From NCBI GenBank assembly GCA_021204045.1, contig JAJQAA010000062.1, positions 1 through 45,946 on the forward strand: a stretch of 45,946 bases of DNA. The letters run 5' to 3'. The notes below the pieces were generated by a model. It saw nothing but the letters and a program-made list of their open reading frames with translations, did no database searches and was not told where the DNA came from. Every line of letters starts with the position of its first letter. The first letter of the stretch is position 1. The DNA comes from Clostridiales bacterium. Lineage in GTDB: Bacteria; Bacillota; Clostridia; Lachnospirales; Lachnospiraceae. A program made the position numbers and the translations under genes. This document shows, piece after piece, positions 1-45,946 of the stretch.

Positions 1-3
1 AGA

Positions 4-46
4 CCCGATACGGCTCCACTGAAATTCAGTGGAAATCCGTACCGGG
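4..46. repeat. Large inverted repeat 3' of the relaxase gene
   Basis: Two nested stems sit 7 bases after the relaxase stop. The outer arms are 4-13 and 37-46 (10 pairs, one G-U) and the inner arms CCACTGAA (16-23) and TTCAGTGG (25-32) match perfectly around one base. It could be a transcription terminator, but the T-run that would confirm this on the minus strand would lie outside the window. A protein-binding site near the mobilization genes is also possible. Confidence 0.7.
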
Positions 47-52
47 ATATTT

Positions 53-1459
53 CTATCTGTTCTTCTGCGACTGTTCCTGTTCCTGCTGGCCGCGTTCTTC
101 TCTCGCCATGTCGTCGCTCACACATGCCTCTGAGATCTGAAGCGCAATCTGATAATCCTGCATCTGCGCATGAACCTTACGATACTCAGCATAGGTTTTC
201 TTCTTCTCCGCCATCAGTGCGGCATACTCAGCATTCAGTTCCTTCACCTTCGGGAGCTTCTTTATCTCCATCTGGTTAAACGTTTCCTTGGCAGCTTTGT
301 GAATGGTAATATCTTCACGATGCTCCTCGAAAAACTTTTTGCTGTAACCGGCCTTCCGGTAAGCCACATAAGTTTCTCTGGTCTTCGCATAGTTGATGAT
401 GTGTGTTCGCAGCACCATGATTTCTGCCATTCGTTTTTCCGACGCCTTCACGGATGCCAGCAGCGCATGATTCTGTTCTGTTACCTCTGCTGTTTTTTCA
501 CGGAGCTGTTCGATGGAATGAATGTCATTCTCCTCCAGGAACAGAACCGCCTTCGCCGCGGCTTTCAGATTATACACCTTTGCCCAGCGCGTATAAGCAC
601 CGCCCTTTCCTTCCGTCAGCTTCTGCTGAATGTTGATAGGAAGATCAAGTATCCTTCTATTTTCTCTTGCGCTTCCTCCTCCCATCTGCCTGGACTTTCC
701 GGCGATTGCTTCCTGCAGATCGTCTATGCTATAACCATCTCCGAGGGAACGGAAGCGAATGAAGCGTTCACCGCCTTTACCTTTCAGTGCCGGCTGCTTT
801 CCATTTTTATATTCATATCCATCTTCCTGAAGGAAACGGATCAGCATTTCAAAATCCTTTGGTTTCTTCCCCAATGCACGGTCAATCGCCGCGCGGATTT
901 CATCCCGATTGGAAGGACGCTTCGGATATTCCGTTCGTTTCTGACGTTCCGAGTATGGCTTCGGTGTGATAACCGACTTCCCATGTTCCAGGCAGATAAT
1001 ATCGCTCAGCCGCTGCAGCGCCAGCGCGGAGTGACGGAAGTCCCGGAACTTATGCCGGCAGTCCAGTGAAGTGGAATTGAAATGAATGTGATTGTGAATA
1101 TGTGCCTTGTCAATATGTGTTGCTACAGTAAAAGCATACTTTCCTTTTGTAAAGCGCATAGCCAGTTCATAGCCGATCTGGTTGGCTTCTTCCGGTGTAA
1201 TTTCCCCCGGCTTAAAGGACTGGCGTATCTGATAGCCGATTACATCCCGCGCCTGTTTCCTGCCAGTGATATGATAATACTCCCGTTTGGAGAGAAGAAA
1301 TTCCTGATCGGCAGTCTCCGGCTCACACATATAGGAACTGATATATTTTCCACCATCGGTCTTCTCCGCATTATGCGAATAATCTATCCGATCAGTCAGA
1401 CACTGCCCGACGCTTTTTCCTTTATTGACATGCTCTGCAATCAGTCTCGTTGCCGCCAT
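53..1459 (-). CDS. Relaxase/mobilization nuclease (MobP/VirD2-like)
   Basis: This protein nicks and pilots the transferred strand at oriT. The 468-residue protein has the relaxase fold signature: a candidate catalytic Tyr27 in the segment IDYSHNAEKT and the metal-binding histidine motif HIHNHIHFNS (His120, His122, His124, His126). The C-terminal third (about 300-450) is charged and helical, probably coiled coil. The ATG at 1459 has a purine-rich GGAGGAGG ribosome binding site. It is the last gene of the mobilization cluster in the window; a rho-independent terminator (1490-1514) separates it from the upstream 88-aa gene, so it may depend on readthrough or its own promoter. Assignment to the relaxase family is firm; the exact Mob subfamily is not. 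Confidence 0.92.
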   Translation of the reverse strand: MAATRLIAEHVNKGKSVGQCLTDRIDYSHNAEKTDGGKYISSYMCEPETADQEFLLSKREYYHITGRKQARDVIGYQIRQSFKPGEITPEEANQIGYELAMRFTKGKYAFTVATHIDKAHIHNHIHFNSTSLDCRHKFRDFRHSALALQRLSDIICLEHGKSVITPKPYSERQKRTEYPKRPSNRDEIRAAIDRALGKKPKDFEMLIRFLQEDGYEYKNGKQPALKGKGGERFIRFRSLGDGYSIDDLQEAIAGKSRQMGGGSARENRRILDLPINIQQKLTEGKGGAYTRWAKVYNLKAAAKAVLFLEENDIHSIEQLREKTAEVTEQNHALLASVKASEKRMAEIMVLRTHIINYAKTRETYVAYRKAGYSKKFFEEHREDITIHKAAKETFNQMEIKKLPKVKELNAEYAALMAEKKKTYAEYRKVHAQMQDYQIALQISEACVSDDMAREERGQQEQEQSQKNR

Positions 1460-1489
1460 CTTTTATTTCCTCCTCCCCTGCTTCATTTC

Positions 1490-1514
1490 AAAAAAAGCTG
1501 CCCGCAGGCAGCCC
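1490..1514 (-). terminator. Rho-independent terminator between the 88-aa gene and the relaxase
   Basis: On the minus strand the stem GGCTGCC-TGCG-GGCAGC is followed directly by TTTTTTT. It begins about 14 bases after the stop codon of the upstream small gene and ends about 31 bases before the relaxase ATG. Confidence 0.8.
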
Positions 1515-1527
1515 AAAGCCATTTCAT

Positions 1528-1794
1528 CTATTCCAGCATCCGTTCCCGGTCACGCGCTCCCATCAGATAGACATCTGCCAAGAGCTGATATTCCGCCTGA
1601 AAGTATGCGTCGAATACCCTTTCATATTTTTTAAACAATTTCGTATCAAACACATCCATTGCATCCTGAAGTTCTCTTTCCTCCTTGCGGAAATCCATCT
1701 GAAGCCGCTGATACTCCGGATCATCAAGCGTCGCTGACGCTGCTGGATCTGCATATATTTTTTTAAAATACTCTGCCATCAATGCTTTATTCAT
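1528..1794 (-). CDS. Small conserved element protein (possibly DUF6809-like)
   Basis: The 88-aa soluble, charged helical protein starts MNKALMAEYFKKIYADP. The ORF is open further upstream, but the ATG at 1794 has AAAGGAG five bases before it, so I chose that start. The pattern D-P-E-Y-Q-x-L followed by a long amphipathic helix resembles small accessory proteins of Clostridial mobile elements (DUF6809 is my best guess, weakly held). It is followed by a terminator and lies between the CD1845-type membrane protein and the relaxase. No function can be assigned. Confidence 0.65.
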   Translation of the reverse strand: MNKALMAEYFKKIYADPAASATLDDPEYQRLQMDFRKEERELQDAMDVFDTKLFKKYERVFDAYFQAEYQLLADVYLMGARDRERMLE

Positions 1795-1810
1795 TGCCAC
1801 TCCTTTCCTC

Positions 1811-2104
1811 TCAGGACCGGACAAACCGAACCAGAGAATCTCTCCACTCTCCCGCTATATCTGCAAAGAACATCGCCATAAACTGCGCCAAAAACAAAAT
1901 CACTTCACATACAAGCAGAAAGATTACATTTCCCCACTGTCTCTGAAAGGCACAGAATAATCCAAGCAAAAAGAGTAGAAGCATCGCAAGACCAACTACA
2001 TAGGCCGACAGGTGCGTCACGATCTTCCCCGCAACACCCACAACCGCCAGCAAAAAGATCAGCGGCAACGCAATCAGCTTAAAAGGCAGTTTTATCATCC
2101 ACAT
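1811..2104 (-). CDS. Small membrane protein, CD1845 family
   Basis: About 97 residues with three hydrophobic segments (roughly residues 5-27, 30-48 and 55-78), so a polytopic membrane protein. It resembles the CD1845-family proteins found next to MobC in Clostridial conjugative elements. The open frame extends to 2233, but the ATG at 2104 carries GGAGG six bases upstream and starts right before the first membrane segment, so I chose it. A promoter (2135-2163) lies just upstream. The 3' end is close to or overlaps the ribosome binding site of the next gene. Role in transfer unknown. Confidence 0.7.
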   Translation of the reverse strand: MWMIKLPFKLIALPLIFLLAVVGVAGKIVTHLSAYVVGLAMLLLFLLGLFCAFQRQWGNVIFLLVCEVILFLAQFMAMFFADIAGEWRDSLVRFVRS

Positions 2105-2134
2105 ACATAACCTCCGAACGTTTATTTCATTTTC

Positions 2135-2163
2135 ATTATAGTTGTCAGCAAGGCATCCGACAA
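2135..2163 (-). promoter_or_regulatory. Promoter for the CD1845-type gene, with palindrome over the -35
   Basis: Read on the minus strand: TTGTCG (2163-2158), 17 bases, TATAAT (2140-2135). A perfect 12-base palindrome GACAAGCTTGTC (2159-2170) overlaps the -35 box and could be an operator. The start of transcription would fall about 25 bases before the chosen ATG. Confidence 0.6.
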
Positions 2164-2224
2164 GCTTGTCAAATACCATAAAATATTTTATTTTATGTAC
2201 AGACATGAGAAATATCCCATGTCT
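2159..2224. other. Palindrome cluster between mobC and the relaxase operon (candidate oriT or control region)
   Basis: Within 66 bases there are three perfect dyads: GACAAGCTTGTC (2159-2170), ATAAAATATTTTAT (2178-2191) and a hairpin with arms AGACATG (2201-2207) and CATGTCT (2218-2224). The stretch is AT-rich, non-coding with the chosen start, and flanked by mobilization genes, where oriT sequences are often found. That it is oriT is inference. Confidence 0.4.
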
Positions 2225-2235
2225 GGTTTTCACGC

Positions 2236-2568
2236 CTACCGGATAGATGCCAGACGGGAAAGGATTTCCCTGGCGCTCTCCCAGATTTCATCCAGCCTTT
2301 CCTGCAGATCCCGGATATCTTCCTCGTAGACACTGCCGGTCTCGTTGGCGCGCTTTGCATACTGATTCAGGTTATTACTTGTGCGGCGAAGAAAAGAAAC
2401 CATTTCTTTTACGTCCTGCAAATCAAGCTTCACACAGTAACCGTCCAGCGCCATCTTTCTGAGATACGCCGCGAGGCTGTGTATCCCCATCTCCTCCATC
2501 TTCTGATGAATGCGTTCCATCTCTTCCTCTGTCGCCCGGAAGTGGGCGTGTCGGTTTCGTTTTTCCAT
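2236..2568 (-). CDS. mobC: MobC-like relaxosome accessory protein
   Basis: The 110-aa protein fits bacterial mobilisation protein MobC: a basic N-terminus (KRNRHAHFRATEEEMERI) typical of ribbon-helix-helix DNA binders, the segment LAAYLRKMAL, and a C-terminal helix with the family-typical N-N-L-N-Q motif (SNNLNQYAKRANE, about 65-77). MobC proteins bind near oriT and help the relaxase nick. The ATG shares one base with the stop of the giant upstream gene (TAATG), so translation is probably coupled; AAAGGAG lies about 11 bases upstream. Confidence 0.85.
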   Translation of the reverse strand: MEKRNRHAHFRATEEEMERIHQKMEEMGIHSLAAYLRKMALDGYCVKLDLQDVKEMVSFLRRTSNNLNQYAKRANETGSVYEEDIRDLQERLDEIWESAREILSRLASIR

Positions 2569-5500
2569 TACAGGCTCTGCTCCTTTCCGGTGCTGCGCTG
2601 TGGCGGCGGCACCATCTCCGCTTTTGCTTTCAGCTCATCAAGCACCGATGATCTCTCTCCTCCTTCCTGTTCTTCCGACGCTTCTTCTCTGACAGAATGA
2701 TGGTCATCCATATTAAGTTCTGCATCCAGTTCCGCCAGCCGCGCGGATTTTTCTGCCAGCTCTGCCTCCTGCGCGAACGGCTTCTTCACTTCGATACGAG
2801 CTGCCTCCTGCTGATTTGTCAGATTCTCCAGCTGTTCCTCTGCGTGCTGCAGCCTTGTGGGAATTGCCGACAGTACATTGTCAATACGGGTAAGATTACC
2901 TCTGGCGTCCGAACCCAATGCAACGCGGTGACTCATGGAGCCTTTCAAAATAACCTCGAACTCGCTTGACAGAAAATTGAAAGACAGCGACATCTTGAAT
3001 CCGCGGTACTCGCCCAGGGAGACTGTTTCTTCTCCTTTGACCTGTTTGCACATCGCAAGAATCGCTTCGCCTGCATCCTTTTTTTCCGTATAAGTCTTAT
3101 CACCCACTTTCATTCCGACAAAGCCGTCCTTTATCTGCGGATGCGCCTCCACCGTTTTGATATCCTCCGTGAACCCACGGATATACCGGTTCTGGCTTTC
3201 CATCTCTGCCGGGAAATATTTCAACAGCTTATCCTCCAGTCGATAACGCTGGCTCAGATGGTCAGCCTTCAGAACCTTCAGACGCGCCACCTCAATATCC
3301 AGATCCATCTTTTCCTTAATCAGTGGATTGCCGGCGCAGAGAGCTTTGATCTCCGCATAGGAAAGAGCCTGTTCATCTACATCGTCACAGGAGCGGACCG
3401 GTGATTTGCTGGTCATGATCTGCGAAATGAATTTCTGCTTGTTCTCCAGTGTCTGATAAAGATAGGCATCGAATGTTCCCTCTGTCACATACTGATAAAC
3501 CTGCACCTCCCGATTACTGTTTCCCTGGCGGATGATTCGTCCGTTGCGCTGCGTCATGTCCGATGGTCTCCAGCCCACATCCAGATGATGCACGGCGATC
3601 AGCCGATCCTGCACGTTCGTTCCGGCTCCCATCTTCTGGGTACTGCCGAGAAGTACCCTCACCTGACCATTTCTGACTTTAGCGAACAGCTCTTTCTTTT
3701 TTGCTTCCGTGTCAGCCGTGTGAATGAACGCCACCTCCTGCTCCGGTACACCAGCCGCGATCAGCTTGCTTCTGATGTCGTCATAGACGTTAAAGCTGCC
3801 GTCTTTTTTCGGTGTTGATAAATCGCAAAACAAAAGCTGGGTCAGTTTCTTTTCTTTCCCCTCCTCCCAGATACGCAGAACATTGTTTACACATGCATTC
3901 AGTTTACTGTTCGGGTCATCCGGCAAAAGCGGATTCATCAACCGCTGATCCAGTCCCAGCTTTCTTCCGTCCGATGTGATTTTCAGCATGTTGTCCTCCG
4001 AGGGATCGACCGCACCGCTGTGAACCTTCGCCGCGCGCTCAGACAGATTCGCTACCATTGCTTTCTGATGTTCCGACGGCTGTACCACCACCGTCTCAAA
4101 CTTTGCATCCGGCACCGGCAGGTCGAGCTGGTCACTGGTCTTGATATCCGCAACCTCCTTAAACATATTCATAAGTTCCGGCAGATTGAAGAATTTAGCG
4201 AAACGCGTCCTTGCACAGTAACCGGTGCCCTCTGGCGCAAGTTCTATTGCTGTCTGTGTTTCACCAAAGGTTGAAGCCCAGCAGTCGAAATGGGTCAGAC
4301 CCTTCTGCTGCAGCGTCCCGTACTGAAGATAGCGCATCACCGTGTAAAGCTCCGTCATGGAATTACTCACTGGAGTGCCGGTCGCGAAGACCACGCCGCG
4401 CCCACCGGTAATCTCATCCATATATCGGCACTTCATAAACATATCCTGGGATTTCTGTGCTTCCGATGTTGACAGTCCGGCAACGTTCCGCATTTTGGTA
4501 AATAGAAAAAGATTCTTGTAAAAATGGCTCTCATCCACAAAGAGCCGATCCACGCCGAGCTGCTCAAAGGTAATCACATCGTCTTTACGGTCTGCGGCAA
4601 GCAGTTTATCCAATCTGGCCTGTAATGATTTCCGGGTTTTCTCCATCTGCTTAATGGAAAAATTTTCGCCACGCTGGTATTTCATTTCACTGAGGGCGTC
4701 TGTAATCTCATCGATCTGTTCCCGCAGAAGCCGTTCCTGCCGCTCCGCGGATACCGGGATTTTCTCGAACTGACTATGCCCGATAATCACCGCGTCATAG
4801 TCACCGGTCGCGATACGCGCGCAAAACTTTTTACGGTTCGCCGTCTCGAAATCTTTTTTCGACGCGACAAGCAGCTTAGCACTTGGATAGAGCTGCAGAA
4901 ACTCATTAGCCCATTGCAGTGTCAGGTGATTCGGCACAACAAAAAGCGACTTCTGGCACAGTCCCAATCGCTTTGATTCCATCGCGGATGCCGCCATCTC
5001 AAATGTTTTTCCGGCTCCTACCTCATGCGCCAGCAGCGTATTTCCACCATAAAGGACATGCGCTATTGCGTTCTGCTGATGAGGCCGAAGTTTAATATCC
5101 GGATTCATTCCACCAAAGCGGATATGGCTGCCATCGTATTCCCGCGGCCTTGTGCTGTTAAAAAGCTCATTGTACTTCTTGCACAATGCTTCGCGGCGCG
5201 CCGGATCTTTCCAGACCCATTCCTGAAAAGCGTCCTTGATCGCCTGCTGCTTCTGCTGCGCCAGCGTTGTCTCCTTCTTGTTGAGCACGCGCTTTTGCTT
5301 TCCATCGATGTCCTCAATCGTGTCATAGATGCGGACATCTTTCAGATTTAACGTATCCTCCAGAATCCTATAAGCGTTGGCCCTCTCTGTTCCGTAGGTA
5401 GCATACGCGGCTACGTCATGCCTGCTGATGGAGCTTTTGCCAGTGACCTGCCATTCTGCGGTAAGCGGTGAAAACTTCACCTCTATCGAGCGCCGCAGAT

Positions 5501-8500
5501 AAAACGGAAGTTCAAATGTTTCCTGCATGAACTGCTGGATATAGCGTTTGTCCACCCATGTCGCACCAAGCCTTACATCAATCTCCGACGCTCCCAGTTC
5601 CTTCGGCTGTGCCTTTATGAGCGCCTCCACATTGACGGAAAACGCGCTGTCCTTCTCCGCGGCCATCTGCGCGATCCGCAGCTTCTCCCGCACATTCCCG
5701 GAAAGATATTCGTCTGTGGTCTGCCATCCTGCTTCCGGCTCTTCCGAAGCCACCGGATCTTTGAAAATTACGCCCCGCAGTTCCTCCGTGATCGAAGCAT
5801 ACTCCCCCGGCGTTCCGAGAAGCTCTGCCATATAAGGGAGATCGACCTTTCCATGCTCCCCAATAGAGACAGCCAGCGCCTCGCTGGGCGTGTCCACGCT
5901 GGTGACTTTCCGTTCCGGACGGATCGTGCGCTTTGTGAACATATCCGCCTTGCTTATGAGCTGTCCATCCTCGTCGATATTCTCCAGGGAACAGAGAAGA
6001 TAATAAGAGGAATCATCCGAAAAAGCCTGCGCGTTGCCACGGGAATTGATCAGGCCGTACTTTGCGGTATACGCATCATAGGCTGTGTTCAGTTCTTCCT
6101 GCTTTTCATGAATATTCTCCTCCGAATAATCCTCCATCTGGTAGTCGATCAGCTCATTCACGACCTGCCGCAGCTCAACCAGACCCCTCACTCTGGCCTT
6201 CGCCGTCTCATTCAATTCGACCAGACGCATAACGGAATTCTCACGGAAATAAACTTCTCCATCCACCACCGTGAAAGAATAGTTTTTTACATCCGGGTCT
6301 GCTGGTAACGTCTTCGTTGATTCCTCTGGCTCACCATACTCCATTTCCACGGCCTGATAGCTCCCACGGATATGGGATACCGCTTCATGGAGTTGCTCAG
6401 AAAGCTCTGCACCCAGAATAGGCGCGACAGTAATATCCACACCATACTGTGTGCTTTCCTCTGTGAGTGTTCCGAGTATCATTTCGGGATGATCCACAAA
6501 ATACCGGTTGACCGGATAACCTTCCGGCGACAGATCTAGATGAATCCAGTCCTGATCAATGTCAATCGGATGATCCCGCTTCTGCAGGAAGATAATGTCC
6601 GATACTACCTCGGTTCCGGCATTTGCCTTAAACGCGTTGTTTGGAAGACGGATGGCTCCCAGAAGCTCCGCCCGCTGCACCAGATATCTTCTGACATCCG
6701 GAGACTTCGCATCCATGGTATAACGGGAAGTGACGAATGCCACCACCCCGCCCGGCCGAACCTGATCCAGCGCTTTCGCAAAGAAATAATTGTGGATAGA
6801 GAATCCCAGTTTATCATAGGGCTTGTCGCTGACCTTATACTGACCAAACGGCACGTTACCCACTGCCAGATCATAGAAGTCACGCCGATCCGTTGTCTCG
6901 AATCCTGCCACTTTGATATTCGCATGCGGATAAAGCTTCTGCGCAATCCTGCCCGTAATGGAATCCAGCTCCACACCATACAGGCGGCTCCCCGCCATGG
7001 TATCCGGCAGAAGGCCAAAAAAATTCCCGACACCCATCGAGGGTTCGAGAATGTTGCCACCAGTAAAGCCCATATTTCCGACCGCTTCATAAATCGCTTT
7101 GATTACTGTCGGGCTGGTATAGTGAGCGTTCAGGGTACTGCCTCTAGCCATCTCATATTCATGCTCCGGAAGGAGTGCCTTCAGCTCCTGATATTCCTGC
7201 TCCCATCCTGTTTTATTCGGATCAAAAGCATCCGCGATGCCGCCCCATCCCACATACTGCGAGAGGATTTCCTGCTCCTCCGGCGTTGCGTTCCGTTTTT
7301 CCTCCTCCAGCGTAAACAGTGTCCGGATTGCCTCCACGTTGCGCGCGTATTTCTGCTTCGGACCGCCTTCACCCAGATGGTCATCGGTGATACGGAAGTT
7401 GTGCGCAGGTAACTGTGACTGTTCCCTCTCTGGTTCATCAAAGTGTAACCGTCGGACTTCCACATCGTAAGCCAGACGGGTTTCTTCCCCTGGGTAGACG
7501 GCGACAGTTTCCTCTGTCACTTCCGCCTGGCTATTCTGCGGATAACGCTCCACCAGTCGCAGAAAGTTTTCACGGCTCTCCGCCCGGAATACCGGATAGC
7601 TCAGCGACGGATCACGCAGCTGGACATCGAACATCCCGATGCTCTCTATCGTAAATGCTTTGCCATCCTCCAGATATACGGTATCTCCGACATGGTAGGA
7701 AAACTCTGGCATTTCCTCCTGCTCCGGTGTGTCTTCAGTCAGTTCCTCTGACGCCTCGCTTGTCTGTGCCATCACCTCCTCAATCTCGTCATCCGTAGCG
7801 TCCATGAGCTTATCAAAATCCAGATATTCCAGTTCCTTGCTGACCAGTTCCTCCTGGGAACCATACTGTCTGGTATCAAACAGCACGCCGTTCAGATAGC
7901 GTTCCAGCTTAAAATCTTCCAGGTTTACTGACGCTTCAATCGGGATATCCTCATCCGTGATCGTCGTATAACCAATGCCGATTCTGCTCATGTCGCTCAA
8001 ATCTGCCGGTACGCTGAACTCCTCCATGTAGTATTCATCGAGCAGTTCCTTTGCTCTCTCAAGCGGCGAACGTGCCGCCGCTTCCTGCGCGCGTTCGATC
8101 AGCTCGTCTCGATAATCCTCCGCAACCCATCTGTCTGAAAAATATACATGATTGCCGTCGATATCCACATAATAATCGCCTGTCTGGTCATCCCAGATGG
8201 AGTACGCACCATCGCTGCCAAATTCCGTTTCAATCACATGGAAGCGGTCCTGGTTTTCTGCTTCCTCCGCGGCGATCCGCTCCACATCTGCCATTACCTG
8301 ACGGACAAAGGAGCTTTCCTTATCCGGGTCAACCAGTTCGCCATTCACAATACCGCGCCGCTCCAGTTCTTCCCTGACCGCCACAGGGTCGATATCGGGG
8401 AAAGGGTCGTCTTCTTGCTGCTCATCTTTTCCTTCATACAGCGGGCGTATTCTGAGCTGGTAATAGGTCTCATTGAAAACCGCCTGATTCATTCGAGCGT

Positions 8501-11078
8501 GGAAATCAGCATCATCATAATAAAAATGATAAAGGTTGATATTATTAAGGAACGCAATCGCTCTTTTAATAGCCGCATCTGCTTCGGTTCTTGCTTCCTG
8601 CACATCAGAGTTTTTACAGGCGTTCTGATATGGGATGTCCCTGACAACCGTATCCAGCACAAAGGGTAGAAAATGCTCAAAAGGATCACGGAAAGCGGGA
8701 GGGGTCGTAGCCCGCTGTATTTCCGTTTCCTGGGCAGCCGCTTTTTGCTCCTCCGTATTATTCTTTGCCTCTCCGGAGCGAATCTCCGCAAGTTGTCCTT
8801 TCTCCTTGTCTGTAAGATATCTGTCTTCCTTTATCAGAGCGCTGATCCGCTTCGCCGCAATGCTCCATGACATTCTGACAGGGATACAGTCTATTTTTTT
8901 GAACGTGATTCCCTTACCATCGTGATCCTCAAAGCTATGGGATTTATTCGCAAACGCGCCGCTGTGGCCGCCTGTTCCATACTCGTCACGGAGAAAGTCC
9001 GCCAGTTCTTTCGCGGAGTGATCCTCTGTGAAATATGAATAAATCCGCCCTTTTCCTCCCGAAACAGAGCTTCCATGGGTCAGCGCCTCGTCAATTTCAT
9101 CCTCGGTAATGAAATATCCGGGCTGCGGCATCTCGGTCATATCAGAGGAATACTGCCTCCATGTCATTCCCAATTCCCGCAGGCTCCGATGCAGTTCCGG
9201 AACCTTGTGATAATGGAAACGAAGCACGCTCGGTTCCTGCTCATAGACCATGGTGAAAATCATCATGTCACGCGTCACTGCAGCCAACACTTCCGGATCA
9301 GCCAGTGCCTTTGCAAAACATGCGGTTTCGTCAGGATACCCGCCGCCACGGTACGGCTCCAGTGAAGTCAGCAGTCCTGCACCTTCTGTTATTTCCGAAA
9401 AATCATGCCGAAGATACCAGAGCTTCTCAGCGATCTGAGTGCGGGCATAACCCGGCGTTTCCTCGATCTCCACATTGGTGGCAAACTGACCATCGTCCAG
9501 CAACTCTCCAATGCGTTCTGCCGCATCCTCCCATGGCAGGAACATCCCTGGAGCTGCGTCTCTCGCGTGGTCGCCTGGCGCTAGCCAGATCCCTTCTTCC
9601 GCAAACCATACAGACAGCCTTTCGGAACCGGTAAATAGCCCCATGCCGCCCCGGTACTCCATTCGCAGGAACGCCGCCAGTTCCGTAACGGACTTTCCCT
9701 TCATATACTCGGCAGTGACGGCCATGCGGCTCTTATCGCTGCTGCCGCCCAGCCGGAGGACATTATCAATGTCATTTTGCGGGACGGAAAAAGCGGAGGG
9801 CATTTCGCTCTCCGCTTCCTGGTCGATAGCCTTGATCTGCTCTGCTTCTGTGGGGAAGAAAAGCGTCATCTGCTCATAAACCGGTTCCAATAAAGCTGCC
9901 TGTGAATCATTAACCCTTTCCGATTCTGTCTCCGGTTCCGGCTCCGGCATTTCCTTAGTCAGTTGTAAACCAGCTCTGTCAGTACGGTTTCCTCCGCCTG
10001 TGCTTTCAGGCTGTTCATATGCTGCACCCAGGCCATCTGCTGCGTCATCTTGTCCGGTGCCGGGTTCTTCTGCAGCAGCTCCTTCATCAGCTGATCGACC
10101 CTCCGGTGCGCCGTCTCGTCGATCTCCCTCAGATGCGGGAACAGCTGCTCGGTCATCGACAGGTCGCTGTACAGGATCGGACGGTGCTCTTTCAGGAATG
10201 CCCGGCGCATCCTGCCGTACTTGCCCAGCGGCTCCTGGCTGGTCTCTTTCAGTGTGATATTCGGGATCTGGTAATCCCCGTTCTGTCTGTAAGTCAGTTC
10301 CATAGTCTCTACTCCTTTCCATGCGTCTGCTGCGTTCATAGCTGCGAATCGTAATTTCGATTTCCCGGAAGATCTGTCCGGATACCTCGCTGACCGCCGT
10401 CCCCAGGGCATTGACAGCTTTTCGGGTATTATAATCGAAGATCGCTGAAAAATCATCCGCTTCAAAATAATCATCCGGATTTCCCATACAGCGGCTTAAA
10501 ATCTCATATTTGATACTTGGCGTCGCCGCGTTGAGGAAAGACATCCTCCTGTTGTCTTCATCATACTCCTCCAGGAAGCTGTCCGCAACCATATCGGCAA
10601 ATTCATCCTCATGATCCTGCCAGTAGTCAATCGCCATCCAGCTGGCAATATTTTCGATCTGTACATCAAACGGTGCTGCAGAAGACACATCAAATACCGC
10701 CGACAGTGCTTCCTGCACCGGCCGCACATACTCATCCTCCAGCCTCCAGAGGTTGACATCACGAGAGTTCTTCCGTTCCCCTGTGTCCGCAACATCAAAG
10801 ACATAACGAAGCCGCGGATAGTCTCCACTGTTATCAATCAGAGCGATACCACTGGAACCGCGCTTCACATAACGCCGCATGGTATCGTTCCACAAATCAT
10901 AAGCAGCGCAGGCCGTAGCATCTGGACGCTGGGCAAAGATCATCATCTGGTCTTCAAACGAATATTTGCTCATGCGGCCGGCGGTCTTAAGGAAAGCCGT
11001 CCACCTCTCCCGGCTTCTTGTCAGTCCGGCGGTGGTATCCTCGGCCATCGCGCTGTAATATTCAAGTTTTGCAGGCAT
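2568..11078 (-). CDS. Giant polyvalent protein: ArdC-like N-terminus, N6-adenine methylase, SNF2 helicase
   Basis: The 2836-aa protein is typical of Tn1549-family elements. The N-terminus (about 7-90) resembles the ArdC antirestriction N-domain. Residues 259-374 form an Arg/Gly/Pro/Asp-rich linker that encodes TnpV in another frame. Next come two related units (near D-I-D-N-V-L and D-E-I-D-E-A-L) and YodL/LPD-like modules. A class I methylase follows, with motif I EPSMGVGNFFG (about 1341) and motif IV GNVPFG (about 1404), and then an SNF2-type helicase with HEVGAGKT (about 2019), DESH (about 2180) and QRNGRIIRQG (about 2506). Such proteins are thought to travel with DNA and protect it from restriction. 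The tail carries the shared ERSSVLDEL motif. The ATG has GGAGGAGG upstream. Confidence 0.93.
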   Translation of the reverse strand: MPAKLEYYSAMAEDTTAGLTRSRERWTAFLKTAGRMSKYSFEDQMMIFAQRPDATACAAYDLWNDTMRRYVKRGSSGIALIDNSGDYPRLRYVFDVADTGERKNSRDVNLWRLEDEYVRPVQEALSAVFDVSSAAPFDVQIENIASWMAIDYWQDHEDEFADMVADSFLEEYDEDNRRMSFLNAATPSIKYEILSRCMGNPDDYFEADDFSAIFDYNTRKAVNALGTAVSEVSGQIFREIEITIRSYERSRRMERSRDYGTDLQTERGLPDPEYHTERDQPGAAGQVRQDAPGIPERAPSDPVQRPVDDRAAVPASEGDRRDGAPEGRSADEGAAAEEPGTGQDDAADGLGAAYEQPESTGGGNRTDRAGLQLTKEMPEPEPETESERVNDSQAALLEPVYEQMTLFFPTEAEQIKAIDQEAESEMPSAFSVPQNDIDNVLRLGGSSDKSRMAVTAEYMKGKSVTELAAFLRMEYRGGMGLFTGSERLSVWFAEEGIWLAPGDHARDAAPGMFLPWEDAAERIGELLDDGQFATNVEIEETPGYARTQIAEKLWYLRHDFSEITEGAGLLTSLEPYRGGGYPDETACFAKALADPEVLAAVTRDMMIFTMVYEQEPSVLRFHYHKVPELHRSLRELGMTWRQYSSDMTEMPQPGYFITEDEIDEALTHGSSVSGGKGRIYSYFTEDHSAKELADFLRDEYGTGGHSGAFANKSHSFEDHDGKGITFKKIDCIPVRMSWSIAAKRISALIKEDRYLTDKEKGQLAEIRSGEAKNNTEEQKAAAQETEIQRATTPPAFRDPFEHFLPFVLDTVVRDIPYQNACKNSDVQEARTEADAAIKRAIAFLNNINLYHFYYDDADFHARMNQAVFNETYYQLRIRPLYEGKDEQQEDDPFPDIDPVAVREELERRGIVNGELVDPDKESSFVRQVMADVERIAAEEAENQDRFHVIETEFGSDGAYSIWDDQTGDYYVDIDGNHVYFSDRWVAEDYRDELIERAQEAAARSPLERAKELLDEYYMEEFSVPADLSDMSRIGIGYTTITDEDIPIEASVNLEDFKLERYLNGVLFDTRQYGSQEELVSKELEYLDFDKLMDATDDEIEEVMAQTSEASEELTEDTPEQEEMPEFSYHVGDTVYLEDGKAFTIESIGMFDVQLRDPSLSYPVFRAESRENFLRLVERYPQNSQAEVTEETVAVYPGEETRLAYDVEVRRLHFDEPEREQSQLPAHNFRITDDHLGEGGPKQKYARNVEAIRTLFTLEEEKRNATPEEQEILSQYVGWGGIADAFDPNKTGWEQEYQELKALLPEHEYEMARGSTLNAHYTSPTVIKAIYEAVGNMGFTGGNILEPSMGVGNFFGLLPDTMAGSRLYGVELDSITGRIAQKLYPHANIKVAGFETTDRRDFYDLAVGNVPFGQYKVSDKPYDKLGFSIHNYFFAKALDQVRPGGVVAFVTSRYTMDAKSPDVRRYLVQRAELLGAIRLPNNAFKANAGTEVVSDIIFLQKRDHPIDIDQDWIHLDLSPEGYPVNRYFVDHPEMILGTLTEESTQYGVDITVAPILGAELSEQLHEAVSHIRGSYQAVEMEYGEPEESTKTLPADPDVKNYSFTVVDGEVYFRENSVMRLVELNETAKARVRGLVELRQVVNELIDYQMEDYSEENIHEKQEELNTAYDAYTAKYGLINSRGNAQAFSDDSSYYLLCSLENIDEDGQLISKADMFTKRTIRPERKVTSVDTPSEALAVSIGEHGKVDLPYMAELLGTPGEYASITEELRGVIFKDPVASEEPEAGWQTTDEYLSGNVREKLRIAQMAAEKDSAFSVNVEALIKAQPKELGASEIDVRLGATWVDKRYIQQFMQETFELPFYLRRSIEVKFSPLTAEWQVTGKSSISRHDVAAYATYGTERANAYRILEDTLNLKDVRIYDTIEDIDGKQKRVLNKKETTLAQQKQQAIKDAFQEWVWKDPARREALCKKYNELFNSTRPREYDGSHIRFGGMNPDIKLRPHQQNAIAHVLYGGNTLLAHEVGAGKTFEMAASAMESKRLGLCQKSLFVVPNHLTLQWANEFLQLYPSAKLLVASKKDFETANRKKFCARIATGDYDAVIIGHSQFEKIPVSAERQERLLREQIDEITDALSEMKYQRGENFSIKQMEKTRKSLQARLDKLLAADRKDDVITFEQLGVDRLFVDESHFYKNLFLFTKMRNVAGLSTSEAQKSQDMFMKCRYMDEITGGRGVVFATGTPVSNSMTELYTVMRYLQYGTLQQKGLTHFDCWASTFGETQTAIELAPEGTGYCARTRFAKFFNLPELMNMFKEVADIKTSDQLDLPVPDAKFETVVVQPSEHQKAMVANLSERAAKVHSGAVDPSEDNMLKITSDGRKLGLDQRLMNPLLPDDPNSKLNACVNNVLRIWEEGKEKKLTQLLFCDLSTPKKDGSFNVYDDIRSKLIAAGVPEQEVAFIHTADTEAKKKELFAKVRNGQVRVLLGSTQKMGAGTNVQDRLIAVHHLDVGWRPSDMTQRNGRIIRQGNSNREVQVYQYVTEGTFDAYLYQTLENKQKFISQIMTSKSPVRSCDDVDEQALSYAEIKALCAGNPLIKEKMDLDIEVARLKVLKADHLSQRYRLEDKLLKYFPAEMESQNRYIRGFTEDIKTVEAHPQIKDGFVGMKVGDKTYTEKKDAGEAILAMCKQVKGEETVSLGEYRGFKMSLSFNFLSSEFEVILKGSMSHRVALGSDARGNLTRIDNVLSAIPTRLQHAEEQLENLTNQQEAARIEVKKPFAQEAELAEKSARLAELDAELNMDDHHSVREEASEEQEGGERSSVLDELKAKAEMVPPPQRSTGKEQSL
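9959..10303 (-). CDS. tnpV: TnpV-like protein encoded inside the methylase-helicase gene (different frame)
   Basis: A 114-aa frame starts MELTYRQNGDYQIPNITL, continues with LGKYGRMRRAFLKEHRP and ends TVLTELVYN. These are the diagnostic blocks of the TnpV family (N-terminal G-D-Y-x-I-P, central Y-G-R-M-R-R-x-[FY]-L-K-E-H-R-P, C-terminal E-x-V-x-x-E-[LI]-[VI]-Y). The ATG at 10303 is preceded by AAAGGAG eight bases upstream, so it can be translated independently. It lies wholly inside the giant gene, in the frame shifted by one base, opposite its disordered linker (residues about 259-374). Function of TnpV is unknown. Both products look genuine: the linker matches those I remember in homologues, and the TnpV sequence is too family-like to be chance. 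Confidence 0.85.
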   Translation of the reverse strand: MELTYRQNGDYQIPNITLKETSQEPLGKYGRMRRAFLKEHRPILYSDLSMTEQLFPHLREIDETAHRRVDQLMKELLQKNPAPDKMTQQMAWVQHMNSLKAQAEETVLTELVYN

Positions 11079-11095
11079 ATCCGCCTCCTCCTTCC

Positions 11096-11308
11096 TTACG
11101 GGTCAATATCCGGATACAGGGGAAGTGCATCGAACTCCTCATCCGTAATCTTTTCCAGTTTATCCAGTACAGAATCTGTGAGAACACGCAGCTGACGCTC
11201 CGATTTTGTCAGCTCCCCTCGCATGATATTTAATGCCGCTATCAGCCCTCGGCGTGTGCCGGGACTGTAGAGCATCATCAGTGTCAGTTCTTTCCCTGTG
11301 AAATTCAT
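11096..11308 (-). CDS. TTRAP-type transposon-transfer assisting protein
   Basis: The 70-aa protein starts MNFTGKELTLMMLY and has the family's L-x-K-L-E-K-[IM]-T-D-E-E-F-D-A-L-x-L-Y block near its C-terminus. TTRAP proteins are encoded beside the SNF2-methylase in many CTn elements and are only annotated by association with transfer. The start overlaps the stop of the YodL/DUF4316 gene by four bases (ATGA), with AAAGAGG six bases upstream. The stop is 17 bases before the giant gene's ATG. Biochemical role unknown. Confidence 0.85.
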   Translation of the reverse strand: MNFTGKELTLMMLYSPGTRRGLIAALNIMRGELTKSERQLRVLTDSVLDKLEKITDEEFDALPLYPDIDP

Positions 11309-11883
11309 TCCAGACCTCTTTCCTCTCTGTGTTTTACCGGCTTCATCGGTATTTCCGATTCCGGCATATTTTTCAGCTTTTCCAGGACGGAAGACCGCTC
11401 CTCATTGACAGCTTCTTTCCTTCCATTATTCAGGATGCCGTCCAGCATGGAATAGTCATCCTCCATTGCCATTTCTGCATTTTTCAAATGGTTTTCCGGG
11501 TGAAAATGGGGAAGCTCCCGGAAGCCGATGCTGTCCACATAATAACAGGTTACAACACCAGCCTGTTTCAGCGCCACGATGTCGCTGACAGATAGCGAGT
11601 GCCCGGTATAATCCGCTGGATGGTCAATATTGAATTTCATATAAAGTTCATCCAGACTGGTGCCTGCCGGGAGCCTGCCTGTGTATACCACTGCGTAATG
11701 ATCAACTTCCGGCTCCCTGCCCTGCTTTGCCAGCCAGGTATCATTCATAAAACGGTCATTTGTCGTCTCGTCCGTTCGCTTCAGCTGCAAAATCGCATAG
11801 CTGTCGGTCTGGCTCTCCAAAAAAGCCTGAAGGTTCTCCTGGCTTTTCGCACCGTGTACCTCATCCCACGCCTGAATATTCAT
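11305..11883 (-). CDS. YodL/DUF4316-type element protein with SVL tail motif
   Basis: This 192-aa protein begins with a YodL-like unit (AILQLKRTDETTNDRFMNDTWL, shortened here to its core: Y-A-I-L-Q-L-K-R-T-D-E-T) that pairs in this family with a DUF4316 segment (about 80-130, with L-x-V-S-D-I-V-A-L and V-D-S-I-G-F-x-E-L). The C-terminal 31 residues start ERSSVLEKL, nearly the same as the tail of the giant protein. It overlaps its neighbours on both sides by four bases, so it sits in a tightly coupled operon. YodL domains occur in polyvalent proteins thought to enter the recipient; a role in defence evasion is inference. Confidence 0.82.
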   Translation of the reverse strand: MNIQAWDEVHGAKSQENLQAFLESQTDSYAILQLKRTDETTNDRFMNDTWLAKQGREPEVDHYAVVYTGRLPAGTSLDELYMKFNIDHPADYTGHSLSVSDIVALKQAGVVTCYYVDSIGFRELPHFHPENHLKNAEMAMEDDYSMLDGILNNGRKEAVNEERSSVLEKLKNMPESEIPMKPVKHREERGLE

Positions 11884-13940
11884 CTCGTTCCCCCTTTCTC
11901 CATCTGGAACTGTACCCTGCCGTTTTCATCAATCGCCATGAAAATCGTGGCGTCAAAATTCTTATCCAGCCGCCTGGAATAACAGTCCTTCATGCGAATG
12001 GAACCATTTTTCAGGAGTTTCCTGGCAACACTCTCACTCAAGTGCTTCCCAATCGCTTCAAAATACCGGTTATTCTTCCAGAGTACAAAGCTACAGTCAC
12101 GGCCAGAACAGGACCAGGACTTCGGCCGCTCCACCACATCCGCGCCGCAGATCGGGCATTTTCCCAGAGATTTTCCTGTATCCGGCATGAACACAGCGGC
12201 ATCCTTTACCACCTGATAATTGTCTACCAGATCCGATACCATTGCATTGATCTCGGTCATAAAAGATTCCGGAGAATACTCCCCGCGCTCAATTTTCAGC
12301 AGTTTTTCCTCCCAGTCTGCCGTCATGGATGCAGACTGGAGCTGCTCCGGCAGAACCGTGATCAGAGCAGCACCTTTCTCGGTGGGAATCAGGTTCTTGG
12401 CCTTCTTATCGCCTTGCCGCTCCAGGAATCCTCTTGTCACTAAACGCTCGATAATTCCGGCACGGGTGGCCGGGGTGCCGATCCCTTTGCGTTCCACCTC
12501 GCCCGGCATCTCGTCCTCACCTGCTCTCTCCATGGCCGAAAGAAGGGTGTCCTCCGTATAATGAGCCTTCGGTTTGGTCTGCCCCTCTTTCGTTTCTGCA
12601 GATCGTACAGGGAAACTGTCTCCCACCTTCATGGCCGGAAGCGGGGTTTCTGCTTTATCTGTTTTACCCGGTTTTTCTATTGCCTTCCAGCCGGCATCCA
12701 ATACGGCTTTTCCTTTCACGGTAAAGGTTTCTTCTGCACACAGGAACTCTGCAACAGTCTCCGCATATCGGTATGGCGGCGCGACAGATGCAAGCAGCCT
12801 GGTCGCTATCAGACGAAGAATTTCCCGTTCCCCCGGAGGGAGTGCAGACAAATCAGCCTGTTCTGCACTTATAGTAGGAATAATCGCGTGGTGATCGCTG
12901 ACCTTCTTACTGTTAATCACCGGTTTTACCGCAATCCCATCCGGCACAAGCTTTCCGGTCAGCTTTGCAGCCACACCAGCCAGGGCAGGAACCTTTTCCT
13001 CCATATCATCCGTCAGATACCGGCTGTCCGTCCGGGGATAGGTGACCAGCTTCTTCTCGTAAAGGGACTGTGTGTAATCCAACGTCTGCTGTGCGGTAAA
13101 TCCCAGCAGCCGGTTGGCGTCCCGCTGAAGACTGGTCAAATCATACAGTGCCGGCGCTTTTTCGCTTTTCTCTTTACGTTCACATTTCGTAACGACAGCT
13201 GTACCGTCGGCACAGGAACCGGAGATTGCTTCCGCATCCGACTTCTCCTTAATCCTTCCACTTGCAGCCGTCACATGATTCTCCAGGATAAGGTTAACCG
13301 TAAAGAATTTTTCCGGCTGGAAAGCATCGATCTCCGCCTCGCGCAGCACAGCCATCGCCAGAGTAGGCGAAACCACCCTCCCCACATGGAGCGTCCGGCC
13401 GTAAAGGACAGAAAAAAGCCGGGTAGCGTTCATTCCGACAATCCAGTCGGCACGCTCCCGGCACAATGCGGCTTCATATAAGCGGTCATATTCACTTCCC
13501 GGTTTCAGATTGGCAAAACCATCCCGGATGGCGCTGTCCTCCATACTGGAAATCCAGAGCCGGAAGAAAGGCTTTTTACAGCCACACTGATGATAAACCA
13601 GTCGGAAAATCAACTCCCCCTCGCGTCCGGCATCTGTCGCACAGACAATCTCCGTGACATCTTTCCGCTTCATCAGCTGTTTCAGGATATCAAACTGTTT
13701 CCTGGTACCGGCAGACACCTTGTATTTCCATTCCGCGGGAAGAATCGGCAGATCTTCTTTTGACCACTTTTTATAGCGCGGATCGTAAGCATCCGGTTCC
13801 GCCAGTTCCACCAGATGGCCGACGCACCAGCTCACCAGATACCCATTCCCCTCGACATATCCGTCTCCCCGTTTCTTCGCTCCCAGCACCCTCGCAATGC
13901 TCTGGGCGACAGATGGTTTCTCCGCGATCACAATCCGCAT
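11880..13940 (-). CDS. topB: DNA topoisomerase III (type IA), element-encoded
   Basis: About 686 residues (ATG at 13940; a GTG at 13946 is also possible). It starts MRIVIAEKPSVAQSIA, the TOPRIM opening with its catalytic Glu. The acidic TOPRIM motif is C-A-T-D-A-G-R-E-G-E (around 105) and the active-site Tyr is in VTYPRTDSRYL (Tyr about 301). A C-terminal zinc ribbon (C-P-I-C-G-x(11)-C-x4-C) is present. Type IA enzymes pass and decatenate single strands; element-borne copies are thought to process transfer or replication intermediates. Translation is coupled to the 76-aa gene upstream by overlapping stop and start codons, and to the YodL gene downstream by ATGA. Confidence 0.93.
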   Translation of the reverse strand: MRIVIAEKPSVAQSIARVLGAKKRGDGYVEGNGYLVSWCVGHLVELAEPDAYDPRYKKWSKEDLPILPAEWKYKVSAGTRKQFDILKQLMKRKDVTEIVCATDAGREGELIFRLVYHQCGCKKPFFRLWISSMEDSAIRDGFANLKPGSEYDRLYEAALCRERADWIVGMNATRLFSVLYGRTLHVGRVVSPTLAMAVLREAEIDAFQPEKFFTVNLILENHVTAASGRIKEKSDAEAISGSCADGTAVVTKCERKEKSEKAPALYDLTSLQRDANRLLGFTAQQTLDYTQSLYEKKLVTYPRTDSRYLTDDMEEKVPALAGVAAKLTGKLVPDGIAVKPVINSKKVSDHHAIIPTISAEQADLSALPPGEREILRLIATRLLASVAPPYRYAETVAEFLCAEETFTVKGKAVLDAGWKAIEKPGKTDKAETPLPAMKVGDSFPVRSAETKEGQTKPKAHYTEDTLLSAMERAGEDEMPGEVERKGIGTPATRAGIIERLVTRGFLERQGDKKAKNLIPTEKGAALITVLPEQLQSASMTADWEEKLLKIERGEYSPESFMTEINAMVSDLVDNYQVVKDAAVFMPDTGKSLGKCPICGADVVERPKSWSCSGRDCSFVLWKNNRYFEAIGKHLSESVARKLLKNGSIRMKDCYSRRLDKNFDATIFMAIDENGRVQFQMEKGGTR

Positions 13941-13942
13941 AA

Positions 13943-14173
13943 TCACATCACCATCCCCTCTGCGTCGTCATCATCCTCATCTTCCTCATCCAGCCATTCA
14001 TAATCAAGACCGTCTTCGTCATCTTCCTCTATTTCCGTAAGAGTCATCTTCTGTTTCTTTTTCCTCAGTTTTTTAATGTGACAACCGATGTCCTCCGCAA
14101 CGACAACACCAACATAGACCATATCGAAAATAGCAACTACTGTCAGCAAAGTTTTCACCTGATTCATTTTCAT
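13943..14173 (-). CDS. Small single-pass membrane protein with acidic tail
   Basis: The 76-aa protein has one hydrophobic segment (about residues 8-27), a short basic patch (KKLRKKKQK) and a strongly acidic tail of Asp/Glu ending EGMVM. That arrangement suggests membrane insertion with a cytosolic charged tail. It directly precedes topB with overlapping codons. I do not recognise a named family. Confidence 0.65.
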   Translation of the reverse strand: MKMNQVKTLLTVVAIFDMVYVGVVVAEDIGCHIKKLRKKKQKMTLTEIEEDDEDGLDYEWLDEEDEDDDDAEGMVM

Positions 14174-14224
14174 TCTGTATCCTCCATATCATCATTTTTT
14201 TGTTCTGTCCGCATTTAGAAACGC

Positions 14225-14261
14225 AAAAAAAGACATTCCGGATAAAGTCTCCATGAATGCC
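14225..14261 (-). terminator. Terminator after the Cys-rich VLP gene
   Basis: Minus-strand stem GGCATTC / GAATGTC (seven pairs, one G-U), with inner GGA/TCC pairing, followed by TTTTTTT. It lies about 50 bases after the stop codon at 14308. Confidence 0.7.
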
Positions 14262-14307
14262 GCTTTTACTGTCATTTTCCCCTTATAAAATCAGGGGTTT
14301 TCAGCCC

Positions 14308-14718
14308 CTAATTGCGGACAGTGTGCCTTTTTCTCCACTTCCGTTCCCGGTTCTGTTCCCTTCTTACCGCTGCCGCACAGGCCGGGCAATACTTGTTCCT
14401 GTTCGATCCGGAGACAAACCCTGCACCGCACTTCACGCACCATCTCAGCGTAATATCTTTGAAAATTTCCGCTTCCAGTTCTGGAAATGCCGGAAGTACC
14501 GCGTTGCGAAACCACCGGCAGCCAACGGAATAAGAAATCCGCTGCGGACAAGTATGCTCATCTCCATCATCCAGCAGGATGCAGTTCCCTTTTTCACAAT
14601 TACAGCAGTATTTCTGAATCATTTTTGCTGCCTGCCTCTGCTGACTGGGAGTCATCTCATACAGCGATCCATCCGCTTTCCTCTCCACCGGCGGCCCATA
14701 TCGTGAACCCTGCTCCAC
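14308..14718 (-). CDS. Cysteine-rich VLP-family protein
   Basis: The 136-aa protein has an N-terminal segment (MTPSQQRQAAKMIQKYCCNCEKGNC) with a C-C-x-C-x4-C cluster, a middle C-P-Q-R-I-S-Y-S-V-G-C-x-W-F block, and a C-terminal zinc-finger-like C-V-K-C-G...C-P-A-C. This layout matches the cysteine-rich VLP proteins carried by CTn elements. Those are of unknown function; metal binding and nucleic-acid contact are likely from the Cys pattern and basic tail (RERKWRKRH). The start is GTG at 14718 with GGAGG about 11 bases upstream. A terminator on each side makes it a single-gene unit. Confidence 0.82.
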   Translation of the reverse strand: MEQGSRYGPPVERKADGSLYEMTPSQQRQAAKMIQKYCCNCEKGNCILLDDGDEHTCPQRISYSVGCRWFRNAVLPAFPELEAEIFKDITLRWCVKCGAGFVSGSNRNKYCPACAAAVRREQNRERKWRKRHTVRN

Positions 14719-14738
14719 TTGTTACATCACCTCCAATC

Positions 14739-14772
14739 CAAAAAAGCCCACATGATTTTCAGTCATGTGAGC
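14739..14772 (-). terminator. Terminator upstream of the Cys-rich VLP gene
   Basis: Minus-strand stem GCTCACATGA / TCATGTGGGC (ten pairs including G-U) with a seven-base loop, then TTTTTT. It ends just before the ribosome binding site of the GTG-started gene. Confidence 0.75.
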
Positions 14773-14790
14773 AATGTATCATCTTTATAT

Positions 14791-14871
14791 TTAACTAACT
14801 TCAAAAAATACATTCTCCGTTTTAGTTAACAAAAACCCCGAAAATACAACTTTTCCGGGATCTTTGTTAAC
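14791..14871. repeat. Nested inverted repeats and terminator below the cargo patch
   Basis: GTTAACAAA (14825-14833) pairs with TTTGTTAAC (14863-14871). Inside it, CCCGGAAAA/TTTTCGGGG (minus strand, one bulge) is followed by TTTTT, a rho-independent terminator for the cargo genes. Another pair, TTAACTAA (14791-14798) and TTAGTTAA (14822-14829), overlaps the first. Three copies of TTAGTCAAG-like sequence lie next to it (14887-14896, 14900-14908, 14920-14928). Confidence 0.6.
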
Positions 14872-14924
14872 CACTTTCATATCTTTCTTGGACTAATTTC
14901 TTGACTAAACCTCTTATTCCTTGA

Positions 14925-15433
14925 CTAACCTGAACTACATTGTTTTGATAACAAACCATTCAGCATGAACAAGAAGATCCCGTCCACAGACATTTTGCCG
15001 CTGAATACCCGGTAAATCACCGGTCTTTCATGGCGTTGTCCGACCTTCCTGGCAGTAGGATAGTCTCCGGACAGATGCACATACAGTCGCGACATCGGGA
15101 GTAATCCCTGTATATCTATCAAAGCAACAGATTTTTCTCTGGTTCCGTGATACAGGATTTCCAGCGGCGTTACCTGCTCCAGTTCCACATCCACGGGAAT
15201 AGAGTAACCCTGATTGGCACGGATCAGTGTTTTATCTTCATTAAAAGAATATCTCTGTTTTTCATCTTCCCTGACAATCTGCTCCAAGGTCTTCATTGTC
15301 AACGGACGCATCCGGTTGATTCCTGCAATCAACTCGTCCTCATTTACCCATCCATGCTCATTTACGCAATGCTAATCACTTCCGGCATGTAGTGCAAAAT
15401 CTTGTTATATTTGCTCGTTTTCTATAATGACAT
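14925..15433 (-). pseudogene. kptA: Decayed RNA 2'-phosphotransferase (Tpt1/KptA)
   Basis: The 14925-15332 frame contains KptA blocks: DELIAGIN, K-T-L-I-R-A-N-Q-G, I-L-Y-H-G-T, G-L-L-P-M-S-R-x-Y-V-H-L-S and A-x-K-V-G-Q-R-H. KptA removes the 2'-phosphate left by certain RNA ligases. Several lesions are visible. The N-terminal part (KTSKYNKILHYMPEVISIA) is in another frame and runs into TAA at about 15364, consistent with a one-base loss before NEHGW. The candidate ATG at 15433 is followed after two more codons by TAG. The catalytic Q-G-H-S has become Q-G-Y-S. The C-terminus after GKMSVDG departs from the family. It is therefore a degraded cargo gene. Confidence 0.75.
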
Positions 15434-15455
15434 TATTTTCAATTTAATATATTAA

Positions 15456-16157
15456 TTATACAAACCGACCATATAATTTGTTACTATATTTTTTTAGTGA
15501 GTCGTAAATACTAAGATATTCCTCAAGAGAAAATATTATGTCTGAATTTACACTTTTAATATTTACTACTATATAACCTGTTCCCTTTTCTTTTTCGCAG
15601 AGCTCATATTCACCGGGCTTATTATCTTTCCACCAATTAATATTCTTATGAAATTGAGAGGTTTTTAATTTAAAAAGATATTTTTCATATTTTGGTTCCA
15701 AATAATGAACACTCAAAATTTCATCCACCAATGCCATAATTTTATTATCATTATATACAAGCGCCTCAAAAACGGAATACACCCTCTTCTCATGGATTTC
15801 TATTCTGGAACTATCTGAAAATATATCATGATTATCAAGATAATCAGAAATACCATCCATTAAAACTTTCGAATTTTTTGGTTTCCCTCTTAAGACATCA
15901 AATTCCCGTTCTATTAATGCACAAATATCTTCTAATTTGACACTCCCTATAACTTGTGTCTGTTTAAAACGTAAAAATTGAGGAATTACAACTTGAAAAA
16001 TGTAAAATATATATGCTGCAATAACACTTAATCCAATACCATACAACATAGAATCATGATTATTTACAAGCATTTCACATCCTTTGAAAAATACTGGTTC
16101 ATCACAGCAATATATTATAGATAACAAAAACAAAAGAAATAAAATTAAATTCATCAT
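15456..16157 (-). CDS. Unrecognised two-helix membrane protein (AT-rich cargo)
   Basis: The 233-aa protein has two hydrophobic segments (about residues 2-17 and 38-59) and a long, charged, soluble C-terminal region with alternating helices and a few Trp/Lys patches (NINWWKDNKPGEYEL). It is clearly more AT-rich than its neighbours, which suggests separate acquisition. The frame is open to 16229, but ATG at 16157 has AGAAGGAGAGG upstream and starts right at the first membrane helix. It lies between a terminator and the decayed kptA, in the usual cargo position. Possible roles are entry exclusion or defence; nothing in the sequence proves either. Confidence 0.65.
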   Translation of the reverse strand: MMNLILFLLFLLSIIYCCDEPVFFKGCEMLVNNHDSMLYGIGLSVIAAYIFYIFQVVIPQFLRFKQTQVIGSVKLEDICALIEREFDVLRGKPKNSKVLMDGISDYLDNHDIFSDSSRIEIHEKRVYSVFEALVYNDNKIMALVDEILSVHYLEPKYEKYLFKLKTSQFHKNINWWKDNKPGEYELCEKEKGTGYIVVNIKSVNSDIIFSLEEYLSIYDSLKKYSNKLYGRFV

Positions 16158-16313
16158 ACAGCCCTCTCCTTCTAGTATTGAAACATGCATATAAAACAAA
16201 ATGTCTTTGATTTGAATGGTTATTTCCACCTGTACAAATTAATAACTTTAATTTATATATTATCATTTTACCTCACACTAAGCTAGAAGAAATATATTTA
16301 TTTTCCTATGTAA

Positions 16314-16331
16314 GACAGCCCGAAGGCTGTC
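16314..16331 (-). terminator. Terminator-like hairpin after the DUF4366 gene
   Basis: Minus-strand GACAGCC-TTCG-GGCTGTC, a seven-pair stem with a stable UUCG loop, 27 bases after the stop at 16358. The following T-run is weak (TTACAT), so efficiency is uncertain. Confidence 0.6.
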
Positions 16332-16357
16332 CCTAGCTCATGCCTTTCTGCACCGGC

Positions 16358-17584
16358 TTACACCGGCTCATCATCCTCGAAGTCACTGTCCTCCCCATCA
16401 GAATCATCTGCATCAATATCTTCCTCATAAATATCAGGAATTTCATAGTCTTCTTCGTCATCCTCGTCCTCATAATCCGCATCTGGGTCAGGTTTCGTTT
16501 CCTCTGCCTTCTTTCCCTTCACCTTCGTGTAGGCATAGAACCCACCACCGGCGGCAAGGACAACCACCAGGAAAATAACCGGCAAGAAATTGAAGCTGTC
16601 TTTTTCCGTTTCCGCTGTCCCCACATTTTCTGTTCCTTCCTGATTATCATTGAAAGTTTCCGTTTTGGCTTCTTCACCATCGGTACCGTCCGTAGCTTCT
16701 GCGGCCTGATAAGCCTCATATTCCTCCACTTCTTCCTCGTCCATCAGTGCAAGCAGATCCGCCTCATCCACCTGGTTCAGGAAGTGCACGGTTTCCTCTC
16801 CCTCATCATCGCGGTCGATAATGATATAAAAATAGTTGCCGTTCTTTGTTTCCACCGTAATGAACTGTTTCCCGGTATCTTCCTCCGTTGCGGTATCAAT
16901 ATCATCAATCAGGGACAGATTGCCATCCGGAGTCAGTGCCAGGGAAATATCTGCATCGGTATCATCACCCTGCATCAACAGGCTGAACAACATCAGCATA
17001 AAAAGCTCGTCCAACCCATCCATTTCACTGTCATCAGCACTCTCCTGTGATTCCAGATACTCTCCATACACATAGCCGGTCTGTTCCGGAACCATTACCT
17101 GGCACCAGCCGTCTTCCTCACTGATAATCTCGACCTCGGCGCCATTGGAAATCTTTCCGATCACGTCATAATCCATACCGGCCCCGGAACGGAGGTTCAG
17201 CCAGGTATCTACATTCACAACTCTACCAATGGCATTTGAACTTGAATCGTCAACATCTTCAAGTTCCTCATCCTCTGTTTCCCATACCCAGTCCCAGTCA
17301 CTGAAAGAATAAGTGAAGGTGCCATCTTCTGAAACAATTACTTCGGAAGCGGCATCACCAACATCTTCCATATCTTCCCCGCTGGCCTCTGCGTTCTCTG
17401 ATGTTTCCGAGACCGCTTCCAAACTTTCTCCACCCTCTGCCATTTCGCTGTTTCCGGCGGTTACATTGCTCTCCTCTACTACATCTGTCTCATTCCCAGT
17501 ACCCGTATGGGCAAATGCCGTCACCAGGCATGAACCCATCGCGAGCACCAGTGCCATCAGGACTGAAATAATCCTATTCTTCAT
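16358..17584 (-). CDS. DUF4366 (CD1107-type) surface protein with inserted SH3 domain
   Basis: About 408 residues. A signal peptide ([18 protein letters not shown]...AFA) is followed by a Glu/Ser-rich region. A bacterial SH3 domain comes next (about 125-175: [19 protein letters not shown]...G-Y-V-Y-G-E-Y-L), then the DUF4366 core with [18 protein letters not shown]. One membrane helix (about 335-357, [16 protein letters not shown]) and an acidic cytosolic tail end the protein. It sits with VirB4 and the C40 peptidase in the transfer operon, so it is probably part of the cell-surface side of the channel. Start chosen at 17584, which follows GGAGG and removes a short basic extension. Confidence 0.85.
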
Positions 17585-17843
17585 GAGTTTCTTCCTCCTC
17601 TCCATGAAAAGAATCTGTCGTTTCCCGTGCCACGACCGACTCCGGCATCGTGTTCTGTACCATACGGAGCAGTTCCGCCAGCTGGTCCGGCGTCAGGTTG
17701 TAGGATCGCGTGACATCACAAATCTCCGCATTTTCCTGCTCTTTGTAACGGGTCTCCAATTCCTTTTCCCTGGTTTCCCATTCCATGCGCTTTGCGCGGG
17801 CCTTTTCCAGATCCGCGCCGATTTTATCCAGTTTCGCGCTCAT
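17574..17843 (-). CDS. DUF4315-family small protein
   Basis: The 89-aa protein starts [19 protein letters not shown], the usual DUF4315 opening, forming a long coiled coil, followed by [14 protein letters not shown] at 17843 has AAGGAG five to six bases upstream; the longer open frame lacks a good site. The 3' end overlaps the DUF4366 start by 11 bases. It is conserved at this place in Tn1549-like operons; function unknown. Confidence 0.85.
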
Positions 17844-17881
17844 AAAATCTCCTTCCCTTTTGTGTTGTATTCGATATCTCT

Positions 17882-19567
17882 TTATGGCAGCCTGCCATAA
17901 CATAAAAAGTGCTCCTGCCAGTACGCTGTCTCGATAGACGTATACTGGATCGGATTGCCGCAGTGAATCATCATCCCATCACCAACGTATATGCCGACAT
18001 GGCTTGCGCCGCTGGTATTATAAGTTCCCTGGAAAAACACCAGGTCTCCCGGCTGTGCCTCACTCGCAGAAACCACGGTACAAAGGTTCCGCAGCCCATT
18101 GGCTGTCTGCCTGCCCACCGACCACCCATTGCTGCAGTTATTGATCACCCAGGATACAAAACCCGAACAATCGAAACTGGTGCTCGGACTGGAACCGCCC
18201 CATACATACGGATACCCAAGGTATTTCTCAGCTTCCCCGATCATGTTGGCAAACCTTTCATCGGTCAATGCTTCCGGCGGGATCTCATAGGTTTCATAAT
18301 CGGAAAAAACCGCATAAATGCTGTCCTCAAACAGATATCGCTTGTTGCCGTAATTCTGCATTATCAGCTCATAACGGGATGTCTGTTCTTCATCCATCCT
18401 GGCAGCAATCAGCGATTCCAGGCCATGATTCTCCAACGTAACAATCAGGATATAATAATCATCCTCATCGTCATCACCCTCGATCACTTTTACTTTCAAT
18501 TTCAGCGTATATTGGGCGTTAAAAAGGCGGGCCAGCTCTTCCTGGACTTCTTCTTCCGTGTAATCCTCAAAGATCACCGTCAGATAAGCAGCCAGTTCAA
18601 ACGGGTTGTGGCCGATCTCATCCAGATCATAGCGGTATTCATCGTACCCGGGATACTCGGATTCAATATTATTAATCCGATTTCGCAGGGCAGTTTCCAT
18701 CGCCGTGTAATCCGCCTCCGCTGCCAGGATATCTTCATCTTCCGCGATATAAGTGGTCCCTAAAAGGCCATTCATGGAACCCTGCAGCAACAATGGGAAA
18801 GCACTCAGGGAACATAACAGTGCGATCACCACGGCCGCACAGATCAGGATAATTATAAGGCCCTTATTGTGTTCCGCAACAAACTCCCCAATGACTGCAA
18901 TGATATCCTTTGTTTCTTTCGCTGCCTTTGCCGTACCTTTCGCAGTGGAACCATATCCCGCCGCCGTACTGGCTGCACCTCCGGCACTCCGGCCTGCCGC
19001 CCGCGCCGCGGCATATTTCTTCTTAATCTCCCGTTTCTGCATCCATCTGGAAAACGGGTTGGATGCCGCTTCCGGGTTTTCCGCCAGATGTTTCTGCCAG
19101 AGAGCTTCCACGTTGGCATTATCTGATTTCCGGACCAGCTTTTCCGCTTTCTCATATTTCCTCAGCTTGTGGGAATAGACGGCCTCCCCTGTCACATGGG
19201 CAGCGCCCTCGGCAGCTTCCTCTCCTTTGCGGGCGGCCTGCACACCGGTGTTATCATCCTCATAGCGGCTGATCTCCCTATGGGCAGAACCGGATACCGT
19301 TTGCAGCGGAGCTTTGACAACAGCCTGTTTCGTCCTTGTCGGCTTCGGAGCCTCCACCGTCTCAAACTCCGCTTTCCCGAACCGCAGCTTCTTTCTGGCA
19401 TTTGCCGCAGAGGAAGACTCCCGGCGCAGCTTATGCTTTGCCGGGAGCTTTTGATTGGTTTTTTCTGCCTTTTCCGCAGCCTTTTCCGCTTTCTCAGCGG
19501 CCTTTGCCACCTTTTGATCCCCCAGATCATCCTCTGTAAAGTGAAGATGAACCGGTTTTTTTGCCAT
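17882..19567 (-). CDS. C40 (NlpC/P60) peptidoglycan peptidase of the conjugation system (CD1108 type)
   Basis: 561 residues. A long basic and coiled N-terminal cytosolic part (about 1-230) is followed by one membrane helix (G-L-I-I-I-L-I-C-A-A-V-V-I-A-L-L, about 235-255), a stalk domain, and the C-terminal NlpC/P60 domain. The catalytic Cys is Cys467 in SFDCSGFVSWV and the His is in G-A-S-H-V-G-I-Y-V-G. Such enzymes open the cell wall for the transfer channel. The ATG overlaps the VirB4 3' end by 41 bases and follows GGAGG. No N-terminal cleavable signal is seen; the topology is a type II-like anchor. Confidence 0.9.
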   Translation of the reverse strand: MAKKPVHLHFTEDDLGDQKVAKAAEKAEKAAEKAEKTNQKLPAKHKLRRESSSAANARKKLRFGKAEFETVEAPKPTRTKQAVVKAPLQTVSGSAHREISRYEDDNTGVQAARKGEEAAEGAAHVTGEAVYSHKLRKYEKAEKLVRKSDNANVEALWQKHLAENPEAASNPFSRWMQKREIKKKYAAARAAGRSAGGAASTAAGYGSTAKGTAKAAKETKDIIAVIGEFVAEHNKGLIIILICAAVVIALLCSLSAFPLLLQGSMNGLLGTTYIAEDEDILAAEADYTAMETALRNRINNIESEYPGYDEYRYDLDEIGHNPFELAAYLTVIFEDYTEEEVQEELARLFNAQYTLKLKVKVIEGDDDEDDYYILIVTLENHGLESLIAARMDEEQTSRYELIMQNYGNKRYLFEDSIYAVFSDYETYEIPPEALTDERFANMIGEAEKYLGYPYVWGGSSPSTSFDCSGFVSWVINNCSNGWSVGRQTANGLRNLCTVVSASEAQPGDLVFFQGTYNTSGASHVGIYVGDGMMIHCGNPIQYTSIETAYWQEHFLCYGRLP

Positions 19568-21959
19568 TTACGCCCCCCTCCCCGTCATTCGCGGATACTT
19601 CAGACAGCTTCGTGGTCATGATTCGGTAAAGTTCTGTATCGTGCGGGAAGTGATCCACAAATGGCAGAATCACATTTCCGTAAAACAGCAGCCCCTCTCC
19701 CTCGCCAGACTGAGTGACATAAGATAACTGATGCGGCGAGATACCCAGCTGTTTTGCCAGGATCTGCCGGTCACCGGAAGCCTGGTTCAGCATGATAATG
19801 AAGTCGGAATTTTCAAAGATATTTTCCACTTCGCGGGAAGACAGCAGGTCTTTCACATTCTGCGTGATCCCGGTCGGAACACCGCCCCATTTCCGGAACC
19901 GCTTCCAGATCTCCACGCTGTACGCCGCCGTCTGGTCTTCTTTCAGCAGCAGATGGAACTCATCCATATAATAACGGGTGGTCTTCCCGGCGCTGCGGTT
20001 GGCCGTGACACGTCCCCAGACCTGGTCCTGCACCACGAGCATCCCGATTTTTTTCAGCTGCTTCCCCAGTTCCTTGATGTCATAGCAGACAAAGCGGTTC
20101 TGGATATCCACGTTGGTGCGGTGGTTGAACAGGTTCAGGGAACCTTTGACATAAATCTCCAGGGCGGTTGCCACATGGCGGGCTTCCTTTTCCTCCTGCT
20201 CCAGCAGTGTATGATACAGGTCTTCCAGCAGAGGCATATTCTCCGGTACCGGATGTTCAAAATACCTCTGGTAAATCTGGTGGACACATCGGTCGATCAC
20301 GGTCTTTTCAATCGGCTGCAGCCCTTCCTTCCCACCGACAATCAGCTCACAAAGCGACAGAATAAAATCACTCTTGAGCGCAATGGGGTTATCATCCTCG
20401 GAATAGTTGGCATTGATATCCATCGGGTTGATATATTGTTTACTTGCCGGGCTGATCTTAATTACCTGTCCGTCCAGCCGCCGCACCAGGGCAGCATATT
20501 CCGCTTCCGGATCGCACACAATAATATCGTCATCCGTCACAAGGAACGCATTGGCAATTTCCCGCTTAGCAGAGAAAGATTTCCCGGAACCGGGCGTACC
20601 CAGAATCAAACCGTTTGGATTTTTCAGTTTCAGCCGGTCCACCATAATCAGGTTATTGGAGAGCGCATTCAGGCCATAATACAAAGATGAGCTTCCCTCC
20701 TGGAACAGCTCCTGCGTGGTAAACGGAATGAAAATCGCCGTACTGGAGGTGGTCAGCCCCCTCTGGATATTGATCTGATTATCTGCCAGCGGCAGGCTGC
20801 TCATCAGTCCCTGCTCCTGCTGGAAATCCAGCCGCCGCAGGTTGCAGTTATGCTTCTGCGCCAGGGAAGAAATACGGAACACGTTCGTCTCCAGCTCCTG
20901 TTCCGTGCGGCCGGTGGAGAAGACAAGGAATGTCAGGAGAAACATCCTTTCATTCTGGCTCTGCAACTCTTTTAAAAGCGCCTTGGCGTCCTTCCCGTAA
21001 GTTGCAAGGTCAGAGGGAATGATGTCCATGTCATAGCCGGAACGGACCGCTTTTTTCTGCTCCTCAATCTTGGAGCGGTCCAGTTCCGTAATCGTCCACT
21101 TCACCGTTTTGATCGCCTTATTCTGGTCAACCGACTGGATGTGCATGGTTACTACCTGGCTTGAGTCCATGTCGAGGAAATCTTTTAACAACCGGTCACT
21201 GATATCGGAAGCGGTGATCGACAGGTAAGACATCGCTCCGTAAAGATTTCCCATAGTAAACGTCCTGGATTGAAACGAAAATGATGTCGGCGCAATGAAA
21301 TCCTTCACCGACAGCCCGGATTCTGTGAGCCACTTCCAGTCAAAGTAAAACTTGTCCTGGTCCCCCATATGGAACATACCGTGCATCAACGCCAGGCGCT
21401 CCTTCCCGTCCATCACTCTGGCTGCAACACCCAGTCGGCGGAAGTTATTCATCAAATCGGTCTCCACATGGTAAAGCCGCGGCTTTGCCTGCCGCATGAA
21501 TGAGGCTTCGATACCAAAGCTCAAGTATTTGGTTTTCGTCAGGCCATTGTTTCCTTTCTCCATCTGCGATTTCAGCATCTGGCTGTATTCAACACGCACC
21601 GGATCAAACTTGTCTCTGGCAAGCGGGATGCACACCGATTTTTCAAAACTTTCCGAATCTGCGTTCATATTCATAAAGGACAGTTCAAAATGAATGGAAC
21701 TGTCGAAGAAGTTGAGGAAGGAGCACCACTCCTCAAAGATCGCGCTCTGGTCTTCCTGCTGGGCCAGCTGATAATTGATATCCTGAAACTGGATCGTCTT
21801 AGTGTAATAATTCCCCCGCACCCGGCAGATCCCGTCCGGGAACATCTTCTCAAACGGGATCGACTGCTGTGCGGTATGCGGAACATTTCCCTCCATCCGG
21901 TTCCGTTCAATCACGGCCCGGATCTGCTTCTGTTCTTTTGACGTCAGATTTGCGGGCAT
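19527..21959 (-). CDS. VirB4-like conjugation ATPase
   Basis: About 810 residues, the energy module of the type IV secretion channel. Walker A is L-I-L-G-T-P-G-S-G-K-S (about 450) and Walker B R-Y-Y-M-D-E-F-H-L-L (about 663), with T-Q-N-V-K-D-L-L and the C-terminal G-E-G-L-L-F-Y-G-N block typical of TraE/VirB4. ATG at 21959 was chosen because GGAGG lies upstream; a longer frame starts at 21995. The 5' end overlaps PrgI by about 53 bases and the 3' end overlaps the C40 peptidase, so the three are translationally coupled. Confidence 0.92.
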   Translation of the reverse strand: MPANLTSKEQKQIRAVIERNRMEGNVPHTAQQSIPFEKMFPDGICRVRGNYYTKTIQFQDINYQLAQQEDQSAIFEEWCSFLNFFDSSIHFELSFMNMNADSESFEKSVCIPLARDKFDPVRVEYSQMLKSQMEKGNNGLTKTKYLSFGIEASFMRQAKPRLYHVETDLMNNFRRLGVAARVMDGKERLALMHGMFHMGDQDKFYFDWKWLTESGLSVKDFIAPTSFSFQSRTFTMGNLYGAMSYLSITASDISDRLLKDFLDMDSSQVVTMHIQSVDQNKAIKTVKWTITELDRSKIEEQKKAVRSGYDMDIIPSDLATYGKDAKALLKELQSQNERMFLLTFLVFSTGRTEQELETNVFRISSLAQKHNCNLRRLDFQQEQGLMSSLPLADNQINIQRGLTTSSTAIFIPFTTQELFQEGSSSLYYGLNALSNNLIMVDRLKLKNPNGLILGTPGSGKSFSAKREIANAFLVTDDDIIVCDPEAEYAALVRRLDGQVIKISPASKQYINPMDINANYSEDDNPIALKSDFILSLCELIVGGKEGLQPIEKTVIDRCVHQIYQRYFEHPVPENMPLLEDLYHTLLEQEEKEARHVATALEIYVKGSLNLFNHRTNVDIQNRFVCYDIKELGKQLKKIGMLVVQDQVWGRVTANRSAGKTTRYYMDEFHLLLKEDQTAAYSVEIWKRFRKWGGVPTGITQNVKDLLSSREVENIFENSDFIIMLNQASGDRQILAKQLGISPHQLSYVTQSGEGEGLLFYGNVILPFVDHFPHDTELYRIMTTKLSEVSANDGEGGVNGKKTGSSSLYRG

Positions 21960-22350
21960 TTTTACACCCTCCGATGCCTTTTTCTTTACAAACAATTTTA
22001 TCTACCTCCTCATAGACCTCGTACTGCCGCAATAATGCGGAATAATAACAATCCGTCTGATAAGGACGAACCTTCGGCCGGATAAATTTTGCCTGAATAA
22101 ACTGATATACAATGACCTCCAATGGCCGGCCGTCCCTTTCATACAGAGCGAGTAAGAAAAGCGGCAGCATGATAATAATCATAGCCATGGTAGCCAGGCT
22201 TGCATTGCCCATACTCTTGAGGCCAAAAAAAGACGGCAGCCCAATGAGCACCGCCGCCCCAAAGCACATTAGCTGCCGTTTGGTCAGGTTGAACAGGATT
22301 TTGCTTTTCACCCGTGTCAGGTCACGGGGAACCGATACATAAGCAGCCAA
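21907..22350 (-). CDS. PrgI-family conjugation membrane protein
   Basis: The 147-aa protein begins MAAYVSVPRDLTRVKSKILFNLTKRQ, the PrgI family opening, followed by two hydrophobic segments (about 30-48 and 52-72) and the block E-R-D-G-R-P-L-E. PrgI proteins are VirB3-like partners of VirB4. The start codon is TTG at 22350, with AGGG upstream. The C-terminal basic tail is read through the VirB4 start region, giving an overlap of about 53 bases. Confidence 0.88.
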   Translation of the reverse strand: MAAYVSVPRDLTRVKSKILFNLTKRQLMCFGAAVLIGLPSFFGLKSMGNASLATMAMIIIMLPLFLLALYERDGRPLEVIVYQFIQAKFIRPKVRPYQTDCYYSALLRQYEVYEEVDKIVCKEKGIGGCKNARKSDVKRTEADPGRD

Positions 22351-22367
22351 ATTTTCCCTACTCCCAT

Positions 22368-23234
22368 CTAATGTGCATTCAGCACAGATTTTGCGAGACT
22401 GCCTGTTTTAAACAGCGTGAACACTAAAAGCACCGTGTAGCCGACGATTCCCCACAGGGACGCGATGATGTCACTCGATACGGATACCGACTGGATCAGT
22501 ACCGCATAGATGCCTACGCATACCAGGATCAGGAACCCCTGAAACCCCAAAGCAATCAACGAACGCAGATAGTTTTGTCCGATCTGAGACTGTTCCCGGT
22601 TGCCAAACGTGGCAAAGGGAATCGGCGCGAGGCTGGCCATCAGATAAATCTCCACCATACGCCCGTATACAATCACAAATATGACAACCGAAAGGGCAGA
22701 CATGGTAAGCTGGATGACAATCGACTGCATATACAACCCCAGTAAAGGCCCCAGTTCCATAACCGACACCGTAGCCTCCATGGAAGCCAGCATCGAATCA
22801 CTGACAGCGGTGCTCCCTGAAATCAGGCTCCCGCTGGAATTGACGACACTCTGCGTGACATCGAAAACTGCCATCGTGATATTGAAACAGTTTGAAATCA
22901 GCATGACTGCCATAAAAGTCTTCAATATCCACTTGAAGATCAGCCAGGTATCAAAGTTCGCCAGATTGTTATGCTCAATCAAAAGCTGTATCAATTCCCA
23001 GGTGCAGATAAATGTGAGGATGATACCGGCAACCGGCATAATCACCGATTCCGATATATTTCGGATCAGGGAGAAAACCCCCGGCGAAAAATTCACCGGA
23101 GTTGTCCCCACCTCCGATGCAATCGTACCGACCTGTGTGTTCACCGAATCAAACAGTCCCGACAGGTTGTCCATGACACCGGCGGCCAGCATTTCCTTCA
23201 GCCACTCGGTGATCTGTTCAAGGATCGTATTCAA
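22368..23234 (-). CDS. VirB6/TrbL-like channel protein, CD1112 family
   Basis: The 288-aa protein has at least six hydrophobic segments spread from about residue 65 to 285 and an N-terminal amphipathic region (MNTILEQITEWLKEMLAAG). Segment A-S-L-A-P-I-P-F-A-T-F-G-N is typical of the CD1112 VirB6-like family. It should form the inner-membrane channel with PrgI and VirB4. The start is TTG at 23234 with a perfect GGAGG nine bases upstream. It follows Maff2 in the operon. Confidence 0.88.
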   Translation of the reverse strand: MNTILEQITEWLKEMLAAGVMDNLSGLFDSVNTQVGTIASEVGTTPVNFSPGVFSLIRNISESVIMPVAGIILTFICTWELIQLLIEHNNLANFDTWLIFKWILKTFMAVMLISNCFNITMAVFDVTQSVVNSSGSLISGSTAVSDSMLASMEATVSVMELGPLLGLYMQSIVIQLTMSALSVVIFVIVYGRMVEIYLMASLAPIPFATFGNREQSQIGQNYLRSLIALGFQGFLILVCVGIYAVLIQSVSVSSDIIASLWGIVGYTVLLVFTLFKTGSLAKSVLNAH

Positions 23235-23316
23235 TAAGGACTACCTCCTTTCGGGGAGACGGCGCGGACACTTTGCGAAGTGTCCACCGCCGTCCGGTCA
23301 TACGGAAACAGGCCGC

Positions 23317-23529
23317 TCAAAACAGGCCGGAAAGCAGCGGAACCAAGGTAATTCCGATCAGGGCAACGCCACCGCCTGCCATCAGCTGCTTCATGCCCTG
23401 ACTCTTTGCACCAGGATTGTCGTTGCCGTAACCTTCCAGAAGGTTGATCGCGCCCCATACACCAAGGCCAGCGCCCAGGGCCACTACAAGAGTCTGCAAT
23501 ACTTCGATTGCACTGTTGAAAAAATCCAT
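23317..23529 (-). CDS. Maff2-family small membrane protein
   Basis: The 70-aa protein begins MDFFNSAIEVLQTLVVALGAG and contains G-V-W-G-A-I-N-L-L-E-G-Y-G-N-D-N-P-G-A-K-S-Q, the family hallmark. Two hydrophobic helices flank a short polar loop, as in VirB2-like pilins, although pilin function is only inferred. AAGGAGG precedes the ATG by five bases. A hairpin (23545-23563) sits directly upstream of the ribosome binding site. Confidence 0.92.
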   Translation of the reverse strand: MDFFNSAIEVLQTLVVALGAGLGVWGAINLLEGYGNDNPGAKSQGMKQLMAGGGVALIGITLVPLLSGLF

Positions 23530-23544
23530 AAAGCCTCCTTCTCT

Positions 23545-23563
23545 GCTCCGTCATTAACGGAGC
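23545..23563 (-). promoter_or_regulatory. Stem-loop in the maff2 leader
   Basis: GCTCCGT-TAATG-ACGGAGC, a seven-pair stem on the minus strand that ends about four bases before the AAGGAGG site of maff2. It could affect translation or mRNA stability; this abundant small protein is a plausible target. Confidence 0.5.
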
Positions 23564-23669
23564 CATCACATAAGTTTTTGAGTTAATCCTTGTCCGCCTG
23601 GCTTTGCAAAGGGCCGTCGTTTCTCCTGCTAACCGCAGTCGGTCTGCCCTGCAAATTCCACACGTTCAC

Positions 23670-23708
23670 AAAAAAAACGTTCCGTAAGATACCGGATCTT
23701 TCGGAACG
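23670..23708 (-). terminator. Strong terminator between the 166-aa gene and maff2
   Basis: Minus-strand arms CGTTCCG and CGGAACG with inner AAGAT/ATCTT pairing, followed by TTTTTTTT. It splits the repA-virD4 block from the channel block, so maff2 to DUF4366 probably needs its own promoter between 23530 and 23669; I saw no convincing one. Confidence 0.82.
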
Positions 23709-23733
23709 CCTTCCATTTTTAAGTTACTTACAT

Positions 23734-24234
23734 TTATCTGGATGCCGCCTTCACCCTATCTTTGGGTTTTGCATCGTTGCGGCCAGCATCTGGAACCGCC
23801 GCCTTCTTATCGGAAAGGTCGGAAAGTACAGAGCCACGATCTTTTTGTTTATATGCTTCCATCATCGCTTTCAACTCCGTATTGGGAACCATCCTGCTCT
23901 CATTAGCCCAGATATTCCTTCCGTTCTCGTCCTTGCCTTTCAGGAATGGGCGTGACACCTTCGTTTCCCCGCCTGCCGGCAACTTCATCCAGACGCCTTT
24001 TCCGAACTGATTCTCATGAACCATCTTCGGGGATACTACAAAAGACTCCCATGATCTGCTGTCATTCGGGTCCTGATTGGGAATCTTAATCTCTACCAGC
24101 TCCTTGCCCGCTTTTGACACGAACGGCTCTTCCACAAGTCCCTTTCCGAATTTAATCGTCACCTCCTCCCGCTTGTGGTAGGTCCGTTCTGCCTTGGCCG
24201 CAACGTCTTCCCGTGGCATTTTTTCTTCTGCCAT
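23734..24234 (-). CDS. Conserved element protein with SVL tail motif
   Basis: About 166 residues, soluble. The core reads E-E-V-T-I-K-F-G-K-G-L-V-x-E-P-F-x-S-K-A-G-K-E-L-V-E-I-K-I-P-N, followed by a region rich in charged residues and V-P-N-x-E-L-K-A-M-M-E-A-Y-K. I remember close relatives encoded after VirD4 in CTn elements but cannot name the family; a single-strand-binding-like barrel is a guess. The last 35 residues start DRGSVLSDLSDKK, the tail motif shared with four other element proteins. ATG at 24234 follows AAGGAGG; the frame overlaps the end of virD4 only if the longer start is used. Confidence 0.75.
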   Translation of the reverse strand: MAEEKMPREDVAAKAERTYHKREEVTIKFGKGLVEEPFVSKAGKELVEIKIPNQDPNDSRSWESFVVSPKMVHENQFGKGVWMKLPAGGETKVSRPFLKGKDENGRNIWANESRMVPNTELKAMMEAYKQKDRGSVLSDLSDKKAAVPDAGRNDAKPKDRVKAASR

Positions 24235-24247
24235 TGTTTCCTCCTTC

Positions 24248-26008
24248 TCATACTTCAATGACTTCATACTCATCTCTGGCTTTCAATTTCAGCTTCCGAT
24301 TCAAAAACATCTCGATATTGAACTCATTCTTTTTGTCACAATCCGAGGTGTATTTATAATTCGGATGCTTTGTCAGATCGTACTTGTCCGATAAAAACGG
24401 CCGCACGCCACGCAGTTGCAGGATACATTTGCTGCCATCCAGGACCGCAAGCTCATCGACAGACAACAATTCATGCCCCAGTTTTTGAAAATTTGTTCCA
24501 TAGCTTGGACTATTCCCGCGGGTGTCCGAAGTGTTGTAACTGTCGATTGTCTCTTTCCCCAGCGCCTGGTTCAGCTCCTTTAAGGTGGTCGGCTCTGAAC
24601 CACCCAGAAAGATGCGGGAATCCATGTTGCCGATGATGGTGTCGGCGTTATCCTTATAAATCGCTTTCAGCTGACTCTGCGCCTGCAGCACCAGACAAGC
24701 CGAAATTTCGCGGCTACGGATGGTCGCTACCAGCTTTTCCAGGTTGGGAATCTGTCCGATGTTCGCACATTCGTCGATCAGGCAGCGCACGTGAACCGGC
24801 AGCCTGCCTCCATACACATCATCCGCTTTTTCACATAATAAATTGAAAAGCTGCGTGTAGATCATAGAGATCAGGAAATTAAATGTGCTGTCCGTATCTG
24901 ACATGATTAAAAACAGAGCTGAGCGCTTATCACCCAGGGTATCCAGCTCCAGTTCATCATATGCTGTGATCTCCCTCAGCTCCTGAATATCGAACGGCGC
25001 AAGTCGCGCGCCACAACTAATCAGGATCGACTTTGCCGTCTTCCCGGCGGCTAATTTGTAAAGTCTGTATTGCCGTCCGGCAAAATTTCCTGGCTTGCGT
25101 TTTTCCAGATCTTCAAACATCAGATCCACCGGATTCTGGAACTCCTCATCATCCTCGCGCACCTCCATGGCATTCAAAAACTCCAGCAGAGTCGCAAAAT
25201 TCTGTTCCTCCACCGGAGCTTCGTAATGAATATAAGCAATCAGTGCCGTGTACAGCAGCTTCTCACTTTTTTCCCAGAACTCGTCGCCGCCTTTTGACTC
25301 TCCCTTCGTGTTTGCAATCAACGTGGTGACCAGCTTTAAGATATCCTTCTCGCCATGGAGATAAGCAAATGGATTGTAATGCATGGACTTCTTAAAATTG
25401 ATGGTATTAAAGACCTTAATCCGATAGTGATAATGCTGGAGCGCGTTGCCGCACTCCGTTAAAACAGAACCTTTTGGGTCAGTAATTACAAATGAAACCG
25501 GATATTTTTTTGAAGAACACTGTAATAAATTCGGTTTCAACCAGAACCTTGTCTTGCCGCTTCCGGAGCCGCCTACGATCAGCACGTTCTTATTTCGCGC
25601 GTTGGCAGGATTCGAGGGCCGGTTGTTCATCATGAGCTGTTCGCTTTTCGTAAGAATGATATTATTCTCGAACACCGGATCGACAAACGGTTCAATGTCC
25701 TTTGCCGTCCCCCACCGTGCTGAACCATACTCTGTTCCATGGCGATACTTTTTTGCGTTCTTTCCTTTTAGGTACACCGCCAGCCGGAGCGCCACGCCGC
25801 ACAGAAGACCAACCATCAAATCAAACGGATGAAAACTTGGCAGCGGATTGGAAAATACCAGTGAGAAGGAAGAAATCAATGACATTATCTTCTCCGAAGT
25901 ATCGATACCATCCATCAGTCTCCACACTTCCCCCAGATTCGTGGCAAAAAGCCCCAGGATCACATAGGGCAAATGCAGGATAAACTGTTTCTTTGTCTTC
26001 TCACTCAT
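24248..26008 (-). CDS. VirD4/TraG-like type IV coupling ATPase
   Basis: The 586-aa protein links the relaxosome to the channel. Two N-terminal membrane segments (about 10-27 and 60-78) precede the ATPase, with Walker A V-G-G-S-G-S-G-K-T (about 142) and Walker B V-R-C-L-I-D-E-C-A-N-I-G (about 406), then I-I-G-N-M-D-S-R-I-F-L-G-G and S-C-x-L-R-G. The ATG overlaps the PcfB-type stop by four bases. A coupling protein selects substrates by C-terminal signals, which makes it a candidate receptor for the SVL tail motif. Confidence 0.93.
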   Translation of the reverse strand: MSEKTKKQFILHLPYVILGLFATNLGEVWRLMDGIDTSEKIMSLISSFSLVFSNPLPSFHPFDLMVGLLCGVALRLAVYLKGKNAKKYRHGTEYGSARWGTAKDIEPFVDPVFENNIILTKSEQLMMNNRPSNPANARNKNVLIVGGSGSGKTRFWLKPNLLQCSSKKYPVSFVITDPKGSVLTECGNALQHYHYRIKVFNTINFKKSMHYNPFAYLHGEKDILKLVTTLIANTKGESKGGDEFWEKSEKLLYTALIAYIHYEAPVEEQNFATLLEFLNAMEVREDDEEFQNPVDLMFEDLEKRKPGNFAGRQYRLYKLAAGKTAKSILISCGARLAPFDIQELREITAYDELELDTLGDKRSALFLIMSDTDSTFNFLISMIYTQLFNLLCEKADDVYGGRLPVHVRCLIDECANIGQIPNLEKLVATIRSREISACLVLQAQSQLKAIYKDNADTIIGNMDSRIFLGGSEPTTLKELNQALGKETIDSYNTSDTRGNSPSYGTNFQKLGHELLSVDELAVLDGSKCILQLRGVRPFLSDKYDLTKHPNYKYTSDCDKKNEFNIEMFLNRKLKLKARDEYEVIEV

Positions 26009-26478
26009 ATATCACGCTCCTGCACTTTCTCACGCACCTTTTTCGGCAACACCGCTACCAGTTCTTTAAACTTATTGAGCTGTGCAAGGACACTGGTCTT
26101 TTCCTCCCGATTCAGTCGCTTTGCCTGATACTCGTTAAATGCTGCTGCAAGTGCATCCGCGTCGCGAGCTTTGAAAAAAACCAGATATTTCGGCGGCCTC
26201 ACGCTCTGATCCTTTTTGATGGCATAATCAATTCCGTATTTATTGGCAATCCGCTCAAAATCCCGGATGCCCGTTGTGGAAATATCCAGGCTCGACACGC
26301 CCTGTCCCTGCCCGATCAGCTTTTTCACTGACTGCTTTCCGTGGGGGATTTCTTCTTTTGATTTCTCTTTGGCACGGTACTGCATATATTTCCGATAACC
26401 CGTCATAAGCGTCCGTCCCGTCAGCTTCGTTGTCGAAATCATCAGGTTAATTGTTTTATTTTCCACTTCCTCCTGCAT
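26005..26478 (-). CDS. PcfB/DUF3801-family protein with SVL tail motif
   Basis: The 157-aa protein starts MQEEVENKTINLMISTTKLTGRT, the PcfB/DUF3801 opening, and contains D-F-E-R-I-A-N-K-Y-G-I-D-Y-A-I and a ferredoxin-like Y-L-V-F-F-K-A-R-D-A-D-A-L. In related conjugation systems PcfB-type genes accompany the coupling protein. The C-terminal 32 residues begin EKTSVLAQLNKFK, the motif shared by five element proteins. GAGGAGG precedes the ATG, and the stop overlaps the VirD4 start (ATGA). Confidence 0.85.
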   Translation of the reverse strand: MQEEVENKTINLMISTTKLTGRTLMTGYRKYMQYRAKEKSKEEIPHGKQSVKKLIGQGQGVSSLDISTTGIRDFERIANKYGIDYAIKKDQSVRPPKYLVFFKARDADALAAAFNEYQAKRLNREEKTSVLAQLNKFKELVAVLPKKVREKVQERDI

Positions 26479-26584
26479 AGGTCACCTCCTCATACATAGT
26501 CTTTCCTGTGTCTCCTTTCTGGTCTCCGCCTCAACAGTCACCATCTTTTTCAGAGTTTTAGCAATCGTAACATCTGCGTATCCC

Positions 26585-26932
26585 CTAAATACGGAACGCC
26601 GGAAAATCCTGCCCGTCAGCGCACAGCGTCACCGTCTGCATCTCAAAAATGCGTCTTATGTCCTGAGTTTCCAGACTGCTCACAGACCCGATGTCGCCGT
26701 CACAGATTGGTTTATAAATCATCGCTTTCCCATACAGGAACCGATCTTTCCCCAGTGTAATCACCTGCCGCCCACTGTAGATCATAGGCAGGTCATACAT
26801 CGGCACCATCCCCCTGATGGGGTCAAGCACCAGCAAGGGACCCATTGCTTTCTCCGCCTCTGAAAGTTTCATGGCACGGGTATCTTTCCCTGGCTCCACC
26901 ACCAATACAATCTCGTTGTCAACCAGCATCAT
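26585..26932 (-). CDS. Unrecognised conserved element protein, 115 aa
   Basis: A soluble, mostly beta protein: M-M-L-V-D-N-E-I-V-L-V-V-E-P-G followed by R-A-M-K-L-S-E-A-E-K-A-M-G-P-L and later G-R-Q-V-I-T-L-G-K-D-R-F-L-Y-G. No family comes to mind. The chosen ATG at 26932 overlaps the previous stop (ATGA) and follows GGAGG; the next codon is also ATG. It lies between parB and the PcfB gene with about 106 non-coding bases after it. Confidence 0.65.
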   Translation of the reverse strand: MMLVDNEIVLVVEPGKDTRAMKLSEAEKAMGPLLVLDPIRGMVPMYDLPMIYSGRQVITLGKDRFLYGKAMIYKPICDGDIGSVSSLETQDIRRIFEMQTVTLCADGQDFPAFRI

Positions 26933-27195
26933 CTCCCCTCCTTCACATTCCACATGATCTTGCTACCATCTATCTTGATGAGCCCACAAGCTTCACACAC
27001 TTTCAAGAAAGCATAACAAAATACACTCAGCTCATCTGTTGCATCTTCCTCGTTTTCGCCCTCCTCGGCTACTTCTTCAACCTCCTCAAACATTTCTTCG
27101 TCTTCGTCCGAAAACTCATCCTCTGACACAACGAAATCGTCAAAATTAGGGATAAGGTTAATGTCTCCATAAATATTCACGTTAATGTCTCTCAT
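26929..27195 (-). CDS. Small acidic protein
   Basis: The 88-aa protein starts MRDINVNIYGDINLIPNFDDF, passes through a Glu/Asp-rich middle (E-D-E-E-M-F-E-E-V-E-E-V-A-E-E) and ends with D-E-L-S-V-F-C-Y-A-F-L-K-V-C-E-A-C-G-L-I-K-I. The C-terminal part could be a small winged or helical domain with a Cys pair. The frame is open to 27375, but ATG at 27195 has AAGGAGG six bases before it. Family unknown; an acidic, DNA-mimic-like role is speculative. Confidence 0.65.
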   Translation of the reverse strand: MRDINVNIYGDINLIPNFDDFVVSEDEFSDEDEEMFEEVEEVAEEGENEEDATDELSVFCYAFLKVCEACGLIKIDGSKIMWNVKEGR

Positions 27196-27224
27196 ACTGT
27201 TCCTCCTTGTCTGTTTCTGGCCAT

Positions 27225-27247
27225 TAAAAAAACACCCTGCGGGTGCT
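27225..27247 (-). terminator. Terminator after parB
   Basis: Minus-strand GCACCC-GCA-GGGTG followed by TTTTTTT, 18 bases after the parB stop and before the ribosome binding site of the acidic protein. Confidence 0.8.
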
Positions 27248-27262
27248 TGCTTCATGGTCATA

Positions 27263-28189
27263 CTATCTGTTCTGTTGTCTCTCTTTCTTTTTCTGCCACT
27301 GTTCCAGCAGCCGGATAATGGTATCCTCCATCTGTTTGGGTGTATAAGAACGGGGGAAATATTTCCGCAGTACATCCTGCTTAATTGTCACCTTATCCAG
27401 GTCACTTTTCTTCTCTTCGTTCATAATGTCTTCCATCACTTCCAGCGTACACTTCCCTTCCTGACTGAGTTTCTTTAAACGCAGTGCCTGGGAAAGCGAC
27501 GGCATGGCCTGTGCATAATCCATTGCTTCCAGAAGATCCTGCTGTTCTTCCGGTTTCAAATAGGACAGTTCTACCGCGGGATTGAACGCGATCTTTTTCG
27601 TATCCACCATCTCCAATAACTCGGGAATCAGTTCTGTGAGACGGATGAAGCGCTGAACCTGCTTTGCACTATCATTCGCTTCTTTTGCGATAACATCTAC
27701 TGAACGTAACTTCTGGCCAAATTGGCCAGAAGTTAAATCTGTCCTTTGACCCTGATGATTTATTGCTCCCAGCTTCATCTTATAAGCAAATGCTCTCTCA
27801 CTCGGCAGCACCGTCTCCCGTTGCAGGTTACTGTCTACCATCAAAATCGTGGCGGCATCATCGTCCAGATTTCTCACAATGACAGGCATTGTCTTATTTC
27901 CGATCAACTCACAGGCATGATGTCTTCTGTGTCCTGCAATCAATTCATACCCTCCTTCCGGGAGAGGACGCGCTATCGCCGGGGCAAGCACTCCGTATCT
28001 GGCGACGCTCTCAACCGTTCTCTGCATAGCTTCATCATCCAGCACCTTGAACGGGTGATTTTTAAACGGGCGCAGTTCTGACAGCGGAATCTCCTGCACT
28101 TTCTCCAACTTTTCATCAGCCCTACTTTCCTCAGTGGAAAAAATATCATCGTAGCTGGTCAAGCTGATGTTTGTGCCTTTTTTCGGCAT
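27263..28189 (-). CDS. parB: ParB/Spo0J-family partition protein
   Basis: 308 residues. The N-terminal ParB domain has L-R-P-F-K-N-H-P-F-K-V, G-Y-E-L-I-A-G-H-R-R-H-H-A (about 83-95) and R-N-L-D-D-D-A-A-T-I-L-M-V-D-S-N-L-Q-R-E. A helix-turn-helix region follows (about 170-200), with Q-V-Q-R-F-I-R-L-T-E-L-I-P-E-L-L. It overlaps parA by 44 bases and uses GGAGG inside the parA end. Together with ParA and RepA it suggests that the excised element replicates and partitions. A 29-base near-perfect palindrome lies within the gene (27707-27735). Confidence 0.92.
   Translation of the reverse strand: MPKKGTNISLTSYDDIFSTEESRADEKLEKVQEIPLSELRPFKNHPFKVLDDEAMQRTVESVARYGVLAPAIARPLPEGGYELIAGHRRHHACELIGNKTMPVIVRNLDDDAATILMVDSNLQRETVLPSERAFAYKMKLGAINHQGQRTDLTSGQFGQKLRSVDVIAKEANDSAKQVQRFIRLTELIPELLEMVDTKKIAFNPAVELSYLKPEEQQDLLEAMDYAQAMPSLSQALRLKKLSQEGKCTLEVMEDIMNEEKKSDLDKVTIKQDVLRKYFPRSYTPKQMEDTIIRLLEQWQKKKERQQNR
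27707..27735. repeat. 29-base near-perfect palindrome inside parB
   Basis: Arms of 13 bases (27707-27719 and 27723-27735) match perfectly around AAT; the core is TTCTGGCCA / TGGCCAGAA. It encodes T-S-G-Q-F-G-Q-K-L in ParB. It does not resemble the chromosomal parS consensus. A centromere-like or autoregulatory site is possible. Confidence 0.75.
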
Positions 28190-28973
28190 CCTTTAACACC
28201 TCCTTTGTCAATGCCCGGTAGGCTTCCGCTACTTTTCCTTTCGGGTCATGCTCATAAATGCTTTTGCCCTCCGCGCTGGTCTCGGCGGCACGGACAGAGC
28301 GGGGAATATCCGCGGAAAATACCTTGATCTTACTTCCGTAGGTTTCCCGGATAAGGCTGCTGATTTCTTTCGCATAATTTGTCCGCGAATCTACCATTGT
28401 CAGGAGAATTCCCTCAATCCGCAGTTTCTGGTTAATCTGTCGCCTCACCTTGCTTACCGTCTGGAGAAGCTGCTCCAGACCTTTGGCGGAAAGATACTGC
28501 GCCTGCACTGGGATCAGCACATTATCTGCCGCCGCCAGAGCGTTGATTGTCAGCATCCCCAGGCTCGGCATACAGTCCAGCAGAATAAAATCATATTCCC
28601 GCCGCACAGTATCCAGATACTGCTTTAAAATCGTCTCGCGGCTCATGGCATTGACCAGCGACACCTCCAGACCGGACAGCATGATATTTGCCGGCATCAG
28701 GTCAACACCCTCCTCATGGTGCAGGATACCTTCTCCGGGTGAAATAACTTCCTCTGCCTTGACCTTCTCCATCATTTCTGCCAACGTGGGAGAAAGATCA
28801 TCCGGCTTCGGATAGCCTAACGCGATAGTCAGACTTGCCTGCGGATCTGAATCAACCAGCAATACCTTCTTCCCTTCCTGTGCCAGTCCCACACCGAGAT
28901 TCTCGCACGTTGTGGTCTTTCCGACCCCGCCTTTCTGGTTTGCGACTGCCAGGACAGTGGCTTTCTTTGCCAT
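28146..28973 (-). CDS. parA: ParA/Soj-family partition ATPase
   Basis: 275 residues with the deviant Walker A N-Q-K-G-G-V-G-K-T-T (about 12-21), switch D-S-D-P-Q-A-S-L-T and Walker B Y-D-F-I-L-L-D-C-M-P-S-L-G. It should form DNA-bound gradients that position the excised element with ParB. GGAAG lies upstream of the ATG and the gene follows repA by 27 bases. Standard length and intact motifs. Confidence 0.94.
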   Translation of the reverse strand: MAKKATVLAVANQKGGVGKTTTCENLGVGLAQEGKKVLLVDSDPQASLTIALGYPKPDDLSPTLAEMMEKVKAEEVISPGEGILHHEEGVDLMPANIMLSGLEVSLVNAMSRETILKQYLDTVRREYDFILLDCMPSLGMLTINALAAADNVLIPVQAQYLSAKGLEQLLQTVSKVRRQINQKLRIEGILLTMVDSRTNYAKEISSLIRETYGSKIKVFSADIPRSVRAAETSAEGKSIYEHDPKGKVAEAYRALTKEVLKDAEKRHKHQLDQLR

Positions 28974-29000
28974 TTTCTCACTTCCTTTCTTTTCATAGTT

Positions 29001-29909
29001 TTAAGGCCCGTGGACCATGTCGTGACTTACAAGCGAAGAATAGTAGTTACTGATCGTCATTGGCGCGTTATAGAGAGCAGCCAGAAGATACTGTTTCATA
29101 TTCCGCACTTTCGTGGTATTCTCTTTCATGCAGCAAATCACAAACTGAATATGCTCGCTGTTCAGCTTCATAAACCAGCTCTTTACCACCTGAGACGGCT
29201 TATCGTCACCCGCAATCCGAATCACCTTCCGCTGCGTGCAGCAGGTATCAATTACCAGCTCCAATATCTCGTCCAGCATCTCCCGCTCATAAGGATAATC
29301 GTGAACCAAACTCTCATAACCGAACTGTTCCAGAAAATACTCCCGAACGCTCTCCCGATCACGCAGCCATTCCTCCTCCACTCCATTCGGCATAGAAGAA
29401 AAGAATGAATCCGTATCACTATCAGTATCATTCATATCAGTATTATTACCGTGTCTTTCTGACACTTCCAAAGATGTCATTTCGACACTTCCGGATATGT
29501 CATTTTGACATTTCCAGGAATGCCTATTCACCATGTCATCCACAGGATAATCCACATGATCCCCGATAAAGTTTTTGACATAAATCAGGTTGGGTCTGCA
29601 CAGTCCCTGCCTCCTGCGTTCAATCAGCCCGGCTTTCTTTTCCAGCTCAGAGAGTAGCACGCTCACCTTTTTGTTTCCACAGGACAGTGCTTCCATGATC
29701 TCCTCAATCGTGAAAATGATATAAACGCGCCCTGCTTCATCCGTCCAACCGTTCCTGGCCGAAAGCTCCATCCGGTCAAGCAGAATACCGTAAAGGATCT
29801 TTGCATCTGTGGACACACCCCGGAACCGTTCATCTGTAAACAGAACCTTGGGAATCCGATAAAATGAAAACTGTTTCGCCTGCGGGCCGTAAAAATAATC
29901 AAAGGACAC
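29001..29909 (-). CDS. repA: Replication initiator RepA (RepA_N type, DUF6017-like C-terminus)
   Basis: 302 residues starting M-S-F-D-Y-F-Y-G-P-Q-A-K-Q-F-S-F-Y-R-I-P-K, then F-R-G-V-S-T-D-A-K-I-L-Y-G-I-L-L-D-R-M and I-F-T-I-E-E-I-M-E-A-L, the winged-helix RepA_N domain. The C-terminal part contains D-E-I-L-E-L-V-I-D-T-C and the Y-L-L-A-A-L-Y-N-A-P block of element initiators. The start is GTG at 29909, directly after the TGA of a 21-codon ORF, with GGTGGGGA upstream. It probably primes autonomous replication of the circular form. Confidence 0.9.
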   Translation of the reverse strand: MSFDYFYGPQAKQFSFYRIPKVLFTDERFRGVSTDAKILYGILLDRMELSARNGWTDEAGRVYIIFTIEEIMEALSCGNKKVSVLLSELEKKAGLIERRRQGLCRPNLIYVKNFIGDHVDYPVDDMVNRHSWKCQNDISGSVEMTSLEVSERHGNNTDMNDTDSDTDSFFSSMPNGVEEEWLRDRESVREYFLEQFGYESLVHDYPYEREMLDEILELVIDTCCTQRKVIRIAGDDKPSQVVKSWFMKLNSEHIQFVICCMKENTTKVRNMKQYLLAALYNAPMTISNYYSSLVSHDMVHGP

Positions 29910-29975
29910 TCATCCCCACCACCTCCTGCCTGAACACCGGCCCGGAAACCTGTAATCATCATATCTTCGTTCCAT
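29910..29975 (-). CDS. Putative 21-codon leader peptide coupled to repA
   Basis: A short frame begins at ATG 29975 after GAGG with a seven-base spacer, reads MERRYDDYRFPGRCSGRRWW plus Gly, and stops with TGA immediately before the repA GTG. The repA ribosome binding site (GGAGGTGGTGGGG) is inside this ORF, so its translation should affect repA expression. It is basic and aromatic. Too short for firm gene prediction; the position is the main argument. Confidence 0.45.
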   Translation of the reverse strand: MERRYDDYRFPGRCSGRRWWG

Positions 29976-29984
29976 GATCACGCC

Positions 29985-31007
29985 TCACATGCTCAGCGCC
30001 GGCTCATTCCTCGAAACAACTGCTCCACTCTTTCTTGGAACCACATTTGCTTTATACTCCTCCAGGCTTTTCAAAACGGAAGGTCTTTCTTCCTCTTTTC
30101 CCCTCATACGAACATCAAACTTCTCCGCCAGCTCGAACACCTTCTCCTGACAGTCATAATGATAAACCCGGTTCGTAAGCCGCTCCTCAGGTGGCACCTG
30201 CGTCTCATTAATCTCGCCTACCATTGCTTCCATTTCCTGATAAGTCATAAGCCCATTATCAGGAACCATAATGACCTCATGAATCGAGGAAGGAAGAATA
30301 AAGAAATTTCCGTTCATCTTTTCCTCCGCCGTATCCATAAACCCCGGATATGCGATCACGCCGGCTCCGTTCATCTTTTCCGGATTCGTTGCCACAAAAA
30401 GATCTGGTGCGCCGCCGACCTCCTCTGGTTCCATTCCCATGAGTTCAGCAATCACTTCATTCATGCCCAGGATAACAAACGGCTGTCTTTCCTGCGCGGA
30501 TTTCAGAGCATCCTGATGAAGCTGCTCCACGCTGATACCGTAACCATGCAGCGTCTCATTTGTAATCAGGATACTGGCTGCACTGCCGTCAACCTGTCCC
30601 ATGTCAATATAATATACCAGGCACATATCCTCCATATCATGGTGCGGAATTGTTAAAAGTCTGTCCTCATTTTCCTCCCTTCCAACGAGCTGGACAGTCA
30701 GCCTTTCTTTCACCTGATCGTAATCTTTAATACTATTGAGCGGGATCTGCATTTCGCGTGCCTGCGCTTCACGCACAGTCTCGATAATGCCTGTCAGAAT
30801 CTGGCGATAATCCTGTCCCTCTTCAAATCTGTGGTGAAAAACTTCCAGATTTAAAGAAACCGCCATAATGCCGTCTTCGGGTTTCACAGAAATTCCATAG
30901 TACGACTTACCCTGTAGCTTCTGGACATTTCTCACAGATACCTCATTTCCAGGCATCATTGCTTCGAGATCCTGCTTCACCTTGTCCAAGAACTCTCTGT
31001 ACTCCAT
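29985..31007 (-). CDS. DUF5688-family protein with SVL tail motif
   Basis: The 340-aa soluble protein starts MEYREFLDKVKQDLEAMMPG and contains V-Q-K-L-Q-G-K-S-Y-Y-G-I-S-V, L-E-V-F-H-H-R-F-E-E-G and M-C-L-V-Y-Y-I-D-M, which fit DUF5688, a family common in Clostridial elements and also on chromosomes. Function is unknown. The C-terminal 34 residues start ERPSVLKSLEEYK, the tail shared with four other element proteins. It lies ahead of repA in the first operon of the element, with a purine-rich stretch before the ATG. Confidence 0.82.
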   Translation of the reverse strand: MEYREFLDKVKQDLEAMMPGNEVSVRNVQKLQGKSYYGISVKPEDGIMAVSLNLEVFHHRFEEGQDYRQILTGIIETVREAQAREMQIPLNSIKDYDQVKERLTVQLVGREENEDRLLTIPHHDMEDMCLVYYIDMGQVDGSAASILITNETLHGYGISVEQLHQDALKSAQERQPFVILGMNEVIAELMGMEPEEVGGAPDLFVATNPEKMNGAGVIAYPGFMDTAEEKMNGNFFILPSSIHEVIMVPDNGLMTYQEMEAMVGEINETQVPPEERLTNRVYHYDCQEKVFELAEKFDVRMRGKEEERPSVLKSLEEYKANVVPRKSGAVVSRNEPALSM

Positions 31008-31030
31008 TTTTTTCCTCTCTTTCCCGGTTT

Positions 31031-31135
31031 CTACCGATTATTTTCCGCGCCGCAGCCATTGCAGAAAGCACAAGAAATTTTAGAATTGTCTGAAAGCATC
31101 AGCCGCTGCCACAATGAGACACTAAAGCTCCTCAT
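31031..31135 (-). CDS. Possible 34-aa Cys-rich small protein
   Basis: The frame starts MRSFSVSLWQRLMLSDNSK and ends with a C-A-F-C-N-G-C-G-A-E cluster. It lies between the second Cys-rich gene and the DUF5688 gene. The ribosome binding site is weak (CTGAG), so this could be a chance frame. I report it because the neighbours on one side are also small Cys-cluster proteins. Confidence 0.35.
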   Translation of the reverse strand: MRSFSVSLWQRLMLSDNSKISCAFCNGCGAENNR

Positions 31136-31148
31136 CTCAGTATGATTT

Positions 31149-31370
31149 TCAGGAAAACCGATCTTTGGATAACGGTTTTTTGCGAAACACATCGACATCT
31201 TTTTTGTAGTAACATTCTGCAAAAAAACACTTTCGATATTTAAAGTTCGGCTGATAAAAAATACATTGCTGGCAGGAAGCTGATCGAGAGCTACTTTTCC
31301 CATTATCCTTTTCCGCCCTTTGCAACATCCGCTCAAAATGGCGAAACTCGCCATTATCTTTTATACTCAT
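31149..31370 (-). CDS. Small Cys-rich protein, second of a pair
   Basis: The 73-aa protein starts MSIKDNGEFRHFERMLQRAEK and has the cluster S-C-Q-Q-C-I-F-Y-Q-x(6)-C-F-F-A-E-C-Y-Y. The arrangement C-x2-C-x-F-[FY]-x(n)-C-x(4-5)-C-Y-Y is the same as in the gene just upstream, so the two are probably paralogues or parts of one metal-binding family. GGAGG precedes the ATG by eight bases and the 5' end overlaps the previous stop by four bases (ATGA). Confidence 0.65.
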   Translation of the reverse strand: MSIKDNGEFRHFERMLQRAEKDNGKSSSRSASCQQCIFYQPNFKYRKCFFAECYYKKDVDVFRKKPLSKDRFS

Positions 31371-31624
31371 TTGCGCCACCTCCTTAACGTTGCATCTAGC
31401 TCCTGATAGCATGAAAGTGTCACACATGGACGTTCACGCGCATAGGGACAGGTATCGCATTTTGTCTTCTTAGGGATCTCCGCCAGATAATAACAGTTAT
31501 TCCTGCCGAGAACACACCCTTTCTTATTGTTCTTCCAGAAAAAACAATTCTTGCAGGAAGACGGCCGGTCAGCGTAATATCTGACTCCATCAATAACAAT
31601 CGTTCTTTTCAGATTCTGGGACAT
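31367..31624 (-). CDS. Small Cys-rich protein, first gene of the element's leading operon
   Basis: The 85-aa protein starts MSQNLKRTIVIDGVRYYADRP, then S-C-K-N-C-F-F-W-K-N-N-K-K-G-C-V-L-G-R-N-N-C-Y-Y-L-A-E and a second cluster C-D-T-C-P-Y-A-R-E-R-P-C. Eight Cys residues suggest one or two zinc sites. ATG at 31624 has GGAGG upstream; the longer open frame crosses a terminator-like hairpin and is not plausible. I recall similar small proteins at this end of CTn elements; function unknown. Confidence 0.75.
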   Translation of the reverse strand: MSQNLKRTIVIDGVRYYADRPSSCKNCFFWKNNKKGCVLGRNNCYYLAEIPKKTKCDTCPYARERPCVTLSCYQELDATLRRWRK

Positions 31625-32053
31625 TATAGAATACCTCCTTTTTGTACTCACTGCACAAAGCAACAAAATTTGCCTGGCAATAAAAAAGCCGGTCTCGCAT
31701 ACTCTACTGTTTCGCAAAGTCTGGATCGGCTATGTAAGGCTAAGACCTGAAACTTTAGTCTTAGCCCATGGAGGTATGACTGAATATTATGAAAATTTCA
31801 GAATGAATGATATGTGAATAACTCCTGAAATCAAAAACGGCGGAACCTGTTTTCGTGCCATCCAGCACTCTATCAACCAGTTCCGCTATGCTCTGAATAT
31901 TGTATCAAAACAGGCTCATTACGAATGAAAGTCACCTGTGATATATAATTTTAGCAGTGTTATCTGCTCCATAAAGTCCATTCAATCCACAAAATAAGGG
32001 ACAAATATAATCAAATAAAACTAAATATACCGTATTGAAAATTCGTCTCTTAC
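31625..32053. other. Non-coding terminus and leader of the element
   Basis: 429 bases without a convincing gene. Contents: the terminator-like hairpin (31682-31734); a perfect nine-pair hairpin GGCTAAGAC / GTCTTAGCC (31738-31746, 31758-31766); and two interleaved arm pairs, GCGGAAC (31840-31846) with GTTCCGC (31880-31886) and CCTGTTTT (31846-31853) with AAAACAGG (31907-31914), which together have pseudoknot topology. A minus-strand frame with no start codon (about 31770-31905, core S-I-A-E-L-V-D-R-V-L-D-G-T-K-T-G) looks protein-like and may be a fossil or a conserved end feature. The last 80 bases are AT-rich and end at the uvrB junction. Confidence 0.6.
31682..31734 (-). terminator. Terminator or attenuator in the leader of the first element operon
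   Basis: Minus-strand arms GCCGATC and GACCGGC (seven pairs, one G-U) enclose a 30-base loop and are followed by TTTTTTATT. It lies 57 bases before the first gene's ATG, so transcripts coming from the host uvrB promoter or from the leader would meet it first. The long loop makes it a weaker or conditional terminator. Confidence 0.5.
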
Positions 32054-32337
32054 TAGGACACAAAATACTCCACCGCATTCTCAGGGAAAAATTCCTTGAA
32101 CTCGCTGTACAATTGTGCAGCGAGGGTCTTATTGTGCGCAATTACCAAAGTCGGCCGGTTGAGCTGCGCGATGACATTGGCCATCGTGAAAGTCTTTCCG
32201 GAACCCGTAACCCCAAGCAACGTCTGGAATTGATTGCCTTCTTTGAAGCCTTTTACCAGCGCTTCGATCGCCTGGGGCTGGTCGCCGGTGGGCTGGTACT
32301 CGCTGTGAAGGATGAACGGTTTTTGTTCAGATTGCAC
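32053..32337 (-). pseudogene. uvrB: uvrB, 5' fragment cut off by the element
   Basis: The frame encodes the start of UvrB, the excision-repair damage-recognition helicase: F[16 protein letters not shown], Walker [13 protein letters not shown], and [18 protein letters not shown]. It ends after E-Y-F-V-S with TAG, where all UvrB proteins continue Y-Y-D-Y-Y-Q-P. The last host bases are TA of the next Tyr codon (32055-32054). The start is GTG at 32337 with GGAGG eight bases upstream; an in-frame ATG at 32403 is less likely. About 94 of some 660 residues remain, so this copy cannot work. Confidence 0.9.
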
Positions 32338-32384
32338 AAATGCCACCTCCGAAATCCGTAGTAAAAAAGTTCGTGTATTAGGCA

Positions 32385-32440
32385 GAAATTCGTCGAGACA
32401 CATTCTCCGTTTTTGAAAAAATCTGCTCTCGACGAATTTC
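32385..32440 (-). promoter_or_regulatory. 14-base inverted repeat in the uvrB leader
   Basis: GAAATTCGTCGAGA (32385-32398) and TCTCGACGAATTTC (32427-32440) match perfectly with a 28-base spacer. It sits inside the roughly 195-base transcribed leader before the GTG start. It does not match the Firmicute LexA box. A leader hairpin or regulator site is likely. Confidence 0.7.
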
Positions 32441-32538
32441 GTTCACCGCTTTTATTTTTCCGTACCGTGCGAATACATGCGGATACAATATCAGCACACG
32501 GACAGTAAATCATACGCAGTTCATTTCCATCGTGGGTA

Positions 32539-32567
32539 TTATAACAGGTTTCATACGGAATGTCTAT
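32539..32567 (-). promoter_or_regulatory. uvrB promoter
   Basis: Minus strand: TAGACA (32567-32562), 17 bases, TATAAT (32544-32539). A sigma-A-type site with perfect spacing and -10. With uvrB interrupted, this promoter now points into the mobile element. Confidence 0.75.
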
Positions 32568-32806
32568 GGATGCGCGGACACGGACTCTCCACATGTCCGT
32601 CTGCTGTCGTGCAATAATATTTCCTCTGACACGATTCAGCCAGATCTTGAAGAATTTGTTCCGTTAAAATATCTGCTGTTTCTGGTTAATTAACAAAGTA
32701 ACAAAGGCAAAGCATGTTGATAATATCGGATAAAACCGATAAGCAAAAGGCGCACAAATGAGGAAAATCGAAGTATACTTCTCTATGCCGAGTCAATAAA
32801 AATTTC
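32568..32806. other. Intergenic stretch between divergent uvrB and the lipoprotein gene
   Basis: About 240 AT-rich bases. Short frames on both strands here have no family features. I see no RNA gene or repeat. Confidence 0.5.
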
Positions 32807-32835
32807 TTGTACAAATGAATAAAATCTGGCATTAT
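32807..32835 (+). promoter_or_regulatory. Candidate promoter of the lipoprotein gene
   Basis: TTGTAC (32807-32812), 17 bases, CATTAT (32830-32835). Followed by a ribosome binding site GGGAAGG before the ATG at 32874. The -10 is imperfect. Confidence 0.45.
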
Positions 32836-32873
32836 ATAGTTGAATCTTAAGAAAATAAAGGGAAGGAAAAATA

Positions 32874-33842
32874 ATGAAAAAAATTTCAAAGAAACGAAAC
32901 GCAGCGGTCGCTGTATGTATGTGTCTTATTCTTTCTGGATGTAGCGGATCAATGACGCCAGCAGAAGAAACAAAAGCAGCAGAAACTATTGTCACGGAAA
33001 CTGCTGTTGGCAACGCAGATCCCGTTGAAACAGAAGCCGAAATAGAAATTGATACCGTTACAATGGAGGATATCGTAAACGCAAATAAAAATGACACACT
33101 TGTTTCTCAGTTTGGCTCATTCCAGGTAACATTGACTGACGAAGTAGAAACACTTGTTACCTATGTCGGTGACGACGGCATTGCTTACATTGGCTGGCCG
33201 GATGATGATTATGGCGAATTATATGTTGATAACGAGCTGGTCTATTCTCACGATGGAGATATCTATCGCGGCCAAATGTATGTTGGTACGGAGCCGGAAA
33301 TGTTCTACACCGATAATGTTTTATTTTCTAACCTCAGTACATTCGAAGAGATAAAAAACTTTGAGGAAAAAGATGGCCTTTTATATGTTATCACGGAACA
33401 AGGCCCGGAGTACACTGAAATTTTCATGACTGAAAGGAACTACGGATATGATGAGGGCGGATATCTGCACATCGAGTATATTCTGGATGCGGAAACACTG
33501 GCTGAACAGGCAATAATAGAAAAAGAAATAAAAACGGACGGGACAGAACGGATAATTGGTTCAGCTACTGTTGAATATAGTGTTGAAATACCTGAAAGAG
33601 CACAGGACACATATGAACATTCCATTAAGGAAGGAGACATGAGAACAATAACAGTTATTGCTGATCCGGACACCGACAACGAAAAAGAATATGTTGGAAC
33701 GGTTTTAAAAGGTGACGGAATCGCAATTTATCATCCAAATGGAGATCCGGAACTGTATGCTGACAGGGCCTGCACAGAAATACTCACAAATGTAGATTTA
33801 AATGAAGACATAACCGTGTATGTATTAACAAAGGAAGAATAA
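32874..33842 (+). CDS. Lipoprotein of unknown function
   Basis: 322 residues. A basic N-terminus, hydrophobic stretch and lipobox L-S-G-C (Cys23) mark a lipoprotein, followed by an acidic Thr/Glu linker (about 25-62). The folded part is mostly beta: F-G-S-F-Q-V-T-L-T-D-E-V, a repeated Y-V-G-D-D-G/Y-I-G-W pattern, and near the end Y-V-G-T-V-L-K-G-D-G-I-A-I-Y-H. I do not recognise a family. GGGAAGG precedes the ATG. A palindromic terminator follows. It depends on lgt, which is encoded 6 kb away. Confidence 0.85.
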   Translation: MKKISKKRNAAVAVCMCLILSGCSGSMTPAEETKAAETIVTETAVGNADPVETEAEIEIDTVTMEDIVNANKNDTLVSQFGSFQVTLTDEVETLVTYVGDDGIAYIGWPDDDYGELYVDNELVYSHDGDIYRGQMYVGTEPEMFYTDNVLFSNLSTFEEIKNFEEKDGLLYVITEQGPEYTEIFMTERNYGYDEGGYLHIEYILDAETLAEQAIIEKEIKTDGTERIIGSATVEYSVEIPERAQDTYEHSIKEGDMRTITVIADPDTDNEKEYVGTVLKGDGIAIYHPNGDPELYADRACTEILTNVDLNEDITVYVLTKEE

Positions 33843-33865
33843 TGATTTCATACGGATACCATTAT

Positions 33866-33893
33866 AAGGGATTGTCGGATCCGACAATCCCTT
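33866..33893. terminator. Perfect palindromic terminator between convergent genes
   Basis: A 28-base perfect palindrome (AAGGGATTGTCGG and its complement) is followed on the plus strand by TTATTTGTT. It ends the lipoprotein transcript and, being symmetric, may also act on the helicase transcript coming from the other side. Confidence 0.8.
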
Positions 33894-33993
33894 ATTTGTT
33901 CGGAAACCCATTCCGATGTCAATCGGCCAGTTTAGAGTAACCCTTCTTTAGCCATGTGTAGTATCGCTTCCGGTCGCCATTTCATAGCACGAA

Positions 33994-36978
33994 TCAACTC
34001 ATCCTCTGTCCCCAATACTTATCGTTTCCAAACGTCATCTCCAGAAGTTCCGAGGCAATTCCTCTGTCTGACACGCGCATCAGATTATCCTCCGCATCCT
34101 CTTTTCCAAGGAAGTTCATGCTTCCATACCACACAAGCTCCCTGTCAATGATGCAATAATGCGTACAATAATCTTCTACGAGATTCATCTCAAACCCTGC
34201 GTTCCGCATCCGTTCCTGCAATTCCATCCAATACACGCTATCACCATAACCATACATATCCGGTTTCCAGGTGACAATAATAACCTTCAGGCCATTTAGC
34301 TGCTTTTCCTGTAAAAGACCAATAAGTTCATCTACCTTTTTCCCACTTATCACAGGACTGGAAAGGATAATTTCCGTCCGGGCCGCACGCAAATCCTGTT
34401 GATATCTGTCATAGTAAGTTTCTGCATCATAGATTGCCCCCGGCAACTCATCTTCTTTGCTTTCTGTGTTAACAGCCACAGAATACATATCATATCCGAT
34501 CTGTTTATACGCTTTCAGACGCTTATAATACATTTTTTCAAACATATCAATATGACTATCTACATAATCATATATGATAACGTCTTTCTTGCCCTCATAA
34601 TCCCTGTTCAGCCGACCGGCATACTGCTCCACGACATTCTTCCCTGATACAGGCGTTGCCATTATTAACGTGTCTAAACGCGGATAGTCAAAACCCTCAC
34701 CGACTAATTTTCCGGTTCCAATCAGGATCATGCTCTCATCAGGCCGAACTTCATTCATCTGAGCAATCATCTCTCTGTGTTCCTTTCTGGAATTTTCACC
34801 AGAAAGCAAAAATATTTTATCCGCGCATCCCTGCAGACGATCATATAATTTTCTGGAATGATCAACATATCTTGACAGGACAACCGGCGTCCTGCCGCCA
34901 TCGACGCATTTTCGGACATCGCGAATGATGATTTCATCACGATCTTCATTATTTCTCAGAATCTCATATGCCTCATTCGGATGCATCTTTTCGCTTCCGA
35001 ATCGCGGTGCGACCGCTTTGGTGAAACGTGGAATTACCAGATGCGCAATTCCTTGCTCTCTTGCGCGGTCTTTGGCAGTAAATTTATAACGAACCGGGCC
35101 AAGAAGCATATAATTGATCTTTTCCAGTCCATCGCCACGGGCAGGAGTCGCCGTCACCCCATAAACATATTTCGCGCACACTTCCTGTAGAACATCCACG
35201 ATCGTATCCGAAGCGGCATGATGGCATTCATCGAGAATTACCATTCCATATTGTTTCAGCCTGTCGTGGTATTTCCCTTTTTTACATAGCGAACCAACCA
35301 TGGCAATATCTATGATTCCGGTTGTGGTATCCTGCGCGCCCTGCAGCCTGCCAATCACACTTTTTCTTACTTTGACTCTTCCGGTTGGGGTCTGATATTC
35401 CGGTGGTTTCTCATGAATCTCCAGAAATGTTCCCAATGCTTTTTCCCACTGCTCCATCAGAGCGGAAGACTGCAGCAAAATCAGGGTATTTACCTGTTTT
35501 CTTGCAATCATATTGCAGGCTACTACAGTCTTTCCAAACGCTGTAGCGGCATGTAATATACCCATGTCATACTTTTCCAATGTCTGAACAGCCTTCTTCT
35601 GGGATTCCTTCAGCTTTCCGCAAAACCGAACCTCTATCTGCTGTCCCTCACATCGTTTGTCGTCAATTTCATATGAAATACCCGCATTTTTGCAGCGATC
35701 TGCAAATATATCAAGTAATCCTCTCGGAATCCGGATATATTTATCAACATCTTTCCCCAGATAAATATAACGTGAGTTTTTAAAATTGGACAGGCCAATT
35801 GCCTGGTTCTTATAAAATACCGGATTGCTGAAAGCTGCCAGTTCCCGGATCTGATTCCGGATCCTTGCGGTAAGATTTGCCCCATCCACGTATAAAGCGT
35901 CAGCCATCGTGATTTGCAGAATATCGGTCACATCCTCAGCATGGAACTCTTTCGACTTATTCCACGGCTGTTCCCCTGTCTTTTCCAAAATTTCATCTAA
36001 TGTAACTGCCGGCAAAGAGCCATGAATACTCCAATCCTTTATCTTCTCTTCGATAAATTCCCTTGTGAGCTTATTCTTCGATAATAAAATGGACCACTGA
36101 TCCGGATAAGCATTCCAATATTCGTCCACAAACGCGCTATTTCCATTTTTAAGCGCCTGACCCTGCAAAGGCAGTGCAATCAGATTTCCGAAACCGCCCT
36201 TCGGCATGTGATCCTGCATGGGCAGCATCCGATCATAATAGCGAAACGATTTTAAATCAACAGTCTCCGCGCCTTTTTTCAGAAGCGCACTTCCAAATTT
36301 TCTGGCAAGAGCAGCATCAATTTTTCCCTGGAAAAAGATCCACAGATGGGCGCCTTTTCCGGATCTTGATCGTTCCACCAATGCGTCAATTCTGTTGATA
36401 GTGCAAATCTCTCGAAGTGCGTTTACTTCCTCTTTCCATGTATCATCTGTATTGGCATAATCGTACTTATCCGCTCCATCTTTATGATTATCAAAATCAA
36501 ACACGATAAACCGACAGGTATCATCAGGGAGAAGCGGATATACTCCGATCACATCTTCCGCCTCTTTCGACAGACCCTTCAGATGTGCTATGATCTGCCT
36601 CACTCCCAGAGGGATATATGCCTGTGCTGCACACTCACTGCATTGTTTTCGCTTGTCTGTCTTTTTGGGGCATCCCGATTTCCAGAATTTATAACATTGA
36701 GGATAATAATTTGCCGTTCCCTTTGACTTCACAACGGTACGCCTGCTGTATACGTCCGTTCTTCCCCAGAACATCTTAAAGAATTGATTGGCATCTTCTT
36801 CCGAAAAATCCGTTTTCGGAATGATGCGGCTCCCCTGATCCGGATCATATGCGCCTACCTTGTCAGCAATCGTTTCAGATTCAAAGCAGATACCCGCTTT
36901 TGCAAGCAATCCTTTCAGATAGTCATTTTCCTTTTTCAATCTCTCAATTTCGGATTTCAGGCTTTTTATTTCGTTCAT
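33994..36978 (-). CDS. TOTE-like primase-helicase with C-terminal PLD domain
   Basis: 994 residues in three parts. An N-terminal coiled coil precedes an archaeo-eukaryotic-type primase region, with a C-x(7)-C-x(8)-C-x(2)-C cluster, the acidic F-I-V-F-D-F-D-N-H motif (about 157) and S-R-S-G-K-G-A-H-L-W-I-F-F. Next is an SF2 helicase with A-T-A-F-G-K-T-V-V-A (about 477), D-E-C-H-H (about 583), V-T-A-T-P-A-R-G-D-G and Q-Y-A-G-R-L-N-R. The C-terminus has one HKD-type half site, H-Y-C-I-I-D-R-E-L-V-W-Y-G-S-M-N-F (about 938). This architecture is known from TOTE conflict systems and is thought to act in defence. ATG at 36978 has GAGG upstream. Confidence 0.85.
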   Translation of the reverse strand: MNEIKSLKSEIERLKKENDYLKGLLAKAGICFESETIADKVGAYDPDQGSRIIPKTDFSEEDANQFFKMFWGRTDVYSRRTVVKSKGTANYYPQCYKFWKSGCPKKTDKRKQCSECAAQAYIPLGVRQIIAHLKGLSKEAEDVIGVYPLLPDDTCRFIVFDFDNHKDGADKYDYANTDDTWKEEVNALREICTINRIDALVERSRSGKGAHLWIFFQGKIDAALARKFGSALLKKGAETVDLKSFRYYDRMLPMQDHMPKGGFGNLIALPLQGQALKNGNSAFVDEYWNAYPDQWSILLSKNKLTREFIEEKIKDWSIHGSLPAVTLDEILEKTGEQPWNKSKEFHAEDVTDILQITMADALYVDGANLTARIRNQIRELAAFSNPVFYKNQAIGLSNFKNSRYIYLGKDVDKYIRIPRGLLDIFADRCKNAGISYEIDDKRCEGQQIEVRFCGKLKESQKKAVQTLEKYDMGILHAATAFGKTVVACNMIARKQVNTLILLQSSALMEQWEKALGTFLEIHEKPPEYQTPTGRVKVRKSVIGRLQGAQDTTTGIIDIAMVGSLCKKGKYHDRLKQYGMVILDECHHAASDTIVDVLQEVCAKYVYGVTATPARGDGLEKINYMLLGPVRYKFTAKDRAREQGIAHLVIPRFTKAVAPRFGSEKMHPNEAYEILRNNEDRDEIIIRDVRKCVDGGRTPVVLSRYVDHSRKLYDRLQGCADKIFLLSGENSRKEHREMIAQMNEVRPDESMILIGTGKLVGEGFDYPRLDTLIMATPVSGKNVVEQYAGRLNRDYEGKKDVIIYDYVDSHIDMFEKMYYKRLKAYKQIGYDMYSVAVNTESKEDELPGAIYDAETYYDRYQQDLRAARTEIILSSPVISGKKVDELIGLLQEKQLNGLKVIIVTWKPDMYGYGDSVYWMELQERMRNAGFEMNLVEDYCTHYCIIDRELVWYGSMNFLGKEDAEDNLMRVSDRGIASELLEMTFGNDKYWGQRMS

Positions 36979-37040
36979 ATTGTGCCTCTTTTTAATGCTC
37001 CGGGAAATGCGCCACACAGTCTATCGCTAACAACAGGGAC

Positions 37041-37069
37041 ATTATAACAATTTCCCCTGCGATTGTCTA
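37041..37069 (-). promoter_or_regulatory. Promoter of the primase-helicase gene
   Basis: Minus strand: TAGACA (37069-37064), 17 bases, TATAAT (37046-37041). The same -35/-10 pair and spacing as the uvrB promoter 4.5 kb away, although flanks differ. Confidence 0.7.
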
Positions 37070-37195
37070 CGGAGGCGATTCCCGGCTCCATCAGTGTATA
37101 CACAAATAAATATAGCTTTTTTCCTTTCGGAATAGTACAATAAGTAACGTGTACCATATGCTTCAGGAAACAGCCACAGCTGGTGTATAAACTCC

Positions 37196-37213
37196 CTGAG
37201 AAACGCTTCTCAG
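37196..37213 (+). promoter_or_regulatory. Stem-loop upstream of lnt
   Basis: CTGAGAA-ACGC-TTCTCAG, seven perfect pairs, ends 25 bases before the lnt ATG. May act in translation control or end transcription from upstream; no T-run follows. Confidence 0.45.
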
Positions 37214-37238
37214 AAAATGAGGAAAGGCAAAAATTCCT

Positions 37239-38882
37239 ATGATTTTGAATCAATTTCGACATTTCCCCGCAAAAATAAAAAAGCCCGGCGCTTTCTGGAT
37301 CCTTGCCTCCGGGATACTTACGGCCGCCGCCATCATGTATCCCCGCTTGGGCCTGCTTGCGTGGATATCCCTGATCCCCTATTTTCTGACGCTGTACCAG
37401 ATTACCGATCCGGCAAGCGGGAAACAACCGCTGCTCCGGATGGGCTTTCTGTTCGGCTGCAGTTTCTACCTCCCGCTGTTCACCTTTTTCTATGCGCTTT
37501 ATCCTCTGGATTTCGCCGGCCTGAACCCACTGGAAGCGATAGCAGTGCTCCTGTTCATCCACTTTAGTTTATCCATACTGTACAGTCTGCCGTATGCGCT
37601 TCTGCCCTGCGTCCTGCGGCTGCTGCAGAAGCGGGAACAGGGCAGGCAGTGGACGCTCTCGGTCCCTCTGGCGATCGCGGCTCTGTGGGTACTCGTCGAA
37701 TTGCTTGACTCGCAAACCTGTCTGGGCATGCCGTGGGGCAGACTCGCGGTTTCTCAGTATCGGCTGACGCCTCTGATTCAGACTGCCTCATTATTGGGTT
37801 CCTGCTTTGTCAGTTTTCTTATCGCTTTTTTCAACGCTCTGCTGGCGCAGGGAATCCGGCAGCATTTCTATCAGAAAAGCGCGGCCGACAAAGGCATTAA
37901 CATATGGCACAAACGACGGGAGATCATCAGCTTTCTATGCGCCGCGGTACTTTTCACAGGAAACCTTTTTTACGGGATGATGGCTCTAAATGTGGAACAC
38001 AAGCCGACGGAAACCATTTCCGTGGCGATTGTGCAGGGCAACATATCCTCTTCCGAAAAATGGGGAGACAACGGGGAACTCCTATCGCTGGAGCACTATC
38101 TGAATATGACAAAGGAATTATCTAAAGAAAAGGAAGTCAATCTGATTGCCTGGACCGAGGGCTGTATTCCTGTTGTTTTGAACGGATACCCGGAGATATC
38201 GCAGCGGATAGCGGACACCGCGGTGGAATACGGCGCAGTCATCCTGGTTGGTTCTTATTATTATGATGGAACCGCCCGCTATAACGCGGTTTATGCATTC
38301 TATCCGGACGGCACGGTGAGCAGCCAACCCTACTGCAAGCGCAGACTGGTGCCATTCGTCGAATATATGCCACATTTGTCTTTTATCCGGTTTCTGGTTC
38401 CCGCCCTGGGGAAACTTAATTTAATGCAGTCTTCGTTCGCGCCCGGAACCGACAGCTCTGTATTCTCCACCGATTTCGGCACGATCGGCAGCCTCGTCTG
38501 TTTTGACACAGTCCATGAGGCGCTGGCCCTTTCCTCGGTGAGAGACGGAGCGGAGCTTCTGGTACCCCTGAGCAATGACGCCTGGTATGACACTTCTTAC
38601 GCCGTTTCCAATTTTATGGGGCATGCCGTGCTGCGTTCAGTGGAAAATGGGCGCTCCACTGTGCGCAGTGCGAATACCGGAATATCCGCCATCATCGACG
38701 CAAACGGCAGGATCCAGGCAGAATCAAATCTACGGACCACAGAAGTGATTCTTGGCGAAGTTTCCCTTTACAACGATCGTACCATATATTCCTATGTGGG
38801 AAATATATGGATCCCGATCTGCCTGCTGTATATCCTTGTACTTCTGGTTCCATTCAGGCGTACACGCGGCAACGGGAACTGA
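37239..38882 (+). CDS. lnt: Apolipoprotein N-acyltransferase
   Basis: 547 residues: N-terminal membrane helices (about 17-250) then a nitrilase-fold domain. The catalytic triad is visible: Glu307 in L-I-A-W-T-E-G, Lys367 in Y-C-K-R-R-L-V-P-F-V-E and Cys421 in S-L-V-C-F-D. The membrane part has the C-L-G-M-P-W-G-R-L motif. Lnt adds the third acyl chain to lipoproteins. It is standard in Gram-negatives and unusual but present in some Clostridia. The ribosome binding site before 37239 is weak. The stop is immediately followed by the stop of lgt on the other strand. Confidence 0.92.
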   Translation: MILNQFRHFPAKIKKPGAFWILASGILTAAAIMYPRLGLLAWISLIPYFLTLYQITDPASGKQPLLRMGFLFGCSFYLPLFTFFYALYPLDFAGLNPLEAIAVLLFIHFSLSILYSLPYALLPCVLRLLQKREQGRQWTLSVPLAIAALWVLVELLDSQTCLGMPWGRLAVSQYRLTPLIQTASLLGSCFVSFLIAFFNALLAQGIRQHFYQKSAADKGINIWHKRREIISFLCAAVLFTGNLFYGMMALNVEHKPTETISVAIVQGNISSSEKWGDNGELLSLEHYLNMTKELSKEKEVNLIAWTEGCIPVVLNGYPEISQRIADTAVEYGAVILVGSYYYDGTARYNAVYAFYPDGTVSSQPYCKRRLVPFVEYMPHLSFIRFLVPALGKLNLMQSSFAPGTDSSVFSTDFGTIGSLVCFDTVHEALALSSVRDGAELLVPLSNDAWYDTSYAVSNFMGHAVLRSVENGRSTVRSANTGISAIIDANGRIQAESNLRTTEVILGEVSLYNDRTIYSYVGNIWIPICLLYILVLLVPFRRTRGNGN

Positions 38883-39685
38883 TTATTGCTGTATAGAAAC
38901 TTTTTCGTTTTTCATTCGGACTGTACTTTTCATCATATGCGCCACCGCAATCAGCAAAAGTACAATGCTGATCCACTGGCTGGTCGACAGGCCAAACCAG
39001 ATGCCGCGGGCAGCGTCGCCGCGGAAAAATTCCAGGATAAAGCGCATGACTGCGTAAGCGCCCAAATAGAGAAACAGCAAATCGGTTTTTTTCTCAGCTT
39101 ATTTTTGACAGACAGAAACAGGAAAAACAGCAGCAGATGTCCGGCGGACTCTGCAAGCTGGCTTGGGAACAACGGGAGGCCCGCCGGAGCCAGCGAGCCT
39201 TCCGGGAATACGACTCCCCAGGGGACTTCGACGCCATAGCAGCAACCTCCCATGAAACAGCCGATGCGCGCAATGAACATAAAGAGTGCCGTCGCCGGGA
39301 CGAAAAGTTCGATAACAGTCTCTCCATCCAGTTCATAATGCCTGGTATACCACCAGTGTCCGAGGATCATCATAATCGAACCGCCGTAAAACACCCTGCT
39401 GGAAAATGCCTTTTCTATGATCAGACCGGGACTCTGGCTGTAATGAGCCCAGTCCTCAATAAGGCCAGGGAGATTGACGAAAAAGCCCACCAGCGTGCTT
39501 CCCACAAGGATGCTGATGATGCAGATGGCAAAAAGGCTGATAAGATGATACAGCGGCAGAGTCCGCTCCCGCAGCCTCACGTTGGCGATGAACAGATAGA
39601 ACCATGCCGCCAGAAGTGCCATCACCGTCAGGAACCAGTATCCGCTGACCCGAAAAACTCCATATTCAAATATAATCGGGCACAT
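38883..39685 (-). CDS. lgt: Prolipoprotein diacylglyceryl transferase, split between two frames at a slippery A7 run
   Basis: Lgt attaches diacylglycerol to the lipobox Cys. Frame one (to 38951) holds the membrane helices, F-Y-G-G, the signature A-R-I-G-C-F-M-G-G-C-C-Y-G and F-P-S-Q-L-A-E. At 39092-39086 the sequence is A_AAA_AAA in phase. After it frame one drifts into nonsense (K-K-P-I-C-C-F-S-I-W), while the frame one base back continues T-D-L-L-F-L-Y-L-G-A-Y-A-V-M-R-F-I-L-E-F-F-R-G-D, the true Lgt C-terminus, to TAA at 38883. Full length would be about 267 residues from ATG 39685. Explanations: -1 ribosomal frameshifting, transcript slippage, a real one-base loss, or a sequencing error. 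Confidence 0.85.
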
Positions 39686-39735
39686 TTTCCTGACCGTCCT
39701 TTCAAAGTCGTGAGAGCTTCCGCTCACGCGAGCCA

Positions 39736-39768
39736 ATGGGAACAGCAGTCATCAGCTGCCGTTCCCAT
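39736..39768. repeat. Hairpin between the Cys/His-repeat gene and lgt
   Basis: ATGGGAACAGCAG and CTGCCGTTCCCAT form a 13-pair stem with one mismatch or wobble. On the plus strand it is followed by GGTTTTATAT; on the minus strand, the direction of the genes, no T-run follows. It may be an mRNA processing or weak termination site. Confidence 0.55.
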
Positions 39769-39809
39769 GGTTTTATATACGGATATGTACGGAAACAAGT
39801 GGTATCGGG

Positions 39810-41861
39810 TTATTCAGGCGCACCCGGTACGTCTGGCACATCCGGTTCATCTGGCTCATCCGGCATATCTGGTTTATCCGATTTATCTGGTTCATTTGGA
39901 CCATCTGGTTTATCCGGTTCATCCGGCTCATCTGGATCATCCGGCCTTTCCGGATCTTCCGGTCTTTCCGGATCTTCCGGTCTTTCTGGTTCTTCCGGTT
40001 TCTCTGGAGCCTCCGGTCTTTCCGAACCGTCCGGTTTCTCCGGACCTTCCGGTCTTTCCGGATCTTCCGGTCTTTCCGGACTTTCCGGTCTTTCCGGATC
40101 TCCCGGTCTTTTCGGACCTTCTGGTTTTTCTGGGTCTTCCGGTTTTTCTGGATCTTCCGGTCGTTCCGGACCATCCGGTTTCTCAGGATCTTCCGGTTTC
40201 TCTGGTCTGTCCGGCTTTTCCTCTCCCTGTTCTTCTGCCGGTTCTAGATTCTCGGTTTCTTCTTCCTCAGCAACCGCTGCCACTGCCGGTTCTTCAGCCT
40301 GCACTTCCTCATTCACAGCACTAACATTTACACTGGATGAATTCACCGCCATGTTCACAGCATACGATACGTTTTGTACGCTTTTCGTATTGCCATAACA
40401 AAAAATTATACCCCCATCATTTCCATGTCCATCTTCCTCATCCAAACAGACCCATTCTCCGCACACGGGACACTGCACATGATTATTGTACCCCCATTCT
40501 TCCTCCTCAACGCGCACACATTCTGCGCAATGTTCACACTCCAGTATTTCAGATTCACACGCGTAATGTTCCCCACAGTATAACAGATCATGGTCACCCT
40601 CCTCGCAAGCGTAATGTTCGCAAGCCAACAGCTCATGATCCGCTTCCTCGTCTACCTTACACGCGTAATGCCCACAGTCTAAAAGGTCATGATCCCCGTC
40701 CTCACAGGCGTAATGTCCGCACCCAAGCAGGCTGTGATCTCCCTCCTCGTCCGAATCGTGTCCGCACGCAAGCAGGTTGCTGCTCGTGACGCTGTCTGTA
40801 CTGCTGCCTGAATCGCTGCTTGAACCACCGCTTGAGCTGCTGCCTGAGCTGCTGCTCGTACTGCGTCTCCTGCTGCTCCTCGTACTGCTTCCCGTACTAT
40901 TGCTTATGGTGCTGGTTGTGCTGACGATGACTGCACTGATGATATGATTGCAGTTCGCACAGGCGTAATCACCGCAATCGAGCAGGCTGTGATCATCGCC
41001 ATCGCAGATGTAGTGTCCGCAGGCCACCAGGCTGTGATCACCGTCCACACAGGCATAATGCCCACATGCCGCCAGGCTGTGATCATCGCCATCGCAGGCA
41101 TAGTGTCCGCAGGCCTCCAATAAAGTATGTATTCCTTCAAAACAGGCGTAATGGCCGCAGGATAACAGATTATGGCTGCCGCCCGCACAGGAGTAATGGC
41201 CGCAGGCAAGCCTTTTTAGATGAATCCCTTCTTCACACCCATAGTGCCCGCATTTCAGCTTAACATGCAATCCTGCCTCACACGCGTAATGCCCGCAGCC
41301 CATCTTCGTATGTGTTCCTCCCTCACACGCATAGTGTCCGCAGGAGAGCTGGCTGTGATTTCCCGTAGACGTGCATGCGTAGTGCCCGCAGGCAAGCTGC
41401 TCATCATGATCTCCGTCCTCGCACGCGTAATGTCCGCAGGCAAGCTCATCATGGTCTCCGTCCTCGCACACGTAATGCCCGCAGGCGAGATGGTTGTGAC
41501 TGCCCGTGCATATGCAGTGCTGCTTACATTCGGCATAACCGTGTCCGTTTATACCGCTCATGCTTGCGCAGGCGTAATATCCGCAATTAAGCTTCTCGTG
41601 CCTGCCGCCCATGCAGATACAGTGCTGCCCGCATTCGGCATAACCGTGTCCGCCAAAACACGCATAATTCCCGCAGTTCAACATGACATGATTACTGGCG
41701 TCGGAGTCATCCTCCGTCGAGTGTATTTCACAGTCATAATAGGTAGTCGTGCTATACGTGCACCCCAGAAGCGGCGTCGTACCGGCCAGGCACAATAACG
41801 CCATGATCGAAAGTATGATTGCGCCAAGACGGGGATTCCTCTGTTTTTCCTTCTTTCTCAT
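39810..41861 (-). CDS. Cys/His tandem-repeat lipoprotein-like protein with Pro/Glu-rich stalk
   Basis: 683 residues. A basic N-terminus and hydrophobic stretch end in L-L-G-C (Cys34), a lipobox-like site. About 19 tandem units follow, 13 with exact C-G-H-Y, of the form C-G-H-Y-A-C-x(4-6)-H-x-x-L (about 12-15 residues). They lie in two blocks separated by a Ser-rich linker, and a C-P-V-C-G-E-W-V-C knuckle comes after. The C-terminal quarter is a P-E-[KR]-P-E-D-P repeat turning into D-E-P-D. Each unit carries two Cys and two His, as in a small metal site. I know no named family. GGAGG precedes the ATG; a TetR gene lies 30 bases upstream in the same operon. Confidence 0.8.
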   Translation of the reverse strand: MRKKEKQRNPRLGAIILSIMALLCLAGTTPLLGCTYSTTTYYDCEIHSTEDDSDASNHVMLNCGNYACFGGHGYAECGQHCICMGGRHEKLNCGYYACASMSGINGHGYAECKQHCICTGSHNHLACGHYVCEDGDHDELACGHYACEDGDHDEQLACGHYACTSTGNHSQLSCGHYACEGGTHTKMGCGHYACEAGLHVKLKCGHYGCEEGIHLKRLACGHYSCAGGSHNLLSCGHYACFEGIHTLLEACGHYACDGDDHSLAACGHYACVDGDHSLVACGHYICDGDDHSLLDCGDYACANCNHIISAVIVSTTSTISNSTGSSTRSSRRRSTSSSSGSSSSGGSSSDSGSSTDSVTSSNLLACGHDSDEEGDHSLLGCGHYACEDGDHDLLDCGHYACKVDEEADHELLACEHYACEEGDHDLLYCGEHYACESEILECEHCAECVRVEEEEWGYNNHVQCPVCGEWVCLDEEDGHGNDGGIIFCYGNTKSVQNVSYAVNMAVNSSSVNVSAVNEEVQAEEPAVAAVAEEEETENLEPAEEQGEEKPDRPEKPEDPEKPDGPERPEDPEKPEDPEKPEGPKRPGDPERPESPERPEDPERPEGPEKPDGSERPEAPEKPEEPERPEDPERPEDPERPDDPDEPDEPDKPDGPNEPDKSDKPDMPDEPDEPDVPDVPGAPE
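39835..40215. repeat. Tandem repeat coding for the Pro/Glu stalk
   Basis: A short-period repeat (plus-strand unit close to TCCGGATCTTCCGGTCTT) gives P-E-[RK]-P-E-D-P-E. Because of the period, several other frames are also open here and yield artificial Gly/Ser or Leu/Pro repeats. Confidence 0.8.
40620..41680. repeat. Tandem repeat coding for the Cys/His units
   Basis: About 19 diverged copies of a 36-45 base unit, most with the plus-strand core GCGTAATGNCCGCA (complement of the C-G-H-Y-A codons). The repeats are in the coding frame and vary mostly at third positions and in the linker between units. Confidence 0.8.
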
Positions 41862-41891
41862 CCTTCTCCTCCTGCAAAAACTGTACGAAAA

Positions 41892-42581
41892 CTACCCCTG
41901 CTCTTTTGAGCTTTCCTCCAGGTGACGGAAGATTCCGGAAAGGGTTTCTTTCGCGATGGCCTCAAAATCAAACTGCTTTACAAAGTCAATGGCCTCCTGT
42001 ATCTTCTCTGGCGGGATATCATACAGGCGAAACGCATTTTTCAGAAAAGCTTCGACCTTCTGGTCCATCGTGAACCACATATTGCAGGGCACCGTCATAA
42101 AGCCCCGCATAACGCCGCCTGTTGCGATCTCCAGGATATAAAAATCCTTTGTCTGAAGCTCCGGCAGATATTCTTTAAATATCCGCTCCATCTTGCCGGT
42201 GACCCTCTGCTGGATCAGCGCCGAGGTCTTCGGCAGGGAATACGCGGAGCTGTATACGTCCCTCAGGTTCTCGTCCATCTCCACGATGTGCAGCTGCAGC
42301 GCCGTCTCGGCCGCGTACAGCAGGAGCTTATCCTCCGTCTTCCCCGCAAGCAGCTTTTTGGAAGCCGAAAACTGGCTCTCCAGGACAAAGCCGATCAGCT
42401 CGCAGAGTACATCCTCCTTGGTGCGGAAATGGCTGTTGAATGCGCCGATGCTAATCCCGATCTTTGTTGTAATGCTTCTGACTGTAGTATTGGTAAAGCC
42501 TTTTTCCAGAAAACTCTCCGCCGCGGCGTTCACAATCCTGCGCCTTACCGCGTTACTTTGCTCTTTTGAAGTCTTTGCCAT
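41892..42581 (-). CDS. TetR-family transcriptional regulator
   Basis: 229 residues. The N-terminal helix-turn-helix reads R-R-R-I-V-N-A-A-A-E-S-F-L-E-K-G-F-T-N-T-T-V-R-S-I, then I-G-I-S-I-G-A-F-N-S-H-F-R-T-K-E-D-V-L, typical of TetR. The ligand domain is all helical and contains no diagnostic residues. It is co-transcribed with the Cys/His-repeat gene. A strong promoter and a 31-base dyad lie just upstream, so it probably controls its own operon. The inducing ligand is unknown; a metal or envelope stress is only a guess from the neighbour. Confidence 0.9.
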   Translation of the reverse strand: MAKTSKEQSNAVRRRIVNAAAESFLEKGFTNTTVRSITTKIGISIGAFNSHFRTKEDVLCELIGFVLESQFSASKKLLAGKTEDKLLLYAAETALQLHIVEMDENLRDVYSSAYSLPKTSALIQQRVTGKMERIFKEYLPELQTKDFYILEIATGGVMRGFMTVPCNMWFTMDQKVEAFLKNAFRLYDIPPEKIQEAIDFVKQFDFEAIAKETLSGIFRHLEESSKEQG

Positions 42582-42602
42582 TTTGAATTTTCTCCATCCT
42601 TT

Positions 42603-42633
42603 GACATGTATTCATCTTTAATGAGGACGTGTC
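42603..42633. promoter_or_regulatory. Candidate TetR operator
   Basis: Imperfect inverted repeat with 13-base arms (10 of 13 paired) around five bases: GACACGTCCTCAT and ATGAATACATGTC on the minus strand. It lies between the -10 box and the tetR ATG, right after the expected transcription start, a usual place for autorepression. Confidence 0.5.
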
Positions 42634-42644
42634 TTGATAAAATT

Positions 42645-42673
42645 ACTCTATCACACTTTCAGAACGATGTCAA
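42645..42673 (-). promoter_or_regulatory. Promoter of the tetR-repeat protein operon
   Basis: Minus strand: TTGACA (42673-42668), 17 bases, TAGAGT (42650-42645). Perfect -35 and spacing; the start would be near 42638. Confidence 0.75.
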
Positions 42674-42899
42674 CAACAATTATCCTGTGAATCCTTATTG
42701 CCTGGACATGGGACTTTCTTTGCATATCCCGCAGCTTGCCATCTTTCTGAAAAAGGGAGTTCTAAGCCGGCTGCTATCCATCATAGGGTAGATAATAAAC
42801 CTATGTCATTCTCATTTTGCAATCGTTTCTCAATTATGGCATGGGAATGACACAGTAATACCCACGACACAAGTAGGAAGCATTCAGGGAGGTGTATTC
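42674..42899. other. Intergenic region before the M23 peptidase
   Basis: No gene seen. An eight-base perfect inverted repeat TGTCATTC (42803-42810) and GAATGACA (42844-42851), spaced by 33 bases, could bind a regulator of the peptidase gene. A clear ribosome binding site GGGAGGTG stands before the ATG at 42900. I found no confident promoter. Confidence 0.45.
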
Positions 42900-44069
42900 A
42901 TGAATTCCCCTCATTTCTGGCGTCGAATCGCCGGATTGGTATTCTCTCTATTTTTTTGCGCGTTATTTTTTTCCAAAATAAAGGATACTATCCTGACTGA
43001 AAACGCCCGGATCGTAAATGCCCGGTTCCCAGATAATCATACCAATACCGAAACCGAAAATTCCTCTGTGGCCACAACCGCTGATTCGGATGGAAAACAA
43101 GATTTTATTCAATGGGTAGATTTTGATGTAACCGCGGCGGCATTGCGCCAGGCGCTGCGCTATGACGTAGACAGCTATGGAAAAGAACCTCATTTTAACT
43201 GGATCGATCTGCTTGCCTGTCTGGCCGCAAAATACGGCGGCGACTTTTCTCATTTTCAGGAAAACGATATGGACAACCTCATTGATCGTCTGCAGGAAGG
43301 ATTCACGATGGAAGAACTGACTGCGGATATGAACTATTTTTCTTACTATAAAGAGGCTTATGGCGCTATTCTCGGCGGTATGGTCGGCCAATTTGAAGCA
43401 CAGATTCCCGACAAAACCACCGGTGAAACAATCTGGGTAACAAAATATGGACTAAAAGCATTTTCTCCAATCGCCAAAAATTTCCCTTATCAGGATTACG
43501 ACGATTTCGGCGTTGCGCGTAGCTACGGCTACCGCCGCCAGCATCTCGGACATGACCTCATGGGACAGGTCGGGACGCCCGTGATCGCCATCGAATCCGG
43601 ATATATCGAGGCTATGGGGTGGAACCAATACGGCGGCTGGCGTCTCGGCATCCGCAGTTTTGACGGAAAACGCTATTACTATTACGCGCATTTACGAAAA
43701 AATTATCCTTACCACAAATCTTTCCAGGGAGGCGATTATGTGCAGGCCGGGGACGTGATCGGCTATCTTGGCCGCACCGGTTACAGCAGCGTGGAAAACA
43801 CCAATAATATCGACGAGCCCCACCTTCATCTCGGCTTACAGATTATCTTTGACGAATCGCAAAAAGACAGTAACCATGAGATCTGGATCGACTGCTATGA
43901 GCTGACCCGCTTTCTCTACATGAACCGCCAGGAAACCGTCCGTGATCCCGAAACAAAAGAATATTACCGGGTCTGGCAAATGAAAGACCCCGCCATCCCT
44001 GGCGGGGCCAAAGAGCAACGCATCGATGCCGCTTCGCTGAATACTTTGCTGAATACATCTGACAGATAA
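42900..44069 (+). CDS. M23-family (LytM-type) peptidoglycan endopeptidase
   Basis: 389 residues. An N-terminal signal anchor (about 9-26) and a linker are followed by a helical region and the M23 domain. The zinc ligands are visible in Q-H-L-G-H-D-L-M-G and E-P-H-L-H-L-G-L, with the fold marks G-T-P-V-I-A-I-E-S-G-Y-I and Y-Y-A-H-L. Such enzymes cut peptide cross-links in the wall. GGGAGG precedes the ATG. A stable CCCCGCC/GGCGGGG hairpin lies within the coding region near the 3' end (about 43988-44007). The stop is only two bases from the end of the convergent neighbour. Confidence 0.9.
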   Translation: MNSPHFWRRIAGLVFSLFFCALFFSKIKDTILTENARIVNARFPDNHTNTETENSSVATTADSDGKQDFIQWVDFDVTAAALRQALRYDVDSYGKEPHFNWIDLLACLAAKYGGDFSHFQENDMDNLIDRLQEGFTMEELTADMNYFSYYKEAYGAILGGMVGQFEAQIPDKTTGETIWVTKYGLKAFSPIAKNFPYQDYDDFGVARSYGYRRQHLGHDLMGQVGTPVIAIESGYIEAMGWNQYGGWRLGIRSFDGKRYYYYAHLRKNYPYHKSFQGGDYVQAGDVIGYLGRTGYSSVENTNNIDEPHLHLGLQIIFDESQKDSNHEIWIDCYELTRFLYMNRQETVRDPETKEYYRVWQMKDPAIPGGAKEQRIDAASLNTLLNTSDR

Positions 44070-44071
44070 TG

Positions 44072-45052
44072 TCAGTCGGTTTTGATATGTCCCTCTGAAT
44101 CAAGAATATAACCATCCGGCGTCGTCGTGTTTTTAAGCATCTTTCCGGAACTGTCACAGTAATAGCGGGAATCGTCCCATTCGACCCAACCTGTCTGCAT
44201 ATAGCCATTCTCGCCGAAAAAGTACCACTCGCCATCAATGGATTCCTATCCATTTTCCGTAAAACTGTCATCGGAATGAATGTAGCGGTAACCATCCTCA
44301 CTCGTCACCCACTCGCCATACACCGGCTTTCTGACTCCGGAACCATCGCGGATCGCGGCAGCCTGCTCCGCCGAGATATTGATTGCCTCGGAATCAACCC
44401 ATTCTCCCTTGATCTCCGGATTCTCCCGGTTCACCGCGCGCACACGCACATAATAATTTCCCTTTTTTGTCATCTGCGCAGAGCAATCATACTCTGTATC
44501 CGCAGTTTCCAGCAGCGTCACGCCCACGCCGGAACCATCCCGGTAGACGCGCAGCTCATAGCTGCCCGCTCCACGGACCTCTTCCCACCAGGCATACGCG
44601 CCGTCCGTCAGATGAGCCTCCTCCAGCTCCCCCAGAGTCTCCGTTAACGGAGGCAATTCCACGGTCAGTTTCAGGGTAGACGAAGAATCCTGTTTGGTTG
44701 CCTTCACATAAGTGGCACCCTTCAGCTTCACCGAACTGGCTTTTGTCAACGCAAAATAATAATCGTCGTCCGCCTGCAGATAAATCGTAATCTGCGGAAC
44801 ATCTGTCTCCTCCCAGGTACTCCCGACATTGTCATTCTCAATATCATACGTATCAAACGAGCATTTTCCGCTACGCACGTCAACGTCAATCTCTTCTTCT
44901 CCATATCGGGTATCCGGCTGTATCGATGCCTCGATTTCCAGTGTGATGGACTTAATTTTTTTCCTGCTCGCCGCAAATGCCGGTGCCGCCGCCAGCAAAG
45001 CAAACAACAACGCGGCAAGTATCAGCAATACCGTCCTCTTAGCCGCTCTCAT
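44072..45052 (-). pseudogene. Secreted protein with cell-wall-binding-type repeats, interrupted by an in-frame TAG
   Basis: The first part has a signal peptide (MRAAKRTVLLILAALLFALL...AFA), a beta-rich domain and a fibronectin-like segment with Y-Y-V-R-V-R-A-V-N-R. It stops at TAG (44248-44246) after D-D-S-F-T-E-N-G. The same frame continues 57 codons without a break to TGA at 44074-44072: E-S-I-D-G-E-W-Y-F-F-G-E-N-G-Y-M-Q-T-G-W-V, then G-K-M-L-K-N-T-T-T-P-D-G-Y, classic cell-wall-binding (choline-binding-like) repeats. In such repeats Trp stands where the TAG is, so one TGG to TAG change explains it. The truncated product would be secreted but lack most wall binding. Confidence 0.8.
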
Positions 45053-45192
45053 TGAATCATCCCCATTCTGCATAATAAATACAATTGCTCAGAGCCACGT
45101 TTCTTTCCTCACGCGCTCACAGCTGCCACATAGATAGCCCCCCATACTCATATTTTTCATATACTTTATTACGAACGAATAGACTGGTTTTA

Positions 45193-45221
45193 CTTTATTA
45201 CATTAATAATTCTCTGTCAAG
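45193..45221 (-). promoter_or_regulatory. Promoter of the secreted repeat protein gene
   Basis: Minus strand: TTGACA (45221-45216), 17 bases, TAAAGT (45198-45193). It is followed by a leader of about 130 bases before the chosen ATG at 45052. Confidence 0.65.
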
Positions 45222-45259
45222 CTTCTTTGGGTAATCGTAAAGAAACGGGAAGAAATCGT

Positions 45260-45300
45260 AAGAAAACAGTAATGGCGCCCTCAAAAAAGGACGCCATCCC
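45260..45300. terminator. Hairpin downstream of tRNA-Arg
   Basis: ATGGCGTCC and GGGCGCCAT form a nine-pair stem (one G-U) whose loop carries a T-run on the minus strand. With the smaller hairpin nearer the tRNA it may end the transcript. Confidence 0.5.
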
Positions 45301-45307
45301 TACAAAT

Positions 45308-45323
45308 GCCTGGTCTGCCAGGC
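45308..45323 (-). terminator. Terminator-like hairpin after tRNA-Arg
   Basis: GCCTGG-CAGA-CCAGGC, six perfect pairs, followed on the minus strand by ATTTGT, seven bases after the tRNA 3' end. The T-run is short. Confidence 0.55.
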
Positions 45324-45330
45324 TCCAGCC

Positions 45331-45404
45331 CGTGCGCGAGAGGATTCGAACCCCCGACACCTTGGTCCGTAGCCAAGTGCTCTATCCAGCTGAGCTACGC
45401 ACAC
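45331..45404 (-). tRNA. tRNA-Arg (anticodon ACG)
   Basis: The cloverleaf can be drawn: acceptor GTGTGCG with CGCGCAC (one G-U), D-arm from GCTC, anticodon stem CTTGG/CCAAG with loop CTACGGA (anticodon ACG), and T-loop GTTCGAATC. The CCA end is not encoded. Decodes CGN Arg codons after A-to-I editing at position 34. Its own promoter lies just upstream. Confidence 0.95.
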
Positions 45405-45439
45405 ATGCCGTCACAACCTTATCAGCTGCAACGTTGTTA

Positions 45440-45468
45440 ATTCTAATCCATCTGAGGCATTTTGTCAA
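45440..45468 (-). promoter_or_regulatory. tRNA-Arg promoter
   Basis: Minus strand: TTGACA (45468-45463), 17 bases, TAGAAT (45445-45440). Near-consensus; transcription would start about 30 bases before the mature tRNA. Confidence 0.8.
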
Positions 45469-45503
45469 GAGGTTAAAAAAATATTCTCCTCCGTTTATTC
45501 TTC

Positions 45504-45785
45504 TCAGTCGCTGTCCGGCAGCAGCTTGATCCGGATCATCATCTGGCGCACAAAGCATCCTTCGGGAAGTTCCTTCTGAATGTCCTCCACATGACTTTGC
45601 TCCGGAAATTCTCCGCCGTCCTCCAGCTCCACCATGAGCCAGTTATAAGCCGCGTCGCGGGCCTCGTCCAGAGCATCCTCCAGATCCGGGCCATCCGCTT
45701 CGCAACATTCCAGATCCGGAAATGCCACATGATAGCCCTTACCATCTTTATGCGGTGTGAAAACCGCCGGATAAGTAAATGTCAT
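45504..45785 (-). CDS. HicB-like antitoxin-family protein without a visible HicA
   Basis: 93 residues: M-T-F-T-Y-P-A-V-F-T-P-H-K-D-G-K-G-Y-H-V-A-F-P-D-L-E-C-C-E-A-D-G-P-D-L-E-D-A-L-D-E-A, the compact HicB N-domain, followed by P-E-Q-S-H-V-E-D-I. The C-terminal DNA-binding extension is short. No HicA toxin lies in the 160 bases upstream or before the tRNA, so it is either an orphan or a stand-alone HicB-like protein. The frame is open to 45905, but the ATG at 45785 follows AGG and a promoter that would be inside a longer version, so the short start is preferred. Confidence 0.85.
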   Translation of the reverse strand: MTFTYPAVFTPHKDGKGYHVAFPDLECCEADGPDLEDALDEARDAAYNWLMVELEDGGEFPEQSHVEDIQKELPEGCFVRQMMIRIKLLPDSD

Positions 45786-45825
45786 CGTCTTGCACCTGCC
45801 TTTGGATTTTTTCCTGTCCGCATAC

Positions 45826-45854
45826 ATCATAGCATTTTTTCTTCTGCTTGACAA
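45826..45854 (-). promoter_or_regulatory. Promoter of the HicB-like gene
   Basis: Minus strand: TTGTCA (45854-45849), 17 bases, TATGAT (45831-45826). The start would be about 34 bases before the ATG at 45785. Confidence 0.75.
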
Positions 45855-45946
45855 GATATCGAAACTCTTGACATTTTTCAAAAAATACATACGGTTACTA
45901 TTCACGGGGTAGGGAAAAAGACGGACTGAGATTTTGACTTTAAATT

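Follow-up and report, generated by a model that had tools for sequence, protein, structure and literature searches.

Why should five proteins of a single mobile element, unrelated over the rest of their length, end in nearly the same short sequence? The window (the whole stretch of DNA analysed, 45,946 nucleotides) carries genes for PcfB, VirD4, TrbL/VirB6, PrgI, VirB4, NlpC/P60, DUF4315, CD1107, topoisomerase, MobC and relaxase, a set that places it among the Tn1549-type conjugative elements. Tn1549 of pMG2200 is annotated with the same gene set, and according to that annotation this type of element includes a vanB carrier.

Five tails in one conjugative element

A preliminary description of the locus proposed that the five proteins share the motif [ED]-[RK]-x-S-V-L-x-x-L, 29–35 residues from the end. 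All five tails lie exactly where they had been placed, on the minus strand (Table 1), and the distance is correct when counted from the start of the motif; from its end, 20, 22, 26, 23 and 25 residues remain to the C-terminus. The strict form has no further match among the 334 window ORFs of at least 40 amino acids, and when the final 60 residues of each of 41 non-overlapping window genes are shuffled in 20,000 rounds, strict matches average 0.00085 (maximum 1) against the five observed. The carrier described as 166 residues long has 179 when counted from its first start codon; a similar tail ends a 183-residue protein of another genome (G043, locus L292), whose gene is some 5 kb from one for PcfB. 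The tail is missing from topoisomerase III, a plausible passenger.

Table 1. Tails and genes of the window, with the sequence or evidence for each
Feature	Coordinates	Strand	Sequence or evidence	Remarks
Tail, SNF2/helicase polyvalent protein (2836 aa)	2571..2657	-	ERSSVLDELKAKAEMVPPPQRSTGKEQSL	motif and profile matches
Tail, YodL/DUF4316 protein (192 aa)	11308..11400	-	ERSSVLEKL...EERGLE	motif and profile matches
Tail, 179-aa protein	23737..23841	-	DRGSVLSDL...KAASR	motif and profile matches
Tail, PcfB/DUF3801	26008..26103	-	EKTSVLAQL...VQERDI	motif and profile matches
Tail, DUF5688 protein	29988..30089	-	ERPSVLKSL...NEPALSM	outside Pfam domain (residues 3-285)
Relaxase (PF03432)	53..1459	-	Pfam, ORF	helix core absent; end ...EQEQSQKNR
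SNF2-like helicase-domain polyvalent protein	2568..11078	-	Pfam domains	carrier
YodL/DUF4316 protein	11305..11883	-	Pfam	carrier
179-aa protein	23734..24273	-	ORF; no known Pfam family	carrier; overlaps 3' end of VirD4 gene
VirD4-type coupling protein	24248..26008	-	Pfam	without tail; candidate receptor
PcfB (DUF3801)	26005..26478	-	Pfam	carrier; 4-base overlap with VirD4 start; candidate adaptor
DUF5688 protein	29985..31007	-	Pfam	carrier

Layout and distribution of the tail

The strict motif is real, but the true one is broader. Among 32 diverse tails only the Ser and the Leu are invariant, giving [RK]-x-S-[VIL]-x-x-x-L. The tail has three parts: this core, a Ser-capped amphipathic helix; a linker that is basic for the most part; and a terminus in which an acidic residue is often followed by R, L, V or I. 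In the 66 tail proteins recovered (20 sequence clusters, at least one protein in each of 22 stretches), the core ends 19–29 residues from the C-terminus, the linker is often basic, E stands next to last in 40, and the final position is R in 26, L in 17, V in 8 and I in 6. The tail-bearing clusters of the 21 further stretches and Tn1549, named from one to three Pfam-scanned representatives each, comprise SNF2, ArdC/YodL and primase-finger polyvalent proteins, ArdA, LPD1, LPD34, DUF3848/3849, DUF5688, DUF6674, SpoVG, PcfB and some MobA/MobL relaxases.

The profile was built from the 32 tails, the five window tails included, and element scores are hence not independent; the strict motif, the host genes, element F88, the DUF5688 contrast and the relaxase ends are checks independent of its training. 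The strict motif occurs six more times in the 21 other element stretches, each time within 45 residues of the C-terminus. How common it is in non-element proteins had been put forward as a check on the preliminary description, and the result favours it: among 417 host genes, taken from a single related genome, none has the strict motif and none reaches the profile cut (8.2; best host score, 6.9). Element F88, outside the training set, has four tails. A six-frame search of the window's own genome at E≤0.05 returned the five window tails and no sixth.

In 150 genomes of the family, 76 of 95 profile matches (E≤1e-3) have a DUF3801 gene no more than 60 kb away, counted over all 121 listed DUF3801 places; 29 of the 76 are the DUF3801 gene itself, and the corresponding count for other proteins is 47 of 66. 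The remaining 19 comprise 16 on DUF3801-free contigs and three farther off. On three long contigs, all 14 matches (8/8 of the non-DUF3801 ones) fall in 60-kb DUF3801 zones that cover 12–17% of the sequence. Across a phylum-wide set, the tail is present in 7 of 299 genomes, all within the 16 with DUF3801, and 4 of the 12 matches outside the window are not PcfB. The F5 element has a short PcfB and no tail scoring above the best host gene. In this sampling, mostly of one bacterial family, the tail is strongly tied to elements with a short PcfB. In a tblastn search of 50,697 phage records, homologs of the carriers (not tail matches) were found for LPD34 (1 record), ArdA (1), YodL (4) and DUF3848/3849 (11); the phage records among the matches listed are all unannotated fecal 'Bacteriophage sp.' pieces.

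The motif serine is encoded by TCN in 63 of the 66 tail proteins, a bias that makes spread by common descent probable. Recent copying of a single tail within the window was considered and dropped, as the neighbouring codons differ among the five tails; their serine codons are TCC, TCT, TCG, AGT and TCC. Tails of unrelated proteins in the same element are more alike than under permutation of labels (core, 0.363 vs 0.323, reached in 0 of 2000 permutations; last six residues, 39 of 2000), although here and elsewhere p-values, except for family-wise counts, are optimistic because the samples include orthologs and related elements and so lack independence. As a sole criterion, a looser pattern, S[VILM]xxx[LM] close to the C-terminus, proved too weak: it occurs in 19 of 417 host genes and 36 of 958 untagged element genes, and also matches the ArdA of locus L262 and a DUF5688 paralog in the window's own genome.

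DUF5688, ArdA, PcfB and the relaxases

Families that occur both in and outside these elements allow the tail to be compared within one protein type. Eight of nine DUF5688 proteins encoded near a short PcfB score above the best host gene (the exception, in E145, scores 2.4), versus 0 of 31 elsewhere (near larger DUF3801, 0/11; other chromosomal copies, 0/20); the own-genome paralog scores -4.8. The ArdA contrast runs parallel, by a weaker pattern: the loose form fits 5/5 ArdA proteins near short PcfB and 1/13 elsewhere (that of L262), the host background being 19/417, and four of the five tails are below the profile cut. The ArdA counts leave aside the interrupted loci L245 and L266, loci L261 and L269, where no intact frame for ArdA was picked, and additional ArdA frames close to PcfB that had no locus.

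PcfB, from its gene position, would be a part of the transfer machine, yet it is a regular tail carrier. Its tail is found in 15 of 17 recovered genes and in a diverged form in the remaining two, counts that, like those for YodL/DUF4316, are biased because the elements were chosen via DUF3801 and DUF4316 matches, whose profiles cross the motif. The ORF picker drops some genes, PcfB being recovered in 17 of 22 stretches, and one stretch did not contain it. In an alignment of 16 PcfB proteins, the tail serine is one of 10 invariant columns. Two elements with larger DUF3801 proteins (F138 and F102) have the core on DUF3801 alone, 47–48 residues from the end.

The preliminary description took the tail-less relaxase as a reason for caution. 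The observation stands for the relaxases of the window and of Tn1549, and the helix core is absent from most relaxases seen, but the tail is present in full on a group of MobA/MobL relaxases: of 28 judged (leaving aside L323, L329 and 16 of 46 matches without a locus), four pass the profile cut and six fit the loose pattern, and two tail-bearing ones have a DUF3801 gene within 10 kb. The E-[R/L] terminus of the tails recurs on relaxases that have no helix; E[RLVI] ends occur in 32 of 56 tail proteins and 8 of 24 relaxases, compared with 28/573 of the remaining soluble proteins, 7/296 membrane proteins and 16/374 proteins of the host. Arginine is the last residue in 9 of 16 soluble families of a sister transfer type. 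Like a shared C-terminal signal of a type IV secretion system, the tail sits close to the C-terminus in several proteins that have no common ancestry but serve a single system. On relaxases it is present whole in some MobA/MobL members and as a shared terminus in many. The caution is thereby reduced and not removed, because the window relaxase has no helix core.

Proposed function and comparison with known systems

We think it fairly likely, judging from sequence comparison, that the tail serves the PcfB-VirD4 (Tn1549-type) type IV secretion system as a modular substrate tag, and it is probably an address label that sends proteins through the conjugation channel to the recipient with the element DNA. 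The common sorting tag of the preliminary description finds good comparative support in the tie to short PcfB, the DUF5688 and (by a weak pattern) ArdA contrasts, the match of carriers to predicted early-phase effectors, and the ends and tails of relaxases; the core-less window relaxase still calls for some caution. VirD4, PcfB or both would act as the receptor in the coupling complex that binds the tail, and tagged anti-restriction, methylase-helicase, primase-finger and other early-phase proteins would pass through to the recipient together with the relaxase-DNA complex or alongside it. The tail of PcfB itself may make PcfB a co-substrate or act as a latch on the receptor site. We regard as evenly balanced the wider proposal that a portable C-terminal label could recruit almost any soluble product into the mating channel, in dialects that match the transfer system (helix plus E-[R/L] for PcfB-VirD4, a bare arginine in the sister type), with some mobilizable relaxases wearing the label of their helper.

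A tentative alternative makes the folded domain of PcfB the receptor for cargo tails, its own tail being a pseudo-substrate that closes the site until cargo mimics compete. Cargo tails do accompany the short, self-tailed PcfB, and the two larger-DUF3801 elements keep the core solely on DUF3801, farther from the end, as if the helix had been PcfB's first; however, a VirD4 receptor fits equally, and among solved structures PcfB gave four matches (E 0.19–0.75), none a convincing relative. It is also possible, if rather unlikely, that the tail is a docking peptide without export, gathering element proteins at a hub in donor or recipient (the relaxosome, a ParB complex or the PcfB-VirD4 platform). 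The regular tail of PcfB, a presumed platform part, and the dialects, which suggest a single shared partner, would suit such a hub, whereas the anti-restriction carriers ArdA and ArdC are expected to serve in the recipient, and some carriers are relaxases, which must be exported. A position near the C-terminus of many soluble proteins would also befit a degron or anti-degron that sets element protein levels, but this is very improbable, as it leaves unexplained the relaxases and PcfB as carriers, the tail-less soluble element proteins and the tie to a single transfer system. Convergence on frequent, meaningless basic helical C-termini is disfavoured to the point of being barely credible: the linker is charged and variable and the loose pattern does occur in host genes, but shuffles, host genes and internal positions fail to yield the tail, its serine codon class is nearly uniform (TCN), and DUF5688 is tail-less outside these elements.

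If such a portable label does exist, sequence alone could reveal which proteins many gut elements deliver, reducing the question of what accompanies the DNA to a search. Such a tag would explain how anti-restriction and priming proteins could act immediately in a new host. It would also allow substrate recognition to be tested in a large group of mobile elements of the gut that includes a vanB carrier.

Delivery alongside DNA has been proposed for the polyvalent proteins of phages and conjugative elements (PMC5512222). Many carriers belong to that set (YodL, ArdA, ArdC, LPD domains, helicase) and overlap its proposed transferred early-phase proteins; the accessible part of that source names no shared tail or signal, and the tail here is also on PcfB, DUF5688 and some relaxases. 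From the F-type plasmid pED208, several element proteins besides the relaxase reach recipients (PMC8406263), as is predicted here, although that system is Gram-negative and the accessible part of the paper describes no common C-terminal motif for its substrates. The literature searched, in the parts accessible and including PMC5512222, PMC12857230 and PMC8406263 (subscription papers, supplements and preprints being outside its scope), holds no description of the tail and no translocation signal for this Gram-positive system type, and treats Tn1549-type protein delivery as a prediction only.

In Pfam, DUF4316 (PF14195) and DUF3801 (PF12687) are filed as separate domains of unknown function, and their matches cross the motif in the YodL protein (PF14195, residues 129–171) and in PcfB, respectively. 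The tail class is not PF14195, which at E≤0.001 matches the YodL protein and none of the other four carriers; at the same threshold neither domain is reported on the three window carriers besides the YodL protein and PcfB.

A further likeness is to the VirB/VirD4 signals of Agrobacterium (VirF, VirE2, VirD2), which are likewise short, C-terminal and basic (as the linker here often is), and which unrelated substrates of a single type IV system have in common. The substrate signals there are reportedly arginine-rich ends, a net basic end with repeated arginines being characteristic of the type, and to our knowledge they have no Ser-x-x-x-x-Leu helix. The tail described here differs in its helix core and E-[R/L] end, and in belonging to Gram-positive elements.

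A shared C-terminal tail in element proteins

The preliminary description placed one tail motif near the C-termini of five otherwise unrelated proteins of the window. Exactly five matches to its strict form, [ED][RK]xSVLxxL, are found, one at each of those places and none elsewhere among the 334 window ORFs of at least 40 aa, against an average of 0.00085 for shuffled window gene ends. Pfam gives no family for the 179-aa carrier and names the other four as an SNF2-type polyvalent protein, a YodL/DUF4316 protein, PcfB (DUF3801) and a DUF5688 protein. The genes around them (relaxase, MobC, topoisomerase, CD1107, DUF4315, NlpC/P60, VirB4, PrgI, TrbL, VirD4, ParB, ParA and RepA) are the set of a Tn1549-type element. 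Other features of the window are included in the table.

Coordinates of features in the window and in related sequences
Feature	Location	Strand	Observation
Element ParA and ParB	window 27263-28973	minus	ends ...DQLR and ...RQQNR
1007-aa protein (TOTE conflict system)	window 33994-37017	minus	AEP-TOTE primase, DEAD/ResIII helicase and PLD-like domains; adjoins element
683-aa ORF	window 39810-41861	minus	ends in long PDEPDKPD-type repeat; no Pfam match
Second DUF5688 gene of the window's source genome (L112)	G000:C57:98587-99498		outside window; without tail
Larger DUF3801, stretch F138 (L301-L302)	19631-20425 (joined)		SV-x-x-x-L core
Larger DUF3801, stretch F102 (L303-L304)	19314-20195 (joined)		SV-x-x-x-L core

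The element sample comprises 21 stretches of 40–60 kb each from 15 related genomes, picked by DUF3801 and DUF4316 matches, and the host sample consists of 20 segments of 20 kb each, all from one of those genomes. As the DUF3801 and DUF4316 profiles span the motif, this choice is biased toward PcfB and YodL/DUF4316 carriers, with no bias for other families. Among 1299 genes there are 11 strict matches, five in the window and six in the other stretches; each lies no more than 45 residues from the C-terminus, and the 417 host genes have none. Relaxing the motif gives 36 matches in element genes, 29 of them terminal, and five in host genes, none of them terminal. With a 14-column profile, every one of the 22 stretches has one or more tail proteins, 66 in total, and the highest-scoring host tail (6.9) falls below the profile cut (8.2).

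In a six-frame search of 150 genomes with a profile of 32 tails, the five window tails included, the window's source genome yields only the five window proteins and no sixth. At E<=1e-3, 76 of 95 matches lie within 60 kb of DUF3801, 29 of these being DUF3801 itself; 16 of the remaining 19 are on contigs without DUF3801 and three are farther than 60 kb. Within a phylum sample, the tail is present in 7 of 299 genomes, all seven among the 16 with DUF3801, and four of 12 matches outside the window are not on PcfB. At least one tail is seen in 48 of the 80 named loci that were fetched with PcfB. There are 57 matches in 1353 genes, 11 of them on proteins outside the PcfB size range (140–200 aa), and one internal match.

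Carrier families and relaxases

In clusters named from representative proteins, the tail is carried by PcfB (15/17 by profile, the other two with a recognisable diverged form), ArdC/YodL/LPD polyvalent proteins (13/14; one has a DnaG-type zinc finger), SNF2 polyvalent proteins (6/8; one miss stops early in the helicase region, the other ends like second-element-type proteins), DUF3848/3849 (4/4), a 318-aa family (5/5), LPD1 (3/3), LPD34 (2/2), DUF6674 (3/5), DUF5688 (3/4 in this count) and SpoVG-like proteins (1/6). ArdA, DUF3560 and others are single carriers.

DUF5688, found in 140 of the 150 family genomes and hence mainly chromosomal, has different ends in different surroundings. Twenty copies without a DUF3801 match nearby, including the paralog in the window's source genome, have profile scores of at most 2.0. 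Near a short PcfB, the window copy scores 22.9, the E72 copy 20.1, six copies 7.9–17.5 and the E145 copy 2.4. The best host score is exceeded by eight of nine copies near short PcfB, by none of 11 near the larger DUF3801 and by one of two on contigs without DUF3801. Similarly, ArdA beside short PcfB is ~70 residues longer, with a tail-like end in all five intact fetched copies; four of them score only -0.3 to 5.6 and are assigned by a loose pattern, S[VILM]xxx[LM], which also matches 1/13 ArdA elsewhere and 19/417 host genes. ArdA frames beside PcfB are interrupted at two loci, L245 (genome G144) and L266 (G127), and in G144 the tail sits on a separate 64-aa ORF.

Membrane and channel proteins had been described as tail-free, and so had the relaxase. 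Tn1549 on pMG2200 has the tail on three proteins (PcfB, its YodL polyvalent protein and one of 314 aa) and lacks it on VirD4, VirB4, TrbL, topoisomerase and relaxase. The window relaxase lacks it too, and the cluster count for relaxases is 1/30, but some MobA/MobL relaxases have it: among 28 judged (46 matches, 30 loci), L313, L314, L315 and L317 exceed the profile cut, the first two with a DUF3801 gene less than 10 kb away. The loose pattern is matched by L318 and L333, the core of L316 is altered, and in nine relaxases that form a sister group the core has diverged while the QQ[ND]MEL end is the same.

When proteins are scored on their final eight residues, with a profile built from 47 tail proteins, core-less relaxases outscore other element proteins (median -0.8 vs -10.6; n = 23 vs 850; Mann–Whitney p 1.6e-6). 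An E-[RLVI] end occurs in 32/56 tail proteins, 8/24 relaxases, 28/573 other soluble, 7/296 membrane and 16/374 host proteins. The ends of the element's ParA and ParB, and of several ParB-like proteins of other elements (...RDQER), are close to the relaxase-type end.

Sister elements with a larger DUF3801

Of the eight stretches where DUF3801 is larger, six (F127, F110, F101, F148, F106 and F2) lack any tail that scores higher than the best host tail. In the other two, F138 and F102, the DUF3801 protein alone has the core, 47–48 residues before its end, and the stretch itself has no tagged cargo. Across ten stretches, two of which (F5 and F88) have short PcfB, a C-terminal arginine is found in 67/171 soluble proteins, versus 16/202 host proteins; F88, which lay outside the training set, has four helix tails. 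In the eight larger-DUF3801 stretches (loci L293-L304 and L310-L312), 9/16 soluble families and 0/7 membrane families mostly end in arginine, the figure for host soluble proteins being 22/242. Soluble families at these loci include relaxase, DUF5688, ParB-like, DUF3801 and polyvalent proteins. The arginine end is preceded by V/I/M-A-E (VAE...R type) in twelve proteins, half of them DUF5688, and in 1/374 host genes. It looks like a different tag, that of the sister system.

Origin and proposed role of the tail

At the level of sequence, the tail is a C-terminal module made up of a helix core, a linker and a charged end. It is tied to PcfB-VirD4 systems and to proteins that are soluble and, for the most part, DNA-acting or anti-defence. 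A helix-capping role is probable for the serine, since Pro-Ser precedes the hydrophobic pattern. Descent of one module is favoured over independent convergence, because the codon of this invariant serine is TCN in 63/66 tails, against a background of 62%, and most tails use this class in each of the 20 clusters, many of which are single proteins. Synonymous codons differ between tails, and the spread is therefore not recent. Within one element, tails of unrelated proteins are slightly more alike than by chance; adaptation to a single receptor, or sequence exchange between the tails, would lead to this.

We propose that the coupling complex would recognise the tail and that tail-bearing proteins would be exported. 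PcfB has a tail of its own, which may mean that it is co-transported or that its tail is a self-bound latch mimicked by the cargo. The idea of a common sorting tag, put forward in the preliminary description, is strengthened by the comparative evidence and extended beyond the five proteins, and export of the tagged proteins is likely. PMC5512222 predicts a set of proteins that enter the recipient with the DNA, and the tail carriers overlap the set predicted there.
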